This document shows, in pieces, positions 1-39,957 of a DNA stretch of 39,957 nt. Position 1 is the stretch's first letter, and each line of letters opens with the position of its first letter. The DNA comes from Burkholderiaceae bacterium. GTDB lineage: Bacteria; Pseudomonadota; Gammaproteobacteria; Burkholderiales; Burkholderiaceae_C. A program made the translations under genes and the position numbers. Under the pieces are notes generated by a model. The model saw only the letters and a list, made by a program, of their open reading frames with translations, did not search any database and was not told the DNA's origin. Location: assembly GCA_024710165.1 (NCBI GenBank), contig JANJVG010000030.1, positions 1 through 39,957 on the forward strand, in the 5' to 3' direction.

Positions 1-1697
1 CACAGGCGCAGCAGGTCTTGCGTGTTGGCCCGCCCGCGCCAGAACACCGGGCTGGAGGCGGCCGTGCGCTCGAACACGTCGACAAACAGCAGGGCCTGGC
101 TGGCCTCGCGGCCCGAGGGCGCGCGCCACAGCGAGACACCGACATAGGCCACCACATTGGCCAGCATGCTCCAGAACAGTGAATGGGTGAGGCCGTCGAA
201 CCCCTGCAGGCCCAGCAGCTGTTCGGGCCGCAGCCAGGCCAGGCCCCAGGGCCCGTGGGAGATGAAACCCATGTCCAGCCAGCCCGACTTGGCGATCGAC
301 GGCAGCATGAGGGTGTAGGCCCACATCAGAAAACCCGCCAGCAGCCCGGCCAGCGCACCCAGGCGGGTGCCGCCCTTCCAGTACATGCCGCCCATCACCA
401 CCGGCGCGAACTGGGCCACGGCGGCAAAGCTGATGAGCCCGATGCTGACCAGCGCATACGCCTCGCCCGCGAGGTGGAAGTACACATAGCCCAGCACCAG
501 CACGCCCAGGATGGCGGCGCGCCGGATGCCCAGCAGAAGGCGCGTGAAGTCCTGCCCGCCGCTGTTGCGCAGGTGGCGCCAGCGCAGCAGCAGGGGCAGC
601 ACCAGCTCGTTGCTGACCATGGTCGAGACCGCGACGGTTTCCACGATGACCATGCCCGTGGCCGCAGACAGCCCGCCGACGAAGGCAAACAGCGCCAGTG
701 CATGCTGGCCGGCCTGCAGGGGCAGCGACAGCACGAAATTCTCGGCGTTGGCCTGGCCCGGCCCAAAATACAGCAATCCGCCCAACGCGATAGGCAGCAC
801 GAACAGATTGATGAGCAGCATGTAGAGCGGGAAGACCCAGACCGCGCGGCGCAGGTGGTCCTCGCGCACGTTCTCCACCACCATCACCTGGAACTGGCGG
901 GGCAGGAACACCACGGAAAACATGGACAGCGCCATCAGCCCGAACCACTGCGCCCAGGCGAACTGCCCGCCCTGCTCCAGGCGCAGCAATTGCCTTAGCT
1001 CCGGCACGGCCTGCGCGCGGGAGAACAGGTCGCCCAGGCCATCGAACAGGCCATACACCACAAAGAAACCGACCATCAGAAAGGCCACCAGCTTGACCAC
1101 CGACTCGAACGCGATGGCAGCCACCATGCCTTCGTGCCGCTCGGTGGTGTCGAGGTGCCGCGCGCCAAACACCATGGCGAAACCGGCCAGCACCAGCGCC
1201 ACATAAAAGGCGCTGTCGCGGCTCCAGTGCGCGGGTTCGGCCACGCCGCCGGGCACCGTCAACAGCGCATAGCCCGCCGACACGGCCTTGAGCTGCAGCG
1301 CGATGTAGGGCACGATGCCCACCACCGCGATCAGCGCCACCAGCCCCGACAGCAGCGGGCTCTTGCCGTAGCGGCTGGCGATGAAGTCGGCGATCGAGGT
1401 GATGCGGTACACCTTGGCGATGCGGATCATCTTGCGCAGCACCATCCAGCCCAGCACCATGACCAGCGTGGGGCCCAGGTAGATGGGCAGAAACCACACC
1501 CCGCCCGAGGCGGCGCGGCCCACGCTGCCGAAATAGGTCCAGGCCGTGCAATACACGGCCAGCGAAAGTGCGTAGGTCCAGGGGTTGGCAATGACCGAAC
1601 GCCCGAGCTGCGCGCGGCGGTCGGCCCAGTACGCCACGGCAAACAGCAGCAGCAGATAGGCGAACGACGAGGTGATGACCAGCGCGGGCGAAAGCAT
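1..1697 (-). CDS. Sodium:solute symporter / sensor histidine kinase fusion, N-terminal part (runs off window)
   Basis: The reading frame starts at ATG 1697 (MLSPALVITSSF) and is open to the left edge, giving about 565 residues with no stop. It is a many-pass membrane protein of the sodium:solute symporter (SSS) fold. The last residues seen contain FVDVFER followed by FWRGRANTQDLLRL. This stretch is typical of CbrA-like proteins, in which an SSS transporter domain is joined to PAS and histidine kinase domains; plain symporters end earlier. The kinase half would lie outside the window, so the fusion is inferred. The start lies two bases after the stop of the small membrane gene upstream (TAG-GC-ATG), so the two are probably co-translated. 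It likely senses, and perhaps transports, a carboxylate or amino acid and controls the neighbouring permeases. Confidence 0.8.
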   Translation of the reverse strand, partial: MLSPALVITSSFAYLLLLFAVAYWADRRAQLGRSVIANPWTYALSLAVYCTAWTYFGSVGRAASGGVWFLPIYLGPTLVMVLGWMVLRKMIRIAKVYRITSIADFIASRYGKSPLLSGLVALIAVVGIVPYIALQLKAVSAGYALLTVPGGVAEPAHWSRDSAFYVALVLAGFAMVFGARHLDTTERHEGMVAAIAFESVVKLVAFLMVGFFVVYGLFDGLGDLFSRAQAVPELRQLLRLEQGGQFAWAQWFGLMALSMFSVVFLPRQFQVMVVENVREDHLRRAVWVFPLYMLLINLFVLPIALGGLLYFGPGQANAENFVLSLPLQAGQHALALFAFVGGLSAATGMVIVETVAVSTMVSNELVLPLLLRWRHLRNSGGQDFTRLLLGIRRAAILGVLVLGYVYFHLAGEAYALVSIGLISFAAVAQFAPVVMGGMYWKGGTRLGALAGLLAGFLMWAYTLMLPSIAKSGWLDMGFISHGPWGLAWLRPEQLLGLQGFDGLTHSLFWSMLANVVAYVGVSLWRAPSGREASQALLFVDVFERTAASSPVFWRGRANTQDLLRL

Positions 1698-1699
1698 GC

Positions 1700-1975
1700 C
1701 TATTCCTGGGGGGGCGCGGGTGGCGGGGGAGCCTCTGCCGCGCGTTCGCCGGCGCGTTCCTCGCCCGGGTCGGCGGGCCGGTTCTCGGGCCGCTCCATCA
1801 GCCAGGCCAGTGCGGCGATCACACCGCCCCACAGCAGGAACAGGGCCGCCGGGAACAACGGGATGCCCCAGACGGTGACGTCCCGGTCCCACAGGCCGAG
1901 CAGCGGAAAATTGAACAGCACCCAGCCGCCGGCAAACAGCGCAACCAGGCGTTGGGAGCCGAGTCCTTTGAGCAC
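1700..1975 (-). CDS. Small membrane protein of unknown function, upstream of the symporter-kinase
   Basis: About 91 residues. There are two hydrophobic segments (LVALFAGGWVLFNFPLLGL and IPLFPAALFLLWGGVIAAL) and a charged, Pro/Ala/Glu-rich tail. A GTG at 1975 is preferred as the start because AGGAGA lies six bases in front of it; an ATG at 2020 in the same frame has no good ribosome site. The gene ends two bases before the symporter-kinase start, so it is probably a translationally coupled partner. Short proteins with the LFNFPLL...LFPAALFLLW pattern are commonly seen next to such SSS-kinases. I cannot assign a function. Confidence 0.7.
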   Translation of the reverse strand: MLKGLGSQRLVALFAGGWVLFNFPLLGLWDRDVTVWGIPLFPAALFLLWGGVIAALAWLMERPENRPADPGEERAGERAAEAPPPPAPPQE

Positions 1976-2065
1976 AGCGGTCTCCTGGCGGGGAGTCTGG
2001 ACGCCCCCCTGCCCTCCCATTGTGCGCCCGGCACTTACCTCGGTCTTACGTACCGGACGGCGCAG

Positions 2066-2431
2066 TCAGGTTTTGGCCTTGGGCTTGGCCCGGGCGGCCG
2101 CCCCGTGGGCCTGGCGCGAGAGCGCGAAATCGAGAAAAAACTTGCACCAGATGGTGCTGCCCGCCGCAGCGGTCCAGGTGTTGTAGTCGAGCTGGCCCAG
2201 CGCCACGCTGACAATCACCACCGCGGCCACCACGCCTGCGATGAGGTTGATGATCATCGCGTAGGGGGCGTATTTTTCGGGGTCGGGCGGCGACTCGCCG
2301 CGCTTGAGCGCCACCTCGGAAAAATCACGCTTGACCACGATGCGCCACGCCCGGCGAAACCAGAAGAACGCCATCGGGAACAGCGCGAGATACAAAATCC
2401 AGGTCAATGCGACGCTGACATCGAAAACCAT
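2066..2431 (-). CDS. Hypothetical membrane protein, 121 residues
   Basis: I do not recognise a named family. The protein begins with a hydrophobic helix (VALTWILYLALFPMAFFWF) and has a second helix near residues 58-80 (AMIINLIAGVVAAVVIVSVAL). The loop between them is charged and probably cytoplasmic, and the tail is Lys/Ala-rich. The ATG at 2431 has GGGAG seven bases upstream, which supports the start. It sits between the two symporter groups on the same strand, after the terminator at 2491-2523, so it is probably transcribed separately from the two-subunit symporter and together with the genes to its left. Confidence 0.65.
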   Translation of the reverse strand: MVFDVSVALTWILYLALFPMAFFWFRRAWRIVVKRDFSEVALKRGESPPDPEKYAPYAMIINLIAGVVAAVVIVSVALGQLDYNTWTAAAGSTIWCKFFLDFALSRQAHGAAARAKPKAKT

Positions 2432-2490
2432 GCAGGGCTCCCAGCTTCAGGGGCCGCGCACCATGCGCATGTGCCCCGGAGATTTCAACT

Positions 2491-2523
2491 AAAAAGGCCC
2501 TGCCAGCGCAGCCGGCAGGGCCT
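2491..2523 (-). terminator. Rho-independent terminator after the two-subunit symporter
   Basis: A perfect 10-bp stem (AGGCCCTGCC with GGCAGGGCCT) surrounds a 9-nt loop. Read on the minus strand it is followed directly by a run of five T. It lies about 65 bases after the stop of the large symporter subunit and ends the 4664-2587 transcript. Confidence 0.85.
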
Positions 2524-2586
2524 CCATTGTCACTGCCGCGGCGCCAGAGCGCCACGGCACGGGGGGCTTGCCCCCTGGCGAGTACC

Positions 2587-4392
2587 TCAGTGAGCGCCCG
2601 TCACCTGGGAAGAACCACGCGGGATACGCACGGACTCCACCATGGCCTGGATGTGCTCTGGCGGCTCCTTGGTGACCTTGTCCACCAGGAAGGCGACCGC
2701 GAAGTTCACCATGGCACCGACTGCACCGAAGGCTTCCGGCGTGATGCCGAAGAAGCTGTTGGCGCCGCCGATCAGACCCAGGTATTCCGTGCCCTTGATG
2801 AAGAAGAGGCCCTTGTGTGCGAACACATAGAACAGCGTGATGAACAGGCCTGCCAGCATGCCGGCCATGGCGCCTTCCTTGTTCATCTTCTTGCTGAAGA
2901 TACCCATCATGATGGCGGGGAACAGCGAGCTGGCGGCAATACCGAAGGCCAGTGCCACGGTACCGGCCGCAAAGCCCGGCGGGTTCAGGCCCAGGTAACC
3001 GGCCACCACGATGGCCACGGCCATCGACACCTTGCCCGCCAGCAGCTCGTTTTTCTCGCTGATGTTGGGGTTGAACACGCCCTTGATCAGGTCATGCGAC
3101 ACGGCAGACGAGATAGCCATCAGCAGACCCGCAGCCGTCGACAGCGCCGCTGCCAGGCCACCGGCCGCCACCAGCGCGATCACCCAGTTGGGCAGCAGCG
3201 CGATTTCGGGGTTGGCCAGCACGATGATGTCGGCGTTCACGTCAAGCTCGTTGCCCTTCCAGCCGGCAGCCTCTGCCTTGCCCTTGGCCACTTCGTTCTT
3301 GGTCTTGTCGTTGTAGTACTGGATGCGGCCGTCACCGTTCTTGTCGGTGAACTTCAGCAGGCCAGTCTTTTCCCAGCGCTTCATCCAGTCTGGACGGTCT
3401 TCGTTCTTGATCGACGCTTCAGGTGCATACAGGTCGCCACCGGCCTTGACGGCGGTGTTGACGGTGGCATGCAGGTTCAGCTTGGCCATGGCGCCCACGG
3501 CAGGGGCCGTGGTGTACAGGATGGCGATGAACACCAGTGCCCAGCCAGCCGAGCTGCGTGCGTCCTTGACCGAAGGCACGGTAAAGAATCGCATGATGAC
3601 GTGCGGCAAGCCAGCGGTACCGATCATCAGCGACATCGTGTACATGAACATGTTCAGCGTGCTGCCCGGCAGTTGCGTGGTGTACTTGCCAAAGCCGAGG
3701 TCGGTAACGACCTGGTCGAGCTTGGCCAGCAAGGACATGTCGGTGCCGGTGTACGTGCCACCCAGACCCAGCTGCGGGAACGGGTTGCCCGCGAGCTGCA
3801 GCGAGATGAACACGGCAGGCACGGTGTAGGCCAGGATCAGCACGATGTACTGCGCCACCTGGGTGTAGGTAATGCCCTTCATGCCGCCGAACACAGCGTA
3901 GGCGAACACGATGGCCATACCGACGTAAATGCCGGTGTCGCTGGACACACCCAGGAAGCGTGCGAACGCGATACCCACACCGGTCATCTGACCAATGATG
4001 TAGGTGAGCGACGCCACCAGCAGACACATCACGGCGATGGTGCTGGCGCTCTTGGAGTAGAAGCGGTCACCAATGAACTGGGGCACCGTGAACTTGCCGA
4101 ACTTGCGCAGGTACGGAGCCAGCAGCATGGCCAGCAGCACGTAGCCGCCGGTCCAGCCCATCAGGAACAGGCCGCCGCCATACCCCATGTTGGCGATCAG
4201 GCCGGCCATGGAGATGAACGAAGCCGCGCTCATCCAGTCGGCGGCCGTGGCCATGCCGTTGGTGATGGGGTGCACGCTGCCGCCGGCCGCGTAGAACTCG
4301 CTGGTGGAACCCGCGCGGGCCCACACCGCGATGCCGAGATAGAGCGCGAAGCTCAACCCGACAAAGATATAGATGGTGGTTTGAAGTTCCAT
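2587..4392 (-). CDS. Sodium:solute symporter, large subunit (VC_2705 / acetate-permease-like)
   Basis: 601 residues with the SSS fold and motifs shared with ActP: AADWMSAASFISMAGLI near residues 50-65, GTAGLPHVIMRFFTVP near 258-273, and AALSTAAGLLMAISSAVSHDL in the second half. It resembles the large subunit of the two-component symporters that always pair with a DUF4212 small subunit, which lies 11 bases upstream. The substrate is probably a short carboxylate, but this is not proven. A polar insertion of about 70 residues (roughly 320-390) separates two membrane blocks. It contains an EF-hand-like loop, D350-x-N352-x-D354-G-x-I357, with Asn rather than Glu at loop position 12. A terminator follows at 2491-2523. 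Confidence 0.9.
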   Translation of the reverse strand: MELQTTIYIFVGLSFALYLGIAVWARAGSTSEFYAAGGSVHPITNGMATAADWMSAASFISMAGLIANMGYGGGLFLMGWTGGYVLLAMLLAPYLRKFGKFTVPQFIGDRFYSKSASTIAVMCLLVASLTYIIGQMTGVGIAFARFLGVSSDTGIYVGMAIVFAYAVFGGMKGITYTQVAQYIVLILAYTVPAVFISLQLAGNPFPQLGLGGTYTGTDMSLLAKLDQVVTDLGFGKYTTQLPGSTLNMFMYTMSLMIGTAGLPHVIMRFFTVPSVKDARSSAGWALVFIAILYTTAPAVGAMAKLNLHATVNTAVKAGGDLYAPEASIKNEDRPDWMKRWEKTGLLKFTDKNGDGRIQYYNDKTKNEVAKGKAEAAGWKGNELDVNADIIVLANPEIALLPNWVIALVAAGGLAAALSTAAGLLMAISSAVSHDLIKGVFNPNISEKNELLAGKVSMAVAIVVAGYLGLNPPGFAAGTVALAFGIAASSLFPAIMMGIFSKKMNKEGAMAGMLAGLFITLFYVFAHKGLFFIKGTEYLGLIGGANSFFGITPEAFGAVGAMVNFAVAFLVDKVTKEPPEHIQAMVESVRIPRGSSQVTGAH

Positions 4393-4403
4393 GATTTCAG
4401 CCC

Positions 4404-4664
4404 TCAGTCTTCATGCACGTCGAACTGACGATCGATATCGCCCATCTTCTTGGCGTAATAAAAAATCAGCGCAATGAAGATGTAGATGGAGCCCTGGTGA
4501 GCAAACCAGAACCCTAGCGGATAACCACCCAACTTGATGTTATTGAGCACGTCGACAAACAGGATGCCCGCGCCGAACGACACTAAAAACCAGACGATCA
4601 GAATCTTGGTTAACAGGCCGAGCGTGGCTTTCCAGTAGGCGTGACTGCTTTTGTCTTCCTTCAT
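4404..4664 (-). CDS. DUF4212 small subunit of the two-component sodium:solute symporter
   Basis: 86 residues with two membrane helices (ILIVWFLVSFGAGILFVDVL and FWFAHQGSIYIFIALIFYYAKKM). The motifs PLGFWFAHQGSIY and the C-terminal DRQFDVHED are typical of the DUF4212 family. The ATG at 4664 is chosen because GAGGGG lies just upstream; the longer frame to 4763 has no membrane or family match in its extra part. The family is thought to form a heteromeric symporter with the large subunit encoded next. Confidence 0.9.
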   Translation of the reverse strand: MKEDKSSHAYWKATLGLLTKILIVWFLVSFGAGILFVDVLNNIKLGGYPLGFWFAHQGSIYIFIALIFYYAKKMGDIDRQFDVHED

Positions 4665-4946
4665 GAATTCCCCTCGTATAAGAGTACAGAACACAGCACC
4701 GAAGCACTGCCCCCGCGCATTCCGCAGGCAGCGCCACCGGATTGCGTAAGCGACTGTGTGCACGCTTCCTTACAGCGAACTGATGAAAAGGCCCAAACTG
4801 ACGCGTGCATTACGACTCAAGGGAAAACACCGATCAGGCATTTTGCGTACATCAAAAACCGCCTAGTGAAAGTCCCAATGGCAGATCTGAACGATCCGGA
4901 AACACTCTGTGGCCGATTCACCCGCCACTGAAAGGCCGCACCCCTC
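4665..4946. promoter_or_regulatory. Divergent promoter region, 282 bases
   Basis: This stretch separates the minus-strand symporter operon from the plus-strand hypothetical gene. On the minus strand a TTATAC sequence about 15 bases before the ribosome site is a possible -10 box, with no convincing -35. An interrupted inverted repeat (AAGCG, 10 bases, CGCTT) at 4748-4767 could bind a regulator. I see no reading frame with coding character here. Confidence 0.4.
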
Positions 4947-5492
4947 ATGGCAGATGCCCCATCCAACTTGACCGCCGCCATTTACGCCAAGACCGCCCAG
5001 GGCCAGCAGGAAATCCAGTCCCGCTCGCTGGGGCTGACCCCTCTGGCGCGGCGCGTTCTGGTGCTGGTGGATGGCAAGCGCAGCGGCCAGGACCTGAGCA
5101 CCTTTGTGCCCGGCGGCGACATCACCGCCCAGCTCACCGAACTGCTCGGCCGCGACTGCATTGAAGCGGTGGGCGTGGCACAGCAAGCCCCCAGCCCGGC
5201 GGCCGCCCCGGCAAAGCCGCACGCCCCCGATGAACACGATCTCGCGGGCCTGCCCCCCGCCGAGTCGCGCAGCGCCAAAGAGCTGGAGATGGCGCGCAAT
5301 TTCATGACCAACACGGTCAACAACATCTTCGGCCACCACAACCGCATCTCGCTGCTCGAGGCCATCCACGGCTGCAAAAGCAGCGGCGAGTTGCGCCACG
5401 TGTATGTGGCCTGGGCCCAGGCGCTGGAAACCAATGCCACCGGCAAGAAGCGCCTGCCCGAACTGCGCGAAAAACTGTTCGCCGTGCTCTGA
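4947..5492 (+). CDS. Hypothetical cytoplasmic protein, 181 residues
   Basis: I do not recognise a named domain. Residues 1-75 look like a compact alpha/beta region (SLGLTPLARRVLVLVDGKRSGQDLSTF) resembling the short N-terminal domains of some betaproteobacterial regulators. A Pro/Ala-rich linker follows near residues 83-100, then a helical C-terminal region (ELEMARNFMTNTVNNIFG ... LREKLFAVL). There is no signal peptide and no membrane segment. It is transcribed divergently from the symporter subunit gene and convergently with the MFS gene. Confidence 0.7.
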   Translation: MADAPSNLTAAIYAKTAQGQQEIQSRSLGLTPLARRVLVLVDGKRSGQDLSTFVPGGDITAQLTELLGRDCIEAVGVAQQAPSPAAAPAKPHAPDEHDLAGLPPAESRSAKELEMARNFMTNTVNNIFGHHNRISLLEAIHGCKSSGELRHVYVAWAQALETNATGKKRLPELREKLFAVL

Positions 5493-5500
5493 ATGCCTCC

Positions 5501-5516
5501 CGCCGCCATGGCGGCG
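5501..5516. other. 16-bp perfect palindrome between convergent genes
   Basis: CGCCGCCATGGCGGCG is fully self-complementary. It sits in the 30-base gap between the hypothetical gene ending at 5492 and the MFS gene ending at 5523. It may help end transcription from both sides, but there is no T-run on either strand. Confidence 0.4.
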
Positions 5517-5522
5517 CTGGCC

Positions 5523-7184
5523 CTAATCCCGCGCGTAGAGATCGACGTCGCGCGTCTCGCGCAGCAGCAATGCGCCGACGATGGCCGTGAACCCGGCAAT
5601 CGCGATCGGGTACCACAGGCCGCTGTACATGTTGCCCGTCTGCGCCACGATGGCAAACGCCATGGGCGGCAGCAGCCCGCCAAACCAGCCGTTGCCGATG
5701 TGGTAGGGCAGGCTCATCGAGGTGTAGCGGATGCGCGTGGGGAACATCTCGGCCAATGCGGCGGCAATGGGGCCGTACACCATGGTCACCAGGATCATCA
5801 GGTACAGCAGGATGCCCACCACCATCGGCGTGCGAATGGCCTGCGGGTCGGCATGCTCGGGGTAGCCACCTTCGCGCAGGGCCTGTGACACGGCCTGGCG
5901 GAAGGCGGTGTCCTGTCTGCGGGCCTCACCCGCCGCCATGCCCAGTAGCGAAGGCACTGCGATCTCGGTGTCGCCAATGCGTACCACGGCAGGGCCGGAG
6001 ACCTGCGGAGGCTCGTTGCGGTAGCTGACCGAATGGGCCGCCAGCACCTGCTTGGCGATGTCGCAGGGGCTGGTGAAGCGGGTCGTGCCCGTAGGGTTGA
6101 ACTGGAAGGAGCAGCCCGCCGGGTTTGCCACCACCACCACCTGGTTGTGCGCCTGCGCAGCCGCCAGCGCCGGGTTGGCCGCTGCCGTCAGGGCCTGGAA
6201 CACCGGGTAATACGTCAGCGCCGCCAAAGCGCAGCCCAGCAGGATGATGGGCTTGCGTCCCACCCGGTCGGACAACGCGCCGAACACAATGAAAAATGGC
6301 GTGCCGATGAGCAGCGCTGCCGCCAGCATCAATTGCGCCAGGGTGGAATCGACCTTGAGTTGTTGCGTAAGAAAGAACAGCGCATAGAACTGGCCCGTGT
6401 ACCACACCACGGCCTGCCCCGCCGTCAGGCCCAGCAGCGCCACGATGGCCACCTTGAGGTTCTTCCACTGCCCGAACGACTCGGCCACCGGCGCCCGCGA
6501 GGTGCGCCCCCGCGCCTTCATGCGCTGGAACGCGGGGGTTTCCGCCAGGGCCAGCCGAATCCACACCGAAATGCCCAGCAGCACGATGGACACCAGGAAG
6601 GGGATGCGCCAGCCCCAGTCGGCAAATGCGCTTTCACCCAGCAGGATGCGGGTGCCCATGACCACCAGCAGCGCCATGAGCAGCCCCAGCGTGGCGGTGG
6701 TCTGAATCCAGGCGGTGTAGGCACCGCGCCGCCCGTGCGGGGCGTGCTCGGCCACATACACGGCCGCGCCACCGTACTCGCCCCCCAGCGCCAGGCCCTG
6801 CAGCAGGCGCAGCCCGATCAGCACCACCGGCGCGGCCACGCCGATGCTGGCATAGGTGGGCAGCAGGCCCACGGCGAAGGTGGCCAGGCCCATGACCACC
6901 ATGGTGATCAGGAACGTGTATTTGCGCCCGATCAGGTCGCCCAGCCGGCCAAACAGCAGGGCGCCAAAAGGCCGCACGATGAAGCCCGCTGCAAAGGCCA
7001 GCAGCGCGAACAGAAAGGCCGAGCCCGGGTCTAGTGCGCTGAAGAACTGCCTTGCAATGATGGCGGCCAGGGCACCGTACAGGTAGAAGTCGTACCACTC
7101 GAACACCGTGCCCAGCGATGACGCAAGGATGACCCGGGTCTCCTCGGGTGTCATCGGATCGGGCTCCCGATGCGTACTTGCCAT
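5523..7184 (-). CDS. MFS transporter, metabolite:H+ symporter (MHS) family
   Basis: 553 residues. Family marks are SSLGTVFEWYDFYLYG at the start of helix 1, GRLGDLIGRKYTF after helix 2, and GLRLLQGLALGGEYGGA in helix 4, as in ProP/ShiA/KgtP-type proton symporters for organic acids or osmolytes. The ATG at 7184 has AGGAGA at good spacing; the frame upstream of it is not transporter-like. It is longer than the usual ~430-450 residues because of a polar insertion of about 110 residues in the second half (from AQAHNQVVV to GGYPEHADP). The insertion carries two cysteines (GCSF and SPCD) that could form an extracytoplasmic disulfide. The substrate cannot be told from sequence. Confidence 0.88.
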   Translation of the reverse strand: MASTHREPDPMTPEETRVILASSLGTVFEWYDFYLYGALAAIIARQFFSALDPGSAFLFALLAFAAGFIVRPFGALLFGRLGDLIGRKYTFLITMVVMGLATFAVGLLPTYASIGVAAPVVLIGLRLLQGLALGGEYGGAAVYVAEHAPHGRRGAYTAWIQTTATLGLLMALLVVMGTRILLGESAFADWGWRIPFLVSIVLLGISVWIRLALAETPAFQRMKARGRTSRAPVAESFGQWKNLKVAIVALLGLTAGQAVVWYTGQFYALFFLTQQLKVDSTLAQLMLAAALLIGTPFFIVFGALSDRVGRKPIILLGCALAALTYYPVFQALTAAANPALAAAQAHNQVVVVANPAGCSFQFNPTGTTRFTSPCDIAKQVLAAHSVSYRNEPPQVSGPAVVRIGDTEIAVPSLLGMAAGEARRQDTAFRQAVSQALREGGYPEHADPQAIRTPMVVGILLYLMILVTMVYGPIAAALAEMFPTRIRYTSMSLPYHIGNGWFGGLLPPMAFAIVAQTGNMYSGLWYPIAIAGFTAIVGALLLRETRDVDLYARD

Positions 7185-7643
7185 GGAACGTCTCCTGCGG
7201 TTGTGGCCCCGGCGCTCGATGGGGCGCACCTTCGGTGCCTTGGGAGCATGCGGGCTACCTGTGCGGCCATTCCCGGCCTTGACGGGCCCAGCGGACGGGG
7301 GAACGGCGGGCAAGTAAGAATATTTTCAGTCCGCACTATCCGGTGCGTGGCTAACGCGTCTCTTACGCGCACCTTGCAGAACTTGACAGCAAACTTCCGC
7401 CCGGCTTACAGGCTTGGTAGAAACCCGTGGAGATTTTTTCTCCATGCGGGAAAAGGGCCCATGGCAGGCCCTGGCGCCGCCGCCGCGCAAGGCGTTTAGC
7501 GGCGCCCTGACAGACCCTGAATCCGCCGCCCACGACGCTTTCGTAAGCCATCGGTCAGAGCCCCCTCCCAGAATCCGGCACCCAGCCAGGCGCGCCCGAC
7601 GGGCTACCTGGCTGCTGCATTTTTCCGCTCCTGAAAGTCCACC
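7185..7643. promoter_or_regulatory. Divergent intergenic region between MFS gene and acetate permease operon
   Basis: This is the only gene-free stretch longer than 300 bases. A sigma70-like promoter pointing to the acetate permease operon can be drawn at 7383-7411: TTGACA, a 17-base spacer, then TTACAG. Downstream are hairpins, TGGAGA-TTTTT-TCTCCA near 7429-7445 and a GC-rich one (GGCGCCG ... CGGCGCC) near 7470-7505. They would lie in a long 5' leader of the DUF485 gene. I see no riboswitch class that I can name. Confidence 0.45.
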
Positions 7644-7952
7644 ATGAACGACCCTGTGGTCACCAAAATCCAAAGCCACCCGAAGTACCTGGAGCTGCGC
7701 ACCAAGCGCAACCGCCTGGGCATCTTCCTGACCGTACTGATGCTGCTGGCGTACTACGGCTACATCGCACTGATTGCCTTCGACAAGCAGTTTCTGGCAC
7801 AGCCCATCGGCGCGGGCGTGACCTCGCTGGGCATTCCGATCGGCATGGGCGTGATCATCTTCACCATCGTGATCACCGGCATCTATGTGCGCCGTGCCAA
7901 TGGCGAATTCGACACCCTGACCAAAGAAATCCTGAAAGACGCATCGCAATGA
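7644..7952 (+). CDS. yjcH: DUF485 membrane protein, partner of ActP
   Basis: 102 residues with two membrane helices ([22 protein letters not shown] and [24 protein letters not shown]). The N-terminal pattern [15 protein letters not shown] and the end [17 protein letters not shown] are characteristic of the DUF485/YjcH family, which is almost always encoded directly before actP. Its stop overlaps the actP start as ATGA at 7949-7952, which indicates translational coupling. Its exact role is not settled; it is presumed to assist the permease. Confidence 0.93.
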
Positions 7953-9685
7953 ACGCCATGGAAAAACACGGGAGCGGCATGCTGGTGCTCCTCGCACTGC
8001 TGGCAGCGGGCAGTGCCCACGCCGCAGGGGCAGACGTTGGTCAGGCGGCCAAGCAGGCCACCAACTGGACGGCCATCACCATGTTCGCCATCTTCGTGGC
8101 CGGCACGCTGTGGATCACCAAGTGGGCCGCAGCCAAGACCAAGTCGGCCTCCGATTTCTACACCGCCGGCGGCGGTATCACCGGCTTCCAGAATGGTCTG
8201 GCGATTGCGGGCGACTACATGTCGGCGGCCTCGTTCCTGGGCATTTCGGCGGCCGTGATGGCCACCGGCTACGACGGCCTGATCTATTCCATCGGCTTCC
8301 TGGTGGGCTGGCCCATCATCACCTTCCTGATGGCCGAGCGCCTGCGCAACCTGGGCAAGTTCACCTTTGCCGACGTGGCAGGCTACCGCTTTCAGCAGAC
8401 CCCCATCCGCGCCTTCGCAGCATCGGGCACGCTGGTGGTGGTGGCGTTCTACCTGATCGCGCAGATGGTCGGCGCAGGCCAGCTCATCAAGCTGCTGTTC
8501 GGCCTGGAGTACTGGATGGCCGTGGTCATCGTCGGCGCGCTGATGATGGTGTACGTGCTGTTCGGCGGCATGACCGCCACCACCTGGGTGCAGATCATCA
8601 AGGCCGTGATGCTGCTGGCGGGGGTGACCTTCATGGCCGTCATGGTGCTGGCGCAATACGGCTTCAGCCCCGAGGCACTGTTTGCCAAGGGCGTCGAGGT
8701 GCGCACGCAGATCGCCGCCAACACCGGCATGTCGGCCGAAGATGCCGCCAAAAAGGGCCTGTCCATCATGGGCCCGGGGGGCTTCATCAAAGACCCGATC
8801 TCGGCCATCTCGTTCGGCATGGCGCTGATGTTCGGCACCGCCGGGCTGCCGCACATCCTGATGCGCTTCTTCACCGTGCCCGATGCCAAGCAGGCACGCA
8901 AGTCGGTGCTGTGGGCCACGACCTGGATCGGCTACTTTTATGTGCTGATCTTCATCATCGGCTTTGGCGCCATCACCCTGGTGCTGACCAACCCCGAGTT
9001 TGCGGACGTGGTCAAGGGCGTGATCCACGGCGGCGCGGGCACGGCCAACATGGCGGCCGTGCTGGTGGCCAAGTCGGTGGGCGGCAACATCTTCTACGGC
9101 TTCATCTCGGCGGTGGCGTTCGCCACCATCCTGGCCGTGGTGGCGGGGCTGACGCTCTCGGGCGCCTCGGCCGTGTCGCACGACCTGTATGCCACGGTGT
9201 TCAAGAAGGGCAAGGCCGACAGCGCCTCGGAGCTGAAGGTCTCGCGCATCACCACCCTGGCCCTGGGCCTGATTGCCGTGGTGCTGGGCATCGCCTTCGA
9301 GAAGCAGAACATCGCGTTCATGGTGTCGCTGGCCTTCGCCATCGCCGCCTCGGCCAACTTCCCGGTGCTGTTCATGTCGGTGCTGTGGAAGGACTGCACC
9401 ACGCGCGGCGCTGTCATTGGCGGCTTCATGGGTCTGATCTCCTCGGTGGGCCTGACCATCGTGTCGCCCTCGGTGTGGGAAGCCACGCTGGGCAACCCGG
9501 CCGGCTCGGCGCTGTTCCCCTACACCTCGCCGGCGCTATTCTCCATGACCATCGGCTTCGTGGGCATCTGGCTCTTCTCGATCACCGACAAGAGCGCCAA
9601 CGCCGCCCGTGAACGTGCCGCGTTCCCGGCGCAGCAGGTGCGATCGGAAACCGGTTTCGGCGCTGCCGGCGCATCGGGCCACTGA
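7949..9685 (+). CDS. actP: Cation/acetate symporter ActP
   Basis: 578 residues, matching the usual ActP length. An N-terminal signal sequence ends near AHAAGADV and about 13 membrane helices follow. Motifs include [51 protein letters not shown] and [16 protein letters not shown], all typical of acetate/glycolate-type sodium:solute symporters. An in-frame second ATG at 7958 is a possible start. The gene is coupled to DUF485 upstream and ends before a strong terminator. Acetate uptake fits the acetyl-CoA-producing and glyoxylate-control genes elsewhere in the window. Confidence 0.93.
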
Positions 9686-9708
9686 GCACAAGAAGAAGCG
9701 CAACCCCT

Positions 9709-9765
9709 GGCATGGCGGCCTGTGCGCCATGCCACCTCCACCGGGCCTTGTGCCCGGTTTTCTAT
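9709..9765 (+). terminator. Terminator of the actP operon (two hairpins)
   Basis: A first hairpin (GGCATGGCG paired with CGCCATGCC) covers 9709-9733. A second, CCGGGC-CTTGT-GCCCGG at 9741-9757, is followed directly by TTTTCTATTT. The second is the classic intrinsic terminator. Confidence 0.85.
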
Positions 9766-9789
9766 TTCAGCCCATCCCGGGCCACCGAA

Positions 9790-9854
9790 TTGCTACTAAT
9801 AAAATAGCTACAAGCGATTATGAATAAAGGGCTAGAGCCATTTTTTGCTCAAAA
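9790..9854 (+). repeat. Dispersed ~65-bp repeat, copy A
   Basis: A 20-nt head ending in ATAGCT, a 30-nt core ending in GCTAGAGCC, then a T-run and CTCAAAA tail. It lies between the actP terminator and the end of the DUF294 gene and touches no coding sequence. It shares its block lengths with the five other copies in the window. Confidence 0.8.
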
Positions 9855-9904
9855 CCCGCAACCCCTGCTCAGCCGCCGGGTGCAACGCAGGCGTGCGAGC
9901 GGGC

Positions 9905-11725
9905 TCACAGCGCGTCCAGCCGCAGGCGCTGGTGCAGGAACGCCTTGAAGCGCTTGACCACGGCCAGCGCATCCTTGAGCAGGTCGCGCTCCAGGGTGCT
10001 CAACCGCCCGGGATCAACGTCGCCGGTGACCGCGCGGCCGGTGTCGAGTTCGGCCAGACCCGCCTGCAACCGCAGGCCCATGAGGAAGTGAAGGCTCTGC
10101 ACCAGCTCATCGCCCAGCGCTGCATCGAGCACGCCCTCCTGCACCAGGGCCGCGATGCGCTCGGCCGTGCCCGTGGCGGCCACGCGCCGGGCCAGGGCCA
10201 GGCTGCGCACGCCATGCACGATGGGGAAGATGCCCGCTTTTTTCAGGCTGATGGCGCGGCCTTCGTCGCCCAGACCGAACAGGCGGCTCCACCAGCCGGT
10301 GGGGCCGCCGAAGTTCTCCACCGCCGCGGCAAAGCGGGCCAGCACCGCGTCGTTGTCCACAGCCAGCGCTGCCACGCCCTCGCGCACGGCGGCCAGCAGC
10401 ACGGCGTCGCCCGCCACCGCGTGGGCATCGAGAAAAATGGCCAGCTGCATGAGGCTGTCGCCCTCGGGCTGCAGCAGCCACTGGCGCACCCGCCGGCCGA
10501 AAACGCTCGCGGTGCCCCGCCAGTCGGGGTTGCTGACCATGATGCGGCCCGGGCACTCGGGGTAGCCGAAGCGCGCCAGCACCCCGGAAAAGCGCTGGCA
10601 GATGGCGTCCAGGTCGGGCGGCGCGGTGTAGCCGTCGCGCAGCACCAGACCGTTGTCCTGGTCGGTCTTGAGCAATTGCTCGCCGCGCCCTTCGCTGCCC
10701 ATGACGAACAGGCAGCTGTTGTCCACCAGGTCGGCCGGCGCCACCATGGCCCAGGCGCGTTCGAACAGGCGTGCGTTGAGCTGCTGCACCAGCTTGGCCA
10801 TCAGGCCGATGCGCGTGCCGCCACGGTACAGCGCCGCGATCAGCCGCGTGATCTGCGCGGCCGCCTGCGCCAGCGCCTCCAGGTCCTGCGCATGCTCGAT
10901 CTGCACCGTGATCAGGTGCGAATGGTTGGCCAGGAAGCTGAACAGGTCGAGCGCCTCCAGGATGCCGCGCACCTGGCCGTTGTCTTCGACCACCACCAGG
11001 CGGTGCACGCGGCGGCGCAGCATCAGCGCCATGACGTCGCCGAGCTGGTCCGACGGCCGCACGGTGACCACCGGGCCGCTGGCCAGCTCGCCCACGGCCA
11101 GCTGGTCGAGCGGGCGGCCGTCGAGGATGGCGCGCTGCAGTGTGGTGTTGGTAAAGATGCCTAACTCGCCGCCGGGCAGGCCCGTGACCAGGACGTTGGT
11201 GGTGCGCTGCGCCTGGAACAGCCGCACCACCGAGACGATGTCGGTGGCCGCGTCCACCGTGTGCGCCGGGCGCAGGAAGGCCTGGTCCACGCGCGCCAGC
11301 GTGAGCGACTGGCGCTCGTGCTGGTCGGCACGCTGCGCCAGCGCGCTGAGCTTCTGGCCCAGGTCGGAAAACAGCAGCGCGCCGAAGGTGGTGTTGCGCG
11401 CGATGAGCTCATTCACCGCCGCACGCGCGAGCTGGTAGGCCACCACCTCCTCGGCGGCGACAAAACGGCTGCCCACGCGCCCGGTCATCAGGCCGCAGCC
11501 GTCAAAACAGTCGTCCGGGCCGTAGGTGGCCAGCACCTCGTCGCCCTCGGTCTGCGTGACATAGCCCTTGATGAGGATGAACAAGTGCGTGGGCACTGTA
11601 CCCACATCCAGCACCACGGCGCCCTCGGGGAAGTAGGCGATGTCCACGCTGGCGCGCACCAGGCGCTGCTCGTCCGGGCTCAGGCAGTCAAAGGGCGAGG
11701 CGGCGAAATTGAAGGCATTGGGCAT
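9905..11725 (-). CDS. cNMP-like/CBS-domain protein with DUF294 nucleotidyltransferase domain
   Basis: 606 residues, starting at ATG 11725 (MPNAFNFAASPFDCL). Four parts can be seen. A cyclic-nucleotide-binding-like domain spans about residues 10-130. A pair of CBS domains spans about 150-270. A DUF294 nucleotidyltransferase-like domain carries GSEGRGEQ and TDQDN, the motifs of the GlnD/nucleotidyltransferase fold. A helical C-terminal DUF294_C domain ends the protein. Family members are often encoded beside actP or symporter-kinases and are presumed to be regulatory signal-transfer proteins. Here it is convergent with actP. The longer frame running to 12235 overlaps the next gene and is not coding there. 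Confidence 0.87.
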   Translation of the reverse strand: MPNAFNFAASPFDCLSPDEQRLVRASVDIAYFPEGAVVLDVGTVPTHLFILIKGYVTQTEGDEVLATYGPDDCFDGCGLMTGRVGSRFVAAEEVVAYQLARAAVNELIARNTTFGALLFSDLGQKLSALAQRADQHERQSLTLARVDQAFLRPAHTVDAATDIVSVVRLFQAQRTTNVLVTGLPGGELGIFTNTTLQRAILDGRPLDQLAVGELASGPVVTVRPSDQLGDVMALMLRRRVHRLVVVEDNGQVRGILEALDLFSFLANHSHLITVQIEHAQDLEALAQAAAQITRLIAALYRGGTRIGLMAKLVQQLNARLFERAWAMVAPADLVDNSCLFVMGSEGRGEQLLKTDQDNGLVLRDGYTAPPDLDAICQRFSGVLARFGYPECPGRIMVSNPDWRGTASVFGRRVRQWLLQPEGDSLMQLAIFLDAHAVAGDAVLLAAVREGVAALAVDNDAVLARFAAAVENFGGPTGWWSRLFGLGDEGRAISLKKAGIFPIVHGVRSLALARRVAATGTAERIAALVQEGVLDAALGDELVQSLHFLMGLRLQAGLAELDTGRAVTGDVDPGRLSTLERDLLKDALAVVKRFKAFLHQRLRLDAL

Positions 11726-11765
11726 GTGGGATGTGCGCCGGCAGAAGCCGGAGCACCGCCACCAT

Positions 11766-12410
11766 TCAACCCGGCAGGCCTTGCGCCACGCTTGCAGCGG
11801 TGTCCCAGCCCGGGCCGTCGAACCAGGCGTCGCCTTCCAGGCAGGCGCGCAGCATGGGCAGGCTGTCGTAGCCCCAGAAGATCTTGCCATCGACCTCGAA
11901 GGCCGGCACGCCGAACACGCCGCGCGCGGCGGCTGCATCGGTGTTGCTGCGCAGCAGTGCCTTGGCGCGCGCGCCGTCAGCATCGTCGGGCTGCAGCTGC
12001 GGCTCCAGCTCGGCGGCGAGCTGCGTGAGGCGCTCGGCGTCGAGCGCATCCTGCCCGCCCTGCCAGACATGGCGCAGCACCGTGCCCGCGACAAAGCGGT
12101 TGATGCTGCCGTCACGGCTGCAGGCCAGGGACTGGCGCAGCAGCGGCAGCGGGTTGAAAGGGTGGCGCGCCGGCATCGCCAGTGGCACGCCCAGCGAATG
12201 GCCCAGCCAGACGACATGGCGGTAGGTCCAGTCACGCTTCGGAAGAATGCCCGCCGGCCCGGGGTTGGCGTGCCGCTGCAACAGCGCGCCCAGCAGCACC
12301 GGCCGGTATTCCACGATGTAGCTCAAGCCTTCGAGCACCTCGGGCAGGCGCTCGAAGGCCAGCCAGGCGTAGGGCGAAACGAAATCCAGGTGAAAGACGA
12401 TGTGCTTCAT
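11766..12410 (-). CDS. DsbA-fold isomerase, 2-hydroxychromene-2-carboxylate isomerase family
   Basis: 214 residues from ATG 12410 (MKHIVFHLDFVSPYAWLAFERLP). The thioredoxin-like start F-x-L-D-F-x-S-P-Y, with Ser in place of a CxxC motif, is typical of the HCCA isomerase/kappa glutathione transferase family. So is the late motif ARGVFGVPAFEVDGKIFWGYDSLPML. Such enzymes isomerise aromatic breakdown intermediates with glutathione, but many chromosomal members have no proven substrate. It probably forms one transcript with the DUF1289 and YbaK genes upstream. Confidence 0.87.
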   Translation of the reverse strand: MKHIVFHLDFVSPYAWLAFERLPEVLEGLSYIVEYRPVLLGALLQRHANPGPAGILPKRDWTYRHVVWLGHSLGVPLAMPARHPFNPLPLLRQSLACSRDGSINRFVAGTVLRHVWQGGQDALDAERLTQLAAELEPQLQPDDADGARAKALLRSNTDAAAARGVFGVPAFEVDGKIFWGYDSLPMLRACLEGDAWFDGPGWDTAASVAQGLPG

Positions 12411-12436
12411 GGCAGCTCCTTGAGAGACGGGGGAAT

Positions 12437-12688
12437 TCACGGCGGAAAGGGGATTCCTGCGCGCTGCGCCAGCCGCGCCCAGATGGCCAGGCGTTCGGCA
12501 CTGTCGGCCTGCGCCCAGGCGCGGATCTCGGGGATGGTGCGCAAGCACCCCAGGCAATGACTGCGGTCCTCGGACATGCGGCAGACCGAGATGCAGGGCG
12601 AGGGGATCACCTCGTCAGATTTTTCATCAAAATAGCCTGCGGCGCTTAGCAGGATTGCACGATCAGCTATTGGTTTCGTAGCATTCAT
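12437..12688 (-). CDS. DUF1289 protein with repeat-derived N-terminus
   Basis: 83 residues. The family core is IPSPCISVCRMSEDRSHCLGC followed by LRTIPEIRAW, with the four cysteines usual for DUF1289. The start at ATG 12688 is supported by an ATGA overlap with the stop of the YbaK-like gene. Codons 2 to about 24 (NATKPIADRA...) coincide with dispersed repeat copy B, so the N-terminal third is not ancestral to the family. A GTG just before IPSPC could be the older start. The function is unknown; the small cysteine-rich fold may bind a metal. Confidence 0.82.
   Translation of the reverse strand: MNATKPIADRAILLSAAGYFDEKSDEVIPSPCISVCRMSEDRSHCLGCLRTIPEIRAWAQADSAERLAIWARLAQRAGIPFPP
12618..12684 (-). 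repeat. Dispersed ~65-bp repeat, copy B (inside DUF1289 coding sequence)
   Basis: Read on the minus strand: a 20-nt head (ATGCTACG ... AATAGCT), a 31-nt core containing CTAAGCGCCGCAGGC, then TATTTTGATGAAAAA. It lies in frame within the start of the DUF1289 gene and two bases after its ATG. Confidence 0.78.
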
Positions 12689-13173
12689 GCCACCACCTCC
12701 TGCACCACGTCCACCACGGGTGCGCCGGTCAGGCGCTGCAGATCGGCAGGGTGCAGCGGAAACACGCCGTGCGGGTGCCCGGCGGCCGCCCACACCACAT
12801 CGAACCGCCACAGATCGCGGTCGATCAGCGTGACGGGCGGGGTCACATGGGCCACGGGCGAGACACCGCCAATGGAGAACCCCGTGCGCTCCTTCACAAA
12901 GCTGGCATCGGCACGGCCGATCTTTCCGACGTGGGCCTCGACCTTCTTTTCGTCCACACGCCGGTCGCCCGAGGTGATGACGAGGACCGCCGCATCGTCA
13001 CTTTTGCGCCGGAAGATGATGCTTTTGGCCACCTGCCCCACCAGGATGCCCAGCGCATCAGCGGCCTGCTGCGCGGTGCGCGCGGCGTCGTCGAGCATGC
13101 GGGGCATGTGGGGATGGCCTGCCGCCTGGAGTGCGGCAACCACGCGCTGGGTGCCTTCAGGAAAATCGTTCAT
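12685..13173 (-). CDS. YbaK/EbsC-type aminoacyl-tRNA deacylase
   Basis: 162 residues from ATG 13173 (MNDFPEGTQRVVAALQ); a GTG at 13200 gives nine more residues and has no better ribosome site. The fold marks are AQQAADALGILVGQVAKSIIFR, VLVITSGDRRVDEKKV and TGFSIGGVSPVAHV, including the conserved lysine of VAKS and the GGVSPV loop of the YbaK/ProX editing family. These proteins remove wrong amino acids (Ala, Cys and others) from tRNA in trans. The gene overlaps the DUF1289 gene by four bases. Confidence 0.88.
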   Translation of the reverse strand: MNDFPEGTQRVVAALQAAGHPHMPRMLDDAARTAQQAADALGILVGQVAKSIIFRRKSDDAAVLVITSGDRRVDEKKVEAHVGKIGRADASFVKERTGFSIGGVSPVAHVTPPVTLIDRDLWRFDVVWAAAGHPHGVFPLHPADLQRLTGAPVVDVVQEVVA

Positions 13174-13284
13174 GACAAGGATTCGTGGCGGTGCAATCAC
13201 CGCACATCAAAGGGATTCAGGTGGCCCACCGCGGTGGAACGCGACCACACGGTTACAGTGTGATCATTGAGCCCCCGATTGTCC

Positions 13285-15000
13285 ATGAAGCTGCTTCGCG
13301 CCTGCCTGCTCCTGTGTCTCCTGCTCGGCAAACTCTCCCTGGGTTGGGCCGCCCCCGTGGTTCTCGACGACCACCCGCGCGGCCTGTCGCTGAACGAAAC
13401 CGGCCAGCTGCTGGCGCTCACGGACAACCTCGGCACGCTGACGCTGGACGAGATCCTGCAACCCGCCCAGACCGCCCGATTCGCGCCCGTGCCGCCTGCG
13501 CAGCAGCACAGCCCGAGCGAAAAGCCGCGCTGGTTCAAGGTGCAGCTGGAGCAACGCGCCCAGACCGGGGACTGGGTGCTGGCCACGCAGACCACCGCAC
13601 TCCAGGACGCCCGCTTTCACGGCCCGTTCGACGCCACCGGCCGGGCCCTGGCCGCACCGGTGCACACCGGCCTGTCGCAGCCCTTCGCCAGCCGGCCCCT
13701 GGGCAGCGAGCGCTACCTGATGCGCCTGCAACTGCCCGGTCCGGGTGTCTACACGGTCTATGTGCGGCTGCAGGGCGGAACGGCGCCCACCCTGGGCCTG
13801 TCGACCTGGGACACTGCCGAATACCTGCAGTGGCGGCAGCACAAGCGGCTGTTTGACGGCATCTGCTACGGCATCCTGATCGCGCTGCTGGTCTACAACC
13901 TGGTGCTGGCGGGCATCTTCCGGGACCCGGCCTATACCTTCTACATCGGCCAGTGTGCTTGCGCGCTGCTCACGCTGGCCAGCTTCAACGGCCACGCAGC
14001 CCACTACCTGTGGGGCGACTGGCCCTGGTGGCAGGAGCGCAGCAACGTGGTGCTGCCCGGCCTCTGGCTGATCTTCGGCGTGCTGTTCGCCCGCAGCTTT
14101 CTGGACACACCGCGCCGGCCGAGGGTGGACCGCCCCTTGCAGGCCCTGGCCCTGGTGGCCGCCGCGGCTTCGCTGCTGGGCCTGCTGGGCTGGTTTGCCC
14201 TGGCCCAGAAAGCCAACGAGATCATCGCCAGCCTGGGCGCCCTGACGGCCACGGTGTCGGCTGTGATCATCCTGCGGCGCGGCTTCAAGCCGGCACGGTG
14301 GTATCTGGGTGGCCAGGCACTGCTGTTCCTTTCGGTACTGGGCGTGGTGCTGGTCAACTGGAAGCTGATCGATTCCCCCTTTTTGCTGGCCAATGGACTG
14401 CAGCTGGGCGTGGCCGCCGAAATGGTGGTGTTTGCCGTCGCCATGAGCCGACGCATCAGCGGCCTGCGCACGTCGCAGGTCGCACTGCAACTGCATGCGG
14501 CGCACCTGGCCCAGGCGGCCGCCACCGACCCGCTCACCGGTCTGGCCAATCGCACCGGCCTGGCCCAGGGCGCCACGCGGGTGCTGACGGGCGGTTCAGC
14601 GCATGCGCTGATGCTGCTCGACCTGGACCGATTCAAGCCCATCAACGACACCTATGGACACGACGCGGGGGATGCGGTGCTGTGCGCCGTGGCCAAGCGC
14701 CTGCTGGCCCATGCGCGCCCCGGCGACATCGTGGCTCGGCTGGGCGGCGATGAGTTCGTGATTCTGCTGGCAGACGCCCCGCCCGATGTAGCGCTGGCGG
14801 CACTGGCCCTGCGGCTGGACGCCGCCGTGCGCCAGAGCGTGGATTTTCAGGGCCAGCCCCTCAGCGTGGGGGCCAGCACCGGTATCGCTCGCAGCCCGCA
14901 GGACGGCAGCATGCTGACCGAGCTGATGCGCGCCGCAGACCAGGCTATGTACCAGGCCAAGCAGGCCCGCAGGGGCCACGCCTTTTATACGGCGGCCTGA
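13285..15000 (+). CDS. Diguanylate cyclase with 7TMR-DISM sensory module
   Basis: 571 residues from ATG 13285; a TTG at 13267 would add six. A signal peptide ends at GWAAPVV. Next come a periplasmic 7TMR-DISMED2-like domain (about residues 25-185), seven membrane helices (about 190-390; FDGICYGILIALLVYNLVLAGIF starts the set) and a C-terminal GGDEF domain. The GGDEF motif is intact at residues 487-491. The inhibitory I-site RPGD sits five residues before it, so the enzyme should make cyclic-di-GMP and be feedback-inhibited. DPLTGLANR marks the domain start. The ligand of the periplasmic part is unknown. The gene is divergent from the YbaK gene and convergent with liuE. Confidence 0.92.
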   Translation: MKLLRACLLLCLLLGKLSLGWAAPVVLDDHPRGLSLNETGQLLALTDNLGTLTLDEILQPAQTARFAPVPPAQQHSPSEKPRWFKVQLEQRAQTGDWVLATQTTALQDARFHGPFDATGRALAAPVHTGLSQPFASRPLGSERYLMRLQLPGPGVYTVYVRLQGGTAPTLGLSTWDTAEYLQWRQHKRLFDGICYGILIALLVYNLVLAGIFRDPAYTFYIGQCACALLTLASFNGHAAHYLWGDWPWWQERSNVVLPGLWLIFGVLFARSFLDTPRRPRVDRPLQALALVAAAASLLGLLGWFALAQKANEIIASLGALTATVSAVIILRRGFKPARWYLGGQALLFLSVLGVVLVNWKLIDSPFLLANGLQLGVAAEMVVFAVAMSRRISGLRTSQVALQLHAAHLAQAAATDPLTGLANRTGLAQGATRVLTGGSAHALMLLDLDRFKPINDTYGHDAGDAVLCAVAKRLLAHARPGDIVARLGGDEFVILLADAPPDVALAALALRLDAAVRQSVDFQGQPLSVGASTGIARSPQDGSMLTELMRAADQAMYQAKQARRGHAFYTAA

Positions 15001-15016
15001 CGAAGTCCGTCAGGCC
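14994..15016. terminator. Hairpin spanning both stop codons of convergent genes
   Basis: GGCCTGACG-AAGTC-CGTCAGGCC forms a perfect 9-bp stem. It contains the TGA of the cyclase gene (14998-15000) and the stop of liuE (15010-15012, read on minus). It may act as a two-way terminator, but neither side has a T-run, so this is tentative. Confidence 0.5.
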
Positions 15017-15915
15017 CGCTTGTTCAGCAGGGCCACGGCCACGCGCGAGTTGGGCTTGCGCCCCAGGTAGTCACTGATGTAGGCCCCTGCGTCGACGAGC
15101 TTGTCGAGGTCGATGCCGGTTTCAATGCCCATGCCGTGCAGCATGAACACCAGATCCTCGGTAGACACGTTGCCGGTGGCGCCCTTGGCATAGGGGCAGC
15201 CACCCAGCCCTGCCACGGACGACTGGAAGTTCCACACACCCAGCTCCAGCGCAGCCAGCGTATTGGCCAGTGCCTGGCCGTAGGTGTCGTGGAAATGGCC
15301 CGAAACCTCATCGATGCCGTAATGCTGCAGCGTCGCCTCGATGGCGCGCTGCACCGTGCGTGGCGTGCCCACGCCGATGGTGTCGGCCACATCCACGCGC
15401 TGCACGCCAATGCCTTTCATCAATCCGGCCAGGTAGGCCACCTGCTGCGGTGCCACCTCGCCCTCGTAAGGGCAACCCACCGTGCAGCTCATGGCGCCGC
15501 GCACCGCAAGGCCTGCGGCCAGCGCCGCCTCGACCACGGGGGCAAAACGCTCGATGCTCTCGGCAATGCTGCAGTTGATGTTCTTGCGGCTGAAAGCCTC
15601 GCTGGCCGAGCCGAACACCACGATTTCGTCAGGGTGCGTCTTCACCGCTGCGGTATAGCCCTGCAGATTGGGCGTGAGCACCGAGTAGCGTACCCCATGC
15701 TTGCGCTCCAGGCCAGCCATGACCTCCAGGTTATCGGCCATCTGCGGCACCCATTTGGGGCTGACAAAGCTGGTGACCTCGATCTCCTGCAGACCGGCCT
15801 CCTGCAGGCGGTGTACCAGCCCCAACTTGACTTCGGCGGGCACGGGGGATTTTTCGTTCTGCAGGCCGTCGCGCGGGCCGACGTCGATGATCTGGACGCG
15901 GGAGGGAATGCTCAT
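15010..15915 (-). CDS. liuE: Hydroxymethylglutaryl-CoA lyase
   Basis: 301 residues. It cleaves 3-hydroxy-3-methylglutaryl-CoA to acetoacetate and acetyl-CoA, the last step of leucine breakdown. Evidence is the DVGPRDGLQNE start, TSFVSPKWVPQMAD, the metal-binding HFHDTYGQALANT, and the active-site cysteine loop SVAGLGGCPYAKGATGN. AAGGA lies just before ATG 15915. It is the last gene of the minus-strand liu run, 27 bases after the hydroxyacid dehydrogenase gene. Confidence 0.95.
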   Translation of the reverse strand: MSIPSRVQIIDVGPRDGLQNEKSPVPAEVKLGLVHRLQEAGLQEIEVTSFVSPKWVPQMADNLEVMAGLERKHGVRYSVLTPNLQGYTAAVKTHPDEIVVFGSASEAFSRKNINCSIAESIERFAPVVEAALAAGLAVRGAMSCTVGCPYEGEVAPQQVAYLAGLMKGIGVQRVDVADTIGVGTPRTVQRAIEATLQHYGIDEVSGHFHDTYGQALANTLAALELGVWNFQSSVAGLGGCPYAKGATGNVSTEDLVFMLHGMGIETGIDLDKLVDAGAYISDYLGRKPNSRVAVALLNKRA

Positions 15916-15942
15916 GGAGAAGTCCTTGTAGAGAAAGTGCTG

Positions 15943-16863
15943 TCAATAGCCGCGCCCGGGGTCCACGACACCGGCAATGGCCTCGCCGCGCTGCAGCGCG
16001 CCGATCTTGCCTGCGATCTGCGCAATGCTCTCGTCGCGCAGCGTGCGCGCCGAGGTGTGCGGGGTAGCGACGATGCGCGGGTGGGTCCAGAACGGGTGAC
16101 CGGCGGGCAGCGGCTCGGTGCGGAACACATCCAGCGTGGCGCCGGCAAGGTGGCCGCTGTCGAGCAGCGCCAGCAGGTCGTCCTCGACCAGGTGTGCGCC
16201 GCGCGCCACGTTGATGAGGTAGCCGCCCGGCTGCAGGCGCGCGAGAGTGTCGCGACTCAATATGTTGTGCGTATCGGGCGTGAGCGGCAACAGGTTCACC
16301 AGCACGCGGCTGGCGGCCAGGAAGTCGTTGAACCCGTCCTGCCCGCTGAAGGCACGGATGCCTTCGATCGCCTTGGGCGAGCGGCTCCAGCCGTTCACCG
16401 GAAACTCGAACTGCGCCAGCGCCTTGGCCACGCGCTCGCCGAGCACGCCCAGGCCCATCACGCCCACGGGAAGTTCCTGGCGCAGCCGCGGCTTGCGGTA
16501 GGCCCACTGGCCCGCGCGCATGCTGGCCTCGTACTGGTCGAATTCACGGAAATGGCGGATGACGGCGTGGCACACGTATTCGGCCATCTGCACGGCCATG
16601 CCGGCATCGTCGAGGCGCACCACCAGTGCGCCGGGCGGCAGGCGCCGCTGCAGCAAGCCATCAACGCCCGCGCCGATGTTGAACAGGGCACGAATGCCCT
16701 GCTGCTCGTCCATGAACTGCTGGGGCGGCGCCCAGACCACCGCGTAATCGGCCACGGGGGCGCCGGGTTGCCAGACGGAAATATCAGCGTGCGGGAAGGC
16801 GGCCCGCAGGCCCTGGAGCCAGGGCTCGGCCTTGGTGTCGGTGCAGCAAAAGGTGATTTTCAT
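15943..16863 (-). CDS. ghrA: D-2-hydroxyacid dehydrogenase, glyoxylate/hydroxypyruvate reductase A type
   Basis: 306 residues from ATG 16863 (MKITFCCTDTKAEPWL). The Rossmann signature GVMGLGVLGERVAKAL is near residues 140-155. LINVARGAHLVEDDLLALLDSGHLAGATLDVF and WTHPRIVATPHTSA give the catalytic Arg and His regions of the family. Length and order match GhrA, which reduces glyoxylate and hydroxypyruvate with NADPH. The symbol is by family resemblance only. It lies inside the liu operon between liuD and liuE although it has no step in leucine breakdown. Confidence 0.85.
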   Translation of the reverse strand: MKITFCCTDTKAEPWLQGLRAAFPHADISVWQPGAPVADYAVVWAPPQQFMDEQQGIRALFNIGAGVDGLLQRRLPPGALVVRLDDAGMAVQMAEYVCHAVIRHFREFDQYEASMRAGQWAYRKPRLRQELPVGVMGLGVLGERVAKALAQFEFPVNGWSRSPKAIEGIRAFSGQDGFNDFLAASRVLVNLLPLTPDTHNILSRDTLARLQPGGYLINVARGAHLVEDDLLALLDSGHLAGATLDVFRTEPLPAGHPFWTHPRIVATPHTSARTLRDESIAQIAGKIGALQRGEAIAGVVDPGRGY

Positions 16864-16900
16864 AACGCCCGAGCGTACCGCCTCTTGCGCCCGTTCCATG

Positions 16901-18899
<1,999 letters not shown>

Positions 18900-18907
<8 letters not shown>

Positions 18908-19022
18908 GGCAGTTCTCCGCGTTGAAATCGCCTGCGCACGCTGCGCGTGCCAAGCAATTTGTTGAAACGGCCGCTGCGCAGCCGTTTTCACCACGATTGG
19001 CGATCAGGATCTTTTTAAACAT
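18900..19022 (-). pseudogene. Orphan 5' fragment of a biotin carboxylase gene in front of liuD
   Basis: The frame starts at ATG 19022, directly after the TAA of the DUF4126 gene. It encodes MFKKILIANRGE, identical to LiuD residues 1-12, then unrelated residues (NGCAAAVSTNC...). It ends at TAA 18902-18900, out of frame across the liuD start: 40 codons in all. The shared 36 bases differ from liuD at four positions, all third-codon and silent. The rest contains two hairpins (GCACGC-TGC-GCGTGC, and GAAACGGC with GCCGTTTTC). It looks like a recombination scar from a paralogous biotin carboxylase, or a partial duplication. It might also be translated as a short coupling frame between its neighbours. 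Confidence 0.65.
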
Positions 19023-19742
19023 TTAGGCCACTCCAGGAGAACCAGAAAAGAAACGGGACACGCGGCCGAGCACCGCACGCAGGAACGAAAACAGCAGCAC
19101 CAGCAACAGTGCCGACACGATGAGCATGAGCACCAGCGCCACACCGAACCACAGCGGGTGCTGCGTGGCGAGCCAGACCACGGCCACCACCAGGCCGTCT
19201 TCCAGGAAGGACAGCCCCCAGTTGGAAAACGGCTCGGGCGAGGTGTTGACCGCCGCGCGCGTGGTCATCTTGGTGGCCAGCGCCGTGGCCGAGAGCGAGC
19301 CACCCAGCAGCCCGGCGGCCACGGCCATGGTGGCGTTGTCGGCACCGAACACGCCAGCCGCCAGCAGGGCCCCGGCGGGCACCCGGATGACGGTGTGCAG
19401 GGCGTCCCAGGCGCTGTCGAGCCAGGGCACCTTGTCGGCAAAAAATTCGACCAGCAGCATGAAGCCGCTGACCATCAGCACCGCAGGGTTCTGCAACACC
19501 TGCAGCCCGGACGGCAAGGCCAGCCAGCCCGCCGCGCCCATGCCGCCCACCAGAAACACCACGGCATAGAGCCGGAAACCACTGGCCCAGCCCAGCGCCG
19601 CCGCCAGCGCCAACAGGCCCGGCATATCCAGCTGCGCCGTGGCACGCGCCGCACCCTCGGCCACGCTGCGCGCCGTGCCCGCGTCCACATGCAGCCCCAC
19701 GGTGTGGAGCCACTGGACGAAGGCGAGCCAGAGTTGGTCCAT
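19023..19742 (-). CDS. DUF4126 membrane protein
   Basis: 239 residues with about five to six hydrophobic segments. Recognisable DUF4126 features are LGWASGFRLYAVVFLVG, FFADKVPWLDSAWDALHTVIRVPAGALLA and the small-residue-rich GADNATMAVAAGLLGGSLSATALATKMTTRAAVNTSPEP. The family has no established function. It is embedded in the liu operon, 26 bases after liuC. Its TAA stop is followed without a gap by the ATG of the orphan biotin carboxylase fragment (TAAATG). It could be a transporter or a membrane accessory; the sequence does not decide. Confidence 0.82.
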   Translation of the reverse strand: MDQLWLAFVQWLHTVGLHVDAGTARSVAEGAARATAQLDMPGLLALAAALGWASGFRLYAVVFLVGGMGAAGWLALPSGLQVLQNPAVLMVSGFMLLVEFFADKVPWLDSAWDALHTVIRVPAGALLAAGVFGADNATMAVAAGLLGGSLSATALATKMTTRAAVNTSPEPFSNWGLSFLEDGLVVAVVWLATQHPLWFGVALVLMLIVSALLLVLLFSFLRAVLGRVSRFFSGSPGVA

Positions 19743-19768
19743 GGTGGTTCAGGTGCATCGGTGCGTGC

Positions 19769-20554
19769 TCAGGCCAGCAACCACGCGGGTTTGCGCTTTT
19801 GCAGGAACGACTGCACGCCTTCGCGGCCCTCGGCACTGGCACGGATGTCGGCAATGCCCTCGACCGTGGCAGCGATGAGCTGCGCATTGATCTCGCGCTC
19901 GGCCACGTCCATCACCAGCTTCTTGCAGGCACGCACGGCGTTGGGGCTGGCGCTGACAAGGGCTTTGACGAGCTCATCGACCTTGGCGTCCAGTGTGTCG
20001 GCCGCCACCACGGCATGCACAAAACCGGTGCGCAGGGCCTCGGTCGCGTCAAAGCGCTCGGCCGTGAGGAAGTAGCGGTGCGCGGCGCGCGCGCCCATGG
20101 CGCGGATCACGTAGGGGCTGATGGTGGCCGGGATCAGGCCGAGCTTGACCTCGCTGAGGCAAAAGCCCGCCGTGTCCACTGCCACGGCCATATCACAGGC
20201 GGCCACCAGGCCCATGCCGCCCGCGTACACGTCTCCCTGCACGCGGGCGATGGTTGGCTGGGGGCATTCGTAGATCACGCGCAGCATCTCGGCCAGCTTG
20301 CCCGCATCCTGGATGTTTTCATCGCGCGTGTAGTCGGCCATGCGGCGCATCCAGTGGAGGTTGGCACCGGCGCAGAAGGCCGGGCCCTCGGCGGCCAGCA
20401 CCACGGCACGCACATCCGCACGCGCACCCACGTCAAGAAAGGCGGCGGTGATCTCGGCAATGACTTCGTCGCTGAAGGCGTTGCGCACCTCGGGCTGGGT
20501 GAGGGTGATGCGCGCTACGGCGCCGGACTGGGTGATGGAAAGGTTGGAACTCAT
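19769..20554 (-). CDS. liuC: Methylglutaconyl-CoA hydratase (enoyl-CoA hydratase family)
   Basis: 261 residues of the crotonase fold. AFCAGANLHWMRRMADY gives the first oxyanion-hole region. VQGDVYAGGMGLVAACDMAVA gives the second, and SEVKLGLIPATISPYVIRAMG carries the catalytic glutamate zone. The HWM sequence after GAN and the position among liu genes point to hydration of 3-methylglutaconyl-CoA to HMG-CoA rather than a general enoyl-CoA hydratase. I see no strong ribosome site before ATG 20554. The gene follows vapC by 26 bases, so its translation may depend on upstream genes. Confidence 0.9.
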   Translation of the reverse strand: MSSNLSITQSGAVARITLTQPEVRNAFSDEVIAEITAAFLDVGARADVRAVVLAAEGPAFCAGANLHWMRRMADYTRDENIQDAGKLAEMLRVIYECPQPTIARVQGDVYAGGMGLVAACDMAVAVDTAGFCLSEVKLGLIPATISPYVIRAMGARAAHRYFLTAERFDATEALRTGFVHAVVAADTLDAKVDELVKALVSASPNAVRACKKLVMDVAEREINAQLIAATVEGIADIRASAEGREGVQSFLQKRKPAWLLA

Positions 20555-20580
20555 GGCGGTGCGATGACAAAGATGGTGGT

Positions 20581-20982
20581 TCAGTGGCCCCAGACGCGCA
20601 GGCCGCGGTGTGCGGCCAGCGCGTCGTAATCACGGTCGCTGTGCAGCAACAGGTAGTCGTTTTCGATGCAGAAGGCAGCCACCATCACGTCGATGCTGCT
20701 GCGCACGGTTGTGCCCCGCGCGCGCAGTTGGCGATAGTGTTCAGTGGCGGCCAGCGCCAGTTTTTCGCCGCCACAGGGCTCGATGCACAGCGTCTGCAGC
20801 AGCAGACGCGCCTGGCGCAGGGCGCGTTCTTCGCGAAAGCCGCGCAGCACTTCGTAGAGCACCAGGTCGGGCACGACCAGCCGGGTGTGGCCGTCATCCA
20901 GCAGGCGGCGCAGTTCGTGGCGCGCCACGGAGTCGCGGGCGTTGAAAAAATCAATCCAGACGCTGGAATCAACGACGAGCAC
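20581..20982 (-). CDS. vapC: VapC-type PIN-domain ribonuclease toxin
   Basis: 133 residues from GTG 20982 (coding VLVVDSSVWIDFF). Acidic residues of the PIN active site are all present: Asp in VVDSSVW, Glu in VLYEVLRGF, Asp in SSIDVMVAAF, and Asp in LHSDRDYDALA. PIN toxins cut RNA, often tRNA or rRNA. The start overlaps the end of vapB by 14 bases, the usual coupled layout. The gene lies between liuB and liuC on the same strand. The longer frame to 21093 runs through vapB out of frame and is not toxin-like. Confidence 0.9.
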   Translation of the reverse strand: MLVVDSSVWIDFFNARDSVARHELRRLLDDGHTRLVVPDLVLYEVLRGFREERALRQARLLLQTLCIEPCGGEKLALAATEHYRQLRARGTTVRSSIDVMVAAFCIENDYLLLHSDRDYDALAAHRGLRVWGH

Positions 20983-21259
20983 GGCCTGCCGCCTTTGTTT
21001 CTTTTCCTGTCGCACGGAACTCGGGGTGCGGCTCCTGCACCGCCGGCGGCTCGGGCGCCTCCTGCTGGGCCTGGGTCCAGTCGATGGACTCATCGCCTTC
21101 CCATGTCAGCTTGCCTTCCCACTTGAGGATCTCGCGGTACGCCGCCTGCCGCGCCAGCAGGCGCAGCCCGGCCTCCACCGTTTCCTTTTTGGTGGTGAAA
21201 GGACCCGCGTGCATGGCCTTGGCCAGCAACTCGTCGTCAATATCGATGTTGGTGCGCAT
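20969..21259 (-). CDS. vapB: VapB-type antitoxin
   Basis: 96 residues from ATG 21259 (MRTNIDIDDELLAKAM); an ATG at 21280 would add seven. The N-terminal ribbon-helix-helix pattern RTNIDIDDELL ... TKKETVEAGLRLLARQ is the DNA-binding half of VapB proteins of the DUF2191-like class. The tail is acidic then Pro- and Lys/Arg-rich and should bind VapC. It is somewhat longer than typical VapB proteins (65-90 residues). It begins 39 bases after liuB ends. Confidence 0.88.
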   Translation of the reverse strand: MRTNIDIDDELLAKAMHAGPFTTKKETVEAGLRLLARQAAYREILKWEGKLTWEGDESIDWTQAQQEAPEPPAVQEPHPEFRATGKETKAAGRARR

Positions 21260-21261
21260 GG

Positions 21262-21289
21262 TGTGTATAAAGATTGCCATAAATACACA
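21262..21289. promoter_or_regulatory. Candidate VapB operator
   Basis: TGTGTAT and ATACACA form a perfect inverted repeat with a 14-base spacer, in the gap between liuB and vapB. Ribbon-helix-helix antitoxins bind such repeats to repress their own operon. The site ends two bases before ATG 21259, so a transcript starting here would have little or no leader unless the ATG at 21280 is not used. Confidence 0.6.
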
Positions 21290-21298
21290 TCGTACGCC

Positions 21299-22906
21299 TC
21301 ACATGCGGAAAAGGCCAAACTTGGTGTCTTCGATCGGCGCATTGCGCGTGGCTGCCAGGCCCAGCGCCAGCACGCGGCGCGTGTCGGCCGGGTCGATCAC
21401 GCCGTCGTCCCACAGGCGGGCGGTGGCGTAGTAGGGGTGGCCCTGGTCTTCATACTGGCGGCGGATGGGGGCCTTGAAGGCTTCTTCTTCCTCCATGCTC
21501 CACTGGCCACCCTTGGCCTCGATGCCGTCACGCTTGACGGTGGCCAGCACCCCGGCGGCCTGGTCGCCGCCCATCACGCTGATGCGCGCGTTCGGCCACA
21601 TCCACAGGAAGCGGGGCGAGTACGCCCGGCCGCACATGCCGTAGTTGCCCGCGCCAAAGCTGCCACCGATGATGATGGTGAACTTGGGCACACTGGCCGT
21701 GGCCACGGCCGTGACCATCTTGGCGCCGTTGCGCGCGATGCCTTCGTTTTCGTACTTGCGGCCCACCATGAAGCCGGTGATGTTCTGCAGGAATACCAGC
21801 GGAATCTTGCGCTGGCAGCACAGCTCGATGAAGTGCGCGCCCTTGAGTGCCGATTCGCTGAACAAAATACCGTTGTTGGCGATGATGCCGACCTGCATGC
21901 CCTCAATGCGCGCAAAGCCCGTGACCAGCGTGGTGCCGTAGCGCGCCTTGAATTCGTCGAACTCGCTGCCATCGACGATGCGGGCAATGATTTCGCGCAC
22001 ATCAAAGGGTTTGCGCGTGTCCACAGGAATCACGCCGTACAGCTCTTCTGCTGCAAATTGAGGAGCTGCCGGCGCATGATCGGCGGGCGCTGGAGCCTTG
22101 TTTTTATTCAAATTCTTGATCGCCATGCGCGCCAGCTTGAGGGCGTGCAGGTCGTTCTGCGCCAGGTGGTCGGCCACGCCCGACAGGCGCGTGTGCACGT
22201 CGCCGCCGCCCAGATCCTCGGCGCTCACCACCTCGCCGGTGGCCGCCTTCACCAGTGGTGGGCCACCCAGGAAGATGGTGCCCTGGTTCTTGACGATGAT
22301 GGATTCGTCGCTCATCGCGGGCACGTAGGCGCCGCCTGCCGTGCAACTGCCCATGACCACCGCGATCTGCGAGATGCCCATGGCGCTCATGGTGGCCTGG
22401 TTGAAGAAAATGCGGCCGAAGTGGTCGCGGTCGGGAAACACCTCGTCCTGGTTGGGCAGGTTCGCGCCGCCCGAGTCCACCAAATAAATACACGGCAGGT
22501 GGTTCTGCTGCGCCACTTCCTGCGCACGCAGGTGCTTCTTGACGGTGAGGGGGTAGTAGGTGCCGCCCTTCACGGTGGCGTCGTTGCACACGATCATGCA
22601 ATCGACACCGCTCACGCGCCCGATGCCGGCGATCAGGCCCGCGCCGGGGGCGTCGTTGTTGTACATGTTCAGCGCGGCCAGCGGCGCCAGCTCCAGAAAG
22701 GGCGTTCCGGGGTCGAGCAGCATCTGCACGCGCTCGCGCGGCAGCAGCTTGCCGCGTGCAGTGTGCTTGGCGCGGGCCGCTTCGCCGCCGCCCTCGAACG
22801 TCTTGGCGATCTGCGCGTTCAGGTCTTCGACCAGCGTGCGCATGGCAGCGGCATTGGCCAGAAAATCGGCCGAGCGGGCGTTGAGTTGGGTCTGCAGAAC
22901 GGGCAT
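21299..22906 (-). CDS. liuB: Methylcrotonyl-CoA carboxylase, beta (carboxyltransferase) subunit
   Basis: 535 residues from ATG 22906 ([20 protein letters not shown]), the usual length for the family. Motifs are [69 protein letters not shown], and in the second half [22 protein letters not shown] and [28 protein letters not shown]. It moves CO2 from biotin on LiuD to 3-methylcrotonyl-CoA. Residues about 264-287 ([20 protein letters not shown]), the linker between the two crotonase-like halves, coincide with dispersed repeat copy C kept in frame. It is the first gene of the operon and is divergent from the AraC regulator. Confidence 0.94.
22048..22113 (+). repeat. Dispersed ~65-bp repeat, copy C (inside liuB)
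   Basis: Plus-strand reading: 20-nt head CTGCTGCAA...GGAGCT, 30-nt core GCCGGCGC...GCTGGAGCC, then TTGTTTTTATTCAAAT. It falls wholly within liuB on the opposite strand, at the interdomain linker. Its length difference is invisible to the frame. Confidence 0.75.
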
Positions 22907-23043
22907 TGTGTCTTTCCGGTGTGCGGGAATGGGGTGCGGCAGCGGGCTGCCACAGGGAACTGGCCCAAGAATACGCGCACCGGCGGTTTCGGGGGTGCCA
23001 GCGTGGTTGCAAATCACGCCAGCTTTGCGGCACACTCCCGTGC
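22907..23043. promoter_or_regulatory. Divergent promoter region of liuB and the AraC regulator
   Basis: 137 bases shared by the two divergent starts. There is an imperfect GC-rich dyad (GGGTGCGGCAGCGGGCTGCC), but I see no clear -10/-35 pair and no LiuR-type palindrome like that at 39304-39319. An AraC operator is expected here but cannot be placed. Confidence 0.4.
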
Positions 23044-24120
23044 GTGACGCCACAACCCCAAGCTCCGCTTCCCGGCACCCTGCTGCCCCCTCTGCCCGCA
23101 GGGCCTGCAGCGACGCCCATGGCGTTTGTCCAGGCCATTGCACAGGCCTGCCGGCAAGCCGGCCTGCCGCCCGAAAACCTGCTCCAGCAGGCACAAATTG
23201 CGCCACAGGAACTGGAAAACCCTGCCGCGCATGTCACCGCCTGGCAGTTCGAGCGGCTTTCGGGCCTGGCCATGCAGGCGCTGGATGACGAGGCACTGGG
23301 CTGGTTCAGCCGCCGCCTGCCCTGGGGCAGCTACGGCATGCTGGCGCGCGCCTCCATCAGCTCGCCCACGCTGGGCGTGGCTTTGCAGCGCTGGTGCCGC
23401 CACCACGGCCTGCTGCAGGACGACATCTCGCTGCACCTGGACAGCGAGGGTGCCACCGCCACGCTTTCGCTCACCACGCACCGCGACCTCGGGCCTTTCC
23501 GCGAGTTCTGCCCGGTCTCGGTGCTGCGCAACGCGCACGGCCTGGCCTGCTGGTTCATCGACTCGCGCATTCCGCTGCAGGGGGCGCAATTTCCGTTTGC
23601 CCGGCCCGCCCACCACGAGGCCTATGGTGTGCTGTTTCCGGGGCCCACCCGGTTCGGGACGGGGCCCGCGGCCATCCGCTTCGATGCCCGCTACCTGCAG
23701 CTGCCCCTGCAGCGCGACGAAGCCGCCCTGCGCCTGATGCTGCAGCGCGCCCTGCCCCTGACGGTGCTGCAGTACCGGCGCGACCGGCTGCTGGTGCAAC
23801 GCGTGCGCCATACGCTGGCGGCCGACCCGGCCGCCGCCCACAGTGCCGAGGCCCTGGCCCAGCGCCTGCACCTGTCGCCGCGCACGCTGCACCGCCAGCT
23901 GAAGGAGGAAGGCGCCTCCTTGCAGGGCCTCAAGGACGAGGTGCGGCGCGAACGCGCCATTGCCCTGCTGCACCGCACCGAGCGGCCGATCAAGCAGGTG
24001 GCGCATGAGGCGGGGTTCACCAACGACAAAAGCTTCATCCGGGCCTTCCGGGGGTGGACCGGGCTCTCGCCCGCCGAGTTCCGCCGCCAGGGCAAGACTG
24101 CAGGAAAACTATTGATTTGA
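23044..24120 (+). CDS. AraC-family transcriptional regulator, divergent from liuB
   Basis: 358 residues from GTG 23044; ATG 23119 ([15 protein letters not shown]) gives 333. The first ~200 residues match the AraC-binding-like N-terminal domain (PF12625 type): [23 protein letters not shown]-like [19 protein letters not shown] and FPGPTRFG. The C-terminal ~85 residues form the double helix-turn-helix ([23 protein letters not shown], then [29 protein letters not shown]). Its place directly opposite liuB suggests it controls the liu operon, probably with an acyl-CoA or acid ligand. This is inference. The last codons and the TGA stop lie inside repeat copy D. Confidence 0.88.
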
Positions 24121-24172
24121 TAGCTGCCAGCGCTTTATTTATAAAGGCTGGATGCCAATTTGGCTACCAAAA
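24106..24172 (+). repeat. Dispersed ~65-bp repeat, copy D (supplies stop of AraC gene)
   Basis: Head AAACTATTG...GATAGCT at 24106-24125, then a 31-nt core holding the best hairpin of the six copies (CCAGC-G-CTTTAT with ATAAAG-GCTGG), then AATTTGGCTACCAAAA. The TGA at 24118-24120 that ends the AraC gene is inside the head. Confidence 0.8.
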
Positions 24173-24280
24173 TCATATCCACACCGTACTGCAGGGCAAG
24201 GCACTGCATGAACGAAATTCCGATTCACCCTACACTGCCTGAACATCCGCCCACCACCCCAGCGACTACCGAGCTTGGCC

Positions 24281-27200
24281 ATGAAAGCCCCCCTGCGCGC
24301 CCATCTGCTGTTGCTGGTAGTGGCACTGGTCATCCCGCTGGCCGGGTTGGTGGGCCTGGGCGCATGGCGTGACGCAACCGAGGCCGTGGCCCAGGCCCAG
24401 GCCCAGGCGGTGCATCGCCCCCTGGCCACCGTGGTGGCCACTGATGTAGCCCGCAAGCTGGCCACACTGCGCAATACCCTGGTGCGGGTTTCACAGCGCC
24501 CCCAGGTGCAGGCCATGAACCCCGGCGCCTGCACCAGCCTGCTGGAAGAGCTGCAGGGCCTGAGCCGGTCGTTCCACCAGATTGTGCTCACCAGCCCCGA
24601 AGGCCAGGTCGTGTGCGCGGCTCCAGCGACCCCCGCCCCGGCCTCGGTCACCGGGGCCCCCTGGTTTGTAGCCATGCGCCAGCAACCGGGCTACCAGGTG
24701 GGCAAGGTGCAGATGGCTGGCAACCCGGCACCCTGGCTGCCCCAGCTCGGCATGGTGGTGCAGGATGGCGACGGCGGACCGCGCGGTTTCTTGTGGTTCC
24801 GGCTCAACCTGAACGTCTTTGACCCCGGTCTGGACGCCGACAAGCTGCCCGAGAACAGCATTTTTGGTGTGTTTGATGACGACGGCACGCTGCTGTGGCG
24901 CAACGTGGACCGCGAAAACGCCATCGGCACCCAGCCCGACTGGGACGCCGCGCGCAAGATGGCGCGCGAAGCCGGGGAGTTCGAGGCGCCCGGCCTGGAC
25001 GGGGTGATGCGCTTCTACACCGGGGTGCGTATTCCCGAGACCGGCTGGGTGGCCTATTTTGGCCAGCCCAGCGCCGCAGCCTACGAACACGCCCGCGCGC
25101 GTGCCATGGGCAGCGCTGCGGCCGGGGTAGCCATCATCTTTCTGCTGGGGTGGTTTGCCCTGATGCTGGCACGGCGCATCGAACGGCCCATCCAATCGAT
25201 GGCCCAGACGGTGCAGCGCCTGAGCGCAGGGGACCGCAACGCCCGCGGCGTGCCGTCGGGCCCGGCCGAGCTGCAACGCCTGGTGCGCCACTTCAACCGC
25301 CTGCTGGACCAGCAGGTCGAGAGCGAAGCCACCTTGCAGGCCCAGCACCAGGCGCTGCAGGAGGCCAAGGAGCGTGTCGACCTGGCCATGCAGATTGCCC
25401 AGATGGGCATGTGGACCTGGGATCTGCGCACCGGTCTGCTGCACTGCGACGCCCGGCTGGCGCAGATTTTCGGCTTTGAACCCGAGGCGCTGCGCGCCAC
25501 CCCGATCCGGCAGTGGCGCGAGCGCACCCAGCCCGAAGACCTGGCCGTGCTGGACGAGCGCCTGCGAGCCTGCCTCAAGGGCGACGTGCCGCAGTTCGAG
25601 CTAGACCAGCGCATCCGCCACCGGCAGGGCCAGTGGATCTGGGGCCAATGGCGCGGGCGGGTCACCGAGCGCGGCCCCGATGGCCGTGCCACCCGGCTGA
25701 TGGGCTCCTTCATCGACGTGAGCGAGCGCATGAAAGAACGCGAACAGCTGCAACTGGCCGCCAGCGTGTTCACCCATGCGCGCGAGGGCATCACCATCAC
25801 CGACACCCACGGCACCATCATCGACGTGAACGACACCTTCACGCGCATCACCGGCTACACACGCGAGGAGGCCGTGGGCAACAACCCGCGCATGCTGCGC
25901 TCCGGGCGCCAGGGGCCGGAGTTCTATGCAGCCATGTGGCAAAGCCTGCGCAGCCGGGGCTACTGGAGCGGCGAGCTCTGGAACCAGCGCAAGAACGGCG
26001 AGCTGTTTGCCGAAATCATCACCATCAGCGCGGTGCTCGACGCCAAGGGCGAGCACCGGCACTACGTCGCCCTGTTCACCGACATCACGGCGCTCAAGGA
26101 ACACGAGCGCAAACTCGAACATGTGGCGCACTACGACGCCCTGACCGGCCTGCCCAACCGCGTGCTGCTGTCCGACCGGCTGCAGCAGTCCATGCTGCGC
26201 TGCCAGCGCAAGGGCCTGTCGCTGGCGGTGGCGTTCCTGGACCTGGACGGATTCAAGGCCATCAACGACCGCCACGGCCACGACGTGGGCGACCAGCTGC
26301 TGGTGGCGCAGGCACAGCGGCTCAGGGCCGCGCTGCGCGAAGGCGACACGCTCTCGCGCATCGGGGGCGACGAATTCGTGGCCGTGCTCGTCGATCTGGA
26401 ACAGCCCCAGGACTGCGAACCCGTCCTCCTGCGCATGCTGCAGGCGGCTGCCGAGCCGGTGCGGCTGGACGAGCACCTGCTGCAGGTTTCGGCCAGCATC
26501 GGCGTCACCCTCTACCCCGACGACGGTGTCGAGCCCGACCTGCTGCTGCGCCACGCCGATCAGGCCATGTACCAGGCCAAGCAGGCCGGCAAAAACCGCT
26601 TTCACCTGTTTGACGTGGCACACGACCAGGCCTTGATCACCCAGCGCGAAGAGGTGGCGCGCATCCGCCAGGGGCTGCAGGACGGCGAATTTGTGCTGCA
26701 CTACCAGCCCAAGGTCAATATGCGCACCGGCGCGGTCATTGGCGCCGAGGCGCTGATCCGCTGGCAGCACCCTGAACGCGGTCTGCTGCCACCCTCGGCC
26801 TTCCTGCCGGCGCTGGAGAACCACCCCATTGGTGTCGATCTGGGCGAGTGGGTGATTGCCAGCGCACTGCGCCAGATGGCCGACTGGAAAGCGCAGGGCC
26901 TGGAATTGCCCGTGAGCGTGAACATCGACGCCATGCAGCTGCAAAAAGAAGGCTTCAGCCAGCGCCTGGCCGAGCTGCTGGCCCAGCAAGCGCAGGTGCC
27001 GCCACGCTGGCTCTGCCTGGAAATTCTGGAGACCAACGCACTGGAAGACGTGGCACTGGTGTCCGACATCATGCGCCGCTGCCAGGCCCTGGGTGTGCGC
27101 TTTGCGCTGGACGACTTCGGCACCGGCTACTCCTCGCTCACCTACCTCAAGCGCCTGGGCGCCGAGGAAATCAAGATCGACCAGAGCTTTGTGCGCGACA

Positions 27201-27448
27201 TGCTGATGGACCCGGACGACCTGGCCATTGTGCAGGGCGTGATCGGGCTGGCGCAGGCCTTCCACCGCAGCGTGATCGCCGAAGGCGTGGAAACCGTGGA
27301 ACACGGCGCCCGCCTGCTGCCCCTGGGCTGCCACCTGGCCCAGGGCTACGGCATTGCACGGCCCATGCCCGCGGCCCAGGTCCAGGCCTGGGTGGAACAC
27401 TGGAAGCCTGATGCCAGCTGGCAACAAACCGGGCCTACGGTGGCATGA
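24281..27448 (+). CDS. Membrane PAS-GGDEF-EAL cyclic-di-GMP signalling protein
   Basis: 1055 residues from ATG 24281. Two membrane helices (about 5-27 and 272-294) enclose a periplasmic dCache-like sensor. Then come a HAMP-like segment (RRIERPIQSMAQTVQRLSAGD), two PAS domains (the second with REGITITDTHGTIIDVNDTFTRITGYTREE), GGDEF and EAL domains. GGDEF is intact at residues 695-699 with I-site REGD before it. EAL is at 823-825, and the phosphodiesterase set is present: DDFGTGYSSLTYLK, KIDQSFV, AEGVET. Both synthesis and breakdown of cyclic-di-GMP are therefore possible; which dominates cannot be read from sequence. The chemotaxis receptor gene follows on the same strand. Confidence 0.92.
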   Translation: MKAPLRAHLLLLVVALVIPLAGLVGLGAWRDATEAVAQAQAQAVHRPLATVVATDVARKLATLRNTLVRVSQRPQVQAMNPGACTSLLEELQGLSRSFHQIVLTSPEGQVVCAAPATPAPASVTGAPWFVAMRQQPGYQVGKVQMAGNPAPWLPQLGMVVQDGDGGPRGFLWFRLNLNVFDPGLDADKLPENSIFGVFDDDGTLLWRNVDRENAIGTQPDWDAARKMAREAGEFEAPGLDGVMRFYTGVRIPETGWVAYFGQPSAAAYEHARARAMGSAAAGVAIIFLLGWFALMLARRIERPIQSMAQTVQRLSAGDRNARGVPSGPAELQRLVRHFNRLLDQQVESEATLQAQHQALQEAKERVDLAMQIAQMGMWTWDLRTGLLHCDARLAQIFGFEPEALRATPIRQWRERTQPEDLAVLDERLRACLKGDVPQFELDQRIRHRQGQWIWGQWRGRVTERGPDGRATRLMGSFIDVSERMKEREQLQLAASVFTHAREGITITDTHGTIIDVNDTFTRITGYTREEAVGNNPRMLRSGRQGPEFYAAMWQSLRSRGYWSGELWNQRKNGELFAEIITISAVLDAKGEHRHYVALFTDITALKEHERKLEHVAHYDALTGLPNRVLLSDRLQQSMLRCQRKGLSLAVAFLDLDGFKAINDRHGHDVGDQLLVAQAQRLRAALREGDTLSRIGGDEFVAVLVDLEQPQDCEPVLLRMLQAAAEPVRLDEHLLQVSASIGVTLYPDDGVEPDLLLRHADQAMYQAKQAGKNRFHLFDVAHDQALITQREEVARIRQGLQDGEFVLHYQPKVNMRTGAVIGAEALIRWQHPERGLLPPSAFLPALENHPIGVDLGEWVIASALRQMADWKAQGLELPVSVNIDAMQLQKEGFSQRLAELLAQQAQVPPRWLCLEILETNALEDVALVSDIMRRCQALGVRFALDDFGTGYSSLTYLKRLGAEEIKIDQSFVRDMLMDPDDLAIVQGVIGLAQAFHRSVIAEGVETVEHGARLLPLGCHLAQGYGIARPMPAAQVQAWVEHWKPDASWQQTGPTVA

Positions 27449-27640
27449 TATGGCCCTCATGTCACCCATGTGACATTAAGGGAAAACCCTTGAATCGTAA
27501 TATTTGCTTACATCGACGCTCCTGCACATCACCGACTGGATCAGGCTTCGACGTGTTTCAAAGAGCCCATGCAAGCCACCCCTTCCGGGCCTTGCCGGTC
27601 ATCCCCCCTGCCCTCGCGGGTGTCTGTTTGGAGTAACGCC
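27449..27640. promoter_or_regulatory. Leader of the chemotaxis receptor with an 18-bp inverted repeat
   Basis: ATGTCAC-CCAT-GTGACAT at 27459-27476 is a perfect inverted repeat, starting about 10 bases after the stop of the cyclic-di-GMP gene. A small hairpin AAGGG-AAAA-CCCTT follows at 27478-27491. Neither has a T-run, so an operator is as likely as a weak terminator. No clear sigma28 promoter is seen. Confidence 0.4.
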
Positions 27641-29416
27641 TTGTTCAATCTTTCTTCCTGGCGCGTGCGCACCCGCCTGACTGCGGGTTTTGGCGCCGTC
27701 TGTGTCTTGCTGGTGGCATCGGTGCTGCTGGGCCTGGTGTCCATGGGCCGTATCGGAGCCGACCTCAACGCCGTGGTGAGCCACCACTTTCCGCGCATCG
27801 TGATGTCCGCCAACATCGCCACGCAGACCGACGTGATTGCGGTTGCGCTGCGCAACATGATGCTGACCTACGACCCCGCTGACCGCGAGCGCCAGCTCCA
27901 GGTCATCGAACAGGCTCGCCAGGAATCGGTCAAGCTGCTCGACACCCTCGACACGGCACTGAGCGAGCCCGCATCCCGCGCCCTGCTGGACAAAGTAAAA
28001 GCGCAACGGGCGCTGTACCTGGCAGGCCAGCAGGAGCTGATCGACCTGATCAAGAGCGACCAGGCCGACCTGAGCCGCGAGTACCTCACCAACAAGCTGC
28101 GTCCGGTGCTGGCCAACTACAAGACGGCCATTGGCGCGCTGGTGGAATCAGAAAAAGACGCCATCGTGGGCGCCGGTACGGACGCCCAGGCCACCGCCGT
28201 GAGCGCGCGCACCGCCCTGATTGGCCTGGGCCTGGTCGCCCTGCTGCTGGCGGCAGCCCTGGGGGCACTCATCACACGCAGCCTGCTGCGCGAACTCGGC
28301 GGCGAGCCCCGCGCCGCCGCCGACGTGGCGCGTGCGGTGGCTGGCGGTGACTTCACTTACCCGATCACCGTGCGGGCAGGCGACGAAACCAGCCTGATGG
28401 CCCAGCTGAGCGCCATGAAGCAAGGCCTGGCCAGCGTGGTGGCGCAGGTGCGGCGCAGCTCTGAAAGCGTGGCCATGGCCAGCTCGGAAATCGCACAGGG
28501 CAACCAGGACTTGTCGGCCCGCACCGAAAGCCAGGCCAGCGCGCTGGAAGAAACCGCCGCCTCCATGGAGCAGCTGGGCGCCACCGTGCGCCAGAACGCC
28601 GACAGCGCCAGCCAGGCCAATGCGCTGGCACGCAGCGCTTCGGACGTGGCCGTGCGCGGCGGCGAGGTGGTGGGCCAGGTGGTGCAGACCATGAAGGGCA
28701 TCAACGAGAGCTCGCAGCGCATTGCCGACATCATCGGCGTGATCGACGGCATTGCCTTCCAGACCAACATCCTGGCGCTGAATGCCGCCGTGGAAGCCGC
28801 CCGCGCCGGCGAACAGGGCCGGGGCTTTGCCGTGGTTGCCAGCGAGGTGAGGTCCCTGGCCGGTCGCAGCGCCGAGGCCGCCAAGGAGATCAAACAGCTC
28901 ATCAGCGCCAGCGTGGAGCGCGTGGAGCAAGGCAGCGCCATGGCCGACCAGGCGGGCGAGACCATGACCGAGGTGGTGCAGAGCATCCGCCGCGTGACCG
29001 ACCTCATGGGCGAAATCAACGCAGCCAGTTCCGAGCAGGCCAGCGGCGTGGCCCAGGTGGGTGAGGCCGTGACGCAGATGGACCATGCCACGCAGCAAAA
29101 CGCCGCGCTGGTTGAAGAGATGGCTGCCGCCGCAGGCAGCCTGAGCGGCCAGGCGCAAGAACTGGTACAGGCCGTGGCGGTGTTCAAGCTCGATGCCAGC
29201 CAGAGCGGCTCCAGCGCTTACAGCACGCCCACTGCCCGCCCCGCACCCAAGGCTGCCCCGGTGCGCATGCCTGCGGCGCCGCGCAAACCTGCTGCGCTCA
29301 AGGCGGCCCCCGCCAAACCCGTGCCGGCCAAGCCGGCCGCACTGCACGCCCCCCAGCCCACCCAACCCGCCAAGGCGGCCAGCGCCGGCGCAGACGACGA
29401 CTGGGAATCCTTCTGA
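27641..29416 (+). CDS. Methyl-accepting chemotaxis protein
   Basis: 591 residues from TTG 27641, chosen because GGAG sits eight bases before it; an ATG at 27569 in the same frame lacks one. Membrane helices are near 10-32 and 190-212, with a four-helix-bundle-type periplasmic sensor between them. A HAMP domain and the signalling coiled coil follow. The hairpin tip is intact ([39 protein letters not shown]), and [12 protein letters not shown] gives a methylation region. A Pro/Ala/Lys-rich linker ends in DDDWESF, like the C-terminal pentapeptide that tethers CheR and CheB. The ligand is unknown. Confidence 0.93.
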
Positions 29417-29427
29417 GGCCCAGCGTT

Positions 29428-29443
29428 CCACCCGCGCGGGTGG
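29428..29443. terminator. GC-rich palindrome between convergent MCP and HAD genes
   Basis: CCACCCGCGCGGGTGG is a perfect 16-bp palindrome in the 33-base gap between the two convergent genes. It is a possible shared terminator, although it has no T-run. Confidence 0.4.
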
Positions 29444-29449
29444 GGCCCA

Positions 29450-30112
29450 TCAGCCCAGCAGCGCGGGCAATTCGCTCATGTGCACCATCACGTGCACCGC
29501 TCCGGCAGCCCGCAGCGCCCCGGGCGCACCATGCCCCACCGGCGAGGGGCTGAAACCCACCACCGTGGCACCTGCGGCCACCCCGGCCGCAACACCGGTC
29601 ACGGTGTCTTCCACCACCAGGCAGCGCTGCGGCGGCACGCCCAGCGCGGCGGCGGCCGCCAGGTACACGTCGGGCGCGGGCTTGGTGGCCGGCATTTCGT
29701 GCCCGCTGAAGACACGGCCCGCAAAAAGCGGCGCCAGCCCCACCTTCTCGAGCTGCATCTCGACCTTGAACCGGTCGGCCCCTGAAGCACAGGCAATGCG
29801 CCCACCCAGGCGGGCATGCACAACGCGCACGGCCTCCACCGCACCCTCGATCGGCTGCAATTCGGCCTCCAGCCGGGCATTGCGCCGGGCATAGAACGCC
29901 GCCATCCAGGCGTCGGTGAGGGGCTGGCCGGTATGCGCCTGAATGCGAGCGGCCTCGCTGCGCACCGTCTTGCCGACAAAGAGATGCATGCACTCCTGCG
30001 GCGACAAGGACCAGCCCGCCTCGTTCAGCATGGCGCACAGCACACCGTTGGTGATGGATTCGCTATCGACCAGCACCCCATCGCAGTCAAACAAGATGGC
30101 ATCAAATTTCAT
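29450..30112 (-). CDS. HAD-superfamily phosphatase (phosphoglycolate phosphatase / beta-PGM-like)
   Basis: 220 residues. It has the four HAD motifs: DCDGVLVDSE (nucleophile and acid), ACASG (Ser), KPAPDVYL (Lys) and VVEDTVTGVAAGVAAGA (acid pair). The helical cap between motifs I and II marks the CbbY/Gph-like subfamily, which acts on small phosphate esters. The substrate is unknown. The ATG at 30112 and the first five codons (MKFDA) lie within dispersed repeat copy E, and no ribosome site is evident. Confidence 0.87.
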   Translation of the reverse strand: MKFDAILFDCDGVLVDSESITNGVLCAMLNEAGWSLSPQECMHLFVGKTVRSEAARIQAHTGQPLTDAWMAAFYARRNARLEAELQPIEGAVEAVRVVHARLGGRIACASGADRFKVEMQLEKVGLAPLFAGRVFSGHEMPATKPAPDVYLAAAAALGVPPQRCLVVEDTVTGVAAGVAAGATVVGFSPSPVGHGAPGALRAAGAVHVMVHMSELPALLG

Positions 30113-30163
30113 AGCTAAATGCGCTTGATGGATAAGGGCTAGAGCCTGATTTCATTCATAAAA
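30097..30163 (+). repeat. Dispersed ~65-bp repeat, copy E (covers start of HAD gene)
   Basis: Head TGGCATCAA...CATAGCT at 30097-30116, core AAATGCGCTTGATGG...GGGCTAGAGCC at 30117-30146, tail TGATTTCATTCATAAAA. The HAD start codon is at 30112-30110 on the opposite strand. The tail ends next to the stop of the YchJ gene. Confidence 0.82.
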
Positions 30164-30164
30164 C

Positions 30165-30572
30165 CTAACGGATGTCGCCATCCACGTACAGCCAGCGTCC
30201 GGCCTCGCACACAAACCGGCTGCGTTCGTGCAGGCGCACCGCACGCCCAGCCAGGCGGTAGCGCGCCACAAATTCGACCTCGGCCTGCCCGGGGCCGGTG
30301 CTGCGGTGCTGACGCACCTCCAGCCCGAGCCAACGCGCACCGGCATCCAGCTCGAGCTGGGCCGGACGGGTGCCGGGGTGCCAGGTGGCCTGCAGATAGT
30401 CGGCACGCCGGAGTACAAACGCGGTGTAGCGCGAGCGCATCAGGCTCTCGGCGTCGGGGGCTGGGGTGCTGTCCCAGTGGTCAAGATAGCGCCCGCAGCA
30501 ATCAGCGTAGGCCTGCAGTGCCCCCCGGCGGCCAGTGCGGCCACAGGGACAGGCGTCGGTGGTCAGGGTCAT
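30165..30572 (-). CDS. ychJ: YchJ-family (UPF0225) SEC-C-like protein
   Basis: 135 residues. The N-terminal CPCGRTG ... [10 protein letters not shown] is the cysteine-rich zinc-binding motif of SEC-C/YchJ proteins. [28 protein letters not shown] and the later [34 protein letters not shown] are characteristic of the NTF2-like YchJ family. The molecular function is not established. The protein ends at the tail of repeat copy E. Confidence 0.88.
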
Positions 30573-30646
30573 GGAGCGGAACCGGGGAGACGGTGGCTAG
30601 GAAACCGGCCTGGTCACCAGACAAGGGGCGTGGACCCGTGGATGCC

Positions 30647-31855
30647 TCAGAGAATCGCCCCGGCCGCCCGCTCGCCGCGCTCGTAGACCACATGGGCCCG
30701 CCCCACGATGAGCGGGTCGAGCTTGCCAATGGTGTCGGCCGCCTTGTTGGCGTAGGGCAGCTTGTGCAGCACGTAACGCATGGCATTGAGGCGCGCGCGC
30801 TTCTTGCAGTCGCTCTTGATCACGGTCCAGGGGGCGTCGGCCGTGTCGGTGTCAAAGAACATGGCCTCCTTGGCGCGGGTGTAGTCCTCCCATTTGTCGA
30901 GCGAGGCCAGATCGACAGGGCTGAGCTTCCACTGTTTGAGCGGGTGCACCTCGCGCTCCTTGAAGCGGCGGCGCTGCTCGGCGCGGCTCACCGAGAACCA
31001 GAATTTGATGAGGTGCACGCCACTGCGCACCAGGTGGCGCTCGAACTCGGGCGCCTGGCGCATGAACTCGTGGTATTCGGCGTCGGAGCAAAAGCCCATC
31101 ACGCGCTCGACACCCGCGCGGTTGTACCAGCTGCGATCGAACAGCGCGATCTCGCCCGCCGTGGGCAGGTGCTGGATGTAACGCTGGAAATACCACTGGC
31201 CGCGCTCCACATCGCTGGGCTTTTCGAGCGCCACCACGCGCGCGCCGCGCGGGTTCAGGTGCTCCATGAAGCGCTTGATGGCGCCGCCCTTGCCCGCTGC
31301 GTCGCGCCCCTCGAACAGGATCACCACGCGCTGGCCCGTCTCCTTGACCCAGGCCTGCAGCTTGAGCAGCTCCACCTGGAGCTGGTATTTCTGCGCCTCG
31401 TAGGTGCTGCGGCGCATCAGGTGCCGGTAAGGATAGCCACCGTCGCGCCAGTCGGCGGCCAGTTCGTCGTCCGGGTCGCCCTTGCCGATGGGCGCTGCGC
31501 CTGTCGCTGCATCGGACATCAGGGCCCTACGCAGCATGGCACGGTCGTCCTGCGAGGCGCCCTCCAACAAGGCACGCAGGGCCGCAGCACGCTGGCGCGC
31601 CGGAATGTCGGCGTTGTCCACCAGGTCCTGCACTGCGGCAAGCTGGCTGGCCTGCGCGGCCTGTGTGGCCTCGCTCTGCACATGGCGCGCTACGGCAGCC
31701 TGGGTCAACGCGGGGGCCGTGTCGCCCTTGCGCGCCCTGCGCGGGCGCTCGGCTGCGGGTGCGGCACGCGTCGCGCGGCGACGGCTGGCGGGTGTGGGCG
31801 GGCTGGGTTCGGTGGCCGTGGTGGCAACGGCCGGTGCGGTGTCTTTGGCGCTCAT
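30647..31855 (-). CDS. ppk2: Polyphosphate kinase 2 (PPK2 family)
   Basis: 402 residues from ATG 31855 (MSAKDTAPAV). The first ~100 residues are a low-complexity, Ala/Arg/Pro-rich extension. The PPK2 domain follows: Walker A GRDAAGKGGAIKRF, Walker B IALFDRSWYNRAGVERVMGF, and the lid region VSRAEQRRRFKEREVHPLKQWKLSPVD. It transfers phosphate between polyphosphate and nucleotides. The single-domain layout resembles class I enzymes that make ATP or GTP from the diphosphates. The gene stands alone between ychJ and the acyl-CoA dehydrogenase gene. Confidence 0.92.
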   Translation of the reverse strand: MSAKDTAPAVATTATEPSPPTPASRRRATRAAPAAERPRRARKGDTAPALTQAAVARHVQSEATQAAQASQLAAVQDLVDNADIPARQRAAALRALLEGASQDDRAMLRRALMSDAATGAAPIGKGDPDDELAADWRDGGYPYRHLMRRSTYEAQKYQLQVELLKLQAWVKETGQRVVILFEGRDAAGKGGAIKRFMEHLNPRGARVVALEKPSDVERGQWYFQRYIQHLPTAGEIALFDRSWYNRAGVERVMGFCSDAEYHEFMRQAPEFERHLVRSGVHLIKFWFSVSRAEQRRRFKEREVHPLKQWKLSPVDLASLDKWEDYTRAKEAMFFDTDTADAPWTVIKSDCKKRARLNAMRYVLHKLPYANKAADTIGKLDPLIVGRAHVVYERGERAAGAIL

Positions 31856-31919
31856 GAACACATTTTGACACCAGCCGTCAGGGGACACCAGTGCAGGCGG
31901 CGCACACAACGCCAGTGCA

Positions 31920-33050
31920 TCACGCCAAGGCGCGCTGGATGATGATCTTCTGCACGTCGCTCGTGCCTTCGTAGATCTGGCACACGCGCACGTCGCGGTA
32001 GATGCGCTCGACCGGAAAGTCGTTGACCACGCCGTAGCCGCCCAGCGTCTGGATGGCGGCGCTGCAGACGCGCTCAGCCATTTCGCTGGCGAACAGCTTG
32101 GCCATGGCCGCTTCCTTCAAACAGGGCTGGCCTGCATCGCGCAGTGCGGCGGCATGCCAGATGAGTTGGCGCGCGGCCTCGATCTGCGTGGCGCAATCGG
32201 CCAGACGGAAACCCACGGCCTGGTGGTTAAAGATGGGGGTGCCAAAGCTCTCGCGCTCTTTGGAATACGCCAGCGCCGCATCAAACGCGCTGCGCGCCAT
32301 GCCCACGCTCTGCGCGGCGATGCCGATGCGGCCGCCTTCGAGTGCGCCCAGGGCAATCTTGTAGCCCTCGCCTTCGGCGCCGATCAGGTTTTCGGCCGGG
32401 ATGCGGCAGTTGTCAAAGTTGATTTGCGCGGTGTCGCTGCTGTGCTGGCCCAGCTTGTCTTCCAGGCGGGCCACCACGTAACCGGGGTTGCTGGTGGGCA
32501 CGAGGAAGGCGCTCATGCCCTTCTTGCCCGCGCCCTTGTCGGTAACGGCGATAACGATGGCCACATGGCCGTTCTTGCCGCTGGTGATGAACTGCTTGAC
32601 GCCGTTGATGACGTATTCGTCGCCCTGCTTCACCGCCGTGGTGCGCAGCGCCGACGCGTCCGAGCCCACGTGCGGCTCGGTCAGGCAAAACGCGCCCAAC
32701 ATTTCGCCGCGCGCCAGGGGCGCGAGCCAGTCGCGCTTTTGCTGCGCGTTGCCGTAGCGCATGAGGATGGCGTTGACGGGGCAGTTGGTCACCGAGATGG
32801 CGGTGCTGGTGCCGCCGTCACCGGCAGCGATCTCTTCAAGCACGAGGGCGAGCGTGAGGTAGTCCAGCCCCGCGCCGCCCAGGTCTTCGGGCACGCAGAT
32901 GCCGTAGGCGCCAAGCTGGGCCAGGCCCTGGTGGGCATCGCGCGGGAAGTGGTGTTCCTTGTCCCAGCGCGCCGCATTCGGCCACAGTTGCTCCTGGGCG
33001 AAAGCGCGCACAGCGTCGCGGATCATTTCCTGGTCTTGGGTCAGCAGCAT
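31920..33050 (-). CDS. Short/medium-chain acyl-CoA dehydrogenase
   Basis: 376 residues with the standard fold. FCLTEPHVGSDASALRTTA and YVINGVKQFITSGKNGHV form the flavin-binding region. GGYGVVNDFPVERIYRDVRVCQIYEGTSDVQ carries the catalytic glutamate of butyryl-CoA-type dehydrogenases. GGAGA precedes ATG 33050. It oxidises a short acyl-CoA to the enoyl-CoA and passes electrons to ETF. It is the last gene of the minus-strand run that includes the SDR and thiolase, so it may act on branched or short chains from amino-acid breakdown. Confidence 0.92.
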   Translation of the reverse strand: MLLTQDQEMIRDAVRAFAQEQLWPNAARWDKEHHFPRDAHQGLAQLGAYGICVPEDLGGAGLDYLTLALVLEEIAAGDGGTSTAISVTNCPVNAILMRYGNAQQKRDWLAPLARGEMLGAFCLTEPHVGSDASALRTTAVKQGDEYVINGVKQFITSGKNGHVAIVIAVTDKGAGKKGMSAFLVPTSNPGYVVARLEDKLGQHSSDTAQINFDNCRIPAENLIGAEGEGYKIALGALEGGRIGIAAQSVGMARSAFDAALAYSKERESFGTPIFNHQAVGFRLADCATQIEAARQLIWHAAALRDAGQPCLKEAAMAKLFASEMAERVCSAAIQTLGGYGVVNDFPVERIYRDVRVCQIYEGTSDVQKIIIQRALA

Positions 33051-33082
33051 GGGGTCTCCGTCAATGTGTTGTCAGTGGGCGT

Positions 33083-33751
33083 TCACCAGTGGGCGGCGCG
33101 CTGGCCGTCGTGGTGCAAGAGCCGGCCCTTGTCGGCGGGGGTAAGGTGGGCGAGGGTATGGCGCATGCCGCGCACGCTGTCTTCCACGCTGAGCGGCGCA
33201 CGCTCGCCGCCCATATCGGTGCGCACCCAGCCAGGGTCGATGGTGACCAGCGTGGCGCGCGGGTAATCGTGCTGCGCGGCCGCCACGGCCATGTTGAGCG
33301 CGGCCTTGCTGGTGCGGTAGAGCCAGGCGCTGCTCTCGCCCACGCTGCCGATCTGCGACATGGACGAGGACAGGAAGGCGAACACGCCGCCCGCCGCCTC
33401 CACCAGCGGCGCCACCTGCGGGATGGCCTGCATGGCGCCCAGCACGTTGGCGTGCATCACAGCGTCGAAATCGGGTTGCGTGGGCGGGGTGCGCGCGCCG
33501 GGGCGGCGCATCACGCCGGCCACGTAGAGCGCAACGTCGATCTCCTCGCCGTCGAGCTGCCAGGCCAGGCCGCTGACGCTGGCGGGGTTGGCCACGTCGA
33601 GCGTCAGGGCCTGGGCGCCGAGCGCCTGCACGCGCGCGCGACCGGCCTCGTCGCGCACGGTGGCGATGACGCGGCAACCCTCGGCGGCGTACTGGCGCGC
33701 CAGCTCCAGGCCGATGCCGCGCGAGGCGCCGATCACCAGGACAGTGGACAT
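33083..33751 (-). CDS. Short-chain dehydrogenase/reductase (SDR)
   Basis: 222 residues of the classical SDR fold. The cofactor-binding GASRGIG is near residues 8-14, the active-site Ser is in FLSSSMSQIG, and Tyr/Lys are in YRTSKAAL. The NNAG motif is replaced by YVAGVM. The short length and C-factor-like pattern (WVRTDMGGERAPLSVEDSV) place it among CsgA-like SDRs with unknown substrates. The gap to the thiolase gene is filled by repeat copy F, and no ribosome site is seen before ATG 33751. Confidence 0.88.
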   Translation of the reverse strand: MSTVLVIGASRGIGLELARQYAAEGCRVIATVRDEAGRARVQALGAQALTLDVANPASVSGLAWQLDGEEIDVALYVAGVMRRPGARTPPTQPDFDAVMHANVLGAMQAIPQVAPLVEAAGGVFAFLSSSMSQIGSVGESSAWLYRTSKAALNMAVAAAQHDYPRATLVTIDPGWVRTDMGGERAPLSVEDSVRGMRHTLAHLTPADKGRLLHHDGQRAAHW

Positions 33752-33818
33752 AGTTAAATATCAAAAAGGCCGATGACGCCCTATGGACGGGCGCCACCAG
33801 CTATCAACATAAGAGCAA
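33752..33818 (-). repeat. Dispersed ~65-bp repeat, copy F (fills the leader of the SDR gene)
   Basis: Minus-strand reading: head TTGCTCTTATG...GATAGCT at 33818-33799, core GGTGGCGCCCGTCC...GGCC, tail TTTTTGATATTTAACT reaching the SDR start codon. It makes up nearly the whole 75-base gap between thiolase and SDR. Confidence 0.75.
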
Positions 33819-33826
33819 CCAGGGGC

Positions 33827-35017
33827 TCAGACCAGCTCGATCGCCATGGCCGTGGCCTCGCCGCCGCCGATGCACAGCGTGGCCAGGCCCTTCTTCTTGC
33901 CGCGCGCCTGCAGGGCGTACAGCAGCGTGACCAGAATGCGCGCACCGCTGGCGCCGATGGGGTGGCCCAGGGCACAAGCGCCGCCATTCACGTTCACCTT
34001 CTCGTGCGGCACCTTCAGGTCGGCCATCAGCGCCATGGGCACCACGGCGAAAGCTTCGTTGATTTCCCACAGGTCCACGTCCTCGACCTTCCAGCCAGCC
34101 TTCTTCAGGGCCTTCTCGGTCGCGCCCACCGGGGCGGTGGTGAACCACTCGGGCTCCTGTGCGTGGGTGGCGTGGGCAACGATCTTGGCCAGGGGCTTGC
34201 AGCCCAGTTCCTTGGCGGTGGACTGGCGCATCAGCACCAGAGCGGCGGCGCCGTCGTTGATGCTGGAGCTGGCGGCGGCGGTGATGGTGCCGTCCTTCTT
34301 GAACGCGGGCTTGAGCGTGGGGATCTTGTCCAGGCGGATCTTCAGCGGGCCTTCGTCCTGGGCCACCGTGACCTCGCCCTTGCGGGTGCTGAAGGTGACG
34401 GGGGTGATCTCGGCCTTGAACGCGCCGGAGTTGATGGCGTCCTGCGCGCGCTGCACGCTGGCCATCGCGAAGGCGTCCTGCTGCTCGCGCGTGAACTGGT
34501 ACTTGGCGGCGCAGTCTTCGCCAAAGGTGCCCATGGAGCGGCCGGCCTCGTAGGCATCTTCCAGGCCGTCGAGCATCATGTGGTCAAACACCTTGTCGTG
34601 GCCCATGCGGTAGCCGCCACGGCCCTTCTTGAGCAGGTAGGGGGCGTTGGTCATGCTCTCCATGCCGCCCGAGACCATCACGTCACGGCTGCCCGCGACG
34701 AGCTGGTCGTGCGCGAGGATGGTGGCCTCCATGCCGGCGCCGCACATCTTGGACAGCGTCACCGCGCCGGTGCTGCGCGGCAGGCCGCCCTTGAAGCCGG
34801 CCTGGCGTGCGGGCGCCTGGCCCTGGCCCGCCATGAGGCAGTTGCCGAACAGCACTTCATCGACCTTGGAAGGCGCCACGCCCGCGCGCTCGACGGCGGC
34901 CTTGATGGCGGCGCCGCCCAGATCGTGCGCGGCGAGGTCGGAAAAATCGCCCTGGAACGCGCCCATGGGGGTGCGGGCTGCGCCGACGATGACGATGGGG
35001 TCTTGGTATGCGGACAT
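33827..35017 (-). CDS. Acetyl-CoA C-acetyltransferase (thiolase)
   Basis: 396 residues. The nucleophilic Cys92 is in LSKMCGAGM, the His is in WEINEAFAV, and the second Cys is in CIGGGEATA; GGACALGHPIGASGAR is the usual late motif. The features fit biosynthetic-type thiolases such as PhaA/AtoB. The enzyme can cleave acetoacetyl-CoA to two acetyl-CoA or make it. It therefore fits use of acetoacetate, the product of HMG-CoA lyase. AGGAGA precedes ATG 35017, and the gene lies 38 bases after aceK. Confidence 0.93.
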   Translation of the reverse strand: MSAYQDPIVIVGAARTPMGAFQGDFSDLAAHDLGGAAIKAAVERAGVAPSKVDEVLFGNCLMAGQGQAPARQAGFKGGLPRSTGAVTLSKMCGAGMEATILAHDQLVAGSRDVMVSGGMESMTNAPYLLKKGRGGYRMGHDKVFDHMMLDGLEDAYEAGRSMGTFGEDCAAKYQFTREQQDAFAMASVQRAQDAINSGAFKAEITPVTFSTRKGEVTVAQDEGPLKIRLDKIPTLKPAFKKDGTITAAASSSINDGAAALVLMRQSTAKELGCKPLAKIVAHATHAQEPEWFTTAPVGATEKALKKAGWKVEDVDLWEINEAFAVVPMALMADLKVPHEKVNVNGGACALGHPIGASGARILVTLLYALQARGKKKGLATLCIGGGEATAMAIELV

Positions 35018-35055
35018 GGTAAATCTCCTGAATGAAAGGGTTGCTGATGAAAGAA

Positions 35056-36867
35056 TCAGTGGTTGACACCCGTGCGGGCGTGCAAAAAACGACGGTGCAC
35101 GTCGTACGGAAACACGTCGTACACATGACCGGCAAGAATGCGCTCTTGGTGTGACTGCCAGAATTCCACGTCCAGCAGATCGGCGTGGTGCTTCATGAAC
35201 ACCTCACGAACGGCAGCGTTGCCCAGCAAAAAGGGGCCAAAGGTTTCAGGGAAGACGTCATGCGGGCCCACGGTGTACCAGATTTCGCCGCTCATCTCTT
35301 CTTCTTCGTTGCGCGGCGTGGGCACGCGACGGAAGTGGCAGTCGGTGATGTATTCGATCTCGTCATAGTCGTAGAACACGACCTTGCCATTGCGCGTGAC
35401 GCCAAAGTTCTTCCAGAGCATGTCGCCCGGAAAGATGTTGGCGGCCACCAGGTCTTTGATGGCGTTGCCGTATTCGATCACGCTGTGCTCCATCTGCTGG
35501 TACGCGCGCGCATCCTGCAGGCCCGTGTCAAAGGACTCCTGCAGGTAGATGTTGAGCGGAATCATGCGCCGCTCGATGTAGAGGTGTTTGATGATCACCT
35601 CCTGGTGCCCATCGCCGTCTCGGTCGCTGATCTCCAGCTGGCTGGGCGCGAATTTCTGGATCTCGGCGATCAGTTCGTCGTCAAAGCGCTCACGCGGAAA
35701 GGCCACCTCGCTGTATTCCAGCGTGTCGGCCATACGGCCCACACGGTCGTGGTGCTTGACGAGCTGGTACTTGCGCTTGATCTGCTCGCGCGTGGTTTCT
35801 TTCTGCGGCGGATAGTAGTCTTTGATCAGCTTGAACACGAAGGGAAAACTCGGCAGATCGAACACCAGCATCACCATGCCCTTGATACCAGGCGCGATGC
35901 GGAATTTGTCGGTGGAGTGCTTGAGGTGGTAGAGGAAGTCGCGGTAGAACAGCGTCTTGCCCTGCTTGGCCAGGCCCAGGGCGTTGTAGATTTCGGCGCG
36001 GGGCTTGCGCGGCATCAGGCTGCGCAGGAACTGCACATAGGCGCTGGGTATCTCCATGTCTACCATGAAGTACGCACGGGCGAAGGAGAACAGCATCTGC
36101 AGGTCGTCCTCGCCGAACAGGGCCGCATCGATGGTGAGCTTGCCTGCCTCGTTGTGCAGGATTGGCAGGGCAAATGGCACCTCGTTGAAGCCGTTGATGA
36201 TCTTGCCGACCACATAGGCTCCCTTGTTCCGAAAAAAAAGGCTGGAGAGCACCTGCATCTGAAAGTTCGCACGCAGGCGCACCCTGTCCAGACGCCCCTG
36301 CATGGCGCTGAGCACCTGGCGCACATCGCGCGGCAGGTCATCAAACTCGCGCTGCAGCTGAAAGTGCTCAACGATGTCCAGCATCGTCTCGTACATCGTC
36401 TCGCGCGACGGATAGTAGGCCCGGTAGGTGGGTCGCGCGGCGGGCTCTTCGTTTTCGATGTATTCGGTGCTGACCGCAGGACGCACAAAAATGAAATTGT
36501 TATGGAAGTGCGTACGGTGCAGGATCTTGGTGGTGACCGAATTGAAGAAGGTCTCGGCCAGTTCGGGCTGGTGGTGATTCACCAGCAGGCCGATGTAGTG
36601 CAGCTTGACCTGATGCCAAACGTCCATGGTCTGCTTGCCGGCCTTGAATTCTTTCTCCATCCGCATCGTACATTCCTTGACGCGCAGGTCGTAGAACTCG
36701 ATGCGCTCGCGCTGTGCGCGCTGCTGGCCGTGCCAGTCGGCGGTTTCAAAACGGTGCTTGGCACGCGCTGATTCGGTGCGGAACAGGCGGTAATGTCGGT
36801 TAAAACCGTCCATCATCGCCTTGGCAATGTCGTAGGCCTGGGGCGAATCGAGCCGCTGGGGAAACAT
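35056..36867 (-). CDS. aceK: Isocitrate dehydrogenase kinase/phosphatase
   Basis: 603 residues from ATG 36867 ([22 protein letters not shown]), the usual AceK length. An N-terminal regulatory half is followed by a kinase-like half with [26 protein letters not shown], the AceK ATP-binding loop, then [33 protein letters not shown] and [23 protein letters not shown]. It switches isocitrate dehydrogenase off and on by phosphorylation, sending isocitrate to the glyoxylate bypass. It is not beside aceA/aceB but in the liuA run. A run of eight A at 36232-36239 lies in the coding region (encoding LFF). The longer frame to 37128 overlaps the carbonic anhydrase gene. Confidence 0.95.
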
Positions 36868-36904
36868 GGGAGTGTCGTTCTGTGAAAGCGCAAGGCCTCC
36901 GACT

Positions 36905-37564
36905 TTAGCGCCGCATGGCGACCACCCCATCCACGGCAGCTCGGTAGAGGGTGTCGATCCCCTGATTGCCATCGAGAGTGATGTGCAGGTTGTTGATGAT
37001 CCCGTCGCTGAGCCCGTAGCACCAGCCGTGCAGTTGCACTTTTTGCCCCCGTGCCCATGCATCTTGCAGCACGGTGGTCTGCGCCACATTGATGACCTGC
37101 TCGATGACATTGAGCTCGCACAGTACATCGTGGCGGCTGGCGGGTTCCATCGCGGCGATCAGCTCGCGGTGCCGGTCGCGCACGTCCTTGACGTGACGGA
37201 TCCAGTTGTCGGCCAGACCCACGCGAATATCCTGCAGCGCTGCCAGCACACCGCCACAGCCATAGTGCCCCACCACCATCAGATGCTCAACATGCAACTG
37301 GTCCACGGCGTACTGGATGGTGGAGAGGCAGTTCAGGTCGGTCGGCACCACCACATTGGCAACGTTGCGGTGCACAAACACCTCGCCCGGTTCCAGTCCG
37401 GTGATCTGGTTGGCTGGAACGCGGCTGTCCGAGCAGCCCACCCACATGTACCTCGGCTTTTGTTGTGCCAGCAGGCCCGTGAAGAAACCGGGCCTGTCAC
37501 GCTGCATTTGCGCAGCCCATTCGCGGTTGTGGATGAACAGATCATCGATTGAATCGGTGGTCAT
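36905..37564 (-). CDS. can: Beta-class carbonic anhydrase
   Basis: 219 residues. Zinc ligands Cys44, His100 and Cys103 are seen in [20 protein letters not shown] and VGHYGCGG, and the Asp46/Arg48 pair is present. It interconverts CO2 and bicarbonate. AGGAAAG precedes ATG 37564. Its place between liuA and aceK may be useful, since methylcrotonyl-CoA carboxylase consumes bicarbonate; this is inference. Confidence 0.94.
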
Positions 37565-37600
37565 GGCTTCTTTCCTGGATGGACTGCGGCTTGCACGGGA

Positions 37601-38791
37601 TCAGCAGGTTTCAGCGAACAACTCGCGCCCAATCAGCATGCGGCGGATTTCGCTGGTACCCGCGCCAATTTCGTACAGCTTGGCGTCACGCCACAGGCGG
37701 CCCAACGGGTATTCATTGATATACCCGTTGCCACCAAAAATCTGGATACCGTCACCCGCCATTTTCGTCGCTTGCTCGGCGCACCACAGGATGACGCTGG
37801 CGCAATCCTTGCGCACCTGGCGCACATGCTCGGTGCCCAGCATGTCGAGGTTCTTGGCCACGGTGTAGGCAAAAGAGCGGCCGGCTTGCAGCAGCGTGTA
37901 CATATCGGCCACTTTGCCCTGGATGAGCTGGAACTCGCCAATGCTCTGGCCGAACTGCTTGCGGTCGTGGATGTAGGGGACCACGTTGTCCATCACGGCC
38001 TGCATGATGCCCAGCGGGCCACCGGTGAGCACCGCACGCTCATAATCCAGACCGCTCATCAGCACCTTTGCACCCATGTTCAAGCCGCCCAGCACATTCT
38101 GGGCGGGCACCTCAACGTCCTGGAAGACCAGTTCGCCCGTGTGGCTGCCGCGCATGCCGAGCTTGTCGAGCTTTTGCGCAATGGAGAAGCCTTTCATGCC
38201 CTTCTCGATCAGGAAGGCGGTGACGCCCCGCGCGCCCAGTTCAGGCTCGGTCTTGGCGTACACCACCAGGGTGTCGGCGTCCGGTCCGTTGGTGATCCAC
38301 ATCTTGCTGCCATTGAGCAGGTAGTAGCCCCCCTTTTCTTCGGCCTTGAGCTTCATGCTGATGACGTCGGAGCCCGCGCCGGGCTCGCTCATGGCGAGCG
38401 CGCCCACATGTTCACCGCTGATGAGCTTGGGAAGGTATTTGGCTTTTTGCTCGGCATTGCCGTTGCGGTTGATCTGGTTGACACACAGGTTGGAGTGGGC
38501 GCCGTAGCTCAGCCCCACCGAGGCGCTGGCGCGCGAGATTTCCTCCATGGCCACCATGTGTGCCAGATAGCCCATGTTGGCGCCGCCGAATTCCTCGGGA
38601 ACGGTGATACCCAGCACGCCCAGGTCGCCCATCTTGCGCCACAGATCCATCGGGAACTGGTCGTTGTGGTCGATTTCTGCGGCACGCGGCGCAATTTCGG
38701 ACTGCGCAAAATCACGCACTGCGTCGCGCAGGGCATCGACTTCGTCGCCAAGCTGGAAGTTCAGGCCGGGAATATTGGCGGGAATGCTCAT
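37601..38791 (-). CDS. liuA: Isovaleryl-CoA dehydrogenase
   Basis: 396 residues of the acyl-CoA dehydrogenase family. [18 protein letters not shown] and [19 protein letters not shown] bind flavin. The isovaleryl-specific feature is the glutamate in [19 protein letters not shown], while the position that is Glu in other dehydrogenases reads IGAGTSEI. It oxidises isovaleryl-CoA to 3-methylcrotonyl-CoA, the first committed step of leucine breakdown. AGGAGA precedes ATG 38791. It sits in the LiuR-controlled run, about 15 kb from the rest of the liu genes. Confidence 0.95.
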
Positions 38792-38826
38792 CGGAATCTC
38801 CTGTGTGGGTGGTTGATGTGGACTTA

Positions 38827-39288
38827 TCAGCCCTTGATGTCTTGCCGGTCGCTCACCGCCATGAGGGTGCAGCCCATGGTGGCAACAAGTTTCTCCTGGT
38901 TGTCACGCAGTGCGTACGCGCGCCCCTCGCACACGGTGATGGTCCGCCCTGGCTTGAGGACGCGACCTTCCATGCGAAAACGGTCACCCTGCGCGGGCGC
39001 CAGCAGATTGATCTTGAACTCGATCGTCAGCACTGCGGCATCGGCGGGCATAAGGGTGAAAGCGGCGTAGCCACAGGCCGAATCAAGCGCTGTCGAAACC
39101 ATGCCTGCATGCAAAAACCCGTGTTGCTGGGTCAATCCCTTCGCCCAGTCGAGTTCGATATCCACCTCCCCGGGCTGCACCCGTGCCAGGCAGGCTCCAA
39201 GTGTCGCCATCGCCCCCTGGCGGAAAAAACTTTCGCGCACCCGTTCGGCATACTGGGAATCGCGGGGCTCCAATTTGGCAGTAGTCAT
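38827..39288 (-). CDS. PaaI-type hotdog-fold thioesterase
   Basis: 153 residues. The hotdog-fold features [31 protein letters not shown] and [14 protein letters not shown] are those of PaaI/YbgC-like acyl-CoA thioesterases, with the HGFLHAG active-site turn. It likely releases CoA from stalled or dead-end acyl-CoA. It is the first gene after the LiuR operator and 35 bases before liuA, so it probably belongs to leucine breakdown. Confidence 0.88.
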
Positions 39289-39303
39289 CTATCGTCTCAA
39301 TTT

Positions 39304-39319
39304 ACGTTTACGTAAACGT
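39304..39319. promoter_or_regulatory. LiuR (MerR-type) operator
   Basis: ACGTTTACGTAAACGT is a perfect 16-bp palindrome in the 34-base gap between the liuR stop and the thioesterase start. On the minus strand it is preceded by TTGACG, which can serve as a -35 box. The sequence resembles the TTTACGTAAACG-type sites I recall for LiuR regulons. It should control the thioesterase-liuA-can-aceK run. The site begins only 15 bases from the thioesterase ATG, so the leader would be very short. Confidence 0.82.
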
Positions 39320-39322
39320 CAA

Positions 39323-39724
39323 TTATGCCGACTTTTTCCCCGCTTTGGCCAGAAGAAGGCGTGCCTCTTTTTCATGCTCCTTGACCTCATCAAGGTTTGC
39401 CTGCAAGTCTGCCATCTGGTCCTCAAGTTGACGTCGGTGCTGCTCCAGAACATTCAGGAATTTTTGTAGCTGAACATTGGTATCCCGGGGGCTATCGTAC
39501 AGATCGATGATTTCTTTGGCCTCTGAGAGCGACAGCCCCAGTCGCTTGGCACGCAAGGTCAATTTGAGACGGGTGCGATCGCGGGCGCTATAGATGCGGG
39601 ACCGCCCGCCAGGCCCCGTTCGCTCGGGTTGCAGCAGCCCCACATCTTCGTAAAAACGCATGGCGCGCGTGGTGAGGTCAAATTCTCTGGCGAGATCGCT
39701 AATGGTATAGGTGGTCGTGCCCAT
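39323..39724 (-). CDS. liuR: MerR-family regulator of leucine/isovalerate degradation
   Basis: 133 residues. The N-terminal winged helix-turn-helix reads YTISDLAREFDLTTRAMRFYEDVGLLQPER, with LGLSLSEAKEIIDLYD following. A coiled coil (LEQHRRQLEDQMADLQANLDEVKEHEKEARLLL) makes the dimer. There is no metal-binding cysteine set, as expected for an acyl-CoA-type or apo-repressor member. The palindrome directly downstream fits its DNA site. A partial match (TTGACGTGAAAA) upstream at 39760-39771 could give autoregulation. Confidence 0.9.
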   Translation of the reverse strand: MGTTTYTISDLAREFDLTTRAMRFYEDVGLLQPERTGPGGRSRIYSARDRTRLKLTLRAKRLGLSLSEAKEIIDLYDSPRDTNVQLQKFLNVLEQHRRQLEDQMADLQANLDEVKEHEKEARLLLAKAGKKSA

Positions 39725-39836
39725 GGCGTCGTTCAGCCAGATGGAAGGCTGAAAACTGCGTTGACGTGAAAATTCATATTAGCCGATGCATTTCATCTTC
39801 GCATGCCGGCCAGAGAAAACCGTTTCCCCAAGCAGA

Positions 39837-39866
39837 AACCCCCCGCTCATTGCTGAGCGGGGGGTT
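39837..39866 (-). terminator. Intrinsic terminator of the ribosomal RNA operon
   Basis: A perfect 13-bp stem (AACCCCCCGCTCA with TGAGCGGGGGGTT) has a 4-nt loop. On the minus strand it follows the 5S rRNA by 14 bases and ends in a short T-stretch (GGGGGGTTTCTGCTT). Confidence 0.92.
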
Positions 39867-39880
39867 ACTGGGCTGTAAGA

Positions 39881-39957
39881 GCCTGACGATGACCTACTTT
39901 CACACGGGAACCCGCACTATCATCGGCGCGAAGTCGTTTCACTGTCCTGTTCGGGAT
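39881..39957 (-). rRNA. rrf: 5S ribosomal RNA, 3' part (runs off window)
   Basis: On the minus strand the last ~77 bases of 5S rRNA are present, with CCGAACAGGACAGTGAAAC, CGCCGATGATAGTG and the end GTAGGTCATCGTCAGGC that would pair with the 5' end in helix I. The 5' part is beyond the right edge. It marks the end of a ribosomal RNA operon pointing into this window. Confidence 0.95.

What the first reader, a model, noticed from the sequence alone, without database searches (positions are those of the whole stretch)
9790..33818. Six diverged copies of one ~65-bp element in 24 kb, with fixed block lengths
Copies lie at 9790-9854(+), 12618-12684(-), 22048-22113(+), 24106-24172(+), 30097-30163(+) and 33752-33818(-). 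Each has a head of exactly 20 nt ending in AGCT, a core of 30-31 nt ending in GCC or GGC with an imperfect hairpin (GCGCTT ... AAGNGCT), and a T-rich then A-rich tail. Sequence varies strongly while spacing is kept, as in an old structured element such as a REP or MITE-like sequence. I recall similar short repeats in Comamonadaceae but cannot name a described family. No transposase is visible here.
Basis: partly seen in the sequence, partly recalled or inferred. Interest (0 to 1): 0.75.

Follow-up and report, generated by a model that had tools for sequence, protein, structure and literature searches.

The report
Genome-wide 65-base DNA recognition motif
The six repeats are members of a roughly 65-base DNA motif present in hundreds of fixed places in many Comamonadaceae genomes, sometimes written over the code of enzymes without changing their length, so it behaves like a DNA recognition label (perhaps for taking up DNA of one's own kind) and not like a jumping element.

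Summary
The six copies are real and belong to a gap-free motif of about 67 positions: 74 copies in 416 kb of this genome, none in a Markov control, about 680 per genome by extrapolation. It occurs in part of the Comamonadaceae (49 of 300 family genomes have at least 10 exact cores, my tally) and is almost gone from 4 of 26 genomes of the own genus. It does not behave like a REP or MITE. In a four-species synteny block 60 of 62 directed comparisons have a copy at the orthologous place. Copies inside conserved enzymes keep their codon position across genera, and in HscA, AroE, ArgF, an RNase II-like gene and a carboxyltransferase, relatives of exactly the same length lack the motif. All 41 in-gene copies score above every synonymous recoding tried. 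So at least part of the copies arose by substitution in place and are kept at the DNA level. Spacing is more even than chance. My best reading is a long uptake-signal-like sequence for natural transformation; a chromosome-organising protein site is the main rival. No reader protein is identified. A 2017 paper listed two fragments of it as unexplained motifs.

The parts
9787..9855 (+). copy 1, in the gap between convergent genes (SSF symporter 7949-9685 + and DUF294/CBS protein 9905-11725 -)
   Evidence: PWM 74.3 bits over 67 columns, extended by two conserved columns as for all six; genes; element also in G068 between the same genes
12619..12687 (-). copy 2; read in frame it encodes the N-terminal stretch MNATKPIADRAILLSAAGYFDE.. 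of a DUF1289 protein (ORF 12437-12811 -)
   Evidence: 50.4 bits; DUF1289 PF06945; present in G068, G084, G062; the start and peptide are my reading of the sequence, my gene caller did not call this gene
22045..22113 (+). copy 3, antisense inside an acyl-CoA carboxyltransferase gene (21299-22906 -)
   Evidence: 44.6 bits; Carboxyl_trans PF01039, mmdA subfamily model below its cut-off; 12 element-bearing and 10 element-free sequences compared, this one included
24103..24171 (+). copy 4, overlapping the 3' end of the called gene 23119-24120 +
   Evidence: 73.6 bits; gene; not found at the corresponding place in G068
30094..30162 (+). copy 5; its head contains the start codon and first codons (MKFDAI..) of a HAD hydrolase (29450-30112 -)
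   Evidence: 70.0 bits; HAD PF00702; present in G068, G084, G062, G076
33753..33821 (-). copy 6, filling nearly all of the 75-nt gap between the short-chain dehydrogenase gene 33083-33751 - and the thiolase gene 33827-35017 -
   Evidence: 44.4 bits; genes; present in G068, G084, G062

Best explanation
A ~65-bp double-stranded DNA recognition motif, made and maintained in place across the chromosome (about one per 5-6 kb). A trans-acting system reads it: a GC core with dyad symmetry plus two A/T tracts about four helical turns apart, probably read partly through the minor groove. Shown here: maintenance at the DNA level, fixation at orthologous sites, presence and absence at equal gene length in several enzymes (so birth or loss by substitution, not insertion), more even spacing than chance, near-complete loss in some lineages. 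Own DNA that carries it is taken up preferentially, recombines, and drives the motif into permissive sites. Lineages that lose or change the specificity let it erode.
For: Copies: 74 in 416 kb vs 0 in control; information about 50 bits (60 relative to base composition) against 13.5 bits for the frequency. Orthologous: 60 of 62 directed comparisons, 30 of 30 distinct pairs in the same orientation; identity inside 71% vs 84.8% in aligned flanks, so the motif is kept while its letters change. Equal length: HscA is 105 nt in all 12 orthologs compared, 7 of 7 element-rich score 21-49, 5 of 5 others -39 to -59; AroE, RNase II-like and the carboxyltransferase also have same-length relatives without it. 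ArgF: element only in the own genus (46-55 bits), same 105 nt without it in G004, G010, G015, G018. 41 of 41 in-gene copies exceed all 300 synonymous recodings. Even spacing: CV 0.690 vs 0.929 uniform (0 of 2000) and 0.868 intergenic null (p=0.0005). No strand bias (115/126). A-or-T and C-or-G degeneracy of columns. Element nearly lost in a nested clade and absent in G018, with an intermediate species G076. Not a terminator. Known uptake signals are described as evolving by point mutation in preexisting sequence (PMC1939737, passages) and as combining a core with narrow-minor-groove A/T tracts (PMC7811141, passages). Acidovorax temperans and A. facilis are naturally competent, and selective uptake was inferred in Verminephrobacter without an identified sequence (PMC4212676, passages); records of both Acidovorax species carry the core.
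Against: No uptake experiment and no receptor. It is several times longer than DUS/USS cores and about five times sparser. ComEC (46 of 48) and DprA (35 of 35) are present in element-rich, element-poor and element-free genomes alike. No depletion in accessory DNA (4 copies in 19.7 kb vs 32 in 197.8 kb). A second spacing statistic, the share of very short spacings, does not differ from the intergenic null (p=0.37). A. defluvii and A. delafieldii carry the core too but gave no detectable transformation, and A. temperans was not transformed by their DNA or by A. facilis DNA (PMC4212676). UvrA, GluQRS, PurL, DapE and many gaps are longer with the element than without, so insertion cannot be excluded for part of the copies; PMC2397512 (passages) argues that many DUS arise by recombination. 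I could not tell whether Verminephrobacter carries it.
Confidence: 0.4

Rival explanations
1. An intracellular architectural site: a lineage-specific DNA-binding or nucleoid protein binds the motif about every 6 kb and organises the chromosome; selection keeps each site.
For: Even spacing, no orientation preference, preference for gene ends and scarcity in divergent gaps (38 convergent:14 divergent vs 89:135 in background gaps, p=2e-5), two A/T tracts about four turns apart on the same helical face, dyad core, loss in whole lineages. [quoted passage not shown]
Against: Very high information for its frequency: about 50 bits against 13.5 bits, unusual for individually selected binding sites. Presence and absence within single genera (g126, g119, g92) is odd for a core chromosome function. 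No candidate protein found.
Confidence: 0.3
2. A REP/MITE-like mobile element that once spread by transposition (for example by the RAYT-like Y1 transposase) and is now fixed and domesticated.
For: Dyad element with many copies; gaps holding a copy are 50-129 nt longer than in element-poor congeners in 9 of 13 non-rearranged comparisons; UvrA is 51-72 nt and GluQRS 9-69 nt longer here than in five element-poor or element-free orthologs each; information exceeds what independent selection needs; 8 of 8 element-rich family genomes tested have a Y1_Tnp gene.
Against: Relatives of the same length without the element for HscA (5 of 5), ArgF (6 of 9), RNase II-like (3 of 5), AroE (2 of 4; a fifth, G015, also lacks it at the same length) and the carboxyltransferase. 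Same-orientation fixation in 60 of 62 directed comparisons. Even spacing. Y1_Tnp does not track the element (8 of 8 vs 26 of 34, p=0.32). The score distribution in this genome shows no decayed tail. The shorter gaps may be deletions in lineages that lost the element.
Confidence: 0.15
3. A bidirectional intrinsic terminator or mRNA 3'-end structure used as a repeat.
For: GC dyad followed by an A/T tract on both strands, closeness to stop codons (median 11 nt in co-oriented gaps), weak dyad covariation.
Against: The right-hand tract is T-rich equally often whether or not a gene reads into it (77/101 vs 42/56, p=0.85); 41 of 240 copies lie inside genes, 8 of 18 sense in-gene copies carry an A tract there; 32 of 72 copies lack a pair in the middle of the stem.
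Confidence: 0.05

Closest known systems
Uptake signal sequences of Pasteurellaceae (USS) and DNA uptake sequences of Neisseriaceae (DUS)
   Same: Many chromosomal copies in both orientations, in intergenic and permissive coding sites, reported to arise in preexisting sequence; USS has a GC core plus A/T tracts (PMC1939737, PMC7811141, PMC2397512, passages).
   Different: About 65 bp and ~50 bits instead of a core of about 10 bp (about 31 bp in all for USS); about one per 5.6 kb instead of one per kb; internal dyad; half-sites not seen (42 of 42 ATAGCTN4GCGC in the own loci lie in full copies); no uptake shown.
'Potential novel motifs' of PMC5217627 (2017, Table 7): GCTTAT(N)5AAGCG in Acidovorax ebreus and ATAGCT(N)22CAAAAG in Polaromonas naphthalenivorans
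   Same: Letters and spacing fit columns 12-27 and 0-33 of this element (my comparison); 114 and 125 copies, mostly intergenic and close to genes, 44 convergent against 4 divergent for the first, 34 convergent for the second (section read).
   Different: There only two spaced motif pairs without a role and not linked to each other. The full motif, in-gene overlay, orthology and loss are not in the section read.
REP/REPIN elements with RAYT
   Same: Short dyad repeats near gene ends, hundreds of copies, a RAYT-like Y1 gene in the genome.
   Different: No GTAG/CGTC tag, no tracking with the Y1 gene, equal gene length with and without it at several sites, conserved positions between species.
BRE of Bordetella and other Betaproteobacteria (PMC3110155)
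   Same: Repeat reported in Polaromonas, Acidovorax, Delftia, Rhodoferax.
   Different: ~90 bp, 69% GC in Bordetella, in part in tandem, at most 29 copies (section read); here 42% GC in 67% GC DNA and about 680 copies. Not compared letter by letter.

Membership tests
DNA uptake sequence (DUS/USS class) | Motif-bearing DNA is taken up preferentially by competent cells | not testable with these tools
   Needs an uptake experiment.
DNA uptake sequence (DUS/USS class) | Strong genomic over-representation in both orientations | tested here: met
   115 + 126 exact cores vs 0 control.
DNA uptake sequence (DUS/USS class) | Arises in preexisting sequence, not by insertion of a new segment | tested here: inconclusive
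   Same-length relatives without it for HscA, AroE, RNase II-like, ArgF, carboxyltransferase; PrmB within 3 nt in 3 of 5; UvrA, GluQRS, PurL, DapE and several gaps are longer with the element.
DNA uptake sequence (DUS/USS class) | Short core of about 10 bp, about one per kb | tested here: not met
   About 65 conserved columns, about one per 5.6 kb; half-sites not seen in the own loci.
DNA uptake sequence (DUS/USS class) | Host has competence genes and shows competence | tested here: inconclusive
   ComEC and DprA present in the own genome but also where the element is absent; competence reported for A. temperans, A. facilis, Verminephrobacter (PMC4212676, passages).
REP/REPIN with RAYT | Presence of the repeat tracks a RAYT gene, with copies beside it | tested here: inconclusive
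   Tracking not met: Y1_Tnp in 34 of 42 family genomes incl. element-free ones, 8 of 8 rich vs 26 of 34 others, p=0.32. Neighbourhood partly met: in 5 of 6 element-rich loci read a match above 15 bits (18-67) follows the RAYT stop.
REP/REPIN with RAYT | GTAG or CGTC tag beside the palindrome | tested here: not met
   Consensus shows neither; definition from title and abstract of PMC3733652 as listed.
MITE | Terminal inverted repeats with target-site duplication and empty sites | tested here: inconclusive
   No conserved columns outside -17..+52; no systematic search for duplications was made; no clean empty site was seen in the sites compared, and several genes have the same length without the element.
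Intrinsic terminator | U-tract oriented with the incoming transcript | tested here: not met
   77/101 vs 42/56.
Known structured RNA (Rfam) | Match to a covariance model | tested here: not met
   No match in the window at gathering threshold; four weak matches at E<=1, none on a copy.
BRE (PMC3110155) | ~90-bp sequence, ~69% GC, partly tandem | tested here: not met
   About 67 columns, 42% GC; sequences not aligned.

The most novel reading that the evidence does not exclude
A new, long class of DNA self-recognition label: a ~65-bp motif that Comamonadaceae use to select conspecific DNA in transformation, strong enough to rewrite stretches of housekeeping enzymes, lost repeatedly with the specificity system, and carried by the DUF1010 (gcuF-type) integron cassette into clinical plasmids as a tag of its Comamonadaceae origin.
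Probability: 0.3. Interest if true: 0.92.

Novelty: new variant of a known kind. Interest (0 to 1): 0.78.

Why it matters
Hundreds of sites per genome, some written over coding sequence without changing its length, imply a strong, unknown DNA-reading system in a large bacterial family. If it is an uptake label, the unidentified sequence behind selective uptake in Verminephrobacter and Acidovorax becomes directly testable with a few synthetic fragments. If it is architectural, it is an unusually information-rich chromosome-organising site. Either way it matters for annotation: it forms protein segments (N-terminus of a DUF1289 protein, part of DUF1010) and shows how DNA-level drive or selection can shape enzymes. 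Presence and absence within genera gives natural element-free controls.

Tried and rejected
REP/RAYT: Y1_Tnp present with and without the element. Terminator: tract orientation does not follow transcription. RNA structure: strongest correlations are neighbour columns, dyad covariation weak, head hairpin none. Replichore polarity: a run of plus-strand places listed for G004 looked polar but is most likely a listing artefact (134 forward, 132 reverse; the listed density fits forward places over the whole chromosome). Competence-gene loss as the cause of element loss: ComEC and DprA do not discriminate. Core/accessory contrast: underpowered, no depletion. Intergenic insertion versus deletion: ambiguous (24 comparisons, 6 of them with over 1 kb difference set aside). 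A blastn search of plasmids with the consensus found 6 of 72,556 records and is insensitive, since one cassette with a copy is in 1,825 records. Exact-word literature search for six core words: none. Searches on repeats, REPs or uptake sequences in Comamonadaceae: in the listings I saw nothing on this element besides PMC5217627. I did not build a covariance model; an ungapped matrix was enough. One script failed on a file name and its question was answered by later calls.

Full report
What was claimed and whether it is there. The six copies are at the stated places. A weight matrix built from this genome's exact cores finds exactly these six in the window (44-74 bits) and 74 copies in 415,957 nt of this genome, with none in a Markov control and 0-2 in reversed sequence. 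That extrapolates to about 680 copies in 3.83 Mb. The exact core ATAGCTN4GCGCTT occurs 115 + 126 times, control 0. Scores of the 74 copies run from 34 to 83 bits with no decayed tail, while copies in G010, G015 and G003 reach down to 16-20 bits.

Anatomy. Conserved columns run from -17 to about +52 around ATAGCT and stop sharply (159 copies of five genomes). Order: GCTAT-like head; A/T tract (-5 to -3, A or T in 95-97%); ATAGCT with AGC nearly invariant; four variable bases; GCGCTT; seven-base loop; AAG(C/G)GC; GAGGCC-like; A/T tract (+38 to +41: mostly TTTT, ATTT or AAAA); AAA. GC content of the copies is 42% in 67% GC DNA. The motif holds about 50 bits (60 relative to base composition) where 13.5 bits would suffice for its frequency. 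Columns that accept A or T, or C or G, but rarely the others suggest reading through the minor groove (inference). The dyad is real but loose: 68.6% of cells pair, covariation 0.189 against 0.146+-0.010 in shuffles, and the strongest column correlations are between neighbours such as AA/GG at 23-24 and TTT/AAA at 39-41. Half-sites are not seen in the own loci: 42 of 42 ATAGCTN4GCGC and 32 of 32 GCGCTTN7AAGCGC lie in full copies.

Where it sits. Of 240 copies (score at least 30) in 11 genomes, 105 are in co-oriented gaps, 38 convergent, 14 divergent, 38 overlap a gene end, 41 are inside genes and 4 at stretch ends. Convergent against divergent is 38:14 versus 89:135 in all gaps of at least 50 nt (p=2e-5). 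In-gene copies prefer one frame per orientation (15 of 23 antisense, 14 of 18 sense). Spacing in ten contiguous stretches (149 copies) is more even than chance: CV 0.690 against 0.929+-0.071 for uniform and 0.868+-0.065 for intergenic placement; the share of very short spacings differs from the uniform null but not from the intergenic one (p=0.37).

It is fixed in place. In a syntenic block of this window, G068, G084 and G062, 60 of 62 directed comparisons with both flanks alignable have an element at the orthologous place, 30 of 30 distinct pairs in the same orientation, although identity inside the element (71%) is lower than in the aligned flanks (84.8%). The two exceptions are the window copy at 24103 against G068 and a weak copy of G062 against G084. 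At 30094 the loop differs between species as if inverted.

It is written over genes. Copy 3 lies in a carboxyltransferase gene. In 12 element-bearing sequences (this one included) the region scores 27-51 bits; in 10 without it, -28 to -47. Of 18 orthologs measured, 16 have the same linker length and the other two are 6 and 9 nt longer. Nine further enzymes were compared in up to 13 genomes (names by NCBIfam; the RNase II-like and UvrA matches are below the models' cut-offs). HscA is 105 nt in all 12 orthologs (7 of 7 rich 21-49 bits, 5 of 5 others -39 to -59). AroE has it in 6 of 7 rich orthologs; two of four element-free or element-poor orthologs have exactly its length. The RNase II-like gene has it in 7 of 7 rich orthologs; three of five others have its length. 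PrmB has it in 7 of 7, with lengths of 99-108 nt; the five others are 96 or 108 nt. ArgF carries it only in the own genus (46-55 bits); G004, G010, G015 and G018 have the same 105 nt at -49 to 1 bits, and the congeners G060 and G081 score 5 and 15. PurL and DapE are 9-18 nt longer with the element (7 of 7 and 6 of 7 rich); UvrA is 90-126 nt with it (G015 only 18 bits) and 33-54 nt without; GluQRS, with only two rich orthologs retrieved, is 105 nt with it and 36-96 nt without. So change in place is shown for some sites, and insertion or linker growth remains possible for others. All 41 in-gene copies score above all 300 synonymous recodings (mean 54.6 against -2.7 bits), so the signal is in the DNA, not the protein.

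It can be lost. Exact cores number 30-271 in 22 of 26 genomes of the own genus, and 1, 1, 3 and 10 in G060, G075, G081 and G076. A carboxyltransferase gene tree with the element region cut out places these four together inside the genus, with G076, whose copies are partly decayed, as sister to the three. G018 is a second element-free lineage nested among rich ones, its exact place weakly supported (0.69). Across 300 family genomes 49 have at least 10 cores and 195 none, with strong differences inside genera. Gains cannot be told from losses by these counts alone. Two contig lengths suggest that the own genus is the one that holds Simplicispira hankyongi and Acidovorax sp. 210-6 (inference).

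What it is not. No Rfam family. The A/T tract does not follow transcription (77/101 against 42/56). The Y1 transposase gene does not track it, although a copy or weak copy follows the stop of the RAYT-like gene in 5 of 6 element-rich loci read.

How it most likely works. A system must read this DNA and keep it. Known motifs that arise in preexisting sequence, sit in permissive coding and intergenic DNA and are maintained by drive or selection are uptake sequences (PMC1939737 passages; PMC2397512 passages, which argues for origin by recombination instead of point mutation). USS combine a core with narrow-groove A/T tracts (PMC7811141 passages). A. temperans and A. facilis are transformable, and Verminephrobacter showed selective uptake with no sequence identified (PMC4212676 passages). 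I therefore favour a long uptake-signal-like motif (0.4). The main rival is a chromosome-organising protein site (0.3). Against the uptake reading stand its length and density, the presence of ComEC and DprA nearly everywhere, no depletion in accessory DNA, and that all four Acidovorax species of that paper have records with the core (for A. delafieldii not the tested strain) though A. temperans took up only DNA of its own species.

Prior notice. PMC5217627 (passages and one section read) lists two spaced motif pairs in Acidovorax ebreus and Polaromonas naphthalenivorans with unknown role; I take them as fragments of this element from their letters and spacing (inference). I found no other description in the searches.

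Side finding. On E. coli plasmid pP11b the DUF1010 integron cassette between dfrA12 and aadA2 (gcuF; this name is recalled) holds a full copy (63.5 bits), as does pCTX-M3 (62.4 bits); the cassette region matches 1,825 of 72,556 plasmid records, 1,744 of them over at least 80% of the query. On pYKBP039 six units of about 319 bp, each with a GTTAGAC box 82 nt before the element, stand in a row beside blaIMP-1. This points to a Comamonadaceae origin of these cassettes (inference).

Noticed in passing
L458:2491-2557, L463:352-418 (E. coli pP11b, Citrobacter pCTX-M3): The DUF1010 integron cassette between dfrA12 and aadA2 contains a full-strength copy; the cassette region matches 1,825 of 72,556 plasmid records, which suggests a Comamonadaceae origin of the cassette.
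   Followed up: partly
L462:532-2194 (plasmid pYKBP039): Six tandem units of about 319 bp beside blaIMP-1, each with a GTTAGAC box exactly 82 nt before an element copy: apparently a row of related integron cassettes built around the element.
   Followed up: partly
L087, L088, L089, L093, L094; L090; L091, L092: A RAYT-like Y1_Tnp gene of about 250 aa, with GGGGTCAGA-like flanks, is followed by a copy (42 and 67 bits in G061, G064) or a weak copy (18-26 bits in the own genome, G068, G084); none above 15 bits in G062; by eye only a decayed head in the element-poor G060 and G081.
   Followed up: partly
L437 (G003:C1:1836740-1837544): ComEC of G003, a genome with weaker copies, is split over three frames; pseudogene or assembly errors.
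   Followed up: no
window 30094-30160 and orthologs in G068, G084, G062: The loop of the element differs between species as if inverted (GATGGAT against ATCCATA), and neighbouring columns change together (AA/GG, TTT/AAA), as from template switching at the dyad.
   Followed up: no
window 9703-9763 and 39881-39957: Weak Rfam matches below gathering score: SorX-like sRNA just upstream of copy 1, and a partial 5S rRNA cut off by the window end.
   Followed up: no
L234: A contig labelled Bacteroidaceae (roe deer rumen MAG) carries the extended core; perhaps a misbinned Comamonadaceae contig or a chance match.
   Followed up: no
L294-L367: 74 stretches of IMG/VR viral contigs carry the exact extended core, with 104 copies in 706 kb; prophage flanks and phage genes were not separated.
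   Followed up: no
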